Assembly: GCF_016924755.1 (NCBI RefSeq)
Contig: NZ_JAFFJX010000001.1
Coordinates: 806,001 to 870,000, forward strand
Source of the DNA: Longitalea arenae
GTDB lineage: Bacteria; Bacteroidota; Bacteroidia; Chitinophagales; Chitinophagaceae
Length of the DNA stretch: 64,000 nt
Direction of reading: 5' to 3'
Below the pieces are notes generated by a model. That model was not told where the DNA came from, did not search any database, and saw only the letters and a list, made by a program, of their open reading frames with translations. The stretch's first letter is position 1. Each line of letters starts with the position of its first letter. Of the stretch, positions 1 to 64,000 are shown piece by piece. The position numbers were made by a program, and so were the translations under genes.

Positions 1-489
1 CAAACGTATACTGAAGAAAGCTATAAAAAATATATACTGGGGTCTGCTGAAGCGGTAGGTTTAATGTGCCTGCATGTTTTTACCAACGGCGATCCCGGGT
101 CTTACGAGAAACTAAGTCCCTACGCTATGAGATTAGGGGCAGCTTTTCAAAAGGTAAATTTCCTGCGCGATGTGCAGGCAGATAACCTGCAGCTTGGCCG
201 CACCTATTTCCCCTCCGTTAATCTGCGTAATTTCTCAAAGGCCGATAAAGAGAAGATCGAAGGGGAAATAGAAGAGGATTTTTTAGAAGCATTGAAAGGC
301 ATAAAGATGTTGCCGGCATCTTCCAAAAAAGGGGTGTACCTTGCATATTACTACTATTGGGTGCTATTCAAGAAAATTAAACGGTTACCCGCTGAAAAGA
401 TCCTCCATGAACGCATCCGTATCCCCAATTATCAGAAACTGGTATTAATGGTAAAATCGAATGTGAAATACCAGTTGAACATTATTTAA
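1..489 (+). CDS. crtB: Phytoene/squalene synthase family protein, C-terminal part (5' end outside window)
   Basis: The reading frame is open from base 1, so the start lies upstream of the window; 162 residues are visible. The family condenses two geranylgeranyl diphosphates to phytoene, the first committed step of carotenoid synthesis. The visible part has the family segment GSAEAVGLMCLHVF and the second Asp-rich, Mg-diphosphate-binding motif, seen as NFLRDVQADNLQLGRTYFP. A hydroxylase and a lycopene cyclase follow within 25 bases of each other on the same strand, which supports a carotenoid rather than a squalene role. The substrate is inferred from this context. Confidence 0.9.
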   Translation, partial: QTYTEESYKKYILGSAEAVGLMCLHVFTNGDPGSYEKLSPYAMRLGAAFQKVNFLRDVQADNLQLGRTYFPSVNLRNFSKADKEKIEGEIEEDFLEALKGIKMLPASSKKGVYLAYYYYWVLFKKIKRLPAEKILHERIRIPNYQKLVLMVKSNVKYQLNII

Positions 490-509
490 GAGCATAATAA
501 TAAGTGAAT

Positions 510-971
510 ATGGTAGTAGTGAATATCCTGATCGTATTGTTTGCATTTGCAGGTATGGAAATGGTAGCCTGGTTTACGCACAAGTATATTATGCATGGGC
601 TGGGCTGGTTTTTGCATAAAGATCATCATCGTAAGGAATCGGAGGGCTTTTTTGAGCATAACGATTTCTTCTTTTTGATCTTTGCCTTACCGGGCATCGC
701 TGGTTTATACTGGGGTATGCAAAACAATTATAACTGGGCATTCTGGGTAGGATTGGGCATTACACTTTATGGCCTGGCATATTTCCTGGTGCATGATGTT
801 TTTATTCATCAGCGCTTTAAAATATTCCGGAATACCAACAATGCATATTTCAGGGCCATACGCCGGGCACATAAAGTGCATCATAAACATTTGGATAAAG
901 AAGAAGGGGAGTGCTTTGGCATGTTGTGGGTGCCTTTCAAATATTTTAAAAAGACTGTACAGGGACAATAA
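510..971 (+). CDS. crtZ: Beta-carotene hydroxylase, fatty-acid-hydroxylase superfamily
   Basis: Membrane di-iron hydroxylase that would add 3-hydroxyl groups to beta-ionone rings (beta-carotene to zeaxanthin). The histidine clusters of CrtZ are visible: HKYIMH near the N terminus, HKDHH a few residues later, HDVFIHQRF in the middle and HKVHHKH near residue 130. Hydrophobic segments surround them. Length (about 153 residues) is normal for bacterial CrtZ. It lies 20 bases after the crtB stop and 1 base before the lycopene cyclase start, so all three are probably co-transcribed. An in-frame GTG at 504 is an alternative start; ATG 510 is preferred because there is no clear ribosome binding site. 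Confidence 0.88.
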   Translation: MVVVNILIVLFAFAGMEMVAWFTHKYIMHGLGWFLHKDHHRKESEGFFEHNDFFFLIFALPGIAGLYWGMQNNYNWAFWVGLGITLYGLAYFLVHDVFIHQRFKIFRNTNNAYFRAIRRAHKVHHKHLDKEEGECFGMLWVPFKYFKKTVQGQ

Positions 972-972
972 T

Positions 973-1710
973 ATGCAAGCTACTTACCTGATGATAAATT
1001 TTTTTTCTGCCATTGTCCCGTTCCTGTTCTCATTTTATCCGGCTATCAGGTTCGATAAACAGTTCCGGGCATTTTTTGCTGGCAATCTCATTGCTTCCGT
1101 TTGTTTTATTGCCTGGGATATATTATTTACTGCCTGGAAGGTTTGGGGCTTCAATGAACAGTATACGCTGGGGTATGAACTGTTTAACCTGCCGGGCGAA
1201 GAAATACTGTTTTTTGTTTGTATCCCTTTTGCCTGCGTGTTCACCTATCATTGTTTCAACACATTCTATACCATTCGCTGGCCGGCGAAAATAGAACGGA
1301 TCCTCGTTATCGTGCTTGCATGCCTGTTACTGGCCGGCGGCCTCGCGTTCATCAACAAAGCGTATACAGCAGCTGCGTTTATCAGCACATCACTGCTCCT
1401 GCTGGCTTTGGAATTTGTATTCAAAGTACAATGGCTGCCAGGATTTCTCACCATTTACCCATTATTGCTTATTCCTTTTTTAGTGGTCAACGGAATACTT
1501 ACAGGCACCGGCCTCGAACAGCCTGTGGTGTGGTACAATAATGCCGAGAACGTAAGCATCCGGGTGCTTACCATTCCGGTAGAGGATTTTGTATATGCAC
1601 TGGAATTGATGTTATTTAATCTCTTCTTCTACGAAAAGTTTAAACGGGTATTCAGTGCGCGGGCTGCATCAGCTGAAATGCGTCCCCATCAAACAAGCCC
1701 AGGTCGCTGA
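973..1710 (+). CDS. Lycopene cyclase domain protein (CrtYcd-like)
   Basis: Polytopic membrane protein of 245 residues that would cyclise lycopene ends to beta-ionone rings. It resembles the lycopene cyclase domain family rather than soluble flavin-dependent CrtY. Visible family features are repeated helices, the segment [14 protein letters not shown], the acidic motif [10 protein letters not shown] followed by [12 protein letters not shown], and a second-half LPVED-like motif ([15 protein letters not shown]). The start is the ATG at 973, 1 base after the crtZ stop; the longer frame upstream only shadows crtZ. Its 3' end overlaps the convergent adenine deaminase gene by 59 bases. Confidence 0.87.
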
Positions 1711-3304
1711 GTTTAAGATGCGGGATCACCAGTAACGCCATAAACGATAATGTCATAAAGGGCGAAGAAAGGGTAGCGCCCAGCCCTTTGGCCATAGCGT
1801 CAATGTCGGTATAGGACCTTGCGACGGCATATCCGTCCTCAGCGCTCATGAGGCCGGCAACGGGTAAGGGCAATACCTGCGAAGCTCCGCCACCCACGCA
1901 ACTTACGCCGCCCTCTTGTTCTATCACCAGGTTAACTGCCTGGCAAAGACTTTCATCGTCTACGCCTACTGCTACAATATTGTGACTGTCATGCGCCACC
2001 GAGGAGGCAATAGCGCCTTGTTGTAACCCGGTGTTCTTTATAAAAGCCAATGCCACCACTGCATCGGTGTAGCGGTTCACTACAGCAATTTTTAGCATAT
2101 CCCTGCCAGTATCACTTACCATTAAGCCATCACTTGTTTTAGGCGGCATCATCAGTTTATTGGTGATCAGTTGTCCATCCAGCGCTTCAATCACCGGCAC
2201 ATTGGTTTCACCTTTCCAGGGCAGTTGGAAATCAGATACCGTTTTACGCTGGCAATGAAAATTATTGATGTGACCTGATGCCTGCGACGGTATGCGGGAG
2301 ATCCCGTTCTCTGCCACCAGCTGTCCGTTGATATAGGTTTGCAGAACCTGGAACTGCTTCAGGTCACTGGTCACTATAAAATCGGCAGCATCACCTGTGC
2401 GCAGTAAACCTACAGGGAGCTTATAATGTAAAACGGGGTTTACGCAGGCAGCCTGCAGCACGTTGAAAATATCAATGCCTTTGGCTACGGCGCGGGCACA
2501 GAGCTCATTGATGTGACCGGCTACGAGGCTATCTGGGTGTTTATCATCACTGCCAAACATCATTTCTTGCGGGTGATCATTCAATAGGGGGATCAACGCA
2601 TCAAAGTTGCGGGCGGCGCTGCCTTCGCGGATGATGATCTTCATTCCGTATTTCAGTTTATCCAATGCTTCCTCCGCGGTAAAACATTCGTGATCGGTGC
2701 TGATGATCACCTGCCCCTGCTCACCGGCTTCAATATACGCACGCGCCTGCTCGCCGCGTAATCCGGGTGCATGTCCATCAATGGGTTTACCGGCCAGGCG
2801 GGCAGCTGCTATTTTTTTCATCACCACCGGATCTTTATACAAAACGCCCGGGAAATTCATCATTTCACTTAAATATGGTATTTCCGCTTTTTGTAATAAT
2901 GCGGTCACTTCGCTGGTATCGAGGTCAGCGCCTGCTGTTTCAAACCCCGTGGCGGGTACGCAACTGGGGGCGCCAAAGAAGAATTTGAACGGAACGCTGT
3001 TGCCATTTTCGATCATATATTCAACCCCTTTCATGCCGCATACATTGGCAATTTCATGCGGGTCGCTGATCGTGGCTACGGTACCATGCACTACGGCCAG
3101 CCGGGCAAACTGGCGCGGAACCAGCATGGAACTTTCAATATGCACGTGGCTGTCGATAAAACCGGGCAGTATATATGGCAGCGATGTGTCCCTGTTATCC
3201 AGGGACCTTATCGAAGCGATCTTTCCATTCTCTACCGATACAGCAGCCGGGTATATTTTTTTCTGCAATATGTCTACGAATTGTCCGGTTACAACGAATT
3301 GCAT
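1652..3304 (-). CDS. ade: Adenine deaminase
   Basis: Amidohydrolase-superfamily enzyme (550 residues) converting adenine to hypoxanthine and ammonia in purine salvage. Family motifs are clear: [14 protein letters not shown] (metal-binding HxH), [10 protein letters not shown], the substrate-region [13 protein letters not shown], and [12 protein letters not shown]. The C-terminal adenine deaminase domain with [13 protein letters not shown] and [16 protein letters not shown] is also complete, so the gene looks intact. It converges on the carotenoid operon and its last 59 bases overlap the cyclase gene in the opposite strand. It probably forms its own transcription unit. Confidence 0.95.
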
Positions 3305-3471
3305 GCTTTTTGTTTAAGAAAGTGAAATTATCGATTTTAAAAAGATATGAAGCCGTTTGTAATAATTTCGGGTCTTATTCCACTAATTTTAAAGCGTTCC
3401 TCAGCAGGAAGCCTTACATTTAATAGGACTATTAATTAATCAACCATTTTACCTAACAAAATAGAAGAAAA

Positions 3472-4200
3472 ATGAGATCCCTCCGAGTAGTATTGATGGC
3501 AGCCAGTGTGCTGTCGATGGTATCAGTACAAGCACAAACTGCCGACGAAATCATCAATAAACATATTGAAGCGCTGGGTGGTAAAGACAAAGTGGCTGGC
3601 ATTAAGACCCTGTACACCGAATATGATATGGAAGTTATGGGTCAGCAGGCTCCGGGTATTACCTGGCTTGTAAATGGCAAAGCCTTCAAGAATGAAGTGA
3701 ATTTCGGCGGCCAGAAGATCATTCAGGTAGTTACCGATAAAGACGGCTGGGCCCAGAACCCGATGATGGGACAGGCCACCCCGGTAGCAATGCCTGCCGA
3801 CCAGGTGAAAATAAGCCAGGCAAACCTGGACCCCGGCGGTCCTTTATTCAATTATGCCGCCAAAGGATATACGGTTGAGCTGGCAGGCAAAGAAAATGTA
3901 AATGGTAAGGAAGCATATAAACTTACTGCAAAAGGCAAGGACACCGCCACTGTAAGCACATTCTGGATCGATCCTTCCACCTGGTATATCGTAAAAAGCA
4001 CCTCAAAGAGCAATATGAACGGTGCCGAAATGGAGACCAGCCTCACTTTCTCCAACTACAAGAAAACGGATTATGGCTTTGTAACACCTTATAATATGGA
4101 GATGTCGATGCCGCAGGGCTTTACCCTGAATATTGTCAGCAAGAAAGTGGAGGTGAATAAGGAAATTGATATGAAGCTGTTCGAGATGCCGAAACAATAG
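3472..4200 (+). CDS. LolA-like outer-membrane lipoprotein-sorting family protein
   Basis: Secreted protein of 242 residues with a signal peptide (cleavage likely after VSVQAQ, about residue 22). The mature start TADEIINKHIEALGGKDKVAGIKTLY is typical of Bacteroidota proteins with the LolA/LppX beta-barrel-like fold that shield lipid or lipoprotein acyl chains in the periplasm. The middle region (FWIDPSTWYIVKSTSKS) fits that fold. It is monocistronic: ade diverges upstream and a terminator follows at 4241. The cargo cannot be told from sequence, and true LolA function is not established. Confidence 0.7.
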   Translation: MRSLRVVLMAASVLSMVSVQAQTADEIINKHIEALGGKDKVAGIKTLYTEYDMEVMGQQAPGITWLVNGKAFKNEVNFGGQKIIQVVTDKDGWAQNPMMGQATPVAMPADQVKISQANLDPGGPLFNYAAKGYTVELAGKENVNGKEAYKLTAKGKDTATVSTFWIDPSTWYIVKSTSKSNMNGAEMETSLTFSNYKKTDYGFVTPYNMEMSMPQGFTLNIVSKKVEVNKEIDMKLFEMPKQ

Positions 4201-4240
4201 CTTTAACTTTTTGTTAGCACTTTATTAATTGTTGCCACAG

Positions 4241-4284
4241 ATGCCATCCTTGCACTGCAATGCTGGTGTCGGTGGCATTTTTTT
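4241..4284 (+). terminator. Rho-independent terminator of the LolA-like gene
   Basis: An 8-bp stem (ATGCCATC with GGTGGCAT, one G-U pair) closes a 22-base loop and is followed by seven T residues. It sits 40 bases after the stop at 4200. Confidence 0.65.
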
Positions 4285-4318
4285 ATGTTTGGGATAACCA
4301 GGGAAGCCTCAAATAAGT

Positions 4319-4347
4319 TTGTAAGTAAGCGTTGTTTCTTTAATTTG
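4319..4347 (+). promoter_or_regulatory. Possible promoter of the GH31 gene
   Basis: TTG at 4319-4321, an 18-base gap and TTAATTTG at 4340-4347 resemble the Bacteroidota TTG / TAnnTTTG promoter with one mismatch. The GH31 ATG lies 18 bases further on. Confidence 0.4.
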
Positions 4348-4365
4348 ATGCTTTAATCGGGTTAT

Positions 4366-6831
4366 ATGGAAATGATAAAAAGAAGTTTCTGCATAGTTAT
4401 TTTACTGGTTGTGACCGGAACGGTGTCTGCGCAACAGGCGATCATTAATACAGTGGGCAAAGATCCGTTTGTGGGCAAGACCACAGAAGTCGTCTACAAA
4501 GCAAAAGAAGGTACATGGACCTTCCAGGGATTTAATAATACGGTCATCAAGACCACCTACAAGCCGGCCGACTATAACAGAACCGAACAGGTATCGGATG
4601 CTGTTATTGCCAAACCAGCTGCAGTAACTACCAAAATAACAAACGCCATATCCCAAACGGTAGAATTTGAGAACCTCACCAGTGTTGTTGTACAACGCGA
4701 AAAGCTCTATTACAAAACCGGTAAAGAAGTGAAAGTTAAATCAGCTGCTTATTTCAACCAGGGCGATACGCGGGGATTTCGCTTTCAGCTTTTTGAGAAC
4801 GAACAGATCTTTGGCGGTGGGGAACGCGCATTACCGATGAACCGCCGGGGTTACCGTGTGAATTTATACAACACCCCGGTGTATGGGTATGGACTAGGGG
4901 CCGAAAACCTCAGTTTCTCTGTTCCCTTCTTCATTTCTTCAGCTGGTTATGCGCTGTTTTTTGATAATCCCTCCAAAGGATATGTTGATATCGGGTTAAC
5001 CGATAAGAATGTACTGGAAGCCGGTTTCACCAGCGGGGAACTTACTTATTATGTTGTATTTGGCAAGAGCCTCGACGAGATAATGAACAATTACACGGCC
5101 ATCACCGGCCGCCAGCCGTTGCCACCCCGTTGGGTCTTCGGGAATTTTGTATCTCGTTTTGGCTATCGCAGTGAAGAACAGGTAAAGCAGGTAGTTGCTA
5201 AAATGAAACAGGATCATTTTCCCATGGATGGGCTGGTGTTCGACCTGTTCTGGTTTGGCGATGCTGTAAAGGGCACCCTCGGTAACTTCGATTGGGTGAA
5301 TACCCAGAAATGGCCGAACCCCAAACAAATGCTCACCGACTTCAGAACAAAGGATAATTTGAAATCGGTCCTGATCACCGAACCATATATTTTACAGAAT
5401 ACAAAAACCTATGCAGAGGCAGTTCCTTTCCTGGCAACCGGCGCTAATGGCAGTGCCATGATGATCCCTGATCTTTATTTCGGTACCGGTGGGCTCATTG
5501 ATATTTTTCGTAAGCAGTCGCAGGACTGGATCTGGAAACAATACAAGAAACAAATAGGCAATGGCGTGAGTGGCTGGTGGCTCGATCTGGCTGAACCGGA
5601 AAAACATCCGTCCGGGATGATGCACAACCTGAAGGATTATGGTGTTGCCCGGCCTATGGGTGCCGATGAAGTGCATAACGTGTATGGACATTATTTCAGC
5701 AAAATGTTCTTTGAAAAATATGCGGCTGACGTAAGCGATCAGCGCCTGTTCTTATTGAACCGGTCAGGATTTGCCGGCAGCCAGCGCTATGGGGTATTTC
5801 CCTGGACCGGTGATGTGGCGCGCAGCTGGTCGGGGCTGAAAGCGCAGCCGCTGGTATTACTGGGCATGAGCCTGAGCGGATTACCCTACACGCATTCTGA
5901 TGCCGGTGGTTTTGCTGCAGCGGAACAGGCTGACCCTGAACTATACACGCGCTGGTTACAGTTTGCTGCATTTACGCCCTTGTTCCGGCCGCATGGTACA
6001 GCACTGGAAGACCTTGATAAAAGCATCAAGAGCATTCCTTCAGAACCCTGTTTTTGGGATGAGCCCTATAAGAGCATTGTACGTAATTATATTAAGCTCC
6101 GTTACCAGTTACTGCCTTATAATTATTCCCTGAGTTACGATCAGGCGGTATTGGGCAAACCATTGATGCGGCCGCTGTATTATTACAGTTTTGCCGACAG
6201 CAGCGCTTTGCGGGCAGATGACCAGTATTTCTGGGGCGATAATATACTGGTAGCACCGGTTACCAGCCAGGGAGCAAACTCGCGCATGTTGTATTTGCCG
6301 GCCGGTAAATGGTACAGCCTGCTTAATAATTCGGTTACCGATGGCGGTAAAATGATCAGTCAGCCGGCTGATATAAAACAGATCCCGGTATTTGTTAAAG
6401 AAGGCAGCTTTCTTCCCCTTTGGGTCACAAAGGATACTGTTAAGTCAACGGAAACATATAACAGTAAAGACATCACGATCCGGTATTATCCTTCTGCCAA
6501 TGCATCAACGTATGTGTGGTATGATGATGATGGCATCAGCACCCGGACGCTCGAGAAAGCCGATTATGAGCTGGTGACTTTCAAAGGCGTCACTGCCGGT
6601 AATAAAGTGACCATTGATATTACTACCAATAATCCCAATCAATACAGCAAGAAATTTAAACGCAAGTTCAATATAGAGTTGCCGGTTGGCTTAGGCGCTG
6701 GTGCCCTGGTAAATGGAAAACCGGCAGCTGCTGTGGGCAAACAGCAGGACCCGTTCCAACAGTTGACAAATGAATTTGTAACGGTTGAGTTTACGGGTAA
6801 GCCGCTGAAAGTGGAGCTTACTTTACGTTGA
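4366..6831 (+). CDS. Glycoside hydrolase family 31 (alpha-glucosidase/alpha-xylosidase type)
   Basis: Secreted retaining alpha-glycosidase of 821 residues with a signal peptide ending near VSAQ (about residue 23). An N-terminal beta domain carries the family segment FGGGERALPMNRRGYR. The TIM barrel has the catalytic nucleophile in WWLDLAEPE (Asp about 407) and the acid/base Asp in WTGDVARSW (about 483), then HSDAGGF. A C-terminal DUF5110-like region follows (YYPSANASTYVWYDDDG). The gene stands alone, with no SusC/SusD pair nearby, so it is probably not part of a polysaccharide utilisation locus. Substrate (alpha-glucan or xyloglucan fragments) is not decided by sequence alone. An in-frame ATG at 4372 is an alternative start. 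Confidence 0.92.
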   Translation: MEMIKRSFCIVILLVVTGTVSAQQAIINTVGKDPFVGKTTEVVYKAKEGTWTFQGFNNTVIKTTYKPADYNRTEQVSDAVIAKPAAVTTKITNAISQTVEFENLTSVVVQREKLYYKTGKEVKVKSAAYFNQGDTRGFRFQLFENEQIFGGGERALPMNRRGYRVNLYNTPVYGYGLGAENLSFSVPFFISSAGYALFFDNPSKGYVDIGLTDKNVLEAGFTSGELTYYVVFGKSLDEIMNNYTAITGRQPLPPRWVFGNFVSRFGYRSEEQVKQVVAKMKQDHFPMDGLVFDLFWFGDAVKGTLGNFDWVNTQKWPNPKQMLTDFRTKDNLKSVLITEPYILQNTKTYAEAVPFLATGANGSAMMIPDLYFGTGGLIDIFRKQSQDWIWKQYKKQIGNGVSGWWLDLAEPEKHPSGMMHNLKDYGVARPMGADEVHNVYGHYFSKMFFEKYAADVSDQRLFLLNRSGFAGSQRYGVFPWTGDVARSWSGLKAQPLVLLGMSLSGLPYTHSDAGGFAAAEQADPELYTRWLQFAAFTPLFRPHGTALEDLDKSIKSIPSEPCFWDEPYKSIVRNYIKLRYQLLPYNYSLSYDQAVLGKPLMRPLYYYSFADSSALRADDQYFWGDNILVAPVTSQGANSRMLYLPAGKWYSLLNNSVTDGGKMISQPADIKQIPVFVKEGSFLPLWVTKDTVKSTETYNSKDITIRYYPSANASTYVWYDDDGISTRTLEKADYELVTFKGVTAGNKVTIDITTNNPNQYSKKFKRKFNIELPVGLGAGALVNGKPAAAVGKQQDPFQQLTNEFVTVEFTGKPLKVELTLR

Positions 6832-6880
6832 TGAGTGATAGTGTTTGCTGTTTAATGGGTTGTTCAATAATGATGGGCTA

Positions 6881-6912
6881 AAAAAAGCGGTTTGGTCAAA
6901 AGACCAAACCGC
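6881..6912 (-). terminator. Strong minus-strand terminator of the small peptide gene
   Basis: A perfect 11-bp stem (GCGGTTTGGTC paired with its complement) has a 4-base loop. Read on the minus strand it is followed by six T residues. It lies 21 bases downstream of the 23-codon minus-strand ORF and is too far from trmD to be its obvious terminator. Confidence 0.8.
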
Positions 6913-6933
6913 AACAAGTAACAGGATAGTAAA

Positions 6934-7005
6934 CTATGCTATCAAAAAGATGAGCAGGTAAATTACCAACTGCATAATGAGTGTAAAGACGATCGTCTTT
7001 TTCAT
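6934..7005 (-). CDS. Putative 23-residue single-pass membrane peptide
   Basis: The minus strand reads ATG, 22 further codons and TAG. The peptide starts MKKTIVFTLIMQLV and ends IYLLIFLIA: a basic N terminus followed by about 18 hydrophobic residues, the pattern of a small single-span inner-membrane peptide. A strong terminator lies directly downstream on the same strand, as expected of a short independent transcript. No Shine-Dalgarno sequence is visible, which is normal in this phylum. Upstream, TGCTTTTG is only a weak -7 candidate. The rest of the 385-base gap (6832-7216) shows no other convincing gene. Function unknown; expression is inferred from architecture only. Confidence 0.5.
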   Translation of the reverse strand: MKKTIVFTLIMQLVIYLLIFLIA

Positions 7006-7216
7006 AAGGGATGGATTTACGCCTGTACAAAAGCATGCCGCGTGCCAAAGTGCATTTATCAGTATAGGAGATATACGTACCGTATTTAACTCATTCACCA
7101 CCCGCTTTGACTATCAAGCTGTAGAGAAAAAGTTATTTATTCACATTCCGGCATGGGCCTGGCGTTAACTTGCCAGGGTTATCGCTTTTAAGTTGTTAAC
7201 TATTTAACAGTCTACG

Positions 7217-7900
7217 CTATTCATGTTTATCGAGCAGGTCGGGGCGCCGTTCCCTGGTGCGTTGCAGGGATTGTTCATAACGCCAGTCATCTACTTTCTT
7301 GGGATCGCCGCTCAGTAGAATGTCAGGTACTTTCCAGCCCCTGAAATCGGCAGGGCGGGTATACACGGGAGGTGCTAACAGGTTATCCTGGAAAGAATCC
7401 ATGAGGGCAGAGGTCTCATCATTGAGAACGCCGGGCAATAAGCGGCCAATGGCATCCACAACAATCGCTGCAGCCAGTTCACCGCCGCTTAATACATAGT
7501 CGCCGATGGAAATTTCACGCGTAACAAAATGTTCGCGAATGCGCTCATCAATACCTTTGTAGTGGCCACAAATGATGATGATATTTTCTTTCAGCGACAA
7601 TTGGTTGGCTATCGACTGATTGAACCGTTCTCCATCGGGCGTCATAAAAATAATTTCATCGTATTTCCGGTCTTTCGACAGCGATTCAATGGCATTGGCA
7701 AGGGGTTCGCACATCATGACCATGCCGGCGCCACCACCGTACTGGTAATCATCTACCTGTCCGTATTCATTCACGGCCCATTGCCGCAAATGGTGCACTT
7801 CTACCTGCAGCAAACCCTTGTCGCGGGCTCTTTTCATGATTGAATGAGAAAATGGGCTTTCGAGCAGTTCGGGCAGAACGGTGATGATATCAATACGCAT
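7217..7900 (-). CDS. trmD: tRNA (guanine37-N1)-methyltransferase TrmD
   Basis: SAM-dependent methyltransferase with the SPOUT knot fold that makes m1G37 in tRNAs reading CNN codons and prevents +1 frameshifting. The 227-residue protein starts [21 protein letters not shown]. It has [11 protein letters not shown], the SAM-binding knot segments [19 protein letters not shown] and [21 protein letters not shown], and the C-terminal [13 protein letters not shown]. The frame continues 25 codons upstream, but the family start is the ATG at 7900. A TATCTTTG promoter box ends 4 bases before it, so the mRNA may be leaderless. Unlike in many bacteria it is not in an rpsP-rimM-trmD operon; those genes lie 9-10 kb away on the other strand. 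Confidence 0.95.
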
Positions 7901-7904
7901 GGTG

Positions 7905-7912
7905 CAAAGATA
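7905..7912 (-). promoter_or_regulatory. -7 promoter box of trmD (TATCTTTG)
   Basis: On the minus strand TATCTTTG matches the Bacteroidota TAnnTTTG box and ends 4 bases before the trmD ATG. No clear TTG is seen 19 bases upstream. The predicted start site falls at or next to the start codon. Confidence 0.55.
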
Positions 7913-7920
7913 GAAGAGCA

Positions 7921-7955
7921 ATGTGATAATCTGATAATTTGCTAATATGCAAATG
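7921..7955. repeat. Short-period array (TGATAAT/TGCTAAT theme)
   Basis: Tandem degenerate 8-base words of the GTGATAAT, CTGATAAT, TTGCTAAT type fill the trmD upstream region. The same word theme occurs at 18091, 41446, 44020 and 62931. Confidence 0.6.
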
Positions 7956-8029
7956 AAATACAGCTCGAAGCACAAGCTTCAGATATAAGCTATTGCAATT
8001 AAAATCTCACCCTTCAGCAGGCTGGGCAG

Positions 8030-8419
8030 TTAATCCATAAACTCATCCAGGTCCCTTCTGTCTTTTTTGGTAGGCCGGCCAATTTTACTGAGGCGTTTAC
8101 CGGTATGAAAGCTGGAAGCCTGGAATTGGAGCCGTTCCAATTCTTCAGCGGGTGTAATGTCAATATAATATTTGATCGCTTCGCTATAGGCGACGCGGTT
8201 GTGCAGCAGGCCCGCAACTTTGATCCGCCAGCGGCGGGCTTCTGTTTTCACTTCGTATTCATCGCCTACATGCACCTGCTTGGCGGCTTTTGCCTGAACG
8301 CCATCGTATTTCACCTTTCCCGTGTCGCAGGCGGCAGCGGCCATTGTACGTGTTTTAAATAAACGGATCGACCACAGGTATTTATCCAGCCGGAGTTTTT
8401 CTGTTTTTTCTGTACTCAT
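8030..8419 (-). CDS. S4-domain RNA-binding protein, Hsp15/HslR-like
   Basis: Small basic protein (129 residues) with an N-terminal S4 domain: LRLDKYLWSIRLFKTRTMAAAAC, then GKVKYDGVQAKAAKQVHVGDEYEV, the alphaL RNA-binding motif. The basic tail IGRPTKKDRRDLDEFMD is typical of Hsp15. In E. coli Hsp15 recycles 50S subunits carrying a nascent chain with a blocked tRNA; the same role is inferred here. A TATCTTTG box at 8441-8448 lies about 20 bases upstream. It is probably transcribed alone. Confidence 0.85.
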   Translation of the reverse strand: MSTEKTEKLRLDKYLWSIRLFKTRTMAAAACDTGKVKYDGVQAKAAKQVHVGDEYEVKTEARRWRIKVAGLLHNRVAYSEAIKYYIDITPAEELERLQFQASSFHTGKRLSKIGRPTKKDRRDLDEFMD

Positions 8420-8440
8420 AATTCACTGTTTCTCTCTTTC

Positions 8441-8448
8441 CAAAGATA
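8441..8448 (-). promoter_or_regulatory. -7 promoter box of the S4-protein gene (TATCTTTG)
   Basis: The minus-strand sequence TATCTTTG matches TAnnTTTG and lies 21 bases upstream of the ATG at 8419. Confidence 0.5.
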
Positions 8449-8474
8449 AAAAATTGATGCGTAACGGGCAAGGA

Positions 8475-8632
8475 GCGTAGTTAGTGGTAAGTGGCGTGGG
8501 AAAGACAGGGGAATAGGTGCGAGGTGAGTAGTAAGTGGTGAGTGGCTGGTGGGAAACAAAAAAAGCGTAGAAAAAAAGTAGCGAATGGCGAGTAGGAAGC
8601 CCTCCTTGTCATTCGCTACTAACTACCAGCTT
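8475..8632. repeat. Paired short-period array (AGTGGTA theme), inverted arms
   Basis: The left side carries words such as GTAGTTAGTGGTAAGTGGC and AGTAGTAAGTGGTGAGTGG. The right side, CATTCGCTACTAACTACC, is its approximate reverse complement. Together they fill the gap between the S4 and M20 genes. Confidence 0.6.
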
Positions 8633-10000
8633 TTAAGAAGCAAAATATTTATGAAAATAAGGGATCGTTTCAATGCCCTTATAGAAATTCACGAGATCAA
8701 ATTTTTCATTAGGGGAATGCAGGTTATCGCTATCCAGGCCAAACCCCATGAACACTATTTTCACCCCCAGTTCTTTTTCCAGGATGGAACAGATCGGAAT
8801 ACTGCCGCCGCCGCGAACCGGGATGGGCTTTTTGCCAAAAGTGGTTTCAATGGCCTGTGCCGCTGCCCGGTAAGCTTTCGAATCGATGGGTGTCATATAG
8901 GGCTCACCACCGTGCAGGTTATACGCTTCTACGGTAACGCCTGCAGGCGCTATTTTCCGGAAATACTGCAATAACATCTCTGTTATTTTTTCTGACGACT
9001 GGTTGGGAACCAGCCTTGCGGAGATCTTTGCATAGGCTTTGGAAGGCAATACGGTTTTGGCGCCTTCGCCGGTATAACCGCCCCAGATGCCGTTCAGTTC
9101 GAGCGTTGGGCGGATGCCGGTACGTTCGTTGGTGGTATATCCTTTTTCGCCCCACAGCTCTTTTAGGCCCAGGTCGTTCTTGTATTCCGTTTCATCAAAA
9201 GGCGCTTCCGCCATTAGTTTTCTTTCGGCGGTGGTTGATTCCACCACATCGTCATAGAAACCCGGAATGGTGATATGATTGTTCTCGTCGTGGCAGGAGG
9301 CGATCATTTTTGCCAGCATGGTAATGGGATTGGCTACCGCACCGCCGTATACGCCGCTGTGCAGGTCGCGGTTGGCGCCCGTAACCTCCACCTGGATATA
9401 GGCCAGTCCACGCACCCCAATATCAATGGAAGGTGTATCCATGCTGATCATAGAACTGTCGCTGATGAGGATCACATCGCATTTCAGGAGGTCTTTGTGC
9501 GCTGCCACGAAATCGGCCAGGTTGGGTGAGCCTACTTCTTCTTCACCTTCTATGAGGAACTTGATATTGTTCTGCAATGAATTGGTCTTATGTAAGATCT
9601 CGAGGGCTTTTACATGCATATAGAACTGCCCTTTGTCATCGGCAGAACCACGCGCGTAAATCCGGCCATCTTTTATCACCGGTTCAAATGGACCGCTGTG
9701 CCAGAGTTCGAGCGGATCGGGCGGTTGCACATCATAGTGCCCATATACCAGCACTGTAGGTTTGGAAGGATCAACGATCTTTTCAGCGAATACAGCAGGA
9801 TGTCCGGCCGTTTCCAACAACTGCGCTTTATCGGCGCCAGCTTCGAGCAAGCGCTGCCTTACTTTTTCAGCACATTTTCTCATATCTTCCTTATGGGCGC
9901 TATTGGCGCTTACAGAAGGAATACGTAACAATTCCAGTAATTCATCCAGGAAGCGATCCTTGTTCTTTTCCTGGTAATCTTTCCAGGCTTGCATAATCAT
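8633..10000 (-). CDS. M20 family dipeptidase
   Basis: Zinc metallopeptidase of 455 residues of the M20 group that hydrolyses dipeptides or short peptides in the cytoplasm. Metal-site motifs are visible: VLVYGHYDVQPPDP, ARGSADDKGQ, the catalytic Glu pair in IEGEEEVGSPN, ISDSSM, and near the end MGFGLDSDNLHSPNEKF. The dimerisation domain (DLHSGVYGGAVANP) lies between. The second Met (9994) is an equally good start. A TATATTCG box at 10040-10047 is the likely -7 element. No signal peptide is seen. Confidence 0.9.
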   Translation of the reverse strand: MIMQAWKDYQEKNKDRFLDELLELLRIPSVSANSAHKEDMRKCAEKVRQRLLEAGADKAQLLETAGHPAVFAEKIVDPSKPTVLVYGHYDVQPPDPLELWHSGPFEPVIKDGRIYARGSADDKGQFYMHVKALEILHKTNSLQNNIKFLIEGEEEVGSPNLADFVAAHKDLLKCDVILISDSSMISMDTPSIDIGVRGLAYIQVEVTGANRDLHSGVYGGAVANPITMLAKMIASCHDENNHITIPGFYDDVVESTTAERKLMAEAPFDETEYKNDLGLKELWGEKGYTTNERTGIRPTLELNGIWGGYTGEGAKTVLPSKAYAKISARLVPNQSSEKITEMLLQYFRKIAPAGVTVEAYNLHGGEPYMTPIDSKAYRAAAQAIETTFGKKPIPVRGGGSIPICSILEKELGVKIVFMGFGLDSDNLHSPNEKFDLVNFYKGIETIPYFHKYFAS

Positions 10001-10058
10001 GAGTTTATTTAGTAATAAATGTGATTTGGGAACAGTGAGCGAATATATGTTTTTATTG

Positions 10059-10186
10059 GCTAGTGGTAAGTGGTAAATGGCTGGTAGAGCCTTTTATCCG
10101 ACAATCACGATTAATAGCTTTCTTCAGGTTGGGCTGGAACCTTCCTGTTTGTCTTTCCTACTCGCCACTCGCCACTTACTATTCGG
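10059..10186. repeat. Paired short-period array (AGTGGTA / CTCGCCA theme)
   Basis: The left arm at 10059-10090 has AGTGGTAAGTGGTAAATGG. The right arm at 10158-10186 has CTCGCCACTCGCCACTTACT. The arms are in inverted orientation around a core of about 65 bases. The theme is shared with 8475-8632. Confidence 0.6.
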
Positions 10187-10188
10187 TT

Positions 10189-11172
10189 TTACAAAGAATG
10201 CTTTTTATCCTTCAACACATTTTCCAGCGTCCAGGCTACCTGCTTTTCAAAAGGACGCTTGCGAACGGAGCATTCGTCGCGGGTGCAAATGCTGCATGAA
10301 AAATCAAGGCAGGGATCGGTATGTACGAAGAGTTCAAATACGGTTCCGAATTCCCGTTTGATCAGCAGCCCCAGCTCTTCCACTTCTTTATGGGCTTCCA
10401 CCACATTCAGGTACCAGGGCACGGTGAGGTGACAATCAATATGAAATTGTCCGCCATATTTGATCACACGCAGGTTATGCAGGTCGATCCAGTTCTTGCG
10501 GCGGTTGGCATTTAAAACGGCCAGCATTTTCTGCAGCAGTTCTTTATCGGCTTCATCCATGATGCCCGCGAGGGAATGACGCAAAATGCGGTAGCCGGTA
10601 TACATGATGATAAATGCAAGAATGATGGCGATCACACCATCCAGCCACGTGAGATGGGTCAGTCGTATCAAAACGAGGCCAATGATAATGCCCAGGGTAG
10701 AGTAGGTGTCGGACTGCAGGTGTTTGCCGCTGGCTACCAGGGCAAGAGAATTGTTTTTCTTTCCTTTACGGATGCTTATATATCCTACTACAAAGTTGAT
10801 GACGGCTGTAAGGGCTACCAGTATGATGCCGCGATCGAGTTGTTGCAATTCCCGCGGATAAACAAAATGGAGAACAGATTCATAAATGATCACCAGGGCA
10901 GCTACTATAATCAGTGTGCCTTCAACGGCGGCGCTCAGGAATTCGGCCTTGCCATGACCGTAGGGATGGTTTTCGTCGCGCGGTTTGGCTGCAACCCACA
11001 AGCTGTACAAACCAATAAATCCGGCAATCACATTTACGGTGCTTTCCAGCGCATCGGTTAAGATGGCCACAGAGCGGGTCAGCCAGTAGGCCACCATTTT
11101 AATGATGAACAGCAGTACGGCTACTGTTACCACCCATTTCTGTACCCGTAAATTTTCCCTGCCTGACTGCAT
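10189..11172 (-). CDS. Cation diffusion facilitator (CDF) metal exporter
   Basis: Inner-membrane metal/proton antiporter of 327 residues exporting Zn(II) or similar ions. Typical CDF features: early helices with SVAILTDALESTVNVIAGFIGL (metal site Asp in helix 2), the HPYGHGKAEFL loop and a C-terminal cytosolic domain with FHIDCHLTVPWYLNVVEAH. The tail after HTDPC has four cysteines spaced C-x4-C-x2-C-x4-C, a possible extra metal-sensing site. The start is placed at MQSGRENLRVQ (11172); the longer frame is less likely. A TACCTTCG box at 11188-11195 precedes it. Confidence 0.9.
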   Translation of the reverse strand: MQSGRENLRVQKWVVTVAVLLFIIKMVAYWLTRSVAILTDALESTVNVIAGFIGLYSLWVAAKPRDENHPYGHGKAEFLSAAVEGTLIIVAALVIIYESVLHFVYPRELQQLDRGIILVALTAVINFVVGYISIRKGKKNNSLALVASGKHLQSDTYSTLGIIIGLVLIRLTHLTWLDGVIAIILAFIIMYTGYRILRHSLAGIMDEADKELLQKMLAVLNANRRKNWIDLHNLRVIKYGGQFHIDCHLTVPWYLNVVEAHKEVEELGLLIKREFGTVFELFVHTDPCLDFSCSICTRDECSVRKRPFEKQVAWTLENVLKDKKHSL

Positions 11173-11187
11173 GCAAGTTATTTGGGG

Positions 11188-11195
11188 CGAAGGTA
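11188..11195 (-). promoter_or_regulatory. -7 promoter box of the CDF gene (TACCTTCG)
   Basis: The minus-strand TACCTTCG is close to TAnnTTTG and lies 15 bases before the ATG at 11172. Confidence 0.45.
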
Positions 11196-11242
11196 GCAAA
11201 GCCAGATCGTATAAAGCAAGGCGGGGTGGCTCACATAAAACT

Positions 11243-11446
11243 TTAACCCCCAACCAATTTTACGGGATATTTAAAAAAATTCGAATCCCGGCGCAAAATT
11301 GTTAGATTTTCTTTAATTGCCTGCGCTATTATTAACCTGTCAAACGGGTCTCTATGGTGAAAATCAAGATTTCTTAGTGTGTGAATGTGATCAAAGGCGA
11401 TTGGCAATACAACGATCTCCGTAACTGGTAACTGGGAAAAATTTCT
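11243..11446 (-). pseudogene. Remnant of a VapC/PIN-domain toxin gene (C-terminal half)
   Basis: The minus strand has an open stretch of about 68 codons ending in TAA at 11243. It reads ...VVLPIAFDHIHTLRNLDF, then HHRDPFDRLIIAQAIKENL, then TILRRDSNFFKYPVKLV. This is the C-terminal half of the type II toxin-antitoxin PIN RNase family (normally about 130 residues). HRDPFDR carries the conserved active-site Asp and LTILxxDxxFxxY the next motif. A TAA stop at 11447-11449 precedes it and there is no suitable start codon, antitoxin or N-terminal half nearby, so it is a decayed fragment. It accounts for most of the 328-base gap between the CDF and Lpt-like genes. Confidence 0.7.
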
Positions 11447-11500
11447 TTACGAGCAACGATGATTGGGTACGTGCCTGCAACCTGTAGCCTGCAACGCTTC

Positions 11501-12988
11501 TTAGGCCGTTTGTGGTTGTTGTTTGGCAGCTTTTTTCTTGCCTATTAACCGCTTAATGCCGCGGTATACGCGGAAGTAAAATTCTTTATTGAACAATTGC
11601 GAATCGTGCAGGGCTTTGTAAATAAGGAACATGCCAATAGGCAAGAGCACAGCGGTGGCCAGCCACATACCGGCAGCAGGCTGTAACACATCTTCTTTCA
11701 CAAACTTTTTACCGAAGTTGTTGAGCAGGAAGAAGATCACAAAGAAGATCACCGCAAACACGACCGGCGTTCCGATACCACCTTTGCGTACAATAGATCC
11801 CAATGGTGCACCGATCAGGAACAGGACGAGCACTGCAATGGACATGGTGATCTTTTCGTGGTAAGTCATCATGGTCATGCGCAGTTCCTTACGCTTGCCA
11901 TCATAATCCCATGACGGTCCCTCAATGGTCGACTTAACCGAGTTGGCGTAAGATATGCTCTGGTCTACCACCGTTTGTTTAACCGCAGAAAGCACTTTAT
12001 CGTTCTTCGACATCTTTGCACTATCGGGCAACAGATCTATGAAGCGGGCGCCTTTTTTAACGGGCGGCACTTTTACATCGATCCAGCCGGTGTCGAGGTA
12101 TTTCGAAAACATAAAATAGCCCTGCAGCTCCCTGATATCACGGTCTTTGAACTTAGCCAGGCTTCTTGAGATGGAATCTACATTCTTGCTCAGCTGCCGG
12201 GTACTTAACATCTCATAGCGGTCCTTATAGGTGCTGTCGGGCGTTTGAATGAGGGCCAGGGAGCTGAGGTCGAGTACTTTTTTATATTCTTTAAAACCCA
12301 GCCTGATGAAATCGGTGTTATGGGCATAACGGTTACCCCTTTCTTCGTAACGCCAGCCGTTGAAGAGAATAAACTCCAGGAAGCGTTTGTCGGAAGAAAG
12401 CCGCATAATGCCTTTTTCCGCGGCTACAATATTGTCCTGGGGGCCGGTGCTGGATTCATAAATGATCACATTGTGTAAAATGGAGTCATTTTCTTTTTTA
12501 GAAACTTTGATGGCGTAATCAGGAATAGTGGTATAGAATACGCCTTCTTTGAGGTCGAATGCCGGTTTCTTATTTACGAGGTCGTAGTGCAGGGTCTTCA
12601 TGCGCAGGTTGGCTACCGGTATAACATAGTTGTTAAAGAGGAAAGCCATACCCGATAACAGGGCGGCCACAACGGTGAGGGGCAGCATAAAACGCAACAG
12701 GCCGATGCCTGCCGATTTGATGGCCACCAGTTCGAAGGTTTCGCCCAGGTTACCAAAGGTCATGATAGAGGACAACAGGATGGCCAGTGGCAGGGCCAGG
12801 GGAACCAGGGTTGCGCTCAGGTATACCACCAGGCGAAGCATGGTAAAAACATCAATGCCCTTGCCCACAAAGTCATCGATCCACAGCCAGAAGAACTGTA
12901 GGATCAATACGAAGAGAGTAAGGAAAAAGGTTGCGATGAAAGGACCGATAAATGATCGCAAAACCAGTATGTCTAACTTTTTTATCAC
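11501..12988 (-). CDS. LptF/LptG (YjgP/YjgQ) family permease
   Basis: Inner-membrane permease component of the lipopolysaccharide export machinery (with LptB ATPase, encoded elsewhere). About 495 residues: N-terminal helices (IKKLDILVLRSFIGPFIATFF), LPLALPLAILLSSIMTFGNLGETFELVAIKSAGI (the coupling-helix region that contacts LptB), a large periplasmic beta-jellyroll, and C-terminal helices (IAVLVLFLIGAPLGSIVRKGGIG). The GTG at 12988 gives the normal family N terminus; an upstream in-frame ATG at 13039 would add 17 residues and run close to the divergent promoter. LptF versus LptG cannot be decided here. Confidence 0.87.
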   Translation of the reverse strand: MIKKLDILVLRSFIGPFIATFFLTLFVLILQFFWLWIDDFVGKGIDVFTMLRLVVYLSATLVPLALPLAILLSSIMTFGNLGETFELVAIKSAGIGLLRFMLPLTVVAALLSGMAFLFNNYVIPVANLRMKTLHYDLVNKKPAFDLKEGVFYTTIPDYAIKVSKKENDSILHNVIIYESSTGPQDNIVAAEKGIMRLSSDKRFLEFILFNGWRYEERGNRYAHNTDFIRLGFKEYKKVLDLSSLALIQTPDSTYKDRYEMLSTRQLSKNVDSISRSLAKFKDRDIRELQGYFMFSKYLDTGWIDVKVPPVKKGARFIDLLPDSAKMSKNDKVLSAVKQTVVDQSISYANSVKSTIEGPSWDYDGKRKELRMTMMTYHEKITMSIAVLVLFLIGAPLGSIVRKGGIGTPVVFAVIFFVIFFLLNNFGKKFVKEDVLQPAAGMWLATAVLLPIGMFLIYKALHDSQLFNKEFYFRVYRGIKRLIGKKKAAKQQPQTA

Positions 12989-13039
12989 GGGCGCTTGGTT
13001 CTTAGGTTCTTGTTTCTGATTGGCGGCCGCAAAGCACAT

Positions 13040-13069
13040 TTGTTACTTGCAAACCGCCACTTACCTTTA
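13040..13069 (+). promoter_or_regulatory. Promoter TTG-N19-TACCTTTA of a possibly leaderless gene
   Basis: TTG at 13040-13042 and TACCTTTA at 13062-13069 have exactly 19 bases between them. The ATG follows only 4 bases later at 13074, so the transcript may begin at the start codon. Confidence 0.55.
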
Positions 13070-13073
13070 CTGC

Positions 13074-13685
13074 ATGGACGCCGCAAAAATACAGCTTTCA
13101 GCAGAGGAATTATCGTTGGTGCAAAATGCCGGCTGGCTTTTAACAAAGAATACGATTATAGAGAAAGTTTATGCTTTATTCGGGGAAATTGCGCAGGAAG
13201 TGCAGGGTGATCCTACGGGCCTGGCCGCGTTGGGAATAGAAAACGTATTGGTTCCATCAGCCAAGATCTCGAAAGGCGAAAATTATAAGGGACTGCCCTG
13301 GGTGGTACTGGATTTTCCGCGATCATTTGACCGCCAGCATACATTTGCGATCCGCACGATGTTCTGGTGGGGACATTTTTTCAGTGTGACCCTGCATTTG
13401 AAAGGGCGGTATAAAGATCAATTCCAGCAAAAGCTGATCGTTAATTTACCATTATTGACCGCACAGCAGTTTTATCTCTGTGTAAGTGAAGATGAATGGC
13501 GTTATGAATTTGAAGAAGACAATTACAAGCCTCTCACCCAGTTGGATTCTTCCGCTATAGAAAAAATCCTGCTGGCTAATGATTTCTGCAAGCTATCCGC
13601 TAAAATTTCACTTCCTCAGTGGAATGAATCAAAAGCATTAATTCTTGGCCTTTACAAAACGATCGTTAAAACCATTGGGCATTAA
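13074..13685 (+). CDS. Conserved hypothetical protein, no recognised domain
   Basis: I do not recognise the family with certainty. The 203-residue protein has no signal peptide or membrane span and is probably cytoplasmic. It starts MDAAKIQLSAEELSLVQNAGWLLTKN. It contains an aromatic central part (LPWVVLDFPRSFDR, TMFWWGHFFSVTLHLKG) and an acidic stretch DEWRYEFEEDNY. The start at 13074 fits the promoter 4 bases upstream. It is convergent with the START-like gene and the two overlap by 4 bases at their stops. No operon partner suggests a function. Confidence 0.75.
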   Translation: MDAAKIQLSAEELSLVQNAGWLLTKNTIIEKVYALFGEIAQEVQGDPTGLAALGIENVLVPSAKISKGENYKGLPWVVLDFPRSFDRQHTFAIRTMFWWGHFFSVTLHLKGRYKDQFQQKLIVNLPLLTAQQFYLCVSEDEWRYEFEEDNYKPLTQLDSSAIEKILLANDFCKLSAKISLPQWNESKALILGLYKTIVKTIGH

Positions 13686-14062
13686 TTGCCGAGCCGGTGA
13701 AACAGGTCTTTAACCTGGTAACCCCATAACTGGCTCTGGTCTTTAACCTCACCTTTATCTGCAAAATCTTTGATCACTAGGATGGTCTGATTCGTTACTT
13801 CTGATTTCTCAATTCTGAATTCAAAATATTCATCTTTGGGTGCATGCAACCAATGAAACCTGATAAATTTTTCTTCTTCGCTTTCCATTACTTCGGCTTT
13901 ATCAGTAGTTCCGTTCCAGGAAAAACTGAAAACGTTATCTCTTTCGTCTACTTTATCAGCGAACCATTCCTGCAAACCTGCAGGCGTACTTAAGAATTCG
14001 TATAAAATGGAAGGAGAACATCTTACCGGATACTCTAACGTAAATATTTGTTTCTTACTCAT
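13682..14062 (-). CDS. START-like/SRPBCC (AHSA1-type) domain protein
   Basis: Small cytoplasmic protein (126 residues) of the Bet v1/SRPBCC fold, a hydrophobic-pocket ligand-binding fold. The N terminus (FTLEYPVRCSPSILYEFLSTPAGLQEWFADKVDERDNVFSFSW) is the usual beta-alpha-alpha start of AHSA1-like proteins. The C-terminal helix is QSQLWGYQVKDLFHRLG. It is a short stand-alone copy. Ligand and partner are unknown. It lies upstream of, and divergent from, the sigma factor gene. Confidence 0.8.
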   Translation of the reverse strand: MSKKQIFTLEYPVRCSPSILYEFLSTPAGLQEWFADKVDERDNVFSFSWNGTTDKAEVMESEEEKFIRFHWLHAPKDEYFEFRIEKSEVTNQTILVIKDFADKGEVKDQSQLWGYQVKDLFHRLGN

Positions 14063-14200
14063 CTAACCCTAATATTGATCTTTTTTGAAAATACCAATGG
14101 TGCAAGTATAGAAAATTAATGCTACCCCCAAAATTTTTTTTTGGCAAAATCAGGTAAAAAGTGCTAAAAATGAATAAATAAGCAAAAAATTTTCATATAT

Positions 14201-14230
14201 CTGACTACCAGCAGGTTACGAATAATTTTG
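14201..14230 (+). promoter_or_regulatory. Probable promoter of the primary sigma factor gene
   Basis: CTG at 14201-14203, 19 bases, then TAATTTTG at 14223-14230 match the TTG-N19-TAnnTTTG pattern with one mismatch. This would give rpoD a leader of about 155 bases. The 331-base gap 14063-14393 is A/T-rich and holds no other gene that I can see. Confidence 0.5.
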
Positions 14231-14393
14231 AGGGAGATAAGAGAATTGGGTATATTAGGTGATGAGATTTTTCTCAGATTTTTAATAACAAAATGCTTGT
14301 TCATATAACAAATACGACAGGTATTTCGTTTTTTCTAAACCATTGACCGTTACTTAAACCTAAAAAACCCTTTAAAATGTCCTACCTATGAGT

Positions 14394-15263
14394 ATGCGGC
14401 AGCTCAAGATCACGAAATCAATTACGAATCGTGAATCTCAGAGCCTTGAAAAATACTTGCAGGAAATCGGAAAAGTTGAATTGATCAGTCCCGAAGAAGA
14501 GGTAAAACTCGCGGGTTTGATCAAGCAAGGAAACCAGGCAGCCCTTGACAAACTAACAAAAGCGAATCTGAGATTCGTTGTATCCGTAGCCAAGCAGTAT
14601 CAAAATCAAGGCCTCTCATTACCAGACCTCATCAATGAGGGTAATTTGGGTCTCATTAAAGCAGCGCAGCGTTTTGATGAAACCCGTGGTTTTAAATTTA
14701 TTTCCTACGCCGTGTGGTGGATCCGCCAAAGCATTCTTCAGGCATTAGCCGAACAATCGCGTATTGTAAGGCTTCCTTTAAACAAAGTAGGGTTAACAAA
14801 CAAGATCCAGAAGGCTTTTTCGCAGCTGGAACAGGAGTTTGAACGTGAACCCTCGCCCGAAGAACTGGCAGAACTGCTGGAACTTGAAACCGATGAGGTT
14901 TCTGCCACCCTGGGCATTGCGGCCAGGCACGTAAGCATGGATACGCCACTGTCTGAAGGGGAAGACAATACCCTGATAGATGTGCTGGAGAATCACAATG
15001 CTGAAAGGGCAGAGACCAACATCGAGCACAAAGAATCCCTTAAGCAGGAAATTGAGCGCTCCATGAAAATGCTCACCGAGCGGCAGAAAGAAGTGATCTG
15101 CTATTTCTTTGGTTTAGGTGTCGATCATCCCATGAGCCTGGAAGATATCGGCGAGAAATTCAATCTCACCCGCGAGCGGGTACGCCAGATCAAGGACAAA
15201 GCAATTACCAAACTGCGCACCAATTCACGTTCCAAGGCCCTCCGGGGATTTTTGGGCGTTTAA
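14394..15263 (+). CDS. rpoD: Primary RNA polymerase sigma factor (sigma-70/RpoD)
   Basis: Housekeeping sigma factor in the short form typical of Bacteroidota (289 residues, no large region 1.1). Region 1.2/2 starts [24 protein letters not shown]. Region 2 has [45 protein letters not shown] with [10 protein letters not shown] for -10 recognition and melting. Region 3 is [16 protein letters not shown]. Region 4 ends with the helix-turn-helix [29 protein letters not shown]. The start [11 protein letters not shown] at 14394 is the conserved one; ATG 14388 adds two residues. It is followed by its own terminator. Confidence 0.96.
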
Positions 15264-15335
15264 CCTTAAAAACTGATAACCGGCAAAAGAAACTTTACAC
15301 AACAAAATTTACTTCCTGTAAATTTGCAGTCCATT

Positions 15336-15376
15336 AAGTGAATATAACTTGACGGTATATTCACTTTTTTGCTTTT
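15336..15376 (+). terminator. Rho-independent terminator of rpoD
   Basis: A perfect 10-bp stem (AAGTGAATAT with ATATTCACTT) closes an 11-base loop and is followed by TTTTGCTTTT. It lies 73 bases after the rpoD stop. Confidence 0.75.
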
Positions 15377-15470
15377 ATTAGCATTTGGTAGATGTGCCAG
15401 GTTTCGCCTGCAAGGACAGGCCAGGCGGGGCACAGCTTGTCAGGATTCTGAATGCAAAAAACAGGAAGTT

Positions 15471-16787
15471 ATGTTTGAAAATCTTACCGACCGGCTGGAG
15501 TCGGCCTTAAAACAGATAAAAGGCGAAGGCCGGATCACCGAACTCAATATTGCTGCCACCGTTAAAGACATTCGCCGCGCCCTGGTGGATGCCGACGTAA
15601 ACTATAAAATTGCCAAGGAATTTACCGACCGGGTGAAAGATAAAGCCCTGGGAGAAAAAGTATTAACTGCAGTTAGCCCCGGCCAGCTGATGGTAAAGAT
15701 CGTGAAAGACGAACTGGTTGACCTCATGGGCGGCAGCGAAAGCGAATTCAACGCCAAAGGCAATCCGGCCGTGATTCTCATCGCCGGTTTACAGGGTTCC
15801 GGTAAGACCACTTTCAGCGCCAAACTGGCCAACTTCCTGAAATCCAGAAGCCGCCTGTCACCCATGCTGGTGGCTGCCGATATTTACCGCCCTGCGGCCA
15901 TCGATCAGCTGAAAGTACTGGGCGAGCAGATCCAGGTGGATGTATACAGCGAACCGGAAAACAAAAATGCGGTGCAGATCGCATCCAACGCCATCAAAGA
16001 AGCCCGCAGCAGGAATAAAAATGTGGTCATCATCGATACCGCCGGCCGCCTGGCCATCGATGAAACTATGATGACCGAGGTAGCCAATGTAAAATCAGCC
16101 GTTAATCCGCAGGAGATCCTGTTTGTGGTTGATTCCATGACCGGACAGGATGCAGTGAACACGGCAAAAGCGTTTAATGATCGGCTTGACTTTACCGGCG
16201 TGGTATTGACAAAGTTAGATGGCGATACCCGCGGTGGTGCTGCCCTCTCGATCAAATACACAGTACAAAAACCCATTAAGTTTGTAAGCAGCGGCGAAAA
16301 GCTCGATACGCTCGACGTGTTCTACCCTGAGCGTATGGCCCAGCGTATCCTGGGCATGGGTGATATTACTACCCTCGTTGAAAAAGCACAGCAACAGTTC
16401 GACGAAGAACAGGCGCGTAAACTCGAAAAGAAGATCCGCAAGAACCAGTTCAACTTTGAAGATTTCAAACAACAACTGGAACAGATAAAAAAGATGGGTA
16501 ATATCAAAGACCTGCTGGGCATGATACCCGGAGTTGGAAAAGCCATCAAGGACATCGATATCAGCGACGATGCGTTCAAAGGCATTGAGGCAATGATCAA
16601 CTCCATGACCCCCGAAGAGCGCAATGATCCGGATCTGATCAACATGAGCCGTAAGCAACGAATTGCCAAAGGCGCCGGTAAAGATATTGGCGAAGTGAAC
16701 GCATTTCTGAAGCAGTTTGACCAGATGAAACAGATGATGAAAATGATGAATAAGATGCCGATGGGAAGAATGGGAATGAAGAGATAA
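15471..16787 (+). CDS. ffh: Signal recognition particle GTPase Ffh
   Basis: SRP54 homologue (438 residues) that, with 4.5S RNA, recognises signal sequences on ribosomes and docks with FtsY. The N domain starts MFENLTDRLESALKQIKGEGRITE. The G domain has the P-loop GLQGSGKTTFSAKLA, DIYRPAAIDQL, DTAGRLAID and TKLDGDTRGGAALS. The methionine-rich M domain ends QMKQMMKMMNKMPMGRMGMKR. ATG 15471 gives the normal N terminus; upstream in-frame codons are not conserved-looking. It is followed by the rpsP promoter, so rpsP need not depend on ffh read-through. Confidence 0.97.
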   Translation: MFENLTDRLESALKQIKGEGRITELNIAATVKDIRRALVDADVNYKIAKEFTDRVKDKALGEKVLTAVSPGQLMVKIVKDELVDLMGGSESEFNAKGNPAVILIAGLQGSGKTTFSAKLANFLKSRSRLSPMLVAADIYRPAAIDQLKVLGEQIQVDVYSEPENKNAVQIASNAIKEARSRNKNVVIIDTAGRLAIDETMMTEVANVKSAVNPQEILFVVDSMTGQDAVNTAKAFNDRLDFTGVVLTKLDGDTRGGAALSIKYTVQKPIKFVSSGEKLDTLDVFYPERMAQRILGMGDITTLVEKAQQQFDEEQARKLEKKIRKNQFNFEDFKQQLEQIKKMGNIKDLLGMIPGVGKAIKDIDISDDAFKGIEAMINSMTPEERNDPDLINMSRKQRIAKGAGKDIGEVNAFLKQFDQMKQMMKMMNKMPMGRMGMKR

Positions 16788-16829
16788 ATGGCTCAGTTTC
16801 AGAAAATTTATCCACTTGAATTATTAAAT

Positions 16830-16859
16830 TTGGAAAAATCAGTTCGATTGTTATTTTTG
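16830..16859 (+). promoter_or_regulatory. Consensus promoter of rpsP (TTG-N19-TATTTTTG)
   Basis: TTG at 16830-16832, exactly 19 bases, and TATTTTTG at 16852-16859 match the Bacteroidota housekeeping consensus. The same boxes with the same spacing occur before nuoA. The leader to the rpsP ATG is about 50 bases. Confidence 0.75.
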
Positions 16860-16916
16860 CAATCGTTATAATGGAAAGTAACCCTATTTGTTCACGCATT
16901 TAAATTTCTATTTAAG

Positions 16917-17351
16917 ATGCCAGTTAAAATCAGACTGCAACGCCATGGGTCTAAAAAAAGACCTTTTTATTTCATCGTAGTGGCCGATGCACGCTCTCCG
17001 CGTGATGGTAAGTTCATCCAGAAGTTAGGTACTTACAACCCTCTTACAGTTCCTGCAACTATTCAGTTAGATCGCCAGAAAGCCCTCGATTGGCTGCATA
17101 AAGGCGCTCAACCTACTGACACCGTGCGCAGAATTCTGTCTTACAAAGGTGTACTGTACCTGAAACATTTGTTGCGTGGTGTAAAACTGGGTCTATTCGA
17201 CGAAGCTACCGCTATGGAGAAATTCCAGAAGTGGCATGCTGAGCACGAGGTTCAGGTTAAAAAACGCCAGGAATCAAATGCTAAGGATAGAAGACCACGC
17301 AGACCAGGTGGAGCTGGTGCACCTCCAGTGCGGAAAGGCAGAGGAGAATAA
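16917..17351 (+). CDS. rpsP: 30S ribosomal protein bS16
   Basis: Small-subunit protein needed for 30S assembly (144 residues). The family core is [43 protein letters not shown], then [19 protein letters not shown] basic, Gly/Pro/Arg-rich tail from about residue 120 ([19 protein letters not shown]) extends beyond the roughly 80-residue E. coli protein, as is common in this phylum. A strong terminator follows, so rimM, 223 bases downstream, is probably transcribed separately. Confidence 0.97.
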
Positions 17352-17384
17352 TCCTAACGCAGTATAGCTAGCTGTCAACTTGTT

Positions 17385-17418
17385 AAATCCTTCCGGTGTT
17401 CCGGAAGGATTTTTTTCT
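17385..17418 (+). terminator. Rho-independent terminator of rpsP
   Basis: A perfect 11-bp stem (AATCCTTCCGG with CCGGAAGGATT) has loop TGTT and a run of T residues interrupted by one C. It lies 34 bases after the rpsP stop. Confidence 0.85.
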
Positions 17419-17497
17419 TTTATACCCTTTGTTATTCCTGTATACGGTTTTGCAAGGCATAAGCTGAGGCGGTGATCGGCAAATATGTGGGTGAAGG

Positions 17498-17553
17498 ATA
17501 TTGCCCATTGCGCATTTGCCAATTGCCCGTTGCTATTGCCCATTGTTCATTGA
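17498..17553. repeat. Single-arm heptad array (TTGCCCA theme)
   Basis: Degenerate 7-base words of the TTGCCCA, TTGCGCA, TTGCCAA, TTGTTCA type run up to the rimM promoter. One TTG of the array (17536-17538) is the best candidate for the rimM -33 box. Confidence 0.6.
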
Positions 17554-17566
17554 AAAGCTACCTTTG
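17536..17566 (+). promoter_or_regulatory. Promoter of rimM, -33 box inside a heptad array
   Basis: TTG at 17536-17538, 20 bases, then TACCTTTG at 17559-17566. The rimM ATG is only 8 bases downstream, giving a very short or absent leader. Confidence 0.55.
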
Positions 17567-17574
17567 CCAGGCAT

Positions 17575-18090
17575 ATGACGAACTATCACAGCATTGGAAA
17601 AATAGTGGCCACATTTGGCGTGAAAGGAGAAGTGGTGCTGCACCACCAACTGGGTAAAAAGACCTCGTTAAAAGGCCTTGAAACCATTTTTATAGAGGAA
17701 AAGAAAGAGGAGATGCTGCCTTATTTCCTGGAAGGCGCCCGCATTAAAAATGATGAGGAATTGTTCCTGAAATTCGAAGGCATAGATACCAAAGAAGCGG
17801 CTCACCGCCTGATGCAGAAAAGGGTATGGCTGCCGCAGGAGGAATTTGAAAAATATGTTTCCAAGTCGGCCCCCATTATGCTGCTGGGCTTTCATATCAT
17901 CAATGAAGGAACCGACCTGGGTGAAATACTCGAAATTATTGAACAACCGCATCAGATCCTTTGCCGGATAGATCATAAGGGCAAGGAGGCGCTCATTCCC
18001 GTGCATGAAGATTTCCTGTTGAAGATCGATCAAAAGAACAAACAGGTGCATGTTGAGCTGCCAGAGGGGCTGCTTGACATATACTCATAA
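17575..18090 (+). CDS. rimM: Ribosome maturation factor RimM
   Basis: Assembly factor for the 30S head that binds S19 (171 residues). The N-terminal domain starts MTNYHSIGKIVATFGVKGEVVLHH, continues with FLKFEGIDTKEAAHRLMQKRVWLP, and a PRC-barrel-like C-terminal half ends ALIPVHEDFLLKIDQKNKQVHVELPEGLLDIY. It follows rpsP as in the usual rpsP-rimM-trmD order but is split from it by a terminator and a repeat array; trmD is elsewhere. It has its own promoter. Confidence 0.93.
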   Translation: MTNYHSIGKIVATFGVKGEVVLHHQLGKKTSLKGLETIFIEEKKEEMLPYFLEGARIKNDEELFLKFEGIDTKEAAHRLMQKRVWLPQEEFEKYVSKSAPIMLLGFHIINEGTDLGEILEIIEQPHQILCRIDHKGKEALIPVHEDFLLKIDQKNKQVHVELPEGLLDIYS

Positions 18091-18224
18091 TGTGCTAATG
18101 TGCTGATCTGCTAATGTGCTAATGTCAGTGAGGCCAGGCTGAAGTTAAAGAGCGATTTCGACAATGGAAGGAAATTCGCAACCCAAGCATTAGCATATTA
18201 TCACATTAGCAAATTAGCTAATTA
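18091..18224. repeat. Paired octad array (GTGCTAAT theme), inverted arms
   Basis: The left arm at 18091-18126 repeats TGTGCTAATG. The right arm at 18187-18224 (CATTAGC, ATTATCACATTAGC, AAATTAGCTAATT) is its reverse complement. A unique core of about 60 bases lies between. The right arm overlaps the last codons of the convergent DinB-family gene. Confidence 0.65.
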
Positions 18225-18768
18225 TTTTTTCAATCTGCACAAAATGCCTTTGATGATGGGCAATGATGAAACCGAACACATCACCCATTTTCAGTTTTAT
18301 AAATGGCGCAATGGAAACAGGTATGCGCAGGCGACCAATATCTACCTGTTGGGCTTTTTTCAACAATTCAAGTAACCATATTTCCTGCTGTTCAAACTCC
18401 GCTAAAGCCTTCGCCGCATCGATCGTGGGCAGGGGATCATGCGCCTTAAAGGTTTTCATTTTATTGGGAATGCTGCCATCGGGTTTTGGCCGCATACTTT
18501 TAGTGAAATATCCGCCCAGCCAGCCTGGAGTAAAGTAACCCGCAGCTTCAGTGTTCGAATTCGCGATGGCCTGTTCCACCTTCGGCAGATAATAACGGCC
18601 GTAGGTGTTCAGATGTTCCAGGACCTGCGCTACGCTCCAACGGCCGGGCGCTGGTTGCTGTGTGAGCCGGCTCAGCGGCAATTGTTTCAAATAAGCCAGC
18701 CTGAGCAAGATCTGCCGAGTATCGGCCTGTAAGGTCTCAAGCAGGGAAGAAGCCAGTACTTTTTTCAT
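18214..18768 (-). CDS. DinB superfamily protein
   Basis: Four-helix-bundle protein of the DinB/YfiT metal-binding superfamily (184 residues), probably cytoplasmic; members include thiol-transferase-like enzymes but the reaction here is unknown. Visible: QQPAPGRWSVAQVLEHLNTYGRYYLPKVEQAI, with the first metal-ligand His in LEHL, and a C-terminal GFIIAHHQRHFVQIEKI carrying the other His ligands. ATG 18768 is chosen; the 64-codon upstream extension is translated repeat DNA. The last codons (Ile-Ile-Ser-stop) are made by the octad repeat. Confidence 0.78.
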   Translation of the reverse strand: MKKVLASSLLETLQADTRQILLRLAYLKQLPLSRLTQQPAPGRWSVAQVLEHLNTYGRYYLPKVEQAIANSNTEAAGYFTPGWLGGYFTKSMRPKPDGSIPNKMKTFKAHDPLPTIDAAKALAEFEQQEIWLLELLKKAQQVDIGRLRIPVSIAPFIKLKMGDVFGFIIAHHQRHFVQIEKIIS

Positions 18769-18837
18769 TGATCTGATGGTTTGGGATACAAAGCTACCCG
18801 CTGCCAAATTCAAAAAAGTTGGTGGGGACCAAGATTT

Positions 18838-18960
18838 AATAAATAAGGCAAAAGGGAGCAAGAAAGGCATAGAGGCAAAAAGGCACAAACGCACAAAGGC
18901 AAAAGCACAAGGCGAAAGGCAAAAAGGCACAAGGCAAAATTTTCGGCGGCGCAAGATCAA
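18838..18960. repeat. Heptad array (AAGGCAA/AAGGCAC theme)
   Basis: Degenerate words AAAGGCA, AAAAGGCACAA, ACGCACAAAGGC fill the region between the DinB-family and Crp-like genes. The same word theme recurs in frame inside the RluB-type gene at about 25655-25894. With 18985-19020 it accounts for most of the 254-base gap. Confidence 0.6.
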
Positions 18961-18984
18961 TTATTAATTGCAAAATTCGCGAGC

Positions 18985-19020
18985 TATTGACCATTCACCA
19001 TTGACCATTCACCATTCCCC
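18985..19020. repeat. Heptad array (ACCATTC/ACCATTG theme)
   Basis: Near-perfect 7-base repeats CACCATT and GACCATT end 3 bases before the Crp-like stop. The same words in the same orientation occur at 47359-47383 inside the nuo operon. Confidence 0.65.
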
Positions 19021-19022
19021 AC

Positions 19023-19607
19023 CTATTCAATACGAACCGTAGCCATCAGTTTGCTGAAAGTGGTGGCATCCATACCTAAATAAGAGGCCAGGTATTTATG
19101 GGGTATCAGCTGCAATACGTGCGGACTGCGTTTCAACAGTGTTTTGAACTTTTCTTCGGCGCTGAACGTTTGTAATTCTACCTGCCGCTCCAGTACACCT
19201 TTGAGGGCAAAGGCCGTAAAACTGGCCAGCAGTTTTTCAACATTCCGGTATTTGTCCACCAACTGCTGCATCTGGGTATGTGTTGTGCGCATGAGGGTGC
19301 TGCTGGTAAGGGTTTCGAGGAAATAACGCGAAGGGGTTTGGGTGAGAAAGGAATCTGCAATGCCGGAAAAAGAATAGGGGTAAGTGAACACCAGGGTGGC
19401 TTCATGGGTGGCATCGATATAAAAGATACGTTGTACGCCATTCAACACAAAATACACATGGCGTTCGGTTTCACCGGCAGCCGTCAGAATCGTCTTTCTT
19501 TTGTAATGGTGTAACTGCCAGATGCCAGCCATTTCATCCCATTCTGCATCGCTCAGCGGATGCATGCTGAATAAATGTTTCTTTAAGTGTTGGAGGCCTT
19601 CTTCCAA
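19023..19607 (-). CDS. Crp/Fnr family transcriptional regulator
   Basis: Cyclic-nucleotide-binding-fold regulator of 194 residues. The N-terminal cNMP-like beta barrel is seen in HYKRKTILTAAGETERHVYFVLNGVQRIFYIDATHEATLVFTY. The C-terminal helices KFKTLLKRSPHVLQLIPHKYLASYLGMDATTFSKLMATV form the winged-helix region. This is the short Bacteroidota Crp-like subgroup; the canonical cAMP phosphate-binding cassette is not obvious, so the ligand is unknown. It diverges from the DNA polymerase IV gene, but a regulatory link is only speculation. Confidence 0.85.
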   Translation of the reverse strand: MEEGLQHLKKHLFSMHPLSDAEWDEMAGIWQLHHYKRKTILTAAGETERHVYFVLNGVQRIFYIDATHEATLVFTYPYSFSGIADSFLTQTPSRYFLETLTSSTLMRTTHTQMQQLVDKYRNVEKLLASFTAFALKGVLERQVELQTFSAEEKFKTLLKRSPHVLQLIPHKYLASYLGMDATTFSKLMATVRIE

Positions 19608-19802
19608 TCTTGCGTGTTTTGAGTAAAATTAAATATTATCAAACAATGGGGCGGTTACCGGTTGACATTTACCAGTTTCTCTGGCCGTATCCAAAATTCC
19701 CTTAAACAGTAGGGAGAATGCTGAACCGTAAGGGCCCGGAACCCGGAAACCGGTGACCGGGAACATTTTACCATTCCCCAATTTCACTAACTTGTGTATT
19801 GA

Positions 19803-20951
19803 ATGAACAGTCCTCAGAGAATAATAGCGCATTTCGACCTGGATGCATTCTTCGTTTCTGTAGAGTGCCTCAATAATCCTGCTTTGAAGGGAAAGCCACT
19901 GATCGTGGGTGGACGGGAGCGGGGGGTAGTGGCTGCCTGTAGTTATGAGGCCCGTAAATTCGGGATCCATTCCGCCATGCCCATGAAAACAGCGCTGCGC
20001 TTATGTCCGCACGCTACCGTAGTAGGTGGCAGCCGCGGCGAATACAGCCGCTATTCCCGTTGGGTGACGGAGATCATTGCCGCCAAAGCGCCGCTGTTCG
20101 AAAAAGCCTCCATTGATGAGTTCTACCTCGACCTAACCGGAATGGATAAGTATTTCAACCCCTATCAATGGACGATCGACCTGCGGCAGGAGATCATTGA
20201 TAAAACGGGTTTACCCATTTCATTCGGACTGGCGGGCAATAAAATGGTGGCCAAGATCGCTACCGATGAGGCCAAGCCGAATGGTTATCTGCACATTGCT
20301 TTTGGCCGCGAGAAAGAATTCCTGGCGCCTTTAAGAGTGAACAAGATCCCTGGCGTGGGTGAACATATGTACCAGGCCCTGCGCGATCTGGGCATCGAGA
20401 CCATCGACCACCTGGCGGCACAGCCCATAGAGCTGCTCGAGAACCGTTTTGGGAAATATGGCGCTGATCTCTGGAATAAAGCCCATGGCATTCACCACGG
20501 CGCTGTAGTGCCTTACCATGAGGCAAAATCGATCTCTACGGAAAGTACATTCGAAGAAAATGTACTCGATACGGAAAGGCTGCTCAACGAACTGGTGGGT
20601 ATGACAGAAAAAGTGGCGTATGAATTGAGGCAGGACAATAAAATGGCCGGTTGTATTGCAGTAAAAATACGTTATCCCGATTTCGAAACTACTTCGCGTC
20701 AAACCACCATTGCCTACACCTTCTACGATGATGAGCTTATTCCCAAGGCTAAAGACCTGTTCCACAAGCTCTATCGTAAAGGGCAGCCGGTGCGCTTACT
20801 GGGTGTGCGGCTGAGCGAACTCACCGATGAAGCGGTGCAAACGAATTTGTTCAGTAATGTTGAAAAAAAGACCGAGCTTTATAAGGCTATCGACGATGTG
20901 AAGAACCGGTTCGGCAGCAAATCGTTGACCAAGGCTACCGGTAAAAAATAA
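19803..20951 (+). CDS. dinB: DNA polymerase IV
   Basis: Y-family translesion DNA polymerase (382 residues). The catalytic metal ligands are in HFDLDAFFVSVE near the start and KASIDEFYLDLTG near residue 105. GRERGVVAACSYEARKFGIHSAMP and the helix-hairpin-helix region KIPGVGEHMYQALRDLGIETIDHLA follow. The little-finger domain is complete. The last residues (TNLFSNVEKKTELYKAIDDVKNRFG) resemble a beta-clamp-binding tail. It stands alone; no LexA-type operator could be recognised. Confidence 0.94.
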   Translation: MNSPQRIIAHFDLDAFFVSVECLNNPALKGKPLIVGGRERGVVAACSYEARKFGIHSAMPMKTALRLCPHATVVGGSRGEYSRYSRWVTEIIAAKAPLFEKASIDEFYLDLTGMDKYFNPYQWTIDLRQEIIDKTGLPISFGLAGNKMVAKIATDEAKPNGYLHIAFGREKEFLAPLRVNKIPGVGEHMYQALRDLGIETIDHLAAQPIELLENRFGKYGADLWNKAHGIHHGAVVPYHEAKSISTESTFEENVLDTERLLNELVGMTEKVAYELRQDNKMAGCIAVKIRYPDFETTSRQTTIAYTFYDDELIPKAKDLFHKLYRKGQPVRLLGVRLSELTDEAVQTNLFSNVEKKTELYKAIDDVKNRFGSKSLTKATGKK

Positions 20952-20956
20952 GATTT

Positions 20957-20985
20957 AACCAGTATTTAATCAGCCTGGTTTTTAA
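20957..20985 (+). terminator. Weak terminator of dinB
   Basis: A 6-bp stem (AACCAG with CTGGTT) is followed by TTTAAT, 5 bases after the stop. Short and A/U-poor, so only possible. Confidence 0.4.
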
Positions 20986-21128
20986 TGCTATATACCCAAC
21001 AGGACCCCTTTTTTGATCCGGAAAACAAAAAATCAGGCATCAGTCTACTTTATGAGTAGGGATTTGTATCTTCGTACCCCCGCAATATAGGGTAACAATC
21101 ATTTTATCAACCTTAAAATACTTAGTAT

Positions 21129-21764
21129 ATGAGTTTAAGATTAGGCGACATCGCCCCTAACTTCCAGGCTAAGACTACCGCCGGCGATATTGACTTCTAT
21201 GAATACCTTGGTGATGGCTGGGGCATCCTGTTTTCCCATCCTGCTGATTATACCCCTGTTTGTACGACTGAATTAGGCAAAACGGCTTTATTGCAGGAAG
21301 AATTCGCCAAACGCAATGTAAAAGTGCTGGCAGTTAGTGTTGATCCGCTCGATAAACACATCGGCTGGGTTAATGATATCAATGAGACCCAGAATTGCAA
21401 TGTTGGTTTCCCGATCATTGCCGACGAAGACAGAAATGTGGCTACCCTGTACGATATGATCCATCCCAATGCTTCTGAAACCTTTACCGTTCGTTCACTG
21501 TTCGTAATAGGGCCCGATAAAAAGGTGAAACTGATGATCACCTATCCGGCTTCTACCGGAAGAAACTTCTATGAAGTTTTACGTGTAGTTGACTCACTGC
21601 AGCTGACTGCTAATTACAGCGTGGCTACACCCGCCGACTGGAAACATGGTGAGGACGTGATCGTGGTTCCGGCCGTTTCTACTGATGACGCTATCAAGAA
21701 ATTCCCTAAAGGCGTGAAAGTGATCAAGCCTTACCTGCGTTATACGCCTCAGCCCAATCAATAA
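21129..21764 (+). CDS. Peroxiredoxin, 1-Cys Prx6-like
   Basis: Thiol peroxidase of 211 residues that reduces H2O2 and organic hydroperoxides in the cytoplasm. The peroxidatic Cys45 lies in HPADYTPVCTTELG. Conserved Prx6-type segments are SVDPLDKHIGWVNDI, FPIIADEDRNVATLYDMIHPNA and TGRNFYEVLRVVDSLQLT. The C-terminal dimer arm ends KVIKPYLRYTPQP. The length and the Prx6-like C-terminal part separate it from AhpC. A TATCTTCG box at 21067-21074 is the likely -7 element. Confidence 0.93.
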   Translation: MSLRLGDIAPNFQAKTTAGDIDFYEYLGDGWGILFSHPADYTPVCTTELGKTALLQEEFAKRNVKVLAVSVDPLDKHIGWVNDINETQNCNVGFPIIADEDRNVATLYDMIHPNASETFTVRSLFVIGPDKKVKLMITYPASTGRNFYEVLRVVDSLQLTANYSVATPADWKHGEDVIVVPAVSTDDAIKKFPKGVKVIKPYLRYTPQPNQ

Positions 21765-21794
21765 GATTGATAAAAGAATCACTGTTATATGCAT

Positions 21795-21830
21795 GATCCC
21801 GCTCCGGTATATCTGGTACGGGATCTTTGC
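21795..21830. terminator. Hairpin between convergent peroxiredoxin and HEFAH-protein genes
   Basis: A 7-bp stem (GATCCCG with CGGGATC) encloses 17 bases and is followed by TTTGCTTT on the plus strand. It lies in the 67-base convergent gap, so it may serve the peroxiredoxin gene. Confidence 0.45.
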
Positions 21831-21831
21831 T

Positions 21832-22623
21832 TTATGGCTGTTTACGCGGATTGTACTTTTCCCTGAAGATCCTGTCGGTATTGGCGTTGATAAAAGCGGT
21901 GCTTTTTTTGAAATCGGATCTTATGTTGGGGGTGAGATAATTTATCCAGGCTGGATCCTTGTCCTGCCTGAAATAGGCATATAGCGCCAGGGCATAACCC
22001 CATTCCCGTTGTTTAAGATAACCCAGCGTATGATGGCCCCGGGCACTGAAATTCTTTATTTCCCGGAATGCACAGTTGGCATTGAATACGCCGATGCCGA
22101 ATATTACAGTAGCCAGATCGGTTAAGGATTCGTCATTGAAAGGAACGCGTTTTTCGCCCAGCAGTTTGATGTGGGCAAACTCATGCGCAATGGTTGCCAC
22201 CAGCTTTTCAGGATCTTTTAGATTAGTACTTTCTACAAAGACATCAAAAGCGCCCGCATCATTTTTCCCGAAGTACAAGCCTGCGGTGAGCTGCTCGGTA
22301 CTGCTTTCATCGGGTATAGTAAATACGCTGAAGCCATAATCGCTTTTTATTTCCTGGATACTTTCATTATATAGCTCGAGGTTGATATTGTTCAGATCTA
22401 TTTCCATTTGCCGGGCAACGATATGGGCAGTTTGTTCAAAGGAATCTTTCGAACCGTCATAGGCGATGGGAAAATGTTCGGCTGTTGGCAAAAGCATTGA
22501 CTTGGTGAGGATATTATTTTGGCCGAATTCCTGCACGAGCCAAACAAAGGCCTGCTCCATCCAAAGCCGTGTATCGGTATCTATTGGGCATTCAGGTGGT
22601 TTCTTTGAAAATAAGCCGAACAT
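21832..22623 (-). CDS. Hypothetical protein with HExxH-like metallopeptidase motif
   Basis: I do not recognise a named family. The 263-residue protein has no signal peptide. A central segment LVATIAHEFAHIKLLGE matches the zinc-binding HExxH helix of gluzincin-type peptidases, followed by DESLTDLATVIFGIGVFNANC, which could supply a third ligand (Glu or Asp). The C-terminal part is rich in aromatic residues (GYLKQREWGYALALYAYFRQD). It could be an active cytoplasmic metallopeptidase or a related maturation factor. It is convergent with the peroxiredoxin gene and diverges from the amidohydrolase gene. Confidence 0.7.
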   Translation of the reverse strand: MFGLFSKKPPECPIDTDTRLWMEQAFVWLVQEFGQNNILTKSMLLPTAEHFPIAYDGSKDSFEQTAHIVARQMEIDLNNINLELYNESIQEIKSDYGFSVFTIPDESSTEQLTAGLYFGKNDAGAFDVFVESTNLKDPEKLVATIAHEFAHIKLLGEKRVPFNDESLTDLATVIFGIGVFNANCAFREIKNFSARGHHTLGYLKQREWGYALALYAYFRQDKDPAWINYLTPNIRSDFKKSTAFINANTDRIFREKYNPRKQP

Positions 22624-22747
22624 AGCACCCGGAATTTATGATCTTAAAGTTACATATATCCTTTTGCCCGGGCAAATCTTCCGTCACCCTCTAACTATGA
22701 TCCATAAACTATTCAAATGTTTTATCTTCCATAAAAATTTCGGTCAC

Positions 22748-24019
22748 ATGAAAAAACTACTGCTTTTCTTACTGCTCTGTAATCCGGTGATCCTGCTGGC
22801 GCAACGAACGATCCTGCACTGCGGTAAATTGATAGATGTTACCAAAGGGCAGGTAATGAATGAATACTCTGTTATTGTAGAAGGGAACAAGATCGTGGAT
22901 GTAGTGGCGGGTTATGCCAAAGCTTCCGGTGCGGATAAAATAATTGATCTGAAGAACCGCACGGTATTGCCGGGCTTGATTGACTGCCACGTGCATGTGG
23001 AACATGAAACCAGTCCCACCAGGTACCAGGAAACCTTCACCTATAACCCGGCTGATTATGCTTTTCAATCGGTGGTTTTTGCAGAGCGCACCTTAATGGC
23101 CGGTTTCACCACGGTGCGCGACCTGGGTGGCAGCGGCGTGAATATTTCGCTGCGCAATGCGATCGATAAAAAGTGGATCAAAGGCCCCCGTGTATATACA
23201 GCCGGTAAGTCAATTGCCACTACCGGCGGACATGCCGATCCTACCAATGGGTACAGGAGGGACCTGATGGGGGATCCTGGTCCGGCTGCAGGCGTCGTTA
23301 ATGGGCCCGATGAATGCCGTAAGGCCGTAAGGCAACGCTATAAAGAAGGCAGCGATGTTATTAAGATCACGGCATCGGGCGGGGTATTGAGTGTAGCTAA
23401 AAGCGGCGAGAATCCACAGTTCACGGAAGAGGAAATAAAAGCCATTGTAGAAACAGCGCATGATTATGGGTATAAGGTGGCTGCCCATTGCCATGGCGCC
23501 GAAGCGATGAAAAGAGCGGTGAAAGCCGGGGTGAACAGTATTGAGCATGGCACCTTCATGGATGATGAAGTAATGCAGTTAATGAAACAGCACGGCACTT
23601 ATTATGTTCCGACAATAACTGCCGGCCGATCCGTTGGTGATTCAGCCAAAAAGCCGGGATATTATCCGGCCCTGGTAACGCCCAAGGCATTGGCGATCGG
23701 TCCGAAGATCCAAAGCACCTTTGCAAAAGCGTATAAGGCCGGCGTAAAGATCGCTTTCGGTACAGATGCCGGTGTTTATGCGCATGGTAAGAACTGGCTT
23801 GAATTTGTGTATATGGTGGAGTCAGGGATGCCGGCCATGGAAGCCATTCAGTCAGCGACGGTGGCGGCGGCGGAACTGGTTGGAGTTGCTGATAAGATCG
23901 GTAGTATCGAGAAGGGTAAATTAGCGGATATCATTGCTCTTGACGGTGATCCGGTAAAAGATATTCAGGCGGTTGGGCGGGTGGTTTTCGTAATGAAGGA
24001 TGGTATAGTTTATAAATAG
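22748..24019 (+). CDS. Exported amidohydrolase (imidazolonepropionase/prolidase-like)
   Basis: Metal-dependent hydrolase of 423 residues with an N-terminal signal peptide (MKKLLLFLLLCNPVILLAQ). Amidohydrolase motifs: VLPGLIDCHVHVEHE (HxH), DVIKITASGGVLS (carbamylated Lys region), VAAHCHGAEAMKRAV, SIEHGTFMDD and AFGTDAGVYAHG (catalytic Asp). The C-terminal strand region GSIEKGKLADIIALDGDP is typical. Such secreted proteins are annotated as Xaa-Pro dipeptidases or imidazolonepropionase-like enzymes; the real substrate is unknown. The ATG at 22748 is chosen because it starts the signal peptide. Confidence 0.88.
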   Translation: MKKLLLFLLLCNPVILLAQRTILHCGKLIDVTKGQVMNEYSVIVEGNKIVDVVAGYAKASGADKIIDLKNRTVLPGLIDCHVHVEHETSPTRYQETFTYNPADYAFQSVVFAERTLMAGFTTVRDLGGSGVNISLRNAIDKKWIKGPRVYTAGKSIATTGGHADPTNGYRRDLMGDPGPAAGVVNGPDECRKAVRQRYKEGSDVIKITASGGVLSVAKSGENPQFTEEEIKAIVETAHDYGYKVAAHCHGAEAMKRAVKAGVNSIEHGTFMDDEVMQLMKQHGTYYVPTITAGRSVGDSAKKPGYYPALVTPKALAIGPKIQSTFAKAYKAGVKIAFGTDAGVYAHGKNWLEFVYMVESGMPAMEAIQSATVAAAELVGVADKIGSIEKGKLADIIALDGDPVKDIQAVGRVVFVMKDGIVYK

Positions 24020-24096
24020 TTATTGAGTTCAAAAGTTATTAAGTTATTGGGCTGAGGTATTTACTTACAACCTCAATAACTTAATAACTGAATAAC
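24020..24096. repeat. Inverted octad array (GTTATTAA theme), possible bidirectional terminator
   Basis: The left arm AAGTTATTAAGTTATTG...GAGG pairs with the right arm CCTCAATAACTTAATAACT around a short A/T-rich centre. It exactly fills the 77-base convergent gap between the amidohydrolase and RluA-type genes. Confidence 0.65.
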
Positions 24097-24816
24097 TTAA
24101 GCGTTTTTACGCAATTGTTGAAGCAAAGCCCGCATATCCTTCGGCATTTCGGCTTGCAGATCGTGCTTATTACCCTGCATATCGGTAAAACACAGGCGTT
24201 GGGCGTGCAGGCCGGTGCGGGCAAGAATGGGCCGTTCTTCTTCCTCGTTCTTCGAGAGTTTATAATTGCGTTTAAAAGAAGAGATCTTTACAGGAATTCC
24301 ATCACCATACAATTCATCACAAACCAATGGATGACCAACATATTGCATGTGTACCCTGATCTGGTGCGTACGGCCGGTATGAATGCGGAACTGAACCAGC
24401 GAGAACTTACCGAATTCTTCCAGCACTTCATAATCGGTTACGGCAGGTTTTCCATTCTTGTGAATGAGCATGACCCCTCTTTTAACGGTGCTTTCCCTGA
24501 TAGCGGCATCGATGGTCTTTTGTTTTTCGGGCAGGGTGCCGGTAACAATGCCCTGGTAATATTTTTCTACTGCTCTTTCTTCAAATGCCTGTGACAGGAA
24601 TTTATGCGTTTCTGCTTCCTTGGCAAATACAATAATGCCACTGGTCTCCCGGTCGAGGCGGTGAACAGTGAAGATCTGCTCGTATCTCTGCAGCAAGATC
24701 TCTTTCAGCGAAATTTCTTTTCCTTCCCGGTCGGGAATGCTGAGCAGGCCCGGCGGTTTATTGATCACGATAAAATAGTCGTTCTCGAAAATGATCTCCG
24801 GTGATACTTTAACCAC
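24097..24816 (-). CDS. RluA family pseudouridine synthase
   Basis: Isomerises specific uridines in rRNA or tRNA (239 residues, no S4 domain). The catalytic motif is HRLDRETSGIIVFAK, with the invariant Asp. Other family segments are NDYFIVINKPPGLLSIPD and RIHTGRTHQIRVHMQYVGHPLVCDELYG. Its start overlaps the end of the upstream RluB-type gene by 8 bases, so the two pseudouridine synthases are probably translationally coupled. The target position in RNA is unknown. Confidence 0.9.
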   Translation of the reverse strand: MVKVSPEIIFENDYFIVINKPPGLLSIPDREGKEISLKEILLQRYEQIFTVHRLDRETSGIIVFAKEAETHKFLSQAFEERAVEKYYQGIVTGTLPEKQKTIDAAIRESTVKRGVMLIHKNGKPAVTDYEVLEEFGKFSLVQFRIHTGRTHQIRVHMQYVGHPLVCDELYGDGIPVKISSFKRNYKLSKNEEEERPILARTGLHAQRLCFTDMQGNKHDLQAEMPKDMRALLQQLRKNA

Positions 24817-26089
24817 GAGTAAGGTTTTTGTTTTTTGTATAAGAGGCGTTCAGGTATTTTAACAGGCGTACTTCTTTCTCTGTTAAAAAGCGCCACTTGC
24901 CTCTGTCTACATTCTTCTTGGTGAGGTTCGCATACATTACACGGTCAAGGTTGCGCACATCGTAACCCATGTGTTTGAAGATGCGGCGAACGATGCGATT
25001 GCGGCCACTGTGGATCTCGATACCGATCACGCTTTTATCTTTTGGATCGGCATACGCGAGTGAATCCGGTGCAATAAAACCATCTTCCAGGGTGATGCCG
25101 TTCAGGATGGTATCGAAATCTTTTTTTACGAGGGGTTTATCGAGCTTTACTTCGTAGATCTTTTTTATTTCGTAACTGGGGTGTGATAACTTCTGCGCCA
25201 ACTCACCATCGTTGGTGAGTAACAATACCCCTGTCGTATTTCTATCTAGGCGGCCGATAGGGTATACCCGTTCTTCGGTGGCATTGCGTATGATGTCTAA
25301 AACCGTTTTCCTGCCCTGGGGGTCTTCGGTAGTGGTGATATAGTCTTTCGGTTTATTGATCAGGATGTAGACCAGGTTCCTGCGGAGGAAGAGCTTTTTG
25401 CCATTCACTTTGATATCGTCTTTATCAGAAACTTTATGACCGGGCTCTACGATCTTTTCTCCGTTTACGATCACTTTGCCCGCCTTCACCAGTTCAGCTG
25501 CATCGCGCCGTGAACAGATACCGGCATGGGCAATGAATTTGTTCAGGGGCATTGAACCGGTTTCCGGTTTCGTGGTTTGTGGTTTATGGTTAGTGGTTTG
25601 TGGTTGGGTTCCCGGGCGTTCTGCTTTCTCAAATTTTGCTTTCGGCTTTTGGTCTTCCATTCGCTCCTTGCCTTTCTCAAAGCCTCTTTGCCTTTTTGCC
25701 TCAATGCCTTTCTCCTTGCCTTTATGCCTTGCTGCTTCTGTGCCTTTCTCAATGCCTCGTTGCCTTGTTACCTCGCTGCCTTTATGCCTTGCTGCCTCTG
25801 TGCCGCTCTCAATGCCTCGTTGCTTTTTTGCCTCTGTGCCGCTCTGCTTGCCTTTCTCTATACCTTTATGCCTTTTTGCCTCTGTGCCTCGCTTAAAGTC
25901 CTCTCTGCCTCTTTCCGACTGGTAACCACCTGCCTGACCCTGGGCTCTCGCCTCCCGGGCTTCATGTTTTTTCTTCTCGAAATATTCTTTGGTTTCCTGG
26001 CGGACCTTTTTCTTTTCCTGCCGGATGCGTTCTTTCTTTTTGGCGCCGCTGTCGCCTTTGTCCATAAATTTCTTGAATCCTTGTGCCAT
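24809..26089 (-). CDS. RluB-type pseudouridine synthase with long repeat-derived N-terminal linker
   Basis: RsuA/RluB-family enzyme of 426 residues. An S4 domain begins about residue 180 (MPLNKFIAHAGICSRRDAAELVKAGKVIVNG). The catalytic domain has GRLDRNTTGVLLLTNDGELA with the catalytic Asp, then EIHSGRNRIVRRIFKHMGYDVRNLDRV. Before it lies an odd extension: a Lys/Glu-rich start (residues 5-50), then low-complexity repeats such as GTEAKRHKGIEKG (about 66-145) and a TQPQTTNHKPQTTKPETG segment (about 161-178). At DNA level these are heptad arrays like the spacer repeats. MAQGFKKFMDKG at 26089 is the likely start. The downstream RluA-type gene overlaps it by 8 bases. Confidence 0.9.
   Translation of the reverse strand: MAQGFKKFMDKGDSGAKKKERIRQEKKKVRQETKEYFEKKKHEAREARAQGQAGGYQSERGREDFKRGTEAKRHKGIEKGKQSGTEAKKQRGIESGTEAARHKGSEVTRQRGIEKGTEAARHKGKEKGIEAKRQRGFEKGKERMEDQKPKAKFEKAERPGTQPQTTNHKPQTTKPETGSMPLNKFIAHAGICSRRDAAELVKAGKVIVNGEKIVEPGHKVSDKDDIKVNGKKLFLRRNLVYILINKPKDYITTTEDPQGRKTVLDIIRNATEERVYPIGRLDRNTTGVLLLTNDGELAQKLSHPSYEIKKIYEVKLDKPLVKKDFDTILNGITLEDGFIAPDSLAYADPKDKSVIGIEIHSGRNRIVRRIFKHMGYDVRNLDRVMYANLTKKNVDRGKWRFLTEKEVRLLKYLNASYTKNKNLTRG
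25555..25894. repeat. In-frame heptad arrays inside the RluB-type gene
   Basis: On the minus strand two different themes occur: AAGGCAA/AAGGCAT-type words at about 25655-25894 and AACCACA/AACCACT/AACCATA-type words at about 25555-25610. They stay in frame because no stop arises in that reading, and they encode the low-complexity linker. Confidence 0.65.
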
Positions 26090-26126
26090 GTGTAGTAGTT
26101 TGCTGTTTTTCAACAGTAGTGAGCGG

Positions 26127-26134
26127 CAAAGGTA
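26127..26134 (-). promoter_or_regulatory. -7 promoter box of the pseudouridine synthase operon (TACCTTTG)
   Basis: The minus-strand TACCTTTG matches TAnnTTTG, 38 bases upstream of the ATG at 26089. It lies immediately downstream of the terminator of the preceding gene, which fits a new transcription unit. Confidence 0.55.
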
Positions 26135-26140
26135 CAAAAT

Positions 26141-26173
26141 AAAAAACTCTCCCCGGTTTCGGCCAGGGAGAGA
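26141..26173 (-). terminator. Rho-independent terminator of the Spy-like gene
   Basis: On the minus strand CTCTCCCTGG pairs with CCGGGGAGAG (10 bp, one G-U), loop CCGAAA, followed by TTTTTTATTTT. It lies 25 bases after the stop at 26198. Confidence 0.8.
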
Positions 26174-26197
26174 GCTTTATCAATAAGCATTTTGCCT

Positions 26198-26839
26198 TTA
26201 TGATTGAACAGGCTTTGGCTGCCTGTGGTGTTTATGCTGTTGCTTTTGTTCTTCCAGCTTCTTCAACTGTTCTTCTGTGAGAATTGATTTCAGGCTTTCG
26301 TGTTGCTGTTGTTTGAATTGTTTCAGTTCTGCCTTTTTCTGCTCTTCGGTAAGCTTTTGATCAGCACGCACAGCCTTCATCTTCTGCACCATTTCTTCGC
26401 GGTTCTTTTTTAAAGCGCTTACCTGTTCTTCGGTCAGGTTCAGCTCCTTCTGCATTCTTTCAATGCGGTTGTGTTTATCCTGGCGGAACTTTCGGCCATG
26501 ATGCTTCATCTTTTTCATTTCGGCCTTTTGCTCAGCCGTTAACACCTTATTTACTTTTTCGTGGTGCTCTTTGCGAATGGTGGCCATTTTACCTTTCCAC
26601 TCGGTAACGGTTATCTTGTCCTCACTCTTTTTAAGATCAGCCATCTGTTGTTTGTAATCTTCGTTGATGGACTTCATGGCTGATTTTTGCTCGTCGGTGA
26701 GGTTGAGTTTTGCCATCATATCGCCGCGGTGATGACGCATTTTAGAACGATCGGGAGCACTATTTATCGATTGATCCTGCGCACTGGCGCCAAGCGCTAC
26801 AAATGTGGCTAACGCTATTCCTACAATTGCTTTTTTCAT
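26198..26839 (-). CDS. Spy/CpxP-like periplasmic LTxxQ-motif protein
   Basis: Secreted, strongly helical and basic protein of 213 residues with a signal peptide (cleavage near GASAQ, about residue 21). It carries five LTxEQ motifs: LTDEQKSAM, LTAEQKAEM, LTEEQVSAL, LTEEQKKAEL and LTEEQLKKLEE. The LTxxQ motif defines the Spy/CpxP family of periplasmic chaperones and stress sensors in Proteobacteria. The tail is His-rich (QQHKHHRQ), which might bind metal. The large number of motifs and long coiled coil suggest a cradle-like chaperone, but the role is inferred. Confidence 0.8.
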   Translation of the reverse strand: MKKAIVGIALATFVALGASAQDQSINSAPDRSKMRHHRGDMMAKLNLTDEQKSAMKSINEDYKQQMADLKKSEDKITVTEWKGKMATIRKEHHEKVNKVLTAEQKAEMKKMKHHGRKFRQDKHNRIERMQKELNLTEEQVSALKKNREEMVQKMKAVRADQKLTEEQKKAELKQFKQQQHESLKSILTEEQLKKLEEQKQQHKHHRQPKPVQS

Positions 26840-26995
26840 ACTTATTTCTTTTACTGTTTAGATGCCGGTTCGGTTTATCACCTTCGGCAGGCTTTGTTAA
26901 AATCGTATAACAGTATCATAGACTCCTGCCGGGAGGGCAGGTTTAATGCATGTATGAAAATCTTCGTAGGTGGGCGTATTCAAGGATGAGTGGTA

Positions 26996-27108
26996 CGTTC
27001 ACAAGTTCTTAACTTATTAAGTTCCTTATTGAGTTCATGAGTTATTAAGTTAAATACAGTCGCGAGGCTGAATAACTGAACAACTGAACAACTGATAACT
27101 GAATACAA
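26996..27108. repeat. Paired octad array (AGTTATTAAG / ATAACTGA theme)
   Basis: The left arm (AACTTATTAAGTTCC, GAGTTATTAAGTTA) and right arm (GAATAACTGAACAACTGAACA, split as GAATAACTGA and ACAACTGA) are in inverted orientation around a GC-rich centre. The array ends at the rlmN stop. The rest of the 269-base gap has a small CCTGCC/GGCAGG hairpin at 26925-26941 and no gene that I can see. Confidence 0.6.
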
Positions 27109-28161
27109 TTAAATCTGATCTTTATTAGCCAGTTGTCCACAAGCTGCATCAATATCCTTACCACGGCTGCGGCGAAGACGGGCGTTTACCCGGTTCCGTT
27201 CGAGGTAGCTCATGAATTGTTGAACCGTTTCTTCCTCGGGCTTTTCGAAGCGGGCGGCATCAATGGGATTGTATTCAATGATATTCACAAGATCAGCAGG
27301 CACCTGGCGATAGATCCTGATCAGTTCATCGGCATCCTTCAAACTATCGTTAAAGTTCCTGAAGAGAATGTATTCGAAGGTGATCTCGTTCTCTGTTTTC
27401 TGATAAAAATAGTTCAGGGCTTCGATCAGCGCTTTGAGGTTATTGGTCTCGTTAATAGGCATGATCTCATTGCGCTTTTTATCGTTCGCGGCATGTAATG
27501 ATAACGCCAGTTTGAACCGCACTTTATCATCGCCCAGTTGTTTGATCATTTTGGCCACACCGGCGGTAGAAACGGTGATGCGGCGTGGGCTCATGCCCAA
27601 TCCATCCGGAGATGTAATGCGCTCGATAGCCCGCAATACGTTCTTGTAATTGAGCAGAGGTTCGCCCATGCCCATGAACACGATATTGCTAAGCTTTTTA
27701 TTATACACCCGTTCGCACTGTTGATTGATCAGCACTACTTCGTCATAGATCTCATCAAATTCCAGATTGCGTTTGCGCTCCATATACCCGGTTGCGCAGA
27801 ATTTGCAGCTGAGGGAACAGCCGATCTGGGAAGAAACGCAGGCTGTTTTGCGTTCATCGGTAGGGATCAGCACCCCTTCCACCAAGTGGCCGTCCTGGGT
27901 ACGGAAACGCGATTTGACAGTGCCATCGGCAGAATATTGCGTGGCGTCTACTGCTAAAGCCGGCAAAGAAAAATTATCGGCCAGTTTTGCCCGCAGCTCC
28001 TTACTCAGGTTGGTCATAGCCTCAAAAGAATGGGCCTGTTTCAGCCAAAGCCATTCATACACCTGTTTGGCGCGGAATTTCTTCTCGCCCAGGGTTTCAA
28101 AATATTGTTCCAGCTCACTGAGGCTCAACTGCCTGATATTCTTATTCGCCGTTTTTAACAT
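27109..28161 (-). CDS. rlmN: Dual-specificity 23S rRNA/tRNA adenine-C2 methyltransferase RlmN
   Basis: Radical-SAM methyltransferase (350 residues) that makes m2A in 23S rRNA (A2503) and tRNA position 37. The [4Fe-4S] cluster motif is GCSLSCKFCATG. The N-terminal domain has EQYFETLGEKKFRAKQVYEWLW. FMGMGEPLLNYKNVLRAI and RRITVSTAGV follow, and the C-terminal catalytic Cys is in SRGKDIDAACGQL. The conserved-looking start is ATG 28161, with a TACCTTTG box ending 4 bases upstream, so the mRNA is possibly leaderless. Confidence 0.95.
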   Translation of the reverse strand: MLKTANKNIRQLSLSELEQYFETLGEKKFRAKQVYEWLWLKQAHSFEAMTNLSKELRAKLADNFSLPALAVDATQYSADGTVKSRFRTQDGHLVEGVLIPTDERKTACVSSQIGCSLSCKFCATGYMERKRNLEFDEIYDEVVLINQQCERVYNKKLSNIVFMGMGEPLLNYKNVLRAIERITSPDGLGMSPRRITVSTAGVAKMIKQLGDDKVRFKLALSLHAANDKKRNEIMPINETNNLKALIEALNYFYQKTENEITFEYILFRNFNDSLKDADELIRIYRQVPADLVNIIEYNPIDAARFEKPEEETVQQFMSYLERNRVNARLRRSRGKDIDAACGQLANKDQI

Positions 28162-28165
28162 CCTG

Positions 28166-28173
28166 CAAAGGTA
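28166..28173 (-). promoter_or_regulatory. -7 promoter box of rlmN (TACCTTTG)
   Basis: The minus-strand TACCTTTG ends 4 bases before the rlmN ATG, the same geometry as at trmD and at 13074. Confidence 0.55.
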
Positions 28174-28399
28174 CAACGGCTTGGGCGGATTAGCTAATGT
28201 ATGCACCCGGCGCCAGGGCTATACCTTAGCAAGATATTGTTAAAAGTTTAGGCCTTAACCGGTTGTAAGAACACGTACGTTTTATAGCTACTTTGCCATC
28301 TGAATTGTTTAAATAAACAAAATTCTTGTGCAGGGCCTGCATTTAACTACTTTACAATTACTTTGCGAACGCGAAATACATGCTCAAACAAAAAACTAT

Positions 28400-29596
28400 A
28401 TGAAAAAAGTATATGTCATCGATGCGGTAAGAACACCTATTGGAAAGTATGGTGGCGCATTAAGTACGATCCGGCCCGACGATCTGCTGGCCCATGTGAT
28501 TAAATCTATATTACAACGCAATACCAACATAGATGTAAATGCTATTGAAGATGTTATTGCCGGCGATGCCAACCAGGCCGGGGAAGATAATCGCAATGTA
28601 GCCCGGATGGCGGCCCTGCTGGCTGGTTTGCCGGTGACCGTGCCGGGTAATACCGTGAACCGCCTATGCGCCTCTGGTTTGCAAGCCGTTATGGACGCTG
28701 CCCGGGCCATTATGTGCGGCGATGGTGAGCTGCTGATCGCCGGGGGCGTGGAAAGCATGACCCGGGCGCCCTTTGTTCAGTTGAAATCTTCCGGCGCCTG
28801 GAACCGAACGCCCGAAGTGGTTGATTCGACCATTGGCTGGCGCTTTCCGAATAAAAAACTCACCGATAAATATTATCCCTATTCCATGGGTGAAACCGCC
28901 GAGAACGTGGCCAAACAATGGAAGATCAGCCGTCAGGCCCAGGATGAATTTGCTCTGCAAAGCCAGGAAAAATACTTTGCTGCGCTGGATAAAGGCAGAT
29001 GGAAAGAAGAGATCAGTGGCGTAGAGATCTTTGGTGGTAAGGAAGAAAAAATATTGCTTGAAAAGGATGAGCCGCCACGGATCACCTCACTCGAAAAACT
29101 GAGTACCCTGCGGCCGGCTTTTATAAAGGATGGAACTGTAACGGCCGGCAATTCATCGGGCATCAATGATGGCGCTGCCGCCATGCTGCTGGCCAGTGAA
29201 GAAGCGGTAGAAAAATACAATCTGCAGCCTATGGCGCGCATCGTATCCATGGCGGTAGCGGGCGTCGATCCGGCGATCATGGGCATTGGCCCGGTTCCTG
29301 CCAGCCAGAAGGCCTTGCAACGGGCCGGTATTACCGTGAATGAGCTTGACCTGGTTGAATTGAATGAAGCGTTTGCCGCTCAATCCATTGCGTGTATGCA
29401 GGACCTGCAGCTGGATGCTAAAAAAGTAAATGTTAACGGCGGTTCTATTGCTATTGGCCACCCATTGGGTTGCAGCGGCGTACGGATCTCGGCCACCTTA
29501 CTGCATGAAATGAAAAAGCGGGGCGCGGGTTATGGACTGGCTACCATGTGTGTGGGCGTAGGGCAGGGGGCCGCTATCGTTTATGCGGGCGTTTAG
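28400..29596 (+). CDS. Thiolase family acetyl-CoA C-acyltransferase
   Basis: Cytoplasmic thiolase of 398 residues catalysing reversible thiolytic cleavage of 3-ketoacyl-CoA. The nucleophile Cys90 is in VNRLCASGLQAVMDAAR. The His motif is NGGSIAIGHPLGCSGVRI and the second Cys is in MCVGVGQGAAIVY. VESMTRAPF and ELNEAFAAQ are also present. The sequence style is near the PcaF (3-oxoadipyl-CoA thiolase) subgroup, but no other beta-ketoadipate or beta-oxidation genes adjoin, so substrate is undecided. ATG 28400 is the natural start (MKKVYVIDAVRTPIG). Confidence 0.93.
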   Translation: MKKVYVIDAVRTPIGKYGGALSTIRPDDLLAHVIKSILQRNTNIDVNAIEDVIAGDANQAGEDNRNVARMAALLAGLPVTVPGNTVNRLCASGLQAVMDAARAIMCGDGELLIAGGVESMTRAPFVQLKSSGAWNRTPEVVDSTIGWRFPNKKLTDKYYPYSMGETAENVAKQWKISRQAQDEFALQSQEKYFAALDKGRWKEEISGVEIFGGKEEKILLEKDEPPRITSLEKLSTLRPAFIKDGTVTAGNSSGINDGAAAMLLASEEAVEKYNLQPMARIVSMAVAGVDPAIMGIGPVPASQKALQRAGITVNELDLVELNEAFAAQSIACMQDLQLDAKKVNVNGGSIAIGHPLGCSGVRISATLLHEMKKRGAGYGLATMCVGVGQGAAIVYAGV

Positions 29597-29614
29597 GGAT
29601 TTAACATATTTTAC

Positions 29615-29644
29615 TTGCAAGGGAATTACGAATTTCTACTTTTA
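29615..29644 (+). promoter_or_regulatory. Promoter of the WG-repeat gene (TTG-N19-TACTTTTA)
   Basis: TTG at 29615-29617, 19 bases, and TACTTTTA at 29637-29644 (one mismatch to TAnnTTTG). The ATG at 29666 is 21 bases downstream. Confidence 0.5.
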
Positions 29645-29665
29645 CCATTCAATATTAATACCCTT

Positions 29666-31432
29666 ATGCGAAAATTTCTACTTGTCCTTGGTTTACTAAG
29701 CACCCTGTTTGTAAACGCCCAAACAAAAAGGCCAGCTGCTAAAAAGAAGGAAACAAAAAAAGAAGAGAAGCCTGTTAAGAAAGTGGTTCCGGTTGAAAAA
29801 GCGGTTGAAGTTGTTCAGGATATAGAAGTGGTTGAAGAGCCTAAAGTTGAAAGTATATCAATCGAAAGTGTAAAAGAAGAAGGCATTGTTGAATCGGTGA
29901 TGGCGCCGGTGATGGAAGAAGTGAAAAGGGAAGAGACTAAAACAGGAACTACTTCCAATAACTCCACCAATGTAGTTGATGGCGAACCGTTTTATATATA
30001 TACCAGCTACCGCGAAAAGAACCTGATCATTGCTCATACGGGCGCCGATTATGAGAACAAGCGGTATGCCCTGCTGGAGTTTTTCTCCAAGAAAAAGATC
30101 ACGCCGTTCATTTTCGAGAACATTTCCAGTTTTTATGATAGCGACCTGTCGCAGGTAAAGCTGAATTCTAAACATGGCGTTATCAATACCAAAGGCCAGA
30201 TCATCATTCCCTGCATTTATGATGAAATGAGCACTATGACCATCGATGGCATGGTGTATTATGTAGTGAACAAAGGCGGCCGGGATGGCGTGATCAATGC
30301 GCAGAATGAAACCGTGATCCCATTTGAGTATGATAATCTCAGGAAGTCATACAATTCTTCCATGCACCTGGAGATCTCGAAAGGTGGTAAGTATGGCCTG
30401 ATGAATTTTGTATCCCGCAAAATGGTGATCCCGGCCATCTATGATCGTATTGATGTATTGTCGAACAACCTGGTACAGGTACGTAAAGGAAACCAGTATA
30501 CGCTCTTTAACCTCAGTGGCGAACAGGTATTTTCCAACTGGTACACGCAGTTGGATATTTATATCGACGGCGATTATGCTTTGGTTGAGCTCAATGGTAA
30601 AAAAGGCGTGATCAGCATTGCAGAAAAAAAGATCATACCGCTCGACTACGATGTAATGACCCGCCTGCGCAGTGGTTATTCTTCTTCCAAAGTATTTTTC
30701 ATAACGGCCAAAGGCGGCAAGTATGGCATTATGGGGAATGATGGAAAAGTAGTGTTGCCATTGCAGTATACCATGATCACCAGTACCGGCTATGACCTGG
30801 TAACAGTAACAAAAGCTAATAAAAAAGGATTGTTATCAACCGAAGGTGCCTCTGTGCTTCCGGTTGAGTATGATGAGATCATTGATGCCGACCGGTATTT
30901 ACTGGTAAAGAAAGCCGGCAAGTGGGGAGTAGTGAACCGTTCGGGTGTTTTTATTCTGCCGGTAGAATATGATGCCCTCACACGTATGTATACATCGGAT
31001 ACTTATAACACGCCTTACCTGCTGGCCACTAAGAACGGCAAAAAAGGAGTGATAGATGCCATAACCGGTAAACCCCGCATTGATTTTGTATACGACGACC
31101 TCATCGGTTACCGCAAATACAGTTACAGTTCAACCGAGACTTTCAACAACAGCATCATTGCCGTAAAGAATGGCAAGTATGGGATGGTGGAAATAAATGG
31201 TACTGTGCTGCTGCCTTTCAATTATGACGACCTGCAATACATGAACTCATTTTTGGTAATAGCGGGTAAGGGTGGTAAATACGGCGTAGTGGATATCTAC
31301 AATAATAACAATGTCGTACTGCCTTTTGAATACCAGTTTGTGAATTGCAAGAACAGCACCGTTATAGCGTATAAAGACAGTTATGAAAAATACCGGGTGA
31401 GCGGTAATAAGATCACCAAAGATGGTAAATAG
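29666..31432 (+). CDS. Exported WG-repeat protein
   Basis: 588-residue protein with a signal peptide (MRKFLLVLGLLSTLFVNAQ). A Lys/Glu/Val-rich low-complexity segment follows (about residues 20-100). From about residue 100 there are roughly ten or more WG-type beta repeats, recognisable as KGGKYGxM...VIPxxYDxI, for example AKGGKYGIMGNDGKVVLPLQY and KAGKWGVVNRSGVFILPVEYDAL (shown as separate units). WG repeats form beta-propeller-like or solenoid surfaces, usually for protein interaction. The charged stretch may span the periplasm or bind peptidoglycan. Function unknown. Confidence 0.88.
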   Translation: MRKFLLVLGLLSTLFVNAQTKRPAAKKKETKKEEKPVKKVVPVEKAVEVVQDIEVVEEPKVESISIESVKEEGIVESVMAPVMEEVKREETKTGTTSNNSTNVVDGEPFYIYTSYREKNLIIAHTGADYENKRYALLEFFSKKKITPFIFENISSFYDSDLSQVKLNSKHGVINTKGQIIIPCIYDEMSTMTIDGMVYYVVNKGGRDGVINAQNETVIPFEYDNLRKSYNSSMHLEISKGGKYGLMNFVSRKMVIPAIYDRIDVLSNNLVQVRKGNQYTLFNLSGEQVFSNWYTQLDIYIDGDYALVELNGKKGVISIAEKKIIPLDYDVMTRLRSGYSSSKVFFITAKGGKYGIMGNDGKVVLPLQYTMITSTGYDLVTVTKANKKGLLSTEGASVLPVEYDEIIDADRYLLVKKAGKWGVVNRSGVFILPVEYDALTRMYTSDTYNTPYLLATKNGKKGVIDAITGKPRIDFVYDDLIGYRKYSYSSTETFNNSIIAVKNGKYGMVEINGTVLLPFNYDDLQYMNSFLVIAGKGGKYGVVDIYNNNNVVLPFEYQFVNCKNSTVIAYKDSYEKYRVSGNKITKDGK

Positions 31433-31526
31433 CGAAATGGCCAATAATGCTTGCCTAGGCGCCAATGACAAGCGCCGGCATGGTCAATGCGCATAAATAC
31501 TTAGTTTGCAGGTTCAATACACTCGT

Positions 31527-31976
31527 ATGAACCTGCAAACTGCTTTAATGCAACTAGAGAAACATATCCAGGTAGTTCCTGCCCGGTTTAAACAACTGCC
31601 AGCCGAAACTATTCTTAAAAAGCCGGCACCTGGAAAATGGTCGAAACAGGAAATACTGGGCCATCTCATCGATTCGGCTATAAATAATCTGAAGCGTTTT
31701 ACCGATAGCCAATATTCTTCCCAGCCTTACATGGTTGTCCGTTATAACCAGGATGCGTTGGTGCTTATCAATCGCTACCAGCAATCTCCGGCAGAACATC
31801 TGTTGCAATTATGGCAATTGTTGAACAGGCAGGTGTTAACTGTACTAAATAACATACCTGCCGATAAAATTGCCTATACGGTGATCACGCCATCGGGCGA
31901 AGCCAAAAACCTGGAATGGCTGGCGATCGATTATGTTGAGCATATGGAGCACCACCTGCGGCAGATCTTCGATTGA
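31527..31976 (+). CDS. DinB_2/YfiT-like putative metal-dependent protein
   Basis: Small cytoplasmic four-helix-bundle protein (149 residues). The family signature is LKKPAPGKWSKQEILGHLIDSAINNLKRF, with the first metal-ligand His in GHLID. The C-terminal helix AIDYVEHMEHHLRQIF contributes the remaining His ligands. It is a second, unrelated copy of the DinB superfamily in this window (the other is at 18214). The ATG at 31527 is preferred to the upstream TTG. It converges on the ABC permease gene with a 3-base gap. The substrate is unknown. Confidence 0.82.
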   Translation: MNLQTALMQLEKHIQVVPARFKQLPAETILKKPAPGKWSKQEILGHLIDSAINNLKRFTDSQYSSQPYMVVRYNQDALVLINRYQQSPAEHLLQLWQLLNRQVLTVLNNIPADKIAYTVITPSGEAKNLEWLAIDYVEHMEHHLRQIFD

Positions 31977-31979
31977 ACG

Positions 31980-33176
31980 TTATACGAGCCGGTACAACAG
32001 TTTCCGCACCATCCGGTAATTGGTGAACAGCGACAGCGCTATTAGAAAGAGGGCGGTGGCTAATACCGTCCAGTGCAGCACCGCCGAAAGCTCGGGCCGG
32101 TCGAACATGGCAAAATGATGAAAGGCCCATTGCATGCCTTCGGCGAGGGCCAGCGCCACTAATACGACCAGGATGTATACGGGAATAAATTGCTTCGAAA
32201 CATTTTTGCTGAGCCAGTTGGGCGAATACCCCATTAATAGTAATAATTGCAGGTTGTCTTTACTGCGCGCGATCATCAGCTGCAGGTAAAAAGAGAACAG
32301 CATCAGCGCCAGGATCACCACCAGCAGCCCGAATATGCCCAGTCCGCTAAAAATGCCCTGCAGTACCTGTTTAACCCGGCCGAATTTTGTTTTATCCTTA
32401 TTGACTTTATACTGTTTCTGCTGCAGATAATTGAGAAAATCGGGGTTATTGGCGTCGTTGGTCTTTATGTACAGCCGCGATGCGCGCACGCTCGTTGTGT
32501 TACCAAATTTGTTATTGGCCCAGTCGAGGAAGTTTTTGGGAACAATAATAGAGTTCACGCGGTCGCTCAGGGCTACGATAGAACCGCGGAAAGTTTGCTG
32601 CAGGCCATTGGGGCCGTAACAGGTTATATACACTACCACCTGCGATGCCGTGGCTTCGGACAATTGCGGTAATCCATAACCCGGTGCAAATACATTATAT
32701 ATTTCCAGGAAATCGGAGGAGAAAACGATCGGGATATAATCCTGCCCTTCCTGCCAGCTAAAATTGGGTGGAACGGTGTCAATAAAGTTATTGTCCAGCG
32801 ACTCCAGGAACATATCGGTGCTGAAGGGAATAATATCACCAGCGCTCAGCTGTACCCGGAAGCGGTTGGCTACTAAGGGCGAAACACCCTGGATAAATGG
32901 CTGGGCACTGATCTCCTTAATGTCATTTTCATTGAAGAGGTTTTTTTCCAGTTGCCCCATCGTTTCATTGGTAATGGTCTTGGAGATGGAGATGAAGTCA
33001 TAACCTTCCTTACGTTTGGTTTCACCGCCCAGTAACTGCTGAATGTTGATGAACATTTGAATGGAGCATAACAACAGCAGTACGCCAATGCCTAAGCCAA
33101 TATAGGAGAACCAGCGCGAACTGGTGTTGGTGCCTGTTTGCAATAAAGAGCGGATGGGTTTGAAAGATGCTGCCAC
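31980..33176 (-). CDS. FtsX/LolE-like ABC transporter permease
   Basis: Inner-membrane protein of 398 residues with the FtsX/MacB topology: one N-terminal helix (SRWFSYIGLGIGVLLLLCSIQMF), a large periplasmic domain (about residues 45-265) and three C-terminal helices, the first being GIFSGLGIFGLLVVILALMLFS. It lacks the usual duplicated architecture of LolC/E fusions. The ATPase gene 9 bases upstream on the same strand is its obvious partner. The family extrudes or remodels envelope substrates; this one has no visible cargo clue. Confidence 0.83.
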   Translation of the reverse strand: MAASFKPIRSLLQTGTNTSSRWFSYIGLGIGVLLLLCSIQMFINIQQLLGGETKRKEGYDFISISKTITNETMGQLEKNLFNENDIKEISAQPFIQGVSPLVANRFRVQLSAGDIIPFSTDMFLESLDNNFIDTVPPNFSWQEGQDYIPIVFSSDFLEIYNVFAPGYGLPQLSEATASQVVVYITCYGPNGLQQTFRGSIVALSDRVNSIIVPKNFLDWANNKFGNTTSVRASRLYIKTNDANNPDFLNYLQQKQYKVNKDKTKFGRVKQVLQGIFSGLGIFGLLVVILALMLFSFYLQLMIARSKDNLQLLLLMGYSPNWLSKNVSKQFIPVYILVVLVALALAEGMQWAFHHFAMFDRPELSAVLHWTVLATALFLIALSLFTNYRMVRKLLYRLV

Positions 33177-33185
33177 TGTTAAAAA

Positions 33186-33827
33186 TTACAGGTGAAACAA
33201 TCGGGTGTACGGGAAATAGTCTATGCGCTCGAGGTCGGCAAAAATGATGGCCGCATTGCGCAGTTTGGCTTCCTCGAGCATCAGCTGCATGGCGTTCTGC
33301 GAATTCTTATCATCGAGGTGACTGAATGGTTCATCGAGCAGTAAGAAATCGAAGGGCTGCATCAGTGCGCGGATAATGGCCACCCGCTGTTGTTCGCCAT
33401 AGGAGCAGATACGGCTTTTTGCCTGAAGTTTGTTGCCAATACCCAGGCGTTCTGCCATTTCTTTGATCTTTTCGGCAGGATGGAAAGGGTTCAGCTGCCT
33501 TTTCAGTTCAATATTTTCAAAGACCGATTGCTCGGGAAACAAACGCAGGTCCTGGAATACAATGCTTACATGATCTTTGCGGTAGCTGGCGAAGTCTTCC
33601 GCAGTATACAGCCTGAGGGGACGGTTATTATATAGAATATTTCCACTGTACTCGTTGCGCAGGCCATACAGGAAATGCATGAGCGAAGATTTGCCGCTGC
33701 CGGAAGGCGCCACGATCTTGACATACTCGCCTTTGGTAAAGCTCAGGTCTTTGCGCCAAACTTCAGAACCGCTGCGCTGGCTTTCGTCGAAATAAACCGG
33801 TAAGAGTTGCTGTAATTGAAGTTGCAT
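33186..33827 (-). CDS. ABC transporter ATP-binding protein with divergent signature and H-loop
   Basis: Small ATPase (about 213 residues) paired with the FtsX-like permease. Walker A is APSGSGKSS, the Q-loop VFQDLRLFPEQ, and Walker B FLLLDEPFSHLD. The ABC signature is SYGEQQR instead of LSGGQQR. At the H-loop, where ITHD-like sequence is expected, it reads IIFADLE, so the switch His seems replaced by Ala. The protein ends soon after. These changes suggest slow or regulatory ATP hydrolysis, as expected of a mechanotransmission-type transporter rather than a pump; this is inference. An alternative ATG at 33854 would overlap the upstream hairpin. Confidence 0.85.
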   Translation of the reverse strand: MQLQLQQLLPVYFDESQRSGSEVWRKDLSFTKGEYVKIVAPSGSGKSSLMHFLYGLRNEYSGNILYNNRPLRLYTAEDFASYRKDHVSIVFQDLRLFPEQSVFENIELKRQLNPFHPAEKIKEMAERLGIGNKLQAKSRICSYGEQQRVAIIRALMQPFDFLLLDEPFSHLDDKNSQNAMQLMLEEAKLRNAAIIFADLERIDYFPYTRLFHL

Positions 33828-33857
33828 GGTTGCCGGAAATAATTGCTTGATCATGAA

Positions 33858-33949
33858 ACAAGCCTGCCCTGGTTTTTTATTCCGGTGAGCAGGCTTGTAT
33901 GCAGGTGTGCCACACTTAGGCTTCTGTTGCCAGGAAGCGTGACACACCT
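33858..33949. repeat. Two consecutive imperfect or perfect hairpins before the ABC ATPase gene
   Basis: Hairpin one (33903-33949) pairs 15-base arms with 13 matches (AGGTGTGCCACACTT and AAGCGTGACACACCT). Hairpin two (33858-33898) has a perfect 10-bp stem (ACAAGCCTGC and GCAGGCTTGT). They fill the gap between the DUF4836 stop and the ABC ATPase start on the minus strand. Confidence 0.6.
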
Positions 33950-33961
33950 AAAAATTGTTTA

Positions 33962-35650
33962 CTAATGCAATGCAGGTTCAAGCGCAGCCACGCTTAATGC
34001 TGCGGGATCGCTGTATTTTAACATGGCCTGGTCATCATATTGCTTGCTGCCCTTGTTCAGTTCTTTTGAAATGGCATCCAGGTATTTGTTCAGTTGTTTC
34101 AAACTGTTGGTGCTTTTATCAACCAGGTTTATTTCAGCTTCGCCTTCAAAAGCACCATTCTTCAGGCCGCCACTGGTCATATATACATCCTGCCACATGT
34201 TTACCGACAGGTCCATCGCCACCCTGGCGCTGCTGTCGGAAATGATGGGAGCGGTGTTCTTCAGGATTTGCTGTATATTGATATAACCACCGAACACCTT
34301 GCCACTGATGCGGCTGGTGAAAGGGAACTGGTTATTGCCGCCTTTTAAATAACCGTTCACCTGCTCGGGGGAGTTGCCGGCAGCGAACCATTCGTTGTTC
34401 AGCTGAAAATGTACTTTGCTGGTTATGGCGGGTGAGATCGCCTGCACTTTTGTTTGCAGAATGCCGAACAGTTTGTCGAATGCCGGCTTTTCATTCACCG
34501 AAGTGGCGAACAAGATATTGGCATTAGGCATTTCGTTCTTGAGGGTAACAGGATCACCAGTCTCCGGATCGGTAAATGTAGTTTCAGTGGGTTTGATCTC
34601 GAAATCGCTTACTGATAACAGTACATCCCCTTTATTGGCTTTTACAAATTCCGCGGTGCTGAAGCCTTCGTTGCCCAGGAAACCATTCACTATACCGTCG
34701 ACACCCATCAGTTTCAGCAGGTCGATCAAACCCTGGGGCGGATATTTAAAAGCAAATACAGCCACTACATTTTTGGAAGGAATGCGGTTGATCATCGCTT
34801 CACTTACTTTGCCGCCGGCATATTTTTCCATCAGGGCCTTCATGTCTTTATTATAGAAGGCTTTTGATCTCAGGGTGATCTTGCCATTCTCGAAGTTCAG
34901 CGCAGCGCCGTACGCATTGCCTTCGAACAGCACATTCATTTTAAGCACGGATAATAACCCCCCCAGGCTATTAGCATATGATTCGGCATTTACCCAGTAA
35001 TGAAGATCGCCGCTTTCTTTTCTCACCGCAGCAAAGCGGTCGTCACCCACCAGGTTGTTCTTGGCCGGCAGATCGAACAACTGCACGGCAAATTGTTGTA
35101 AGCTATCTGTGGGGAAAGAGTATGGTTGGCTTTCTTCGCTGCTCAGATATTTGGCGCCTGCATCGGGTATGGGTGCATCCATAATGTATACAAAGCGGTT
35201 GTTGGTGAACGCAACCAGGCTTTTACTGCTGTAAGTGATCACACTCACATCACCGCTTTTAACCGCTTTTTTGCTGTTCTGGTTCAGTTTAGCGGCAAAT
35301 GCTTCAAAGGCAGCAGCGTCTTTTACGCCCCCTTCAAATGCCATATAGCCCCCTTTGCCTTCTTTTTTAACGAAAAAGGCCAGTTCATTTTTCAGGTCGA
35401 TGCCGGAGCTGGTGGGATCGTTCAATAATTTTCTGCTCAAAGAATCGGTTTGCTCAGCGTATAATTTTTTAAACCATTCGCTTTGTTGAATTTCCTGCCA
35501 GCTCACTTTGGATGTTAATGAACTGGTATTTAAAACGATCGCAAACGAAGCATCTTTAGGAATGGCGATGCCCGATTTGTTGTTTTTACAGGATACGATG
35601 CTGATCATGGCTACAGCCAGCAGAAAAATGGATAACAGGTTACGTTGCAT
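33962..35650 (-). CDS. DUF4836-like lipoprotein
   Basis: Lipoprotein of 562 residues with signal peptide and lipobox ISIVSC (Cys21 lipidated). The start of the mature part is NNKSGIAIPKDASFAIVLNTSSLTSKVSW, a segment I associate with the DUF4836 family of Bacteroidota. There are two long beta-rich halves and no catalytic motif that I recognise. It probably sits in the outer membrane or periplasm. It is followed by the two-hairpin element and the ABC pair on the same strand, so a shared role in envelope maintenance is possible but unproven. Confidence 0.8.
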   Translation of the reverse strand: MQRNLLSIFLLAVAMISIVSCKNNKSGIAIPKDASFAIVLNTSSLTSKVSWQEIQQSEWFKKLYAEQTDSLSRKLLNDPTSSGIDLKNELAFFVKKEGKGGYMAFEGGVKDAAAFEAFAAKLNQNSKKAVKSGDVSVITYSSKSLVAFTNNRFVYIMDAPIPDAGAKYLSSEESQPYSFPTDSLQQFAVQLFDLPAKNNLVGDDRFAAVRKESGDLHYWVNAESYANSLGGLLSVLKMNVLFEGNAYGAALNFENGKITLRSKAFYNKDMKALMEKYAGGKVSEAMINRIPSKNVVAVFAFKYPPQGLIDLLKLMGVDGIVNGFLGNEGFSTAEFVKANKGDVLLSVSDFEIKPTETTFTDPETGDPVTLKNEMPNANILFATSVNEKPAFDKLFGILQTKVQAISPAITSKVHFQLNNEWFAAGNSPEQVNGYLKGGNNQFPFTSRISGKVFGGYINIQQILKNTAPIISDSSARVAMDLSVNMWQDVYMTSGGLKNGAFEGEAEINLVDKSTNSLKQLNKYLDAISKELNKGSKQYDDQAMLKYSDPAALSVAALEPALH

Positions 35651-35675
35651 ATCATCGGTTTGGTTAAAATAGAGC

Positions 35676-37040
35676 TCAAATAAACAATTTATTGGTAAGG
35701 TCTGCAAGTGGCAGGGTCTCCTGGGCGCCCGTTTTCAGGTTTTTAACGACCCCTGTATTACTTTGTATCTCCTGACTACCAATAATTACAACAAAACCAA
35801 TATTTTTCTTTTCTGCGTAGTTGAACTGTTTGTTCATTTTGGCAGCTTCGTGGTACAATTCACAACGAACGCCCTGTTTCCGCAGGTTTTGCATGGTGGC
35901 GAAAGCGGTTTTGCTTTCTTCGGCGCCGAGGTTAAAAAATAAGACCTGGGTGCCGGTGTACACCCCTTCGGGGAACAGTTTCAGCTCTTCCATCACATCG
36001 TAAATACGGTCTACCCCAAAGCTGATGCCTACGCCGGGGATATTCGGCACGCCAAAAAGACCGGTGAGGTCATCGTAGCGGCCGCCGCCGCCGATACTGC
36101 CGATCTTTACGGTGGCAGGGGCTTTGGCTTCGAAAATGATACCGGTGTAATAGTTGAGGCCGCGGGCAAGCGTGAAGTCAATCACCAGATTGTCGATGGC
36201 CGATTGCCGGTTGACGGTTTCCAGCTCTTCAATTCCCTTTCTGCCAATTTCCAGGTGACCCAGCAATGCGCTGATCTGTTCCAGTTTATCTTCGTTGGAA
36301 CCGGTGATGGCCAGGTATTTTTCAATGGTGTCGATCTGTTCGTTGTTCAATCCTCGCTGAGCCAGTTCTTCTTTTACTTTATCGAGGCCTATTTTATCGA
36401 GTTTGTCGATGGCGACTGTAATGTCGATCATTTTCTCTGCACCTCCGCAGAACGCTGCCAGGGCGGCCAGCAGCTTGCGGCTATTGATGCGCAGTTCAAA
36501 ACCAGTTACACCCAGTTGCGTGAAAACATCATTATAAATATTTGCCAGTTCCACCTCATTCAACAGCGCGTTACTGCCCACGATATCGGCATCGCATTGG
36601 TAGAATTCCCGGTAACGGCCTTTCTGGGGCCGGTCGGCCCGCCATACCGGTTGGATCTGGTAGCGCTTGAACGGAAAGGTGAGCTGGCCATGGTTCATAG
36701 CCACATAGCGGGCAAACGGAATGGTGAGATCGTATTTGAGCGCCCGTTCTGTTAAACCTTTAACATTTTTTCCTTCCAGCACTTTTTCAAAATCTGCGCG
36801 GGCCTGTTGGTGTTTATCAGGATTGTCGAGCCCGTTATTCAATATCTTAAAGATCAGTTTATCGCCTTCCTCGCCATACTTGCCCATGAGGGTGTCGAGG
36901 TTTTCCATGGCCGGTGTCTCCAGCGGCTGAAAACCATACAGTTCAAAAACACTGCGGATCGTATTGAAAATATATTGCCGTTTGCGAACCACTTCTGGTC
37001 CGAAATCTCTTGTACCCTGTGGTAAACCTGGTTTAGCCAT
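35676..37040 (-). CDS. hisS: Histidyl-tRNA synthetase
   Basis: Class II aminoacyl-tRNA synthetase of 454 residues. The start is MAKPGLPQGTRDF. Motif 1 surrounds FELYGFQPLETPAMENLDTL, motif 2 is PFKRYQIQPVWRADRPQKGRYREFYQCD, the histidine-binding motif is FTLARGLNYYTG, and motif 3 is PGVGISFGVDRI. The C-terminal anticodon-binding domain ends NLKTGAQETLPLADL. Complete and probably functional. The DUF4836 gene starts 26 bases after it, so the two may share a transcript. Confidence 0.97.
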   Translation of the reverse strand: MAKPGLPQGTRDFGPEVVRKRQYIFNTIRSVFELYGFQPLETPAMENLDTLMGKYGEEGDKLIFKILNNGLDNPDKHQQARADFEKVLEGKNVKGLTERALKYDLTIPFARYVAMNHGQLTFPFKRYQIQPVWRADRPQKGRYREFYQCDADIVGSNALLNEVELANIYNDVFTQLGVTGFELRINSRKLLAALAAFCGGAEKMIDITVAIDKLDKIGLDKVKEELAQRGLNNEQIDTIEKYLAITGSNEDKLEQISALLGHLEIGRKGIEELETVNRQSAIDNLVIDFTLARGLNYYTGIIFEAKAPATVKIGSIGGGGRYDDLTGLFGVPNIPGVGISFGVDRIYDVMEELKLFPEGVYTGTQVLFFNLGAEESKTAFATMQNLRKQGVRCELYHEAAKMNKQFNYAEKKNIGFVVIIGSQEIQSNTGVVKNLKTGAQETLPLADLTNKLFI

Positions 37041-37088
37041 TATGCTGTTTTGGAAATTTTAGTTGAATGAAGGTTGTGATTTAAAGTC

Positions 37089-37574
37089 CTACTTTGAAAG
37101 CGGACGTTCATTGTTGAGAATGCGATATTTCTCCACGATCTTATCGCATGCCTGGTCGATCATGGCAAATACTTCATGGTAGCCGGGTTCGGTACCATAC
37201 CAGGGATCGGGCACGTCCATATTTTTTCCGGGATGCAGTTCGTTCATCAGCAGATCCACTTTGCTGGCATCGAAGTTTTTACCGGCAATGCGTTGCATTT
37301 CCTCTATTACATCCTCTGCCATGGCGTAGATCTTGTCGTACTGTTTGAAGTCGGCGGCCGTAAAGCGGCGGGCGCGCTGGTGGCTGATGTCGATCCCGTT
37401 CAACAGGGCTACTTTCTGCGACAAGCGATGCGGTGCTTCGCCCACGTGATAGCCATTGGTGCCGGCGCTGTCGATCGTCCACGCCAATCCTTGCTGCTGC
37501 ACTTTCTGCTGTAAAATGCCTTCGGCCAGCGGGCTCCTGCATATATTACCCAAACAAACCATTAAGATTTTCAT
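37089..37574 (-). CDS. Low-molecular-weight protein-tyrosine phosphatase
   Basis: Cytoplasmic phosphatase of 161 residues. The P-loop C-x5-R-S is VCLGNICRSPLAE (Cys7, Arg13). The general acid Asp is in DVPDPWYG near residue 125. SAGTNGYHVGEAPHRLS and SHQRARRFTAADF are other family segments. It may act on tyrosine-phosphorylated proteins or arsenate; no capsule or arsenic genes are nearby. ATG 37574 gives the family start; the longer frame to 37631 is not needed. A TATCTTTG box at 37629-37636 is the likely -7 element. Confidence 0.92.
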   Translation of the reverse strand: MKILMVCLGNICRSPLAEGILQQKVQQQGLAWTIDSAGTNGYHVGEAPHRLSQKVALLNGIDISHQRARRFTAADFKQYDKIYAMAEDVIEEMQRIAGKNFDASKVDLLMNELHPGKNMDVPDPWYGTEPGYHEVFAMIDQACDKIVEKYRILNNERPLSK

Positions 37575-37822
37575 CTGCGCTGTATTATTTAACCATCCGC
37601 AGTAATGGGATGGATGTTCAATAGCCGGCAAAGATAACTGATAGTTTCTGCTTTACTGGCAGTGGAAGGAGGGCGGATTAGAACAGGATTAGAAAGGGCA
37701 GGCCAGGGCCAGTTTATGGAAATCATCTTGATTTGCATCCTATTTTTTGAATAAAGTCATGAAAACCGGGATTTTCGTAACGTGTTTATTTCTTATCTTG
37801 CCCGGACCCTAAATATGTTAAA

Positions 37823-38056
37823 ATGGCATCGGAACTAGAAGACAAAAAACAAAGGGCATATGTCAACAGGCGGTCGATCATGGATCTTGGAATGGGTATC
37901 ATTTATGCCGGCATGGGAGGGGCGATGATGTTTGCAGAGCGGGTAGGGTTGGGGGATGTTTTCCCTTCGCCGTTTTCCTATATTTTCGGTGGAATATGTT
38001 TGTTGTATGGCGGGTTCAGGATCTACCGCGGCATAAAAAGAAATTATTACCGATAA
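37823..38056 (+). CDS. Small two-span membrane protein, unknown function
   Basis: 77-residue protein with a charged N terminus (MASELEDKKQRAYVNRRSIMDLGMG) and two hydrophobic segments: MGIIYAGMGGAMMFAE and FGGICLLYGGFRIYRG, ending in a basic tail. I do not recognise the family. It is placed before the PstS-like and TPR genes on the same strand, 142 bases upstream, and could belong to the same unit. Small size makes the call weaker, but codon use and hydrophobic pattern look real. Confidence 0.7.
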   Translation: MASELEDKKQRAYVNRRSIMDLGMGIIYAGMGGAMMFAERVGLGDVFPSPFSYIFGGICLLYGGFRIYRGIKRNYYR

Positions 38057-38198
38057 GGTGCAGCACTAACGCAGTAGGCTACCGGCCTTTATAAAATTGT
38101 TAATAGGTTTATAACTGGCAGAACCGATTAAAATTTAATTAAATGACCAGGTTAATGAGCGGTGTTGCCAGCTATAAAAAAATAAAGAAGATATTAAG

Positions 38199-39131
38199 AT
38201 GAAATGGTTAGGGTATGTTAGATCGGTTTTACGGGGCGTATTCTTGTTAGGTGGTATTAATATGATGGTAACTGCATGCAGTTCACCCGCCACCAAACCC
38301 CAGGAAACTACAGTCAGCGGCACCATCCACATCAGCGTGGATGAAAGTTTCAGACCGGTGATCGACTCACAGATCCAGGTTTTCGAATCCCAACATCCTG
38401 ATGCACACATAATGGTTCAATACAAGCCGGAGGCTGAATGCCTGCGGGACCTGAATGTTGACAGTATCCGCATGGTGATCGTAACAAGACCATTGACAGA
38501 AGCAGAGGAAACAACACTTACCAAAAAGCTGCAGTTCAGGCCCAGTTACGGCCCGCTTGCTTTCGACGCCATTGCGGTGATCGTGAACAACCAGGTAAAA
38601 GATACTTTATTTACCATGCAGGATATCCGGTCTATGGCGAAAGGCACCAGCGGGTACAAATACAAGGTTTTGCTCGATGGAAAAACGGCTACCAGCACCG
38701 TGCGCTTTGTAGTGGATTCGCTGTTGAAGGGGGAGCCGCTGTCGTCGAATGTGGTGGCAGCGCAAAATTCGGAAGGCGTGATCGATTATGTTTCTAAGAA
38801 CCAGGATGCCATTGGTTTGCTGGGAGTTAGCTGGATCGGTAATAAAGATGATACCACTCAGCTCAGTTTCCTGAAAAAAGTTAAAATTGCACAAATTGAG
38901 TGCCGCGGATGTAATGGCACATATGTTGATCCTGTACAATATAATATTGCGTACGACAGGTACCCCATGATCAGGCCCCTGTATTTCATTTTAAAGGAGA
39001 ATTTTGATGGGCTTGGCAACGGTTTTGCAAACTTTCTTATCTACGAGAAAGGGCAAAAAATATTTAATCGGGCATACTTATTGCCTGCGAGAATGAGCTT
39101 CGTAGAGCGGAAAATGCAGATAAGTGAATAA
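38199..39131 (+). CDS. PstS-like substrate-binding lipoprotein
   Basis: Periplasmic binding-protein-like lipoprotein of 310 residues (lipobox MVTAC, Cys27). The segments SGTIHISVDESFRPVIDSQIQVFESQHPDA and VVAAQNSEGVIDYVSKNQDAIGLLG resemble the PstS/phosphate-binding domain. RPLYFILKENFDGLGNGFANFLIYEKGQKI matches the C-terminal end of the fold. No pstC, pstA or pstB gene is present. In this phylum such solo PstS-like proteins are often encoded with TonB-ExbBD and TPR proteins; here the TPR gene follows after 54 bases but the exb/tonB genes lie 19 kb away. Phosphate binding is not established. Confidence 0.82.
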   Translation: MKWLGYVRSVLRGVFLLGGINMMVTACSSPATKPQETTVSGTIHISVDESFRPVIDSQIQVFESQHPDAHIMVQYKPEAECLRDLNVDSIRMVIVTRPLTEAEETTLTKKLQFRPSYGPLAFDAIAVIVNNQVKDTLFTMQDIRSMAKGTSGYKYKVLLDGKTATSTVRFVVDSLLKGEPLSSNVVAAQNSEGVIDYVSKNQDAIGLLGVSWIGNKDDTTQLSFLKKVKIAQIECRGCNGTYVDPVQYNIAYDRYPMIRPLYFILKENFDGLGNGFANFLIYEKGQKIFNRAYLLPARMSFVERKMQISE

Positions 39132-39185
39132 ACAAACAGCGGATTCCTAATACATTATAAAACTTTAAAAAAATAGCGACTTACA

Positions 39186-40877
39186 ATGAGCAAGCGATTC
39201 ATCAGTTTTGTAACCATGGTTGTACTGGGTAGCAATGTGCTATTTGCCCAGAGTGTGGATCAGGGGAGGAAGTTTTTCTATTACGAAAGATACAAGAGCG
39301 CCAGGGAAAATTTTGAGAAGGTGCTGGCATCGAATCCGAATAATATTGAAGCAACATACTGGTTGGGACAAACCATGCTCGAGCAAAAAGATTCTACCGC
39401 AGCCAAGAATCTCTATCAAAAGGCACTGCAGCAAAATGGCAATGCTCCGCTGATCCTGGTGGGCATGGGCGAAATAGAGCTGCGCGAAGGCAAAACCAAT
39501 GATGCCCGCCAGCGTTTTGAGACCGCCATTTCCTTAACCAAAGGAAAAGACGTGGAGGTATTCAATGCCATTGGCCGTGCGAACGTAGATGCCAAGCTGG
39601 GCGATGCTACTTATGCTATCGAAAAACTCAATCAGGCTACACAGGTAAAGAACTTTAAAAATCCCGAGACCTATATTATCATGGGAGATGCTTACCGTAA
39701 ACTGATCGATGGCGGTAATGCGGTTACTTCTTACCAAAAAGCCCTGAGTTTAGATCCCAAATATGCAGCAGCCAAACATAAGATCGCTAAAGTGTATCTT
39801 ACGCAGCGCAATACCGAGCTCTTCACCCAGAATTTCGAAGAAGCCATCAAACTCGATCCGGCATATGCCCCCACTTACTATGAACTGTTCTACTACTGGT
39901 ATTTCAAAGATGTAAATAAAGCGGCTCCTTACCTCGATAGCTATATCGCTAATTTCGACCAGGGCCCTGAAATTGAATACCTGAGAACCGACTTCCTTTT
40001 CGCTTCCGGTAAATTTAATGAGGCAAAGGACAAAGCATTGGGTTTGATCAGTCAGTATGGTGAGAAGGTAGAGCCCCGGATGTATAAAATGGTGGCTTAT
40101 GCCTGCGATACCCTTCAGGACATGACCTGTGCGAATAAATATATTACCGAGTATTTTGCGAAACAAAGTCCGGATGCGATCCTGCCCGCCGACTATGAAG
40201 AGCTGGCCAATATCAATAGCAAAACACCGGGTCAGGAAGCACAGGCTTTCGAAAACCTGAAAAAAGCAGTTGATTTAGACACAGTTGCAGAGAACAAAGT
40301 AAAATATATCACCAAAGGTGCTGCCCTGGCCAAGAAAAGCGGCGACCGCTTACAGGAAGCCAACTGGCTGGGCGAAGCTTACAAGCTGAAAAAAGAGCCT
40401 ACCCAAACCGATCTGTATAACTGGGGTATGGCCAATTACCAGGCAGCCAATTATGCTACTGCCGACAGCATTTTCTGTAATCTGTACCAGACAAAGTACC
40501 CTGATCAGATCTACGGTTACCTTTGGTGCGCCCGTACCGTTCAGGCCAGCGATACCACCATGCAGTCAGAAAGATTTGCACCTGCCCAGGAAAAGCTGGC
40601 AGAAATGGCCATGAAGCTGGATTCTACAAAATATAAAGCACAGGCGATTGGCGCATGGGCTGCGTTGACCTCATATTATAATGATGTTAAAAAAGACGCT
40701 AAAACAGCATTGAGCTATGTTGACCGTATACTGGCCAGCGACCCTGCTAACCAGTTTGCAAACCAGGTGAAGCCTATTTTGCAAAAAGCAACCAAGCCGG
40801 CACCGGCCACTGCACCGAAGAAATCAAGCGGCACCACCAGCAGCAAATCCGGCGGCGCAGCTACCAAGAAGAAATAA
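39186..40877 (+). CDS. Exported TPR-repeat protein
   Basis: 563-residue protein with a signal peptide (cleavage near VLFAQ, about residue 22). Several tetratricopeptide repeats are visible in the first 250 residues (GRKFFYYERYKSARENFEKVLASNPNN, ATYWLGQTMLEQKDSTAAKNLYQKAL, AYRKLIDGGNAVTSYQKALSLDPKYAAAKHKI). More divergent helical pairs follow. The tail is low-complexity (KPAPATAPKKSSGTTSSKSGG). TPRs mediate protein-protein contacts, so it may act as an envelope scaffold. It follows the PstS-like gene closely and is closed by a strong terminator. Confidence 0.88.
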   Translation: MSKRFISFVTMVVLGSNVLFAQSVDQGRKFFYYERYKSARENFEKVLASNPNNIEATYWLGQTMLEQKDSTAAKNLYQKALQQNGNAPLILVGMGEIELREGKTNDARQRFETAISLTKGKDVEVFNAIGRANVDAKLGDATYAIEKLNQATQVKNFKNPETYIIMGDAYRKLIDGGNAVTSYQKALSLDPKYAAAKHKIAKVYLTQRNTELFTQNFEEAIKLDPAYAPTYYELFYYWYFKDVNKAAPYLDSYIANFDQGPEIEYLRTDFLFASGKFNEAKDKALGLISQYGEKVEPRMYKMVAYACDTLQDMTCANKYITEYFAKQSPDAILPADYEELANINSKTPGQEAQAFENLKKAVDLDTVAENKVKYITKGAALAKKSGDRLQEANWLGEAYKLKKEPTQTDLYNWGMANYQAANYATADSIFCNLYQTKYPDQIYGYLWCARTVQASDTTMQSERFAPAQEKLAEMAMKLDSTKYKAQAIGAWAALTSYYNDVKKDAKTALSYVDRILASDPANQFANQVKPILQKATKPAPATAPKKSSGTTSSKSGGAATKKK

Positions 40878-40921
40878 GGGTTAACAAACGGTAAACTAAC
40901 AGTTAATCGTATCATATTCAG

Positions 40922-40955
40922 TCCCCTGCCGGCAAAAAAGCGGCGGGGGATTTTT
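40922..40955 (+). terminator. Rho-independent terminator of the PstS/TPR unit
   Basis: A 10-bp stem (TCCCCTGCCG with CGGCGGGGGA, one G-U), an A-rich 9-base loop and five T residues. The nuoA promoter starts 20 bases downstream. Confidence 0.85.
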
Positions 40956-40974
40956 ATTTTAATCCATTAAGAAG

Positions 40975-41004
40975 TTGAAAATATAAAACCCTGTCTTATT
41001 TTTG
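40975..41004 (+). promoter_or_regulatory. Consensus promoter of the nuo operon (TTG-N19-TATTTTTG)
   Basis: TTG at 40975-40977, exactly 19 bases, and TATTTTTG at 40997-41004. This equals the rpsP promoter in both boxes and spacing. The nuoA ATG is 20 bases downstream. Confidence 0.8.
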
Positions 41005-41024
41005 CGCCTAAACCAAAACGGGTT

Positions 41025-41438
41025 ATGAATATGTACCTGTTACAAGTCTCCAATACCGCCGTTGCCCACGATCCCGACAGTTCCTTCTGGTATCTTCCTA
41101 TTGCTATTCAATTAATTTTCGCAATTGTTTTTGTAGCTGGTATGATGGGCGTTACCCACTGGCTGGGCCCCAAACGTAATACAGCCGACAAGCTGGAAAC
41201 TTTTACCAGCGGTATTAAAAGCCATGGCGATGCGCGTCAGCCGATGGCCATTAAATACTTCCTGGTGGCGATCTTATTTGTGTTGTTCGATGTGGAAGTG
41301 ATCTTTTTCTATCCTTACGCAGTGAACTTTAAAGAGCTGGGCTGGAGTGGATTCGGAGCCGTATTGATGTTCATTACATTTTTTCTGTGCGGCTTTATAT
41401 ACATTATCAAGAAAGGAGCGTTAAAGTGGGAAGACTAA
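41025..41438 (+). CDS. nuoA: NADH-quinone oxidoreductase subunit A
   Basis: First gene of the complete complex I operon; membrane-arm subunit of 137 residues with three helices. Family features: the cytoplasmic loop KLETFTSGIKSHGDARQPMAIKYFLVAILFVLFDVEVIFFYPYAV, with the conserved Glu/Asp pair in the second helix. The N terminus carries a short polar extension. It helps form the quinone-site entrance. The spacer to nuoB (138 bases) contains a repeat array. Confidence 0.95.
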   Translation: MNMYLLQVSNTAVAHDPDSSFWYLPIAIQLIFAIVFVAGMMGVTHWLGPKRNTADKLETFTSGIKSHGDARQPMAIKYFLVAILFVLFDVEVIFFYPYAVNFKELGWSGFGAVLMFITFFLCGFIYIIKKGALKWED

Positions 41439-41445
41439 AACTAAT

Positions 41446-41575
41446 TAGCTAATGTGCTAATGTGATAATGTGCTAATGCTTTTGCGCGGCCTTCGGGAAC
41501 ATTAAGGATGTGCTGGGTGTTATACTGTAGCGAGTAATTATCAAATTAGCCAATTATCAAATTATCAAATTAAGT
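41446..41575. repeat. Paired octad array (GCTAATGT / ATTATCAA theme) between nuoA and nuoB
   Basis: The left arm repeats GCTAATGT and GATAATGT words. The right arm ATTATCAAATTAGCC, ATTATCAAATTATC is in inverted orientation. A unique core of about 55 bases lies between the arms. Confidence 0.65.
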
Positions 41576-41576
41576 T

Positions 41577-42155
41577 ATGGCACGTCCTGTTCAATATAAT
41601 ATTTACGGTCAAACCGATGTGAAACTGGTAAAGGAAGGTCCTGAAGGTTATATGGGTGAGGGTTTCTTTTCAACCAGCCTCGATAAGGTGGTTGGACTGG
41701 CCCGGAAGAACTCCATCTGGCCGCTGCCTTTCGCTACCTCTTGTTGCGGGATTGAGTTTATGGCTACCATGGGCGCTCACTACGACCTGGCCCGCTTTGG
41801 TTCAGAGCGCGTGGGTTTTTCACCCCGACAGTGTGATCTGTTGATGGTGATGGGCACCATTGCCAAAAAGATGGCGCCGGTTGTAAAACAGGTATATTTG
41901 CAGATGGCAGAGCCCCGTTGGGTACTGGCCATGGGTGCCTGTGCCAGCAGCGGCGGCATTTTCGATACCTACAGCGTTTTGCAGGGTATTGACCAGATCA
42001 TTCCCGTAGATGTGTACGTACCTGGTTGTCCTCCCCGGCCTGAAGCAGTCATTGATGGCATCATGAAAATTCAGGAGCTGATCGGAAACGAGAGCTTGCG
42101 CAGAAGGAACAGCGATAAGTACAAACAATTAATGGAAAGTTACGGAATACAATAG
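41577..42155 (+). CDS. nuoB: NADH-quinone oxidoreductase subunit B
   Basis: Peripheral-arm subunit of 192 residues carrying the terminal [4Fe-4S] cluster N2 next to quinone. The tandem Cys ligands are in [10 protein letters not shown], with the others in [14 protein letters not shown] and [14 protein letters not shown]. The protein is complete. It functions with NuoC and NuoD in the Q module. The gene starts right after the nuoA-nuoB repeat array. Confidence 0.97.
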
Positions 42156-42160
42156 TCAAT

Positions 42161-42225
42161 CCCGACTAAAGGTCGGGGCGGGTTGTGCTGATTAGCTGAT
42201 TTGCTAATGGGCTAATTGGTTACCG
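42161..42225. repeat. Hairpin and octad words between nuoB and nuoC
   Basis: A 6-bp stem (CCCGAC with GTCGGG) at 42161-42177 is followed by GGTTGTGCTGATTAGCTGATTT-type words up to 42225. A related CGACTACAGCCGACAGGTTGTGC block occurs at 44100 before nuoE. Confidence 0.5.
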
Positions 42226-42280
42226 TAATTGTCATTTGAACCATAAAAATAAATGCTCCGCTGATAGCGGAGATGGAGAT

Positions 42281-42784
42281 ATGGCATTAACGAACGAATA
42301 TATCAAACAGCGGTTAACTGAAAAGTTTGGTGAGCAGGTTCAGCAATTTCAGGAGCCTTATGGCATGCTTACTTTCGAAGCGCCTAAAGAATTAAACCTG
42401 AAAGTGCTTCAGTTCCTGTACGATGAAGCGGATCTGGCATTTCAATTCCTCACCGATCTGCAGGCGGTTCATTATCCAGATAATAAAGGACGTGAGCTGG
42501 CGGTTGTTTATCACCTGCACAGCCTTACCAACAATGTACGCATCCGGTTCAAGGTGTTCACTGATATTACAAGCCCTGATGTGTTCAGTGCCACTGCGTT
42601 ATTTTCAGCGGCCAACTGGATGGAAAGAGAGACCTATGATTTTTACGGGGTGAACTTTATAGGCCATCCTAACCTGAAGCGGATCCTGAATGTGGATGAA
42701 ATGGATTATTTCCCGATGCGCAAAGAGTATCCGCTGGAAGAACAAACCCGTATTGACAAGGACGACGATATGTTCGGACGCTAA
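42281..42784 (+). CDS. nuoC: NADH-quinone oxidoreductase subunit C
   Basis: Q-module subunit of 167 residues, separate from NuoD (not fused as in E. coli). The family core is FLTDLQAVHYPDNKGRELAVVYHLHSLTNNVRIRFKVF and WMERETYDFYGVNFIGHPNLKRILNVDEMDYFPMRKEYPL. ATG 42281 is chosen; an in-frame TTG at 42236 would add 15 residues without family similarity. It has no cofactor of its own. nuoD starts 11 bases downstream, so the pair is probably translated together. Confidence 0.95.
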   Translation: MALTNEYIKQRLTEKFGEQVQQFQEPYGMLTFEAPKELNLKVLQFLYDEADLAFQFLTDLQAVHYPDNKGRELAVVYHLHSLTNNVRIRFKVFTDITSPDVFSATALFSAANWMERETYDFYGVNFIGHPNLKRILNVDEMDYFPMRKEYPLEEQTRIDKDDDMFGR

Positions 42785-42795
42785 CATTACAATTT

Positions 42796-44019
42796 ATGAG
42801 TGATCAGCATATAAAATTACCCGAAGGCTCCATTGAGAAACAGACCACAACCCTGAACTTAGGGCCTACGCACCCGGCTACCCATGGTGTATTTCAGAAT
42901 ATCCTGGAACTGGATGGTGAGCGCATCATCTCAGCCGAACAAACGATAGGTTATATTCACCGTGCGTTTGAAAAGATCGCGGAGCGCCGGCCCCTGTACC
43001 AGATCACTCCGCTGACCGACCGTCTGAATTACTGCTCAGCGCCCATTAACAACATGGGCTGGCATATCACCTGCGAGAAATTATTAGGGGTGCAAACCCC
43101 CAAGCGGGTCGACTATCTGCGTGTTATTATTATGGAACTGGCGCGTATAGCCGATCACCTTATTTGTAACTCCATTGTTGGGGTTGATACCGGTGCATTC
43201 ACCGGCTTTTTGTATGTGATGCAATACCGCGAGCTGATCTATGAAATCTATGAAGAGGTGTGTGGTTCACGGCTTACGACCAATATTGGCCGGATAGGCG
43301 GTTTTGAAAGGAATTTCAACAATACCGCATTTGAGAAGATCGAGAAATTCCTGCGCGAATATCCCAAAGTGCTGAAAGAATTTGAGAACCTGTTCAACCG
43401 CAACCGCATATTTATGGAACGTACCATCGGGTGCGGACCGATCACTGCCGAAAGAGCGCTGAATTATGGTTTTACCGGTCCGAACCTGCGGGCGGCCGGT
43501 GTTGATTACGATGTTCGGGTGCATACGCCATACAGCAGCTACGAAGAATTTGACTTTGATATACCGGTGGGCAGCACCGGCGACTGTTATGATCGTTTCC
43601 TGGTGCGTAACCAGGAGATGTGGCAATCGCTGCGCATCATTGAACAGGCCATGAAGAAGGTGAAAGAGTTCAAAGGAAAAGAAGCCGAGGTATTCCACGC
43701 CGATATCCCGGAATTTTATCTGCCCGAGAAGAAGGACGTATATACGAAAATGGAAGCGCTGATCTGGCACTTCAAGATCATCATGGGTGAAATTGACATG
43801 CCGGCCGGTGAAGTGTATCAATCGGTAGAAGGCGCCAATGGCGAATTAGGATTTTACCTGATCACAGATGGCGGCCGTACGCCATACCGCCTGCACTTCC
43901 GTCGTCCATGTTTTGTTTATTACCAGGCGTACGAAGAAATCTCAAAAGGTGCGATGCTGAGTGATGCGATCATTACCCTGAGTAGTTTGAACCTGATCGC
44001 CGGGGAGATGGACGCATAG
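42796..44019 (+). CDS. nuoD: NADH-quinone oxidoreductase subunit D
   Basis: 49-kDa-type subunit of 407 residues that forms the quinone-binding cavity with NuoB. Conserved segments: LNLGPTHPATHGVFQNILELDGE (with the quinone-site His), GYIHRAFEKIAE, TDRLNYCSAPINNMGW, RTIGCGPITAERALNYGFTGPNLRAAGVDYDVR, and the C-terminal DGGRTPYRLHFRRPCFVYYQA. It is complete. The gene is followed by a 134-base spacer with a repeat array. Confidence 0.97.
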   Translation: MSDQHIKLPEGSIEKQTTTLNLGPTHPATHGVFQNILELDGERIISAEQTIGYIHRAFEKIAERRPLYQITPLTDRLNYCSAPINNMGWHITCEKLLGVQTPKRVDYLRVIIMELARIADHLICNSIVGVDTGAFTGFLYVMQYRELIYEIYEEVCGSRLTTNIGRIGGFERNFNNTAFEKIEKFLREYPKVLKEFENLFNRNRIFMERTIGCGPITAERALNYGFTGPNLRAAGVDYDVRVHTPYSSYEEFDFDIPVGSTGDCYDRFLVRNQEMWQSLRIIEQAMKKVKEFKGKEAEVFHADIPEFYLPEKKDVYTKMEALIWHFKIIMGEIDMPAGEVYQSVEGANGELGFYLITDGGRTPYRLHFRRPCFVYYQAYEEISKGAMLSDAIITLSSLNLIAGEMDA

Positions 44020-44135
44020 AGCAATGTGCTAATGTGCTAATGTGCTAATTGGCTAATGTGCTAATGGAAACAATAAACGATCTGCTAATTAGCTAATCGC
44101 GACTACAGCCGACAGGTTGTGCTAATTACTAAAAC
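44020..44135. repeat. Octad array (GTGCTAAT theme) between nuoD and nuoE
   Basis: At least four nearly perfect GTGCTAAT units from 44025, then GGCTAATG, TGCTAATTAGCTAATC and finally GGTTGTGCTAATTAC. Most units here face the same way; only the ATTAGCTAAT part is self-complementary. Confidence 0.65.
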
Positions 44136-44153
44136 AAAAATATTTCAATAACA

Positions 44154-44654
44154 GTGGCTCAATTTTCTGCAGAGAAATTAAATAAGGTAAACGAGATCAT
44201 AGCACGCTATCCGGCGGGAAAGCAAAAAAGTGCCTTGATACCCGTATTGCATCTTGCCCAGGAAGAGTTTGGAGGCTGGTTGAGTGCAGAGACCATGGAT
44301 TATGTGGCTTCTTTACTCAAATTAGAACCCATCGAAGTGTATGAGGTAGCTACTTTTTACTCCATGTACAACCTGAAGCCGGTAGGTAAATATGTGTTTG
44401 AAGTTTGCCAAACCGGACCATGCATGTTGAATGGCAGCGACGATATTATTGAATATATAAAGAACAAGCTGGGCATTAAAGTAGGGGAAACTACAGCCGA
44501 TGGTTTGTTTACCCTGAAAACAGTAGAATGCCTGGGCGCCTGCGGTTATGCTCCCATGATGCAATTGGGCAAACATTACCGCGAGCACCTGACGAAGGAG
44601 AAGATAGATGCTATTATACTGGAATGTGAAAGGAACGCTGTGACGAATAATTAA
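44154..44654 (+). CDS. nuoE: NADH-quinone oxidoreductase subunit E
   Basis: 24-kDa-type subunit of 166 residues in the NADH-dehydrogenase module. It carries [2Fe-2S] cluster N1a: two Cys in VCQTGPCMLNG and two in VECLGACGYAP. The thioredoxin-like fold is complete (FYSMYNLKPVGKYVFEVC precedes). The start is a GTG at 44154, giving MAQFSAEKLNKVNEI. Its spacer to nuoF contains an inverted repeat array. Confidence 0.96.
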   Translation: MAQFSAEKLNKVNEIIARYPAGKQKSALIPVLHLAQEEFGGWLSAETMDYVASLLKLEPIEVYEVATFYSMYNLKPVGKYVFEVCQTGPCMLNGSDDIIEYIKNKLGIKVGETTADGLFTLKTVECLGACGYAPMMQLGKHYREHLTKEKIDAIILECERNAVTNN

Positions 44655-44686
44655 TATTTGAAGTTCATTAAAAGTAGCGAGCTGTT

Positions 44687-44756
44687 ACAGGTTGCAAGTT
44701 ACAGGTTGCAGGGAAATCCCTGAAACCTGAAACCTGGAACTTGAAACGGTTCTTCT
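44687..44756. repeat. Inverted heptad/octad array (ACAGGTTGCA / ACCTGAA theme) between nuoE and nuoF
   Basis: The left arm TTACAGGTTGCAGGGA pairs with TCCCTGAAACCTGAAAC around a 2-base loop. Both arms are made of repeated short words. Confidence 0.65.
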
Positions 44757-44763
44757 GATAAAT

Positions 44764-46128
44764 ATGGGAAGAAAACTATTATTAGAAAAAGCGCATGTTC
44801 AGGGGATCCGCACCTACGAGGTGTACCGTCGTGAAGGCGGCTATCGCAGTGTAGAAAAAGCGCTCAAAAACATGAGTCCCGACCAGGTTACGGAAGAAGT
44901 AAAGAAAAGTGGTTTGCGTGGCCGTGGTGGCGCTGGTTTCCCTGCCGGTATGAAATGGAGCTTTCTGGCCAAGCCAGAAGGTGTTCCCCGTTACCTGGTA
45001 TGTAATGCAGATGAATCGGAGCCCGGGACCTTCAAGGATCGATACCTGATGGAATTCATTCCGCACCTGCTGGTGGAAGGTTTGATCGTAGCTTCCTATG
45101 CGCTGGGTTCTAACAGAACATTTATTTACATCCGCGGTGAATATGCGTGGATCGTTGATATACTGGAACAGGCCATTGCCGAAGCCAAACACAATGGCTG
45201 GTTGGGAAAGAATATTCTCGGCACCGGCTTCGACCTGGAAATATATGTACAGCGCGGCGCCGGCGCTTATATCTGCGGGGAAGAAACAGCCCTGCTGGAG
45301 TCACTGGAAGGTAAAAGAGGTAATCCGAGGATCAAACCGCCATTCCCTGCCGTAAAGGGTTTGTGGGACTGCCCTACCGTGGTGAACAACGTGGAAACGC
45401 TGGCCGCTGTAGTGCCTATTATCAATATGGGCGGCGATGAATATGCGAAGATCGGTGTTGGTAAATCAACCGGTACCAAGCTTATTTCCGCTTGCGGTAA
45501 TATCAACAAACCGGGCGTGTATGAAATAGATATGACCATTTCGGTGGAAGAGTTCATATACAGCGATGAGTATTGCGGCGGTATTGCGCATGGCAAACGC
45601 CTGAAAGCCTGTATCCCGGGCGGTTCTTCAGTGCCCATTCTGCCTGCTAACCTCTTGTTGAAGACAGCGAAAGGGGAACAGCGTATGATGAACTATGAGA
45701 GCCTGGCGGATGGTGGTTTTGCCACCGGCACCATGATGGGATCGGGTGGTTTTATTGTGCTCGATGAAGACCAGTGCGTGGTGCGTCATACATTGACCCT
45801 GGCGCGTTTCTATCGCCATGAAAGCTGCGGACAATGTTCGCCCTGCCGCGAAGGAACAGGCTGGATGGAAAAGATCCTGAAGAATATTGAATACGGAAAG
45901 GGCAAGAAGAGCGATATCGATCTGTTATGGGATATTCAACGTAAGATAGAAGGGAATACGATTTGTCCGTTAGGCGATGCCGCGGCCTGGCCGGTAGCAG
46001 CAGCCATTCGTCATTTCAGAGATGAATTCGAATGGCATGTGCAGTACCCGAATGCAGCACAGAACAGGAATTATGGTTTGGCGCATTATGCCGATCCGTT
46101 GCCTGTACTGGCAGCACCTAAGGCGTAA
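44764..46128 (+). CDS. nuoF: NADH-quinone oxidoreductase subunit F
   Basis: 51-kDa-type subunit of 454 residues that binds NADH, FMN and [4Fe-4S] cluster N3. The NADH/FMN site shows GLRGRGGAGFPAGMKW and GAGAYICGEETALLESLEGKRGNPR. The N3 ligands are in ESCGQCSPCREGTGW and the later NTICPLGDAAAWPV. Complete length. It is followed after 54 bases by nuoG, with a small CCGCC hairpin in between. Confidence 0.97.
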   Translation: MGRKLLLEKAHVQGIRTYEVYRREGGYRSVEKALKNMSPDQVTEEVKKSGLRGRGGAGFPAGMKWSFLAKPEGVPRYLVCNADESEPGTFKDRYLMEFIPHLLVEGLIVASYALGSNRTFIYIRGEYAWIVDILEQAIAEAKHNGWLGKNILGTGFDLEIYVQRGAGAYICGEETALLESLEGKRGNPRIKPPFPAVKGLWDCPTVVNNVETLAAVVPIINMGGDEYAKIGVGKSTGTKLISACGNINKPGVYEIDMTISVEEFIYSDEYCGGIAHGKRLKACIPGGSSVPILPANLLLKTAKGEQRMMNYESLADGGFATGTMMGSGGFIVLDEDQCVVRHTLTLARFYRHESCGQCSPCREGTGWMEKILKNIEYGKGKKSDIDLLWDIQRKIEGNTICPLGDAAAWPVAAAIRHFRDEFEWHVQYPNAAQNRNYGLAHYADPLPVLAAPKA

Positions 46129-46182
46129 ACGAAATAAATTTAAAAACTAAATAGTCCGCCAGTAGGCGGATTTGGGGTGAAT

Positions 46183-47274
46183 ATGGCTGATCAACCTAAA
46201 TTATTTAAAGTAACCATCGATAACATCACCATTGAGGTGGAGGCGGGAACAAGTATCCTGAATGCAGCCCGCATGATCGGGGGAGAAGTAGCGCCGCCTG
46301 CCATGTGTTATTACAGCAAGCTGAAAGGCAGTGGTGGAAAATGCCGTACCTGCCTGGTAGAAGTAGCAGCAGGCTCAACGGCCGATCCGCGCCCGATGCC
46401 AAAGCTGGTGGCCAGTTGCCGTACCAATGTGATGGATGGCATGGTGGTGAAAAATATTACCAGCGAACGGGTGCAGGATGCCAGGAAAGGGGTAGTGGAA
46501 CTGCTGCTCATCAACCATCCGCTCGATTGTCCGATCTGCGACCAGGCCGGTGAATGCCATTTGCAGGACCTGAGCTATGAACATGGCGCAGAAGATACCC
46601 GCTATGAATTCCCCCGCCGTCAATTTGAAAAACATAACCTGGGGCCTTATATACAACTGCACATGACGCGTTGCATCCTGTGTTACCGTTGTGTATTTAC
46701 CGCCGACCAGTTGACCAATAAACGCGTTCACGGTGTATTAGACCGGGGCGACCACGCTGAGATCGCTACTTACATTGAGAAATCGCTGGATAATGATTTT
46801 ATCGGTAACGTCATTGACGTTTGTCCGGTAGGTGCATTGACCGATAAGACCTTCCGGTTCAAGAACCGCGTTTGGTTCCTGAAGCCGGTAGATGCGCACC
46901 GCGATTGTCCCAAATGTTCAGGTAAAGTAACATTATGGCACCGCGGCGATGAAGTGTTCCGCGTTACCGGCCGTAAAGATCAGTGGGGCGAGGTGCAGGA
47001 CTGGATCTGTAATGAATGCCGTTTTGAAAAAAAGAAAACAAGCGATTGGGTGATCGAAGGTCCTACCAAGGTAAGCCGCCATTCTGTGATCAGCGCGAAC
47101 CATTATGTGGGAACCGTGAAGCCACAGGAAGCCTTACCGGAAGTGTTGGGCGGCCGTCAGCCCCGACTGTTGATGGATATCCATTCGGTAAGTGAAGTGA
47201 ATAAACCGAATGTCGACCTGTCGAAGATCCCGGGCCCGGCGCACTCGAACGACTTCAAAGAGGGAAAAGGGTAA
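46183..47274 (+). CDS. nuoG: NADH-quinone oxidoreductase subunit G, short form lacking the molybdopterin-like domain
   Basis: 363-residue subunit, much shorter than E. coli NuoG (about 900). The N1b [2Fe-2S] ligands lie in MCYYSKLKGSGGKCRTCLVEV and VASCRTNV. N5 has its His/Cys set in NHPLDCPICDQAGECHL. N4 is in RCILCYRCVF plus DVCPVGAL. A last segment DCPKCSGKV ... WICNECRF resembles the Fe-S start of the molybdopterin domain, which then stops. Short NuoG is usual in this phylum as I know it, so it is probably natural. GTG 46177 is an alternative start. Confidence 0.93.
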   Translation: MADQPKLFKVTIDNITIEVEAGTSILNAARMIGGEVAPPAMCYYSKLKGSGGKCRTCLVEVAAGSTADPRPMPKLVASCRTNVMDGMVVKNITSERVQDARKGVVELLLINHPLDCPICDQAGECHLQDLSYEHGAEDTRYEFPRRQFEKHNLGPYIQLHMTRCILCYRCVFTADQLTNKRVHGVLDRGDHAEIATYIEKSLDNDFIGNVIDVCPVGALTDKTFRFKNRVWFLKPVDAHRDCPKCSGKVTLWHRGDEVFRVTGRKDQWGEVQDWICNECRFEKKKTSDWVIEGPTKVSRHSVISANHYVGTVKPQEALPEVLGGRQPRLLMDIHSVSEVNKPNVDLSKIPGPAHSNDFKEGKG

Positions 47275-47358
47275 ACCCGGGTGACCCAGGTGGCAGGAGA
47301 GAGGGACGTAAGAAGTAAGAAACGAATTTTGAGGTTTGGCAATAAGGTGTGTTTACTC

Positions 47359-47383
47359 ACCATTGACCATTCACCATTGACGA
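47359..47383. repeat. Heptad array (ACCATTG/ACCATTC theme) between nuoG and nuoH
   Basis: Units ACCATTG, ACCATTC, ACCATTG follow one another just before the nuoH start. Same theme and orientation as 18985-19020. Confidence 0.6.
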
Positions 47384-47398
47384 TAATAAACAACAAAA

Positions 47399-48466
47399 AT
47401 GCATTCTGCTTTATTAGCTATTGACTTGTTTTTAGTGATCGAGAAACTGGTACTCATTGTAGGCATCGTTTCTATATCATTGGTGATCGCCATGTATGAA
47501 ACCTATGCTGAACGTAAAGTAGCTGCTTTTATCCAGGATCGCCGCGGTCCTAACCGGGCCGGTCCTTTCGGCATCTTACAACCGCTGGCCGACGGGTTAA
47601 AGCTGTTCATGAAGGAGGAGATCATTCCCAATACATCGAACCGCTTCCTGTTCATTCTGGGTCCCTGTTTAGCCATGCTGGCGGCCATGATGACCTCAGC
47701 GGTGATCCCCTGGGGGGGTACGCTGAATGTGTTTGGCCGCGAAGTGAATTTGCAGATCGCAGATATTAACATTGGTATCTTATATGTGTTTGGCGTTGTG
47801 AGCATGGGTGTATATGGTATTATGATCGGAGGCTGGGCTTCCAATAACAAGTTCTCGCTGATGGCCGCCCTGCGCGGCGCCTCACAGGTGATCAGTTATG
47901 AGCTGCCCATGGGTTTGTCGCTGATCGCGTTATTAATGCTGACCGGTTCTTTGAAAATGAGTGAGATCGTTGGGCAGCAGCTCGATAGCTGGTACAATGT
48001 ATTATACCAGCCGCTGGGATTCTTTATATTCCTGGTATGTGCGTTTGCCGAATGTAACCGTACACCCTTCGATCTGCCTGAAGCAGAAAATGAATTGAAC
48101 TTTGGTTACCACCAGGAATATTCTTCCATGAAACTGGGTTTTTACCTGTTTGCTGAATACATCAACATGTTCATCAGCAGTGTGGTAATGGTTACCTTGT
48201 TCTGGGGTGGTTATGATATTCCGTTCATCAATGATACAAGCCTCAGCGGTATGGGCAATTGGCTGGTACTGTTGCAGGGATTGTCATTGTTCATTAAAGT
48301 GGCCATCTTCATCTTCGTGTTCATGTGGGTGCGCTGGACCATCCCGCGCTTCCGTTATGACCAGCTGATGAACCTGGGCTGGAAAGGATTGATCCCGCTC
48401 AGCCTGGTAAATATGGTAGTTACCGCAGCAATCGTATTATTGAAGGCCAATGGTTGGAAATTTTAA
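47399..48466 (+). CDS. nuoH: NADH-quinone oxidoreductase subunit H
   Basis: Membrane-arm subunit (355 residues, about eight helices) linking the quinone site to the antiporter-like subunits. Conserved: YAERKVAAFIQDRRGPNRAGPFGILQPLADGLKLFMKEEIIP and AECNRTPFDLPEAENELNFGYHQEYSSMKLGFYLFAEYINMF, with the charged residues of the E-channel. Complete. Confidence 0.96.
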   Translation: MHSALLAIDLFLVIEKLVLIVGIVSISLVIAMYETYAERKVAAFIQDRRGPNRAGPFGILQPLADGLKLFMKEEIIPNTSNRFLFILGPCLAMLAAMMTSAVIPWGGTLNVFGREVNLQIADINIGILYVFGVVSMGVYGIMIGGWASNNKFSLMAALRGASQVISYELPMGLSLIALLMLTGSLKMSEIVGQQLDSWYNVLYQPLGFFIFLVCAFAECNRTPFDLPEAENELNFGYHQEYSSMKLGFYLFAEYINMFISSVVMVTLFWGGYDIPFINDTSLSGMGNWLVLLQGLSLFIKVAIFIFVFMWVRWTIPRFRYDQLMNLGWKGLIPLSLVNMVVTAAIVLLKANGWKF

Positions 48467-48559
48467 GTGCAGGGATTTAATTGAAGTATTGAAGAAAGAA
48501 AAATACTTTTGCGGTTTTAGTAGTGAGCAAGTTTTAGAAGATAAGTTAACTAATTATAA

Positions 48560-49117
48560 ATGCAAGCATTAACAAGCAGAGCCAAAGCGGTTGATCGTAG
48601 ACCCATGACATTTGTAGAGAAGCTCTACATGTGGAATATCCTCAAAGGGATGATGATCACCTTAAGGCACTTATTCAAAAAGAAAGCGACCATTAGTTAT
48701 CCGGAGCAGAAACGTCCGTTCAGCCCCGTCTTCCGTGGTTTGCATATCCTGAACCGCGATGAAGAAGGCCGTGAACGTTGTACTGCCTGTGGGCTGTGTG
48801 CATTGGCTTGTCCGGCCGAAGCCATTACCATGGAAGCAGCAGAGCGTTTACCGGGAGAGGAGCATCTGTACCGCGAAGAGAAGTATGCCGCCAAATATGA
48901 GATCAATATGCTGCGGTGTATCTTCTGCGGACTTTGTGAAGAAGCCTGTCCTAAAGACGCTGTGTATCTGAGTGAGACCTTTGCGCCTTCCAATTATCAG
49001 CGTAAAGGGTTTATATATGGGAAGCAGGATCTGTTGATCCCGAACCCCAAGGAAAATCCCGGCGAATACTGGAAAGCGGTGGGTAACCGGAAAGCAAACA
49101 AAGAACAGAGCAATTAA
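48560..49117 (+). CDS. nuoI: NADH-quinone oxidoreductase subunit I
   Basis: Ferredoxin-like Q-module subunit of 185 residues with two [4Fe-4S] clusters, N6a and N6b: RCTACGLCALACPAEAI and RCIFCGLCEEACPKDAV. The N-terminal amphipathic segment MTFVEKLYMWNILKGMMITLRHLFKKK probably anchors it at the membrane. The C-terminal tail is polar. nuoJ starts 15 bases downstream. Confidence 0.96.
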   Translation: MQALTSRAKAVDRRPMTFVEKLYMWNILKGMMITLRHLFKKKATISYPEQKRPFSPVFRGLHILNRDEEGRERCTACGLCALACPAEAITMEAAERLPGEEHLYREEKYAAKYEINMLRCIFCGLCEEACPKDAVYLSETFAPSNYQRKGFIYGKQDLLIPNPKENPGEYWKAVGNRKANKEQSN

Positions 49118-49132
49118 CACCAACTAGCTGCA

Positions 49133-49630
49133 ATGGATATATCACAAGTATTATTTTATGCTTTAAGTGCAATGGCACTGGGCAGCGCCATTATGGTCGT
49201 TATCAGTCGTAACCCGGTACACAGCGTATTGTGGCTCATCATTACATTCTTTGCTATTTCAGGCCATTATATTTTAATGAATGCCCAGTTCCTGGGTATT
49301 GTGAACCTGATCGTGTATGCAGGCGCCATCATGGTATTGTTCCTGTTCGTGATCATGTTGATGAACCTGAATGCCGAAACAGAACCACAGAAAAATAAAT
49401 GGCTCAAGCTGGCCGGTGTGGTAGCGGGCGGATGCCTGCTGCTGGTACTGGTGGCTGCATTAAAACAAGCCGAGGTAAAGGGAAAAGTGGCGATGCTCGA
49501 AACAGGTGATATCGGGTTGATCAGGAACCTGGGTAAAGCCCTGTTCACCGATTTCGTAGTGCCATTTGAGATCAGCAGTATCCTCTTCCTGAGCGCCATG
49601 GTTGGTGCTGTGGTTATCGGTAAGAAATAA
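49133..49630 (+). CDS. nuoJ: NADH-quinone oxidoreductase subunit J
   Basis: Membrane-arm subunit of 165 residues with about five helices. The family segment NPVHSVLWLIITFFAISGHYILMNAQFLGIVNLIVYAGAIMVLFLFVIMLMNLN contains the pi-bulge helix that undergoes turnover-linked conformational change. Complete. nuoK follows after 57 bases. Confidence 0.95.
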   Translation: MDISQVLFYALSAMALGSAIMVVISRNPVHSVLWLIITFFAISGHYILMNAQFLGIVNLIVYAGAIMVLFLFVIMLMNLNAETEPQKNKWLKLAGVVAGGCLLLVLVAALKQAEVKGKVAMLETGDIGLIRNLGKALFTDFVVPFEISSILFLSAMVGAVVIGKK

Positions 49631-49687
49631 AAACTACTGAAGCTATGCGCGTATATGCGTTAAGTGTTCAGTTTAATAAAGTGATCT

Positions 49688-50017
49688 ATGTTAATTGAAA
49701 GATATATCTACCTGGCTATTGCCCTTTTTTGTATCGGTATCGTAGGAGTGCTTGCACGCCGCAATGCCATCATCATTTTCATGTGCATCGAGCTTATGTT
49801 GAATGCGGTGAACCTGCTGCTGGTGGCTTTTTCCAAAATGCATCATGCAGCTGCCGTGGCCAAGGGGTCTACAGCCGGTATTGAAGGACAGCTATTCGTT
49901 TTTTTCATCATGGTAGTGGCGGCAGCCGAGGTAAGTGTGGGCCTGGCCATTATCGTTATGATGTACCGCAATACGCATTCGGTGGATGTAAATTTTTTAA
50001 ACAGGTTAAAACACTAA
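49688..50017 (+). CDS. nuoK: NADH-quinone oxidoreductase subunit K
   Basis: Small three-helix membrane subunit of 109 residues with two conserved Glu residues for proton transfer: in [15 protein letters not shown] and in [17 protein letters not shown]. Complete and slightly extended by a short loop after [14 protein letters not shown]. Confidence 0.95.
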
Positions 50018-50019
50018 TA

Positions 50020-50126
50020 CGCAAAACGCTCAACGCTTCAGCCGGCACCGAGGTGCCAGCGTGATAGCGGAAATACCGGATTCCGGAAACCAGCGTTCGG
50101 CGTTTAGCATTCAGCCTTCAGCTTAA
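50020..50126. repeat. Paired heptad array (AACGCTC / GCGTTCG, CAGCCTT theme) between nuoK and nuoL
   Basis: The left arm AACGCTCAACGCTTCAGC is roughly complementary to the right arm CAGCGTTCGGCGTTTAGC. More words ATTCAGCCTTCAGCTT follow. The core contains GC-rich palindromes (GGCACC/GGTGCC, CCGGATTCCGG). Confidence 0.6.
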
Positions 50127-50130
50127 AAAT

Positions 50131-52047
50131 ATGAACGTGTTACAATTAGTTTGGTTGGTTCCCTTTTTTCCACTGGTTGGTTTTCTGGTCAATGGATTGC
50201 TCAGAAAACAACTTCCCAAATCGTTGGTCAGCATTATTGGCAGCGGTATGGTACTGGCCTCGTTTATTGTGAGTGTGCTGCTGTTTTCCGAGGTAAAACA
50301 AGGGAACACCGCTGTGGTCAACCTGTTTGATTTTATTAGTGTCGACACTTTAAAAATTCCTTTCGCTTTTCAGATAGACCAGCTTTCTTCCCTCTTCCTG
50401 TTGATCATAACCGGTGTGGGTTTCCTCATACATGTGTATTCCGCCGCGTATATGCATGAAGAACGGGAAGAGCATTTTGGCCGCTATTTCTGTTACCTGA
50501 ACCTCTTCGTGTTTTCCATGTTGCTGCTCGTACTGGGCGCCAACTACCTGATCATGTTCATCGGTTGGGAAGGCGTTGGTTTATGTTCTTACCTGCTCAT
50601 CGGTTATTGGTTCAAGAACACAGAATATACCAATGCCGCCAAGAAGGCCTTTATCATGAACCGTATCGGTGACCTCGGCTTTCTGATCGCTATCTTCTGG
50701 ATCATTGCAAAGCTGGGTACCGTAACATATACTACAACTGATGGCGCCGGAGTGTTTGATCTGTATGAAAAATTAACAAGAACCGATGTGATCGGTATAA
50801 CGCTTTTACTGTTTGTAGGGGCTACCGGTAAAAGTGCCCAGATCCCTTTATATACTTGGCTGCCCGATGCGATGGCGGGTCCCACCCCGGTATCAGCGCT
50901 GATCCATGCGGCCACGATGGTAACAGCCGGTATCTATATGATCGCGCGCAGCAATGTATTATACACCATGGCGCCCGAGACCCAAAGCGTGGTAGCGGCT
51001 ATCGGTTTGGCCACTGCCTTGTTTGCGGCCACTATTGCCATTAAACAAAACGATATTAAAAAAGTACTGGCTTACAGTACGGTGAGCCAGCTGGGTTATA
51101 TGTTCCTGGGCCTCGGTGTAGGCGCTTACACCGGTGCCGTATTCCATGTAATGACACATGCCTTCTTCAAGGCCCTCTTGTTCCTGGGGGCAGGTTCGGT
51201 GATCCATGCCATGCACCATGAGCAGGATATCCGCCGCATGGGTGGACTGGCTAAGAAATTACCCATTACCCATCTCACCTTCCTGATCGGCTGTATTGCC
51301 ATTGCCGGTATTCCGCCCTTCAGTGGTTTCTTCTCCAAAGATGAAATATTAGCAGCCGCTTATTCAAAAGACCATATTTATTATTACCTGGGTATTGCCG
51401 GCGCTATGATGACGGCCTTCTATATGTTCCGTTTATATGCAACTACTTTCCTGGGTAGATTCCGCGGAACGGAAGAGCAAAAGCATCACCTGCATGAAAG
51501 CCCTGCGGCGATGACCATTCCTTTGATCGTGCTGGCCATCCTGAGCGTTGCCGGTGGATTTATCGGCGTGCCTGAGGTGATCAAACCCGGCGCACACTGG
51601 CTGGAACATTTCCTGGCCCCGGTATTTGAACCTTCTGCCCGCATCAAAGGCGAAGTGCATCACCTCGATCACAATACAGAATATATGCTGATGGGACTGT
51701 CTGTTGGCCTGGCGGTGATCGCCATTCTGGTTGCGCTTTTCCGCTACAGCAAAAAGCCCGAAGTGCATGAGCCTGCCGGTTTCGGCAAAGTGCTGGCCGA
51801 CAAATGGTACATCGATGAGTTATATGGCTTCGTTATAGTTAAACCAGTGAACTGGCTGGCTAAATGGCTGAACAGCTTTTTTGAAAAGAAATTTATCGAT
51901 GGACTGGTAAATGGCGTTGGCCGCCTGGTGAATTATTCGAGCCGCCAGGTTCGCCTGCTGCAAAGCGGCTTCGTGGGCAACTATGTGCTGTTAATGGTAC
52001 TGAGTATGCTGGCGTTGTTTGTAGTGACATTCTTTATAAAGAAGTAA
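50131..52047 (+). CDS. nuoL: NADH-quinone oxidoreductase subunit L
   Basis: Distal antiporter-like proton pump subunit of 638 residues. Proton-channel landmarks: FIGWEGVGLCSYLLIGYW, PLYTWLPDAMAGPTPVSALIHAATMVTAGIYMIAR, KKVLAYSTVSQLGYM, HAFFKALLFLGAGSVIH. The C-terminal long lateral helix follows (DKWYIDELYGFVIVKPVNWLAKW), ending in a final transmembrane anchor. Complete. Confidence 0.97.
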   Translation: MNVLQLVWLVPFFPLVGFLVNGLLRKQLPKSLVSIIGSGMVLASFIVSVLLFSEVKQGNTAVVNLFDFISVDTLKIPFAFQIDQLSSLFLLIITGVGFLIHVYSAAYMHEEREEHFGRYFCYLNLFVFSMLLLVLGANYLIMFIGWEGVGLCSYLLIGYWFKNTEYTNAAKKAFIMNRIGDLGFLIAIFWIIAKLGTVTYTTTDGAGVFDLYEKLTRTDVIGITLLLFVGATGKSAQIPLYTWLPDAMAGPTPVSALIHAATMVTAGIYMIARSNVLYTMAPETQSVVAAIGLATALFAATIAIKQNDIKKVLAYSTVSQLGYMFLGLGVGAYTGAVFHVMTHAFFKALLFLGAGSVIHAMHHEQDIRRMGGLAKKLPITHLTFLIGCIAIAGIPPFSGFFSKDEILAAAYSKDHIYYYLGIAGAMMTAFYMFRLYATTFLGRFRGTEEQKHHLHESPAAMTIPLIVLAILSVAGGFIGVPEVIKPGAHWLEHFLAPVFEPSARIKGEVHHLDHNTEYMLMGLSVGLAVIAILVALFRYSKKPEVHEPAGFGKVLADKWYIDELYGFVIVKPVNWLAKWLNSFFEKKFIDGLVNGVGRLVNYSSRQVRLLQSGFVGNYVLLMVLSMLALFVVTFFIKK

Positions 52048-52069
52048 ACATTAGCACGGAGCGATTGAA

Positions 52070-52104
52070 TCCATAAATCAAGAAATCAGAAATCAAGAAA
52101 TTAT
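52070..52104. repeat. Short-period array (AAATCAAG theme) between nuoL and nuoM
   Basis: Units AAATCAAG, AAATCAG, AAATCAAG, AAATTATA run to the nuoM start codon. It nearly fills the 58-base spacer. Confidence 0.55.
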
Positions 52105-52105
52105 A

Positions 52106-53572
52106 ATGATACCTGTTCTGCTGATAGTTATTCCGTTGGTGAGTGGTTTGCTGGCTTTCCTGATCAAACAGGAAAAGAGCGTAAAAGTATGGTCGTTAGT
52201 AACATCCCTTATTACAATGGTTGTTGCCATACTCGGTATAGCGGTATTGCACAAACCAGAATACCTGCAAACCAATGTTGCCTGGTTACCAAACCTGAAC
52301 AGTAACTTTTCGCTTACCATGGATGGGATGAGCAAGCTGCTGTGCCTGCTCACCGGTATTGCCTATCCCGGAATATTTATCGCAACCTGGAATTCAACGT
52401 ACAAAAATCCGCATCAGTTCTATGCATTGATGTTGTTGATGCAAACCGGTCTGTTAGGAGTGTTCGTTGCATCGGATGCATTATTGTTCTACTTCTTCTG
52501 GGAACTGGCGCTCATTCCGGCTTATTTCCTTTGTTCCATCTGGGGCGGCGAAAGAAGAGTGGCTGTTACCTTTAAATTCTTTATTTATACGTTTGTAGGT
52601 TCATTGTTGATGCTCATTGGCATTATCTGGGTGTATTTGCACACACCGGATCATTCTTTTGCCATGACCTCATTTTACAAGGTGAACCTGCCTGGTAATA
52701 CACAGGGCTGGTTGTTCTGGTTATTCTTCCTGGCCTTTGCCATTAAAATACCACTGTGGCCTTTTCATACCTGGCAGCCCGACACTTACGAACAATCGCC
52801 TACGGCCGTTACCATGGTGTTGAGTGGCATCATGGTGAAGATGGGTGTGTTTGGTGTTCTGCGCTGGCTGGCGCCGGTATTACCGGTCGGCCTTTGGGGC
52901 TATGGCGATCCCGCCGCTACCATGTGTGTGATCGGAATGATCTATGCGTCGTTTGTTGCCATGCAGCAGGATGACCTCAAACGCCTGGTGGCCTATTCTT
53001 CCATTGCCCACATGGGGTTGATGGGACTGGCCATCTTTGTTACTTCTTCTATAGGCATCCAGGGCGTGATGATCCAAATGTTCAATCACGGCATCAATAT
53101 CATTGGCATGTGGATCGTGGTAGAACTGATCGAACGTCAGTTCGGTACCCGCAAAATGAGTGAGCTAGGCGGGCTGGCGCAAAAGGCGCCCGGACTGGCC
53201 ATTATGCTGGTGGTAGTTGCCCTGGCCAATGTAGCCCTGCCATTGACCAATGCCTTTATTGGTGAGTTCATGATGTTCAATGGCGTATTCAGCTCCAAAG
53301 CGTCTAACTATCATTACATCTTTATGGTGGTTGGCGGTATCAGCATCATTCTGTCGGCTATATATACTTTAAATATGATCCAGAAAGTATTTTATGGCAA
53401 CACCAGCAGCTTAACTGCCAATGCCCGCGACATCCGGGTAAATGAGAAGTTTGTGCTGGCTGTATTACTGATAGGCATCGTGATAATGGGTGTTTATCCA
53501 AAACCAATGATCGAAGCTACCAAACATGCGGTAGATGCCATTTATTCAAAGATGTTTATCAAATTACCATAA
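52106..53572 (+). CDS. nuoM: NADH-quinone oxidoreductase subunit M
   Basis: Antiporter-like proton pump subunit of 488 residues, about 14 helices. Landmarks: FFWELALIPAYFLCSIWGG, PLWPFHTWQPDTYEQSPTAVTMVLSGIMVKMGVFGVLRW (channel Lys), KRLVAYSSIAHMGLM and MFNHGINIIGMWIVVELIE. Complete. nuoN starts 21 bases downstream. Confidence 0.97.
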   Translation: MIPVLLIVIPLVSGLLAFLIKQEKSVKVWSLVTSLITMVVAILGIAVLHKPEYLQTNVAWLPNLNSNFSLTMDGMSKLLCLLTGIAYPGIFIATWNSTYKNPHQFYALMLLMQTGLLGVFVASDALLFYFFWELALIPAYFLCSIWGGERRVAVTFKFFIYTFVGSLLMLIGIIWVYLHTPDHSFAMTSFYKVNLPGNTQGWLFWLFFLAFAIKIPLWPFHTWQPDTYEQSPTAVTMVLSGIMVKMGVFGVLRWLAPVLPVGLWGYGDPAATMCVIGMIYASFVAMQQDDLKRLVAYSSIAHMGLMGLAIFVTSSIGIQGVMIQMFNHGINIIGMWIVVELIERQFGTRKMSELGGLAQKAPGLAIMLVVVALANVALPLTNAFIGEFMMFNGVFSSKASNYHYIFMVVGGISIILSAIYTLNMIQKVFYGNTSSLTANARDIRVNEKFVLAVLLIGIVIMGVYPKPMIEATKHAVDAIYSKMFIKLP

Positions 53573-53593
53573 GCGAACGTATAGAATTGAATT

Positions 53594-54979
53594 ATGAATG
53601 CAATTGTAATTTCGGCTGTTCTGGGTGTAGTGATGATGTTTTGTGGCGTGTTCACGAATAGTAAACCTGCTGTGCGCACTGTAGCTGTTATTGGCCTGTT
53701 AGGGTTGATAATCGCCAACGTGCTCGATATGGGCGGCTATCATTTTTTTAATGTGAACGTGAGAGGCATGCTGGCCTTCGACGTTTTTGGCCTGCTGTTC
53801 AATACCATTGCCTTTGCCGCCACCTGGATCTACTTTCTGCTCTCGGGCCGCGATATGGAGCGCGTGGGCGTGAACCTCGCTGAATATTTTGCATTGATAT
53901 TCTTTGTGCTTTGTGGTATTGCCATTGTATCGGCATTCAATTCCCTGCTGATGCTGTTCCTCGGTATTGAGATCATATCTATTCCTTTATACATTTTAAC
54001 CGGTAGCGACAAACGCAACCTGAAAAGCAATGAAGCGGCGCTGAAATACTTCCTCATGGGTTCTTTCTCTACCGGTATCATGCTGATGGGTATTACGCTT
54101 TTGTATGGCGTAAAAGGAAGTTTTAATATGGATGTGATCCGTGCCGGCAGTTCTACTTTAACACCCATGCTGGCCGCCGGTTTGCTGCTGCTGTTATTCG
54201 CCATGTCGTTCAAAGTATCGGCTGTGCCCTTCCACTTCTGGACGCCCGATGCATACGATGGATCACCTACCGTGTTCACTTCCTTCATGGCAACCATTGT
54301 TAAGGTGGCCGGTTTTATTGCCTTCATCCGTTTGTTCGAAGGCTGTTTCGGCGAAATGCATAAGCAATGGCAATTGCTGGCCGCTATCATTACGGCCGCA
54401 ACCCTGTTCATCGGTAACATTACCGCGGTTTTCCAGCAAAGCGTAAAAAGAATGCTGTCCTACTCCAGTATTGCACAGGCCGGCTTTATGCTCTTTGCCC
54501 TGGTGGCCATGAACAATACCGCCAAGGAAGGGTTGATTTTCTATGCCGCTGCCTATAGCCTGGCTACCATTGGCATTTTTGCTGTGCTGCTGAAAATGAA
54601 GGATTACACTTTTGAAGGCTTTAACGGACTGGCCAAGCGCCAACCGGTACTGGCTGCCACCAATACGATCTTCCTGTTATCACTGGCAGGGATACCCGCT
54701 ACGGCTGGTTTCTGGGCCAAATTCTATATGTTATCTGCTGCTATTGATAACGGTAATGTAATGTGGCTTGTGATCGTTGGGGTGCTCTGTGCCGCCATCA
54801 GCGTCTATTATTATTTCCGGGTTATCCAGGCCATGTATTTTAAAGACGGAGAGCCGCAGGAAATTGAGACCTCCCGCAGTTTTAAAGGGCTGCTGATCGT
54901 AATTGCAGCGGCTGTGGTTTTGCTGGGCATCTTCCCGCACTGGCTTATCAACCAGTTGTATTCATTCTTTTATTTGTAG
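53594..54979 (+). CDS. nuoN: NADH-quinone oxidoreductase subunit N
   Basis: Last antiporter-like subunit of complex I (461 residues). Landmarks: FLGIEIISIPLYILTGSDKRNLKSNEAALKYFLMGSFSTGIMLMG, VPFHFWTPDAYDGSPTVFTSFMATIVKVAGF and KRMLSYSSIAQAGFM. Complete. It closes the operon; a long perfect hairpin with T run lies about 45 bases after the stop. Confidence 0.97.
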   Translation: MNAIVISAVLGVVMMFCGVFTNSKPAVRTVAVIGLLGLIIANVLDMGGYHFFNVNVRGMLAFDVFGLLFNTIAFAATWIYFLLSGRDMERVGVNLAEYFALIFFVLCGIAIVSAFNSLLMLFLGIEIISIPLYILTGSDKRNLKSNEAALKYFLMGSFSTGIMLMGITLLYGVKGSFNMDVIRAGSSTLTPMLAAGLLLLLFAMSFKVSAVPFHFWTPDAYDGSPTVFTSFMATIVKVAGFIAFIRLFEGCFGEMHKQWQLLAAIITAATLFIGNITAVFQQSVKRMLSYSSIAQAGFMLFALVAMNNTAKEGLIFYAAAYSLATIGIFAVLLKMKDYTFEGFNGLAKRQPVLAATNTIFLLSLAGIPATAGFWAKFYMLSAAIDNGNVMWLVIVGVLCAAISVYYYFRVIQAMYFKDGEPQEIETSRSFKGLLIVIAAAVVLLGIFPHWLINQLYSFFYL

Positions 54980-55022
54980 GATAGTAAAGATCTATACTGA
55001 ATTTATAAAATGTGCTTTTTAA

Positions 55023-55061
55023 TTGTGCCATCCGCCAGCTGGCGGATGGCACAACTCTTTT
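55023..55061 (+). terminator. Terminator of the nuo operon
   Basis: A perfect inverted repeat of about 14 bp per arm (TTGTGCCATCCGCC and its complement) with a 4-base AGCT centre, followed by CTCTTTTT. It contains the 14-base palindrome CCGCCAGCTGGCGG also seen at 56589. Confidence 0.85.
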
Positions 55062-55126
55062 TACCTTTCATCAATCTTCTGGCTGGCACGCCGTAATATT
55101 TCTTACATTGGGCATACCAATTCAGC

Positions 55127-56401
55127 ATGACACTTCGCGATACACTTTCGCTGTCTTTCCGTACGGTGCGCAGCAACCGGTTACGTACGGGTATTACAGT
55201 GGCCATTATAGCCCTGGGCATCACAGCGCTCATAGGTATCAATACCGCCATTGTAGCCATCCGGCAAAAATTCCTGGAAAGCTTTTCCTCCATGGGCGCC
55301 ACCGGTTTTACCATCCGGTACCAGGAGCCCCGCCGCAACTTCAATAACGATGAAATAAAAAAAGAAAAACGGGGCGCCAGGAAAGAGAAGAAATCGAACA
55401 TGGGCAAGGTGATCACCGAAAACCAGGCGGAAGCGTTTAAAGAAGCCTATCATTTCCCGGCCATGGTGAGCACGAATATCATGGGCGACCGCAATGCCAT
55501 CATTGCTTATAAAAACCAGAAGTCGAACCCCAACGTATGGGTGGTGGGCGGCGATGAGAATTACACCAGTTTAAACGGCTTTTCCGTTTTTTATGGCCGC
55601 GACCTGAATGCACTTGATATTCAAAGCAGCCGGAATGTATGTTTGATCGGGAAAGACGTAGCTACCCGCTTTTTTGGCGAAAGCTTTGAACGGCCCATTG
55701 ATAAGATCATTCGCATTAATAATATTCCATTCCGCGTTGTGGGAACCCTGAAGCCCAAGGGATCTACTTTTGGGCGCAGCCTCGATAATATTGTCATCAC
55801 TTCTTATACGAACGTTCGCCGGTATTTCAACAACAATCCCAACGCCTCCTTCAATATACAGGTGAAGGTACCCGATATTAAATACATGGATGGGGCCATT
55901 GGCGAAGCCACCGGCACCTTCCGCACCATTCGCAAACTAACGGTCACCGAAAGTGATAATTTCATGATCGACAAAAGCGACAGTTTTGCCGAAATGCTTA
56001 TCCGCAACCTGAGCTTTATAACCGTGGCCGCCCTGCTGATAGGGGTGATCACCCTGGTGGGCGCCGCCATTGGATTGATGAACATCATGCTGGTGGCAGT
56101 AACCGAAAGAACTAAAGAGATCGGACTGGTAAAAGCCATTGGCGGCAAGCGAAAAAATGTGCGGTATCAATTCCTGTATGAATCTATCATCATCAGTTTG
56201 CTGGGCGCTGCCTTCGGCATTGTGCTGGGCATTATCTTAGGCAATATCGTTGGCGTATTGCTGAGCACCAGTTTTGTAGTTCCCTGGGATTGGGTATTTA
56301 CCGGTGTTATTATTTGCTCAATGGTTGGTTTGCTGGCCGGACTGTATCCTGCTATTAAAGCCGCCCGCCTGAACCCGATTGAAGCGTTGCGGTATGAATA
56401 A
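55127..56401 (+). CDS. MacB/FtsX-family ABC transporter permease
   Basis: Inner-membrane permease of 424 residues: N-terminal helix after [33 protein letters not shown], a large MacB-type periplasmic core (about 45-290), then three C-terminal helices from [46 protein letters not shown], the characteristic FtsX motif. [14 protein letters not shown] ends it. It has no ATPase next to it, so the partner is encoded elsewhere. It probably moves envelope or small-molecule substrates by mechanotransmission. Confidence 0.88.
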
Positions 56402-56517
56402 ACCCCCAGCCAAAGGCTACCATTTAAAACTATAAATGCTATGCGAAGAGTTTTTCCCGTACCGTCACAAACTCTTACATGGGGTGAGAAATAAGCGGAG
56501 ATAATTGAGAATCAGCA

Positions 56518-56568
56518 TAAAAAAAGTCCGAAAGCATGGCCCTGGGGCTCGCTTTCGGACTTTCTGTT
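56518..56568. terminator. Bidirectional terminator between convergent permease and metalloprotease genes
   Basis: An 11-bp perfect stem (AGTCCGAAAGC with GCTTTCGGACT) with a GC-rich 15-base loop. Eight A residues precede it, which become a T run for the minus-strand gene. On the plus strand it is followed by TTCTGTT. Confidence 0.75.
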
Positions 56569-56588
56569 AGATCCTTGTTTGCTTCCTG

Positions 56589-56602
56589 CCGCCAGCTGGC
56601 GG
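56589..56602. repeat. Palindrome CCGCCAGCTGGCGG
   Basis: Perfect 14-base palindrome, identical to the centre of the nuoN terminator (55032-55045) and close to the 46155-46170 hairpin CCGCCAGTAGGCGG before nuoG. Confidence 0.55.
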
Positions 56603-56610
56603 GGTGGGGG

Positions 56611-59148
56611 CTATCTCGGATTCAATACACGGTCAATACGCTCGCTCAGGTCCTGTAAATGGTAGCGGCTCATTCTGTCGGTATAGGCCGGAATGGCGGC
56701 TGCAATTTCCGCTTTCAGGGTACGCAGGGTACCACGGGCCACGGAAATGATATCGGTCTTCTTTACGTCTACCGAGGGGCCAAAGCTGATAGTGATACCG
56801 CCACCACCGCCGCCGCCGGCAGCAGGCGTAATGGTGCTCAACGCGCTCAGCCTTTCAACAAAGGACTTTTGCAGGTTCCGGCGGTAATTATCGATAGGCG
56901 CGCGGGCGGGCAGCTCACTCCAGATACCTTTTTTCAGGTCGTTCATAAACTCGTCGATATGGTAGGCGTTCGCATCACGGTTGGTAGAAGTGATGAGGCG
57001 CTGTAAACGCGTGGAATTTAAGAGAGCACCCAGCCAGGTGTCCTGCAGGCCGCTGATCTTGTCTTCAACAGGAGAAGATACTTTCTCGAGAATTGACTTA
57101 CTCAACAGCCAGGTAGGCGTGGTGAACAGGTTCTTCTGCAGGAAGGCCAGGGCTTCTTTCTGCACGGTTTTCGGTACCACCGTATAAACGGCACCATCCT
57201 GATCGGTGGTTTTCAGATCGGTATAAACACCGCCAATATGGGTAACGGCATGGCCAATATACCGGCTGAAGGTGTTATATACTTCATCATACACCGCATC
57301 GAGGCTCTTATAGTTCTCACCCTTTTCGTTCAGCCATTTAGGCAATTGCGGAATGATCCATTTCAGGTTTTTGATGCCATATTCATTAGCCTTCATGTTA
57401 TCGTCGCCCAGGCTTTCCGTCTGTGCGCGGGGGTCAACGCCATCGGCATGTAAAAAGCGCAGGCGTTTGTTGGCGTAACGGCTTTTCACCCAGTCATTCA
57501 AAATGTCTTTTTCTTCCTCTTCGGTTTTGCCGGGCAGCAGCTTATAGCCCCATTCGATAGACCAGAGGTCGTATTCACCAATGCGGGGGTATAAACCGGC
57601 AATGCCTATTTTGTCTTCGGGTTGTGCCACATAGTTAAAGCGGGCGTAATCCATAATGGAAGAGGTATGGCCATGCGCTTCTACCCAGGCTTTGTCGCGC
57701 AGTTTTTCAACCGGCGTGGCGGCTGAAGCGCCCATATTATGGGGTAAACCAAGGGTATGGCCCACCTCATGTGATGATACAAAGCGAATGAGGTCACCCA
57801 TGAGCGAATCTTCGAAATGGGCTGTGCGGGCGCGGGGGTCGCTGGGCGAAGCCTGGATCAGGTACCAGTTGCGCAGTAATGACATTACATTGTGGTACCA
57901 GTCGATATGTGATTCCAGGATCTCGCCGCTGCGGGGATCATGCACGTGCGGGCCGCGGGCATTGGGGATCTCGGAGGGTTTATAAACCACCGCAGAGTAG
58001 CGGGCGTCTTCGAGGCTCCAGGTGCTGTCTTCCTGTGGGGTAGGGGCCCTCCGGGCCATGATGGCGTTCTTGAAACCGGCCTTTTCAAAAGCCTTCTGCC
58101 AGTCGTTTACGCCCAGGATCAGGTAAGGGATCCATTTTTCAGGCGTGTTCGGATCGATATAGAAAATGATGGGTTTTTTAGGTTCCACCAGTTCGCCTCT
58201 TTTGTATTTCTCCAGGTCTTCATCTTTCGGTTCCAGCCGCCAGCGGGTGATGAGGCTGATATCTTTAACGCCTTGCGGATCGGCGTCAAAATCAGTGTAT
58301 TCAGTAGTGAAATAGGCTACGCGGTCATCATAAAAGCGGGGCCGCATGGGCACTTTGGGCAACAGAACGAGTGAGCTATTGAGCTCGAAAGTAGCGTTAC
58401 CAGCGGGTGCTACCGGCATGCCGGGGAAAGGACTGGGCGCCGGTGTTTTGTTATAAGTCTTTACCGTTTTGATCTCGGTATTGATGGGGAAGGTCTTGAT
58501 ATCGGAGATATAAGATTTATCAAGCTGCACCCCGCCGATGCGAAGCGATGATTTGAAGTAAGATGCAAAGAACAGGATGTCGTTATCGCTGTTGATGAAA
58601 TCTGTTACATCAATTACAAAGCCTGTGCTGTCATTAGAGAAAGCTTTAATGTCAAAAGCGGCGGCAATAGGCTGAATATTGCTGTTCTGTACCGACTTGT
58701 ACATGGGTTTGGAAGAATCCTTGGCATATACAGAGTAGGAAATATTGCGCAGGAAGATCTTGTGGTTGGGGCCTTTTTCAAAGCGGATCACATTTTCATT
58801 GATCTCATCACCCGCATAGCCAAAGAAACCAGCACGGGTATTGATGGGCGCTTTTGAAATACGGTTCACCACCAGTACGTCCCTGCCCAATAAAGAATCG
58901 GCCAGTTCGAAATACCATTTGTCTTCCACTTTGTGCACGGTGAAAAGACCTTTGCGGGTATTTGCTTTGGCGGTGATCACTTCTTTAAAAGGTTTGGGGC
59001 CGGTTTGCGGCGGCTTCGGGGCTGCAGGGGCCTGACGTTTTGCGGTATCGGCTGCAGGAGCAGGGGTGCCAGATCTTTTTTGTTGTGCCAATGACATTAC
59101 ACTACAACATCCCAGTAACACCAGAAAGGAAAAACACTTTTTCATCAT
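56611..59148 (-). CDS. Secreted zinc-dependent metalloprotease, DUF5118/DUF5117 type
   Basis: 845-residue exported protein (signal peptide to about SLAQ, then a Pro/Ala-rich stretch). The N-terminal part (ADSLLGRDVLVVNRISKAPINTRAGFFGYAGDEINENVIRFEKG) fits the DUF5118/DUF5117 region. The catalytic motif HEVGHTLGLPHN has zinc ligands His460, His464 and His470, and Glu461 as catalytic base; HExxHxxGxxH is the metzincin pattern. A Met-turn candidate is SSIMDYARFNY. The C-terminal half is DUF4953-like. A Gly-rich run (about seven Gly) lies near residue 775. Substrate unknown. The second Met (59145) is an alternative start. Confidence 0.9.
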   Translation of the reverse strand: MMKKCFSFLVLLGCCSVMSLAQQKRSGTPAPAADTAKRQAPAAPKPPQTGPKPFKEVITAKANTRKGLFTVHKVEDKWYFELADSLLGRDVLVVNRISKAPINTRAGFFGYAGDEINENVIRFEKGPNHKIFLRNISYSVYAKDSSKPMYKSVQNSNIQPIAAAFDIKAFSNDSTGFVIDVTDFINSDNDILFFASYFKSSLRIGGVQLDKSYISDIKTFPINTEIKTVKTYNKTPAPSPFPGMPVAPAGNATFELNSSLVLLPKVPMRPRFYDDRVAYFTTEYTDFDADPQGVKDISLITRWRLEPKDEDLEKYKRGELVEPKKPIIFYIDPNTPEKWIPYLILGVNDWQKAFEKAGFKNAIMARRAPTPQEDSTWSLEDARYSAVVYKPSEIPNARGPHVHDPRSGEILESHIDWYHNVMSLLRNWYLIQASPSDPRARTAHFEDSLMGDLIRFVSSHEVGHTLGLPHNMGASAATPVEKLRDKAWVEAHGHTSSIMDYARFNYVAQPEDKIGIAGLYPRIGEYDLWSIEWGYKLLPGKTEEEEKDILNDWVKSRYANKRLRFLHADGVDPRAQTESLGDDNMKANEYGIKNLKWIIPQLPKWLNEKGENYKSLDAVYDEVYNTFSRYIGHAVTHIGGVYTDLKTTDQDGAVYTVVPKTVQKEALAFLQKNLFTTPTWLLSKSILEKVSSPVEDKISGLQDTWLGALLNSTRLQRLITSTNRDANAYHIDEFMNDLKKGIWSELPARAPIDNYRRNLQKSFVERLSALSTITPAAGGGGGGGITISFGPSVDVKKTDIISVARGTLRTLKAEIAAAIPAYTDRMSRYHLQDLSERIDRVLNPR

Positions 59149-59351
59149 TAATAGTAATTGTTTTTTTTGGGGCTCAGACGAATTTTAATGGATACTTAAT
59201 TTCATGGCCGGTGCTTCAGAAAATCGGTATTACGCTGTCCATCTGAATGATTAAACCATTGCGAAAATTGAATGGATGAAGGTAGGAAAAACATAATGTG
59301 TGACGATGCTGGCGAGTTACCGCTGATCAAAAAAGTATTATATGGTGTTCT

Positions 59352-59530
59352 TATAGACAATCGGCAATAGGCAATAAACAATAGACAATAAGTAATAGGA
59401 AATGGACAAATGACAATGAACAGCAAAAAAGCCTGGTATGGGCATAGCGGCAGGTAACGGAAAACAGGTAAGCTGTTAAACAGGAATCTTTTGCAAATTG
59501 CCGCCTGCTTATTGGCCATTGGTTCAGGCG
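59352..59530. repeat. Paired heptad array (GGCAATA / TTATTGGC theme)
   Basis: The left arm at about 59352-59420 has GGCAATAGGCAATAAACAATAG and relatives. The right arm at about 59507-59522 (GCTTATTGGCCATTGG) is in inverted orientation. A core of about 85 bases lies between. Confidence 0.6.
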
Positions 59531-59581
59531 CTTGTTTTGTTTCTAATTATGACATATATTGTTGCCGTTCTATTCAATCAA

Positions 59582-59664
59582 ATCGCCTGTTTTTTAGGCG
59601 ATCAGTTAAGAAATTTCTTAACTTGTGAACCTTATCAAAATTTTTCTTGATCTTTTTGATCAAG
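59582..59664 (+). promoter_or_regulatory. Three inverted repeats in series upstream of exbB
   Basis: ATCGCCT/AGGCGAT at 59582-59602 (loop of 7), the perfect 18-base palindrome GTTAAGAAATTTCTTAAC at 59605-59622, and CTTGATC/GATCAAG at 59646-59664 (loop TTTTT). They lie 86-168 bases before the exbB ATG; they may be operators or an RNA leader fold. Confidence 0.5.
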
Positions 59665-59749
59665 TGAAATGACTTTTTCCTTAGAATTGTGAGCCCATTT
59701 AGAATCTACTGATAGCTTAAAATTTATAAAACACTAAAAAAACACAATC

Positions 59750-60616
59750 ATGGCTGAAACAAGACCCGTTGCGACTGCAACCGCAGCGAAGAGTAGTACA
59801 TCCGTTCAACCAAAGAAAAGATCCAATGCCATTTCATGGGTAGCCCCTGTTGTTTGTATCATTGCCGGTTATGTTATCTGGCGTTTTCTCCTCGGAGATC
59901 CTAACAACTTTACTCAACCAGATCCAGCCGGTGGATTTTGGCCTCATCATAAAGGACCTAAAGGAGGTTTGGTGAGAATGTATGAAGGTGGTATTATCGT
60001 GCCTCTGCTGATCGCAACTTTCTTAGTTGTAATTACCTTCGTTATTGAGCGTTTGATGACCATTCTGAAAGCTACCGGTACTGGTAACATTGCAGAATTC
60101 ATTCGCAAAGTACAATATCACCTGGCTAACAAAAACGTTGACCAGGCTATTTCTGAGTGCGATCGTCAAAAAGGAAGCGTTGGTAATGTGATGAAAGCCG
60201 GTCTGCGCAAGTACAAAGAAATGATCTCTAATACTGAGCTGGATACTGAGCAAAAAGTATTAGCTATCCAGAAAGAAGTAGAAGAAGCAACTGCCCTTGA
60301 GCTGCCTATGCTGGAAAAGAACCTGGTGTTCCTGTCTACCATCGCCTCAGTGGCAACCCTGTTGGGTCTGTTGGGAACGGTATTGGGTATGATCACTTCA
60401 TTTGCTGCCCTGGCTTCTGATGGTGGTGGTGGTGCTGCCGCTGAGTTATCAAGAGGTATCTCTGAGGCCCTGTATAACACGGCCCTGGGTATCGGTACTT
60501 CAGCGATCGCGATCATCATGTATAACATCTTTACTACAAAGATCGACTCTATTACTTATGGTATCGATGAGTCTGGTTTCACCCTGACCCAAAGCTTTGC
60601 ATCTCTGTATAAATAA
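59750..60616 (+). CDS. exbB: ExbB/TolQ/MotA-family proton channel protein
   Basis: Inner-membrane proton-channel subunit (288 residues) of the TonB energy-transduction complex. After a polar, Lys/Thr-rich start comes a first helix (ISWVAPVVCIIAGYVIWRFLL), then GGIIVPLLIATFLVVITFVIERLMTIL. The C-terminal pair is NLVFLSTIASVATLLGLLGTVLGMITSFAALA and GISEALYNTALGIGTSAIAIIMYNIFTTKID, the ExbB/TolQ core motif. The extra N-terminal helix is a Bacteroidota variant. It opens an operon of five exb/ton genes. Confidence 0.93.
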   Translation: MAETRPVATATAAKSSTSVQPKKRSNAISWVAPVVCIIAGYVIWRFLLGDPNNFTQPDPAGGFWPHHKGPKGGLVRMYEGGIIVPLLIATFLVVITFVIERLMTILKATGTGNIAEFIRKVQYHLANKNVDQAISECDRQKGSVGNVMKAGLRKYKEMISNTELDTEQKVLAIQKEVEEATALELPMLEKNLVFLSTIASVATLLGLLGTVLGMITSFAALASDGGGGAAAELSRGISEALYNTALGIGTSAIAIIMYNIFTTKIDSITYGIDESGFTLTQSFASLYK

Positions 60617-60623
60617 GGCGGCA

Positions 60624-60650
60624 TCCCCAAAATGGGGAAGCTGTTTTTTT
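60624..60650 (+). terminator. Intercistronic weak terminator between exbB and exbD
   Basis: A 6-bp stem (TCCCCA with TGGGGA) with a 3-base loop, 4 more bases, then eight T residues. It sits in the 108-base gap and could reduce transcription of downstream genes relative to exbB. Confidence 0.55.
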
Positions 60651-60724
60651 TGAAAAAATGCATGTGATGCATATGGAAATTGGAAGGAAGTGAATCTTAT
60701 ACCAGAATCTGAAATTATTATAAT

Positions 60725-61384
60725 ATGCCTAAAGTAAAAATGCCGCGAAAGAGTACCGCTGTGGACATGACCGCGATGTGTGATGTGGCATTCCTGCTGC
60801 TTTCTTTCTTCATCCTGACCACCAAATTCAAATCACCTGATGCAGTGGAAGTTGTAACACCTAATTCGGTGTCTACCAAACCTGTGGAGGCCAAGAATGT
60901 AGTGCAGGTCATCATGGACAAAGAAGGGAAAGTTTTCTTCTCTGTTGGTGATGAAAGCGTGGATGAAAAAGCGCAGATCATTGACATGATCAATGAGGGG
61001 AAGAGCCTTAACCTGACCGAGCAGGAGAAAGCTGCTTTTACAAAGTCCGGTTCCTATGTGGGCGTTCCTTTTGCCATGTTGAAGTCGTTCCTGCAGTTGT
61101 CACCCGACCAGTTGAAAAACTATAAGGCCCCGGGAATCCCTACAGATACGGCCAACAACGAATTGAGTGTTTGGATGAATGCTGCCACCCGTGCTTTCTC
61201 AGGAGCTAAAATGGCCCTGATGGTAAAAGGTGACAACAATGCAAAATATCCTTCATTCAAAGGGGTTATCGATGCATTCAAAAAGAATGAGATCTTTAAG
61301 TTCTCGATGGTCACTAACCCTGAGGGAGTTCCTGAAGGAACAGCGCTTTCTCAAAAGAGAGCGACTGGTGCAAAAGAGGAATAA
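60725..61384 (+). CDS. exbD: ExbD/TolR-family biopolymer transport protein (first copy)
   Basis: 219-residue protein with a short N-terminal cytoplasmic tail, one transmembrane helix with the proton-carrying Asp (VDMTAMCDVAFLLLSFFILTTKF) and a periplasmic domain. It is longer than E. coli ExbD (about 140), because of an insertion of roughly 60 residues in the periplasmic part. KNVVQVIMDKEGKVFFSVGDE is the typical first strand. It forms the proton-driven core with ExbB. Confidence 0.92.
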   Translation: MPKVKMPRKSTAVDMTAMCDVAFLLLSFFILTTKFKSPDAVEVVTPNSVSTKPVEAKNVVQVIMDKEGKVFFSVGDESVDEKAQIIDMINEGKSLNLTEQEKAAFTKSGSYVGVPFAMLKSFLQLSPDQLKNYKAPGIPTDTANNELSVWMNAATRAFSGAKMALMVKGDNNAKYPSFKGVIDAFKKNEIFKFSMVTNPEGVPEGTALSQKRATGAKEE

Positions 61385-61420
61385 GAGCGAATTAAATTCT
61401 TAACTTAAAAAAAGTGCGAA

Positions 61421-61963
61421 ATGGCAGAAATGGATACCTCCTCCGGAGGAGGACATAAAAAAGGCCCAGGCGTAAAGAAAGGGAAAAAACTTTCTACGCG
61501 TGTTGACCTTACGCCGATGGTGGATCTGGGATTCCTGCTGATAACGTTCTTCATATTCACCACTACCATGAGCCAGCCCACTGCTATGAAGCTTTTCCTG
61601 CCGAAAGACACGGAAAAGCCCGAAGAGCAGAATAAGATCAAGGCCTCTGGTGCTTTGTCTATCATGCTGGGTAGAGGAAATGGAGTATATTATTATGAAG
61701 GCGAGTTGGCGCCAGACGGTTCCAACTTTAAATCAAGCAACTTTAAAGATATCCGTCAGGTTATCATCAATAAAAAGAAATCTACCAACCCGCAGGATTT
61801 TGTAGTGGTTATAAAACCCGGCCCCGAGGCTACCTACAAAAACACCGTAGACATGCTTGATGAAATGACCATCAATGATGTTAAGCGTTATGCGATGGTA
61901 GATATTTTCCAGACGGAAATTGATTTAATGAGAGCTACTGAACAAAGTGGCGGCGTTAAATAA
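61421..61963 (+). CDS. exbD: ExbD/TolR-family biopolymer transport protein (second copy)
   Basis: 180-residue ExbD paralogue with a Gly/Lys-rich N terminus (SSGGGHKKGPGVKKGKK), the helix VDLTPMVDLGFLLITFFIFTTTM carrying the essential Asp, and a periplasmic domain ending AMVDIFQTEIDLMRATEQSGG. Two different ExbD proteins in one operon are common in this phylum and may form heterodimers in the pentameric ExbB pore; this is inference. The gap after the first copy is only 36 bases. Confidence 0.92.
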   Translation: MAEMDTSSGGGHKKGPGVKKGKKLSTRVDLTPMVDLGFLLITFFIFTTTMSQPTAMKLFLPKDTEKPEEQNKIKASGALSIMLGRGNGVYYYEGELAPDGSNFKSSNFKDIRQVIINKKKSTNPQDFVVVIKPGPEATYKNTVDMLDEMTINDVKRYAMVDIFQTEIDLMRATEQSGGVK

Positions 61964-62016
61964 GTTGCTTTATGGAATTTTATATTCTGTGCATCTAATT
62001 ACAAAGATTTTTTAAT

Positions 62017-62853
62017 ATGGAAGTCAATAAAATATTAAGCGCTGATGTTCTTGACATCATCTTCGAGGGCCGGAATAAGGACTACGGTGCTTATGAACTG
62101 CGCAAGACCTATAACAGGCGATTGATCACATCGCTGCTTATAGTAGGTGCGCTTTGTCTTCTGATGTTTATAGGATACCTCGTATCCTCTTTACTGGAGA
62201 CAAAGACGGATACCGATAAGGTGGTTGTTCAGGACGTGCAGCTCGAAGAAATAAAACAGGAAGAGAAAAGGGAAGAGCCGCCACCACCGCCTCCCCCAAA
62301 ACCACCAGAGCCACCGAAAGTGGAAATGGCTAAGTTCACACCTCCCAAGATCGTAAAAGACGAAGAGGTTAAAGAAGAGGAGAAACCACCAGAAGTAGAA
62401 AAGCTGGAAGAGACCAAGATCGGTACTATGAACCAGGAAGGTCAGAAAGATGAAGGTATTGTGGCTCCTCCGGTTGACGATGCCGGTAAAGGAGTGGTGG
62501 AAGCTCCCAAGAAAGATGAAGAAGACTGGGATAAAACCTTTACCAAGGTGGAAATTGAGTCGGAGTATCCCGGTGGAGCTGCAGCATGGCAGCGCTACCT
62601 GAACAGGAACCTCCGCTATCCCCAGGAAGCTATTGATAACGAAGTGCAAGGTGCTGTAGTGGTACAGTTCATTGTGGACAAAGAAGGTAATGTGAGTGAT
62701 GTCGAAGCCATCAGCGGACCCAACGAATTACGCGGTGAAGCTGTTCGGGTAATCAAGAAAAGCGGTAAATGGACACCAGCTGTACAGAACGGACGCCAGG
62801 TAAAATCGTACAAGAAGCAACCGATCGTTTTCCGTCTCGAATCGGAAGGATAA
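62017..62853 (+). CDS. tonB: TonB family energy transducer (first copy)
   Basis: 278-residue periplasm-spanning protein: a cytoplasmic start (VLDIIFEGRNKDYGAYELRKTYNRR), one helix (LITSLLIVGALCLLMFIGYLVSSL), a Pro/Glu/Lys-rich rod (PPPPPPPKPPEPPKVEMAKF), and the C-terminal TonB domain (GGAAAWQRYLNRNLRYPQEAIDNEVQGAVVVQFIVDKEG, ending VKSYKKQPIVFRLE). It transmits proton-motive force to outer-membrane TonB-dependent receptors such as SusC-type transporters. The second copy follows after a 379-base gap with a terminator. Confidence 0.93.
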   Translation: MEVNKILSADVLDIIFEGRNKDYGAYELRKTYNRRLITSLLIVGALCLLMFIGYLVSSLLETKTDTDKVVVQDVQLEEIKQEEKREEPPPPPPPKPPEPPKVEMAKFTPPKIVKDEEVKEEEKPPEVEKLEETKIGTMNQEGQKDEGIVAPPVDDAGKGVVEAPKKDEEDWDKTFTKVEIESEYPGGAAAWQRYLNRNLRYPQEAIDNEVQGAVVVQFIVDKEGNVSDVEAISGPNELRGEAVRVIKKSGKWTPAVQNGRQVKSYKKQPIVFRLESEG

Positions 62854-62880
62854 GCTAACCTAGCTTTATGTAAAATATTT

Positions 62881-62915
62881 AAGTCCTCTCTTAACCGGGA
62901 GGACTTTTTGTTTTT
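62881..62915 (+). terminator. Rho-independent terminator of the first tonB
   Basis: A perfect 8-bp stem (AAGTCCTC with GAGGACTT), 10-base loop and a T-rich tail (TTTGTTTTT). It begins 28 bases after the stop. Confidence 0.8.
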
Positions 62916-62930
62916 AAGGCAAACGCTCTG

Positions 62931-63150
62931 ATGTGATAATATGATAATTGGATAATGTGATAATGAATACATCTCTTCATTTGTGATTGCTAACTAAATG
63001 GCAACTTCAAAGCAATGCAATGGCGGGGCTACTTAATCTGCGAACATGCACATATGCATTCCTTAACCATCGTAGCTGATCATCAATTAACCCAGTGGTT
63101 TTAATTATCAAATTATCAAATTATCGAATTATCACATTATCACATTGCAT
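62931..63150. repeat. Paired octad array (TGATAATG / ATTATCAA theme) between tonB genes
   Basis: The left arm at 62931-62964 (GTGATAATATGATAATTGG, ATAATGTGATAATG). The right arm at 63103-63150 (AATTATCAAATTATC repeated, then ACATTATCACATT) is its inverted counterpart. The unique core is about 140 bases. This and the terminator account for most of the 379-base gap 62854-63232; I see no further gene there. Confidence 0.65.
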
Positions 63151-63232
63151 GGTGTTGAGATCAAAACAAACATGCAAGCCAAAACCTTTATGGAAACGAC
63201 TATGGCCTGCATCTTAGTGAAAAAGTATAGCC

Positions 63233-64000
63233 ATGGAAAGTTCAACCATTCTAACCGCAGACGTACTCGATATTATTTTTGAGGGACGGAACAAGGACTA
63301 CGGTGCTTACCAGCTGCGACGTACCTATAGTAAACGGCTATTGGTGTCCGTTGCTGTTATGTTAGCGGTCATTTTGTTATTGAGTATTGGATTTGTTTTC
63401 GCCGGTGGAAAGAAAGAAAAGTTAACCACCGTTATCCTGCCACCCGATATAGAACTCAAAAAAATCCAGGAAGAGCGGGCTGCTGAGCCACCACCGCCGC
63501 CGCCGCCACCCAAAATGCCAGAGCCGCCTAAACTGGAAATGGCAAAATTCACGCCGCCCAAAATTGTACGCGATGAAGAAGTAAAAGAAGATGAGAAACC
63601 ACCTGAAATGAGCAAACTGGAAGATACGAAGATCGGCACCATGAACCAGGAAGGATTGCAGGATGATGGCATTGTAGCGCCGCCTGTAGACGATGGCGAT
63701 AGAGGCGTGGTAGTGGCCCCGAAGAAAGAAGAAGAAGACTGGAATAAAACTTTTACCAAGGTGGAGATCCCATCAGAATATCCCGGAGGGCCGGCCGCAT
63801 GGCAACGTTTTTTGAACAGGAACCTTCACTTTTCGCAGGAGGCTATGGATAATATGGTACAAGGCACGGTAGTGGTAAAATTCATTGTGGATACAGAAGG
63901 TAATGTCAGTGATGTGGAAGCCATCAGCGGGCCTGAAGAACACCGCCCAGAAGCGATACGGGTTATCAGAAAAAGTGGTAAGTGGACACCGGCCATACAA
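63233..64000 (+). CDS. TonB family energy transducer (second copy, 3' end outside window)
   Basis: An open frame starts at ATG 63233 and runs without a stop to the last base (256 codons seen). It is a close paralogue of the first TonB: start STILTADVLDIIFEGRNKDYGAYQLRRTY, one helix (LLVSVAVMLAVILLLSIGFVFAGG), a Pro-rich rod (EPPPPPPPPKMPEPPK), the shared segment IGTMNQEG, and most of the C-terminal TonB domain (GGPAAWQRFLNRNLHFSQEAMDN). It probably arose by tandem duplication. The terminator and repeat array before it suggest separate transcription from the first copy. Confidence 0.92.
   Translation, partial: MESSTILTADVLDIIFEGRNKDYGAYQLRRTYSKRLLVSVAVMLAVILLLSIGFVFAGGKKEKLTTVILPPDIELKKIQEERAAEPPPPPPPPKMPEPPKLEMAKFTPPKIVRDEEVKEDEKPPEMSKLEDTKIGTMNQEGLQDDGIVAPPVDDGDRGVVVAPKKEEEDWNKTFTKVEIPSEYPGGPAAWQRFLNRNLHFSQEAMDNMVQGTVVVKFIVDTEGNVSDVEAISGPEEHRPEAIRVIRKSGKWTPAIQ

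Follow-up and report, generated by a model that had tools for sequence, protein, structure and literature searches.

Spacers of the Longitalea arenae genome carry degenerate tandem words of 7 or 8 bases, in places as two inverted arms, and the locus analyzed here raises the question of where such arrays come from. The window is a stretch of 64,000 nt (GCF_016924755.1, contig NZ_JAFFJX010000001.1, positions 806,001-870,000 of the forward strand). Intergenic heptamers in bacteria have been reported since about 1990, and we know of no agreed origin or function for them. Quite likely, a large class of small mobile elements that encode S23p has these arrays as its arms, either whole or solitary. 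This explanation is based on the linkage of arrays to S23p genes, a correlation between word and protein, the gain and loss of units, the polarity of the arms and the lack of any sign of pairing at the RNA level. S23p (PF05635, TIGR02436) is a four-helix bundle encoded by the ORF of 23S rRNA intervening sequences (IVS), and the available text of PMC4990558 describes the function of the family as unknown.

Arrays and inverted arms in the spacers

The spacer 7/8-mer arrays of this genome are real. Tandem signal was scanned at lags 4-15 (segment score of at least 14) in 320 spacers from 464 kb, or 6% of the genome, with 20 dinucleotide shuffles of the spacers as the control. The spacers were defined by a purpose-written gene caller and a few extend into gene starts. 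Lag 7 has 30 segments and lag 8 has 31, compared to shuffle means of 0.15 and 0.05; shuffles of equal composition, which the earlier note allowed might yield as many arrays, do not reach the real counts. Elsewhere the spacer signal is almost confined to lag 14 (20 segments), with 0-3 segments each at lags 4-6 and 9-13 and 3 at lag 15. Coding sequence has 0.5 (lag 7) and 0.2 (lag 8) segments per equal length. Arrays occur in 45 of the 320 spacers, versus 0.2 in the shuffles, and by word length the genome's arrays are 43 7-mers and 36 8-mers.

The 18 spacers that the earlier note named by position all hold a lag-7 or lag-8 array with a score of at least 12; near 8475, 24020, 42161 and 50020 the array lies at 8515-8552, 24072-24096, 42187-42222 and 50073-50122, respectively. 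The same note's view that each locus has its own word was not borne out, since word families reappear within the genome and across genera. With at most 3 mismatches allowed, one 8-mer pattern matches 467 times across the genome, overlaps included, and its reversed control 0 times.

The features of the window are listed below, with the strand where one was assigned, the inverted-repeat score (IR) and match values to the arms of S23p loci.

7920..7954, strand +: 8-mer array of the TAATNTGA word; 0.75 to an arm of the genome's own S23p locus L243
8515..8620: 7-mer array AGTGGTGA plus inverted arms 8577-8596 and 8601-8620; 0.64 to L142
10054..10176: 7-mer array AGTGGTA (10054-10080) with a weak partner ACTCGCC (10160-10176); 0.59 to L143
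17500..17552, strand -: solo 7-mer array ATTGCCC upstream of a + strand gene; 0.75 to S23p locus L159 of genome G007
18091..18224: ORF-less unit between two stop codons, left arm GTGCTAAT (18091-18125, 1.04 to L243), unique core, right arm 18188-18224; IR 33
18852..18932, strand +: 8-mer array AAGGCAAA; 1.00 to an arm of S23p locus L250 of genome G003
18986..19021, strand -: 7-mer array ATTGACC/ATTCACC; only 0.57 to genus arms
19735..19760: 7-mer array CCCGGAA / AACCGG; 0.77 to the genome's own L242
24020..24096: ORF-less unit with convergent stop codons on either side, GTTATTAA arm, core and inverted arm; IR 32; another word in both arms in G007; best S23p arm match poor (0.48)
25566..25605: 7-mer array GGTTTGT in a coding N-terminal extension of a pseudouridine synthase
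25669..25889: AAGGCA/TGCCTT word array in the same coding extension
26997..27105: ORF-less unit, left arm of GTTATTAA type, right arm AATAACTGA; IR 23; 0.54 and 0.36 to genus S23p arms
41441..41572: ORF-less unit in the nuoA-nuoB spacer, arms 41441-41478 and 41536-41572 around a core; IR 31; 1.00 to L243 and 1.04 to L248
42187..42222, strand +: 8-mer array GCTGATTA, nuoB-nuoC spacer; 0.79 to genus S23p arms
44023..44066, strand +: 8-mer array AATGTGCT, nuoD-nuoE spacer; 1.11 to genus S23p arms
44684..44747: nuoE-nuoF spacer unit, left arm GTTACAGG (0.68 to L150), 4-base core, right arm CCTGAAAC (0.54); IR 30
47359..47384, strand -: 7-mer array ACCATTG, nuoG-nuoH spacer; 0.54 to genus S23p arms
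50018..50122: nuoK-nuoL spacer unit, AACGC words left and GCGTT words right; 0.57 to genus S23p arms; arms also paired in G007, G003, G006 and G005
52068..52101: 8-mer array AAATCAAG, nuoL-nuoM spacer; 0.89 to S23p locus L247 of G007
59353..59416, strand +: 7-mer array GGCAATA; 0.82 to the genome's own S23p locus L138
62931..63146: ORF-less unit, left arm ATGTGATA (62931-62965), core of about 140 bases, right arm AATTATCA (63103-63146); IR 53; 1.04 and 1.11 to L248

The inverted arms claimed in the earlier note are real, but seven window units, not at least ten, pass the threshold score of 22; about three further units (9995-10188, 44020-44153 and 50018-50130) are visible and weak. In 742 spacers of 55 genomes there are 148 inverted repeats scoring at least 24, versus 7 in one shuffle each. 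Arrays contain 70 of the 148, with a median arm of 25.5 and a median core of 60. The k-mer tests for a common motif among ORF-less cores had no convincing result, and the k-mers that ranked highest were remnants of the words. Capture of the core from elsewhere was considered for one core, that of unit 18091..18224 (67 bases), and its single match in the genome is itself. Since the cores have no common motif and the one tested is single copy, the units are not simple deletion copies. The earlier suggestion that the loci are not copies of one element agrees with these cores and with the different words at some orthologous spacers.

Linkage to S23p genes

No S23p match was found in the window in a search of all sampled regions. 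The window also has no Rfam family at gathering score, and its units sit between protein genes, not in 23S rRNA. The genome has S23p at six loci, and their words include window words, namely GTGCTAAT at L243 and GGCAATA at L138. Inverted flanking arms (score of at least 26) are found at 28 of 30 S23p loci, listed from 64 matches in 12 genomes; of 214 control genes, 7 have such arms. Within the genus, 19 of 20 S23p loci have an array on each flank or inverted arms, L259 being the exception. In a set of 79 loci from many phyla (80 minus L231, whose flank is too short), 76 have a 7/8-mer array on one flank or both and 58 have inverted arms. Windows displaced 700 bases outward have arrays in 6 of 72 and inverted arms in 0 of 72 (the 7 loci of 79 without room were left out). 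The locus sets overlap, L162 being L132. All 12 plasmid S23p loci (11 of them cyanobacterial) have an array on a flank, with 0 in displaced windows, and inverted arms exceed the shuffles in 9 of the 12. The arrays at S23p loci have 4-5 words in 162 of 241 cases.

The arms of 31 genus S23p loci match 64 of the genome's 79 arrays (6 of 79 when shuffled), and those of 60 mostly distant loci, a few of them from Chitinophagaceae, match 23 of 79. For the window alone, 15 of 23 arrays match genus S23p arms, while the other 8, among them GTTATTAA/TAACTGA and ACCATTG, do not reach 0.6 to any of the genus S23p arms sampled. Array density also follows S23p copy number (rho 0.68, n=54 genomes), as measured in one orthologous region, usually some 19 kb long (64 kb in L. 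arenae), and with no phylogenetic correction. At least 3 arrays are present in 25 of 43 S23p-positive and in 0 of 11 S23p-negative genomes; the exceptions are five S23p-positive genomes with no array in this region and three S23p-negative genomes with 1-2.

A complete element would consist of a tandem array of mostly 4-5 degenerate 7/8-base words, one S23p gene and the same word array inverted. The window members would be non-coding, either inverted arms around a short unique core or single arms, and probably spread in trans via S23p proteins encoded elsewhere in the genome.

At the sites examined, units are gained or lost as wholes between genes. The argC-argD site has no S23p and no arrays in L. 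arenae, G001, G002 and G005. It is occupied by one S23p lineage in G007 and by another, with other words, in G006 and G003; the latter two proteins are 73% identical to each other and each is 50% identical to that of G007. The dapF site is empty in L. arenae, G001, G005 and G006 and occupied in G007, G003 and G002. Words at some orthologous spacers differ among related species, a comparison that the earlier note had suggested for strains. At the nuoM-nuoN and argC junctions, two sites inspected by eye, no target site duplication is evident.

Repeat words tend to go with the S23p lineage. For different neighborhoods, mean word similarity is 0.75 at an S23p identity of at least 0.65 (45 pairs, 82% above 0.6) and 0.31-0.34 at an identity below 0.55 (1-3% above 0.6). 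With one best pair per site-group pair, the mean is 0.72 at an identity of at least 0.65 (13 pairs, 8 above 0.6); at an identity of at least 0.6 it is 0.551 versus 0.339 (34 pairs), with 0 of 2000 permutations. Of 109 loci, 8 were left out of both comparisons because of short flanks; L162, identical to L132, was left out of the first and of the correlation over all pairs. Over all different-site pairs the correlation is weak (rho 0.12) and it is visible only above an identity of about 0.6, where L136-L159 (identity 0.63, similarity 0.24) and L201-L206 (0.64, 0.32) are exceptions. Because close S23p relatives tend to share similar words at different sites, the protein most likely recognizes the words, perhaps with one word per subunit. 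The S23p genes are under purifying selection (dN 0.02-0.21, dS 0.44 to saturated, 18 overlapping pairs). A basic charge was not found in the S23p domains, which have a neutral median pI of 6.9.

These results bear on the possibility that replication slippage favors steps of 7-8 bases, so that arrays arise anywhere and spread neutrally and S23p genes simply insert into existing ones; the available text of PMC4692102 cites a comparable idea based on polymerase contacts. The near-duplicate loci 63103-63146 and L010 differ in word number, as judged by eye, so slippage does occur, and coding arrays are present in a tolerant linker. However, inverted arms, the inward G-rich polarity described below and words that follow the protein lineage are not products of slippage, and where relatives lack S23p at the argC and dapF sites, no array is present for a gene to land in. 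Slippage as the origin is highly improbable.

A reverse transcriptase (DGR-like, retron or telomerase-like) could also write the arrays with an Avd-like S23p as its partner. S23p is distantly related to Avd, with NF033474 and bAvd matches below the cut-off (PMC10053308, available text). RVT_1 was searched in 15 + 38 genomes (47 distinct), with 6 matches in L. arenae and some in all 9 genus genomes searched. A diversity-generating retroelement needs its reverse transcriptase in the same genome, but six genomes with 8-16 S23p copies (G045, G043, G056, G068, G042 and G040) have no RVT_1 match, and G031, G061 and G066 have RVT_1 but no array in the sample. This candidate was rejected as the generator of the arrays because RVT_1 is missing from several array- and S23p-rich genomes, and its probability is very low. 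The earlier proposal that arrays are made de novo by slippage or reverse transcription is thus not supported, given the same gaps in RVT_1, words that follow S23p lineage and units at sites that are empty in relatives. Mobile S23p-encoding elements remain the preferred explanation.

Polarity and pairing of the arms

The 5' arm is usually the G-rich one. This is the case for 54:9 array repeats (one long self-folding array left out, 70 to 69) versus 30:34 other hairpins, for 104:17 S23p loci, and for 36 of 45 site groups with 8 opposite and 1 tie. The polarity of solitary arrays is set by the spacer end, not by transcription sense (55:52). Avoidance of Rho sites was considered as a cause of the G-rich 5' arm and rejected, since it predicts a fixed sense in solitary arrays.

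Within units, arm covariation is moderate only. When arms are picked by their pairing, 89 of the 106 ordered comparisons have self above cross, 3 are equal and 14 less; this choice is biased, so no more than moderate covariation is claimed. An unbiased division into halves leaves self above the cross mean in 38 of 65 spacers (p=0.016) and in 13 of 20 loci.

The inverted arms might alternatively be RNA hairpins selected as transcript stabilizers, terminators or translational regulator sites, roles suggested for cyanobacterial STRRs (PMC2670836) and TAACTGA repeats (PMC4679880) in the available texts. Many units are within operons such as nuo, close against stop and start codons, and the arrays number 0.72 per kb in divergent, 1.34-1.42 in codirectional and 1.65 in convergent spacers. 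Counted per spacer, however, divergent spacers are not avoided (9/49 vs 81/366). G.U and A.C mismatches, counted in the sense of the transcript, are equally frequent in 70 codirectional units (46 vs 45) and similar at 124 S23p loci (168 vs 175; L263 left out here and from the 104:17 polarity count), whereas other hairpins of codirectional spacers have 37 G.U and 18 A.C. The solitary-array polarity is independent of transcription sense, and orthologous spacers have swapped words or no unit. The stabilizer and terminator roles guessed at in the earlier note gain no support from the mismatch pattern, and it is highly unlikely that RNA hairpins explain the arms.

Known systems and wider significance

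A literature search, thin on subscription titles, found no paper recognized as making a general link between heptamer arrays and S23p; the nearest case is the Coxiella IVS (PMC4990558, available text). There an S23p ORF lies between terminal inverted repeats, strain-variable numbers of tandem GACAGAT heptamers precede the ORF, and one strain has a large ORF deletion. Such 23S rRNA IVS resemble the elements proposed here, with terminal inverted repeats in the seven window units and at the 28 of 30 S23p loci. The ORF is inside the IVS, whereas the window units have no S23p ORF and the six other loci of the genome do. As far as that text goes, the Coxiella IVS lies within a helix of the rRNA, and RNase III excises it. 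The present units are found between protein genes instead, most copies have no ORF, and the words change with lineage.

Cyanobacterial STRRs are hairpin-capable tandem 7-base spacer words (PMC2670836, available text; Mazel 1990, as cited in the available part of PMC4692102). The earlier note named them as the nearest analogue, which fits with the adjoining 7/8-mer arrays at 11 of 11 cyanobacterial plasmid S23p loci (11 loci, from 23 records with a match). Several families of tandem spacer words occur here too, but 8-mers are nearly as common as 7-mers, and the available text of PMC2670836 has no S23p link. The TAACTGA direct repeats of Beggiatoaceae, Cyanobacteria and Bacteroidetes are likewise intergenic heptamers, many near start codons and patchy over distant phyla, and a related word is at 27068-27095 of the window. 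The text available presents them mostly as a single word, proposes a role in translation and does not mention S23p (PMC4679880). The GGGAATC repeats of Xanthomonas and Nostoc, read as G-quadruplexes, are also intergenic heptamers with some inverted pairs; the pair type is usually kept between species and the length changes (PMC4692102, available part). The term S23 is absent from the text of PMC4692102.

MITEs are short non-coding units with inverted ends that outnumber coding copies. The window units are likewise short and non-coding with inverted ends, but they have no common core and their ends are tandem words. A shared core of the MITE kind was rejected on the k-mer tests and on the one core tested, which is single copy.

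A crystallized relative of S23p forms a pentameric ring, and the solved structure 2gsc is XCC0516 of Xanthomonas. A broader and more tentative possibility is that most bacterial intergenic heptamer and octamer repeats (STRRs, TAACTGA, GGGAATC and IVS heptamers) are arms of one phylum-spanning S23p-driven element class. The pentamer would wrap one arm strand with one word per subunit, usually from the G-rich 5' side, and would move non-coding units in trans without a transposase or reverse transcriptase of its own.

The proposed elements offer a way to explain repeats that have been a puzzle in bacterial genomics for decades. The tie to S23p across phyla allows the heptamer question to be tested with a single purified protein and a single word; it would also give S23p its probable ligand and would suggest a relation between the rRNA IVS element and repeats elsewhere in genomes. 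If S23p reads the words, their change between lineages is a natural data set on protein-nucleic acid specificity.

PF13366 genes have 13 matches in 3 of 12 genomes. By eye, some of the 13 flanks resemble inverted repeats, with words that are longer or less regular.

Arrays in the genome and their link to S23p genes

The 7.28-Mb genome of L. arenae carries degenerate tandem words of 7 or 8 bases far in excess of shuffled sequence. In a 464-kb sample of it, the spacers contain 30 strong segments at lag 7 and 31 at lag 8 (shuffles, 0.15 and 0.05), with 20 at lag 14, twice lag 7, and 0-3 at the remaining lags within 4-15. Coding DNA has 0.5 and 0.2 segments at lags 7 and 8 per equal length. A lower threshold results in 79 arrays in 60 of 320 spacers, and the 18 spacers named in the earlier note as built from such words are all array-bearing. 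Two further arrays are within a gene, that of a pseudouridine synthase (window 24809-26137, minus strand).
Window 25566-25889: AAGGCA/TGCCTT- and GTTTGTG-type arrays, translated, in the N-terminal extension of the pseudouridine synthase with S4 domain

The arrays are associated with the gene for S23p (PF05635, 23S_rRNA_IVP), a four-helix-bundle protein. A search of 12 family genomes gave 64 matches spread over 9 of them. Thirty of these were obtained as loci, and flanking inverted repeats (score at least 26) are present at 28, compared to 7 of 214 control genes. Of 20 genus loci in another set, 19 carry inverted arms or have an array on each flank. A wide scan, with one genome per bacterial or archaeal species, yielded 79 usable loci from the best 80 of at least 471 relatives; within this best-scoring set a 7/8-mer array occurs on at least one flank of 76 and on both flanks of 51, inverted arms exceed shuffles at 58, and 24 of the 26 loci outside Bacteroidota (placed by record name) have arrays. 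Of same-size windows displaced 700 bases outward, possible at 72 of these loci, 6 contain arrays and none an inverted repeat. Twelve of 23 matching plasmid records were examined (11 from cyanobacteria, one from Gemmatimonadota): every locus has a flanking array, displaced windows have none, and inverted arms exceed shuffles at 9; the words include GGGAGTA and GGGAACA. At two cyanobacterial loci (L267, L269) the S23p gene is flanked by CRISPR-associated genes (cas6/cas4; cas10/Cmr3 family). In a comparison of 18 overlapping pairs, the S23p ORF shows purifying selection.

The genome has six S23p genes, with these words in their flanks:
Locus L243: GTGCTAAT
Locus L244: GATTTTGA
Locus L242: GGTTACC
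Locus L138: GGCAATA
Locus L155: GTTTGTG
Locus L146: GTTCAAA-like

Sixty-four of the 79 arrays have a match (at least 0.6) among the arms of 31 S23p loci of the genus, compared to 6 when shuffled; 48 match the genome's own loci alone, and 23 have a match among 60 mostly distant loci. Within the window 15 of 23 arrays match genus arms at this level, while the other 8, including GTTATTAA/TAACTGA and ACCATTG, are below 0.6 to the arms of the 31 genus loci. S23p copy number also correlates with array density in the nuo region (rho 0.68 in 54 genomes; 0.66 in the 45 non-genus genomes), and at least three nuo-region arrays are found in 25 of 43 S23p-positive genomes and 0 of 11 S23p-negative genomes. 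In the nuo region of other genera (G065, G019, G023), S23p lies between word arms at L081 6858-7157 and L084 7306-7623, and only a very weak possible S23p remnant does so at L089 7554-7900. We read the arrays as the arms, whole or solitary, of small mobile elements whose complete copies encode S23p.

Architecture, polarity and RNA pairing

Inverted repeats scoring at least 24 number 148 in 742 spacers of 55 genomes (shuffles, 7). The 70 within arrays have AT-rich arms and a long core (median 60), and the 78 outside arrays have a median loop of 9. Array units tend to span the spacer from gene to gene, with both flanks summing to at most 25 bases in 48% of 69. The 5' arm has G>C in 54 array units and G<C in 9 (p=6e-9, which is too small since related arrays are not independent), compared to 30 and 34 for other hairpins; counted by site group, S23p loci have a polarity of 36:8 with one tie. 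Solitary arrays have the same inward polarity as paired arms, set by the spacer end (left 44:24, right 20:52), and no dependence on transcription sense (55:52). At 140 S23p loci the period is 7 in 200 arrays and 8 in 41, and 162 of these 241 have 4 or 5 words, with 3-word arrays under-detected; the arrays of L. arenae are less sharply of 4-5 words (39 of 79).

The inverted arms could instead be under selection as RNA structure, and the lower array density of divergent spacers (0.72 per kb, compared to 1.34-1.65) is as an RNA function would predict; however, this deficit is absent when counted per spacer. Arm mismatches in the 70 array units, in transcript orientation, are 46 G.U and 45 A.C, and 124 S23p loci, read in the sense of the ORF, have 168 and 175, so neither set gives a sign of RNA-pairing selection. 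The comparison set of 104 non-array hairpins in codirectional spacers has 37 G.U and 18 A.C.

Turnover and agreement of word and protein

Among nine genus species the nuoA-nuoB unit keeps a single word family throughout, and the nuoJ-nuoK spacer holds three different words or nothing. The nuoM-nuoN and nuoC-nuoD spacers are empty in some species and, where they have a unit, are 81-109 bases longer. In G007, of the same GTDB genus as L. arenae, the word has changed in both arms at the sites of window 9995-10188 and 24020-24096. The spacer between argC and an argD-like transaminase gene is free of S23p and arrays in L. arenae, G001, G002 and G005; it has one S23p lineage in G007 and another, with other words, in G006 and G003 (73% alike, 50% like that of G007). 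By eye, the element at argC replaces most of the resident spacer. The spacer beside dapF is empty in L. arenae, G001, G005 and G006, and occupied in G007, G003 and G002. The L. arenae genome has 467 overlapping matches to a single word pattern but six S23p genes in all, so that non-coding copies are more numerous than coding ones. Two near-duplicate units separated by about 1.2 kb (window 62931-63146 and L010 143-356) appear by eye to differ in word number per arm; therefore, existing arrays also slip. The nuoF-nuoG spacer, short in L. arenae (window 46129-46176), has in G007, G003, G001 and G006 an insert of 360-480 bases, in which a small ORF (in the G001 copy DUF559, PF04480, E=1.3e-34) lies between CCCCTAAAGGGG-type ends.

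Word and protein go together across 101 S23p loci with long flanks, although over all different-site pairs the rank correlation reaches only 0.12 and the words of some pairs above 0.6 protein identity are discordant. In different neighbourhoods, 45 pairs with protein identity of at least 0.65 have a mean word similarity of 0.75, compared to 0.31-0.34 below 0.55. Since two loci (L170, L172) enter many of these pairs, one best pair per site-group pair was also taken: the mean is 0.72 at identity of at least 0.65 (n=13, 8 above 0.6) and 0.45 at 0.60-0.65 (n=21, 4 above 0.6). Jointly, the 34 best pairs have a mean of 0.551 compared to 0.339 permuted, reached in 0 of 2000 permutations. The agreement crosses phyla, for example between Balneolaceae L213 and Tamlana L220, and Deltaproteobacteria L227 and WOR-3 L217. 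Same-neighbourhood pairs below 0.5 identity differ in their words (bin means 0.24-0.36), apart from one pair at 0.54.

Known systems and possible mechanism

PF05635 proteins are the ORF products of 23S rRNA intervening sequences (IVS), and tandem heptamers precede the Coxiella IVS ORF and vary from strain to strain (PMC4990558). Other roles have been proposed, in separate descriptions, for cyanobacterial STRRs and for TAACTGA and GGGAATC repeats (PMC2670836, PMC4679880, PMC4692102). The literature search found no text on a general connection of heptamer arrays with S23p. The window arrays have words and architecture in common with S23p/IVS-type elements but lack two defining features of the 23S rRNA IVS, the rRNA location and the ORF inside; therefore, they are filed as a new variant, intergenic and mostly non-coding.

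TRAP, a ring protein, binds RNA triplets in tandem. By analogy, an S23p ring may read an arm with one word per subunit, as a five-site ring and arms of 4-5 words suggest. The relative whose structure has been solved, 2gsc (E=1.5e-30), forms a ring of five four-helix bundles (PMC4990558; title of the structure paper, as cited in PMC10053308). With a median pI of 6.9, S23p domains are not basic. An RVT_1 reverse transcriptase seems not to be needed to move the DNA. The L. arenae reverse transcriptase at G000:C2:63835-64461 (open frame about 505-530 aa), matched by one of similar length in most of the genus genomes searched, has no visible link to the arrays. By eye, PDDEXK_3 (PF13366) genes in G025 (loci L120, L123, L126) also seem to be flanked by inverted repeats, with longer and less regular words; they are perhaps a parallel element class.
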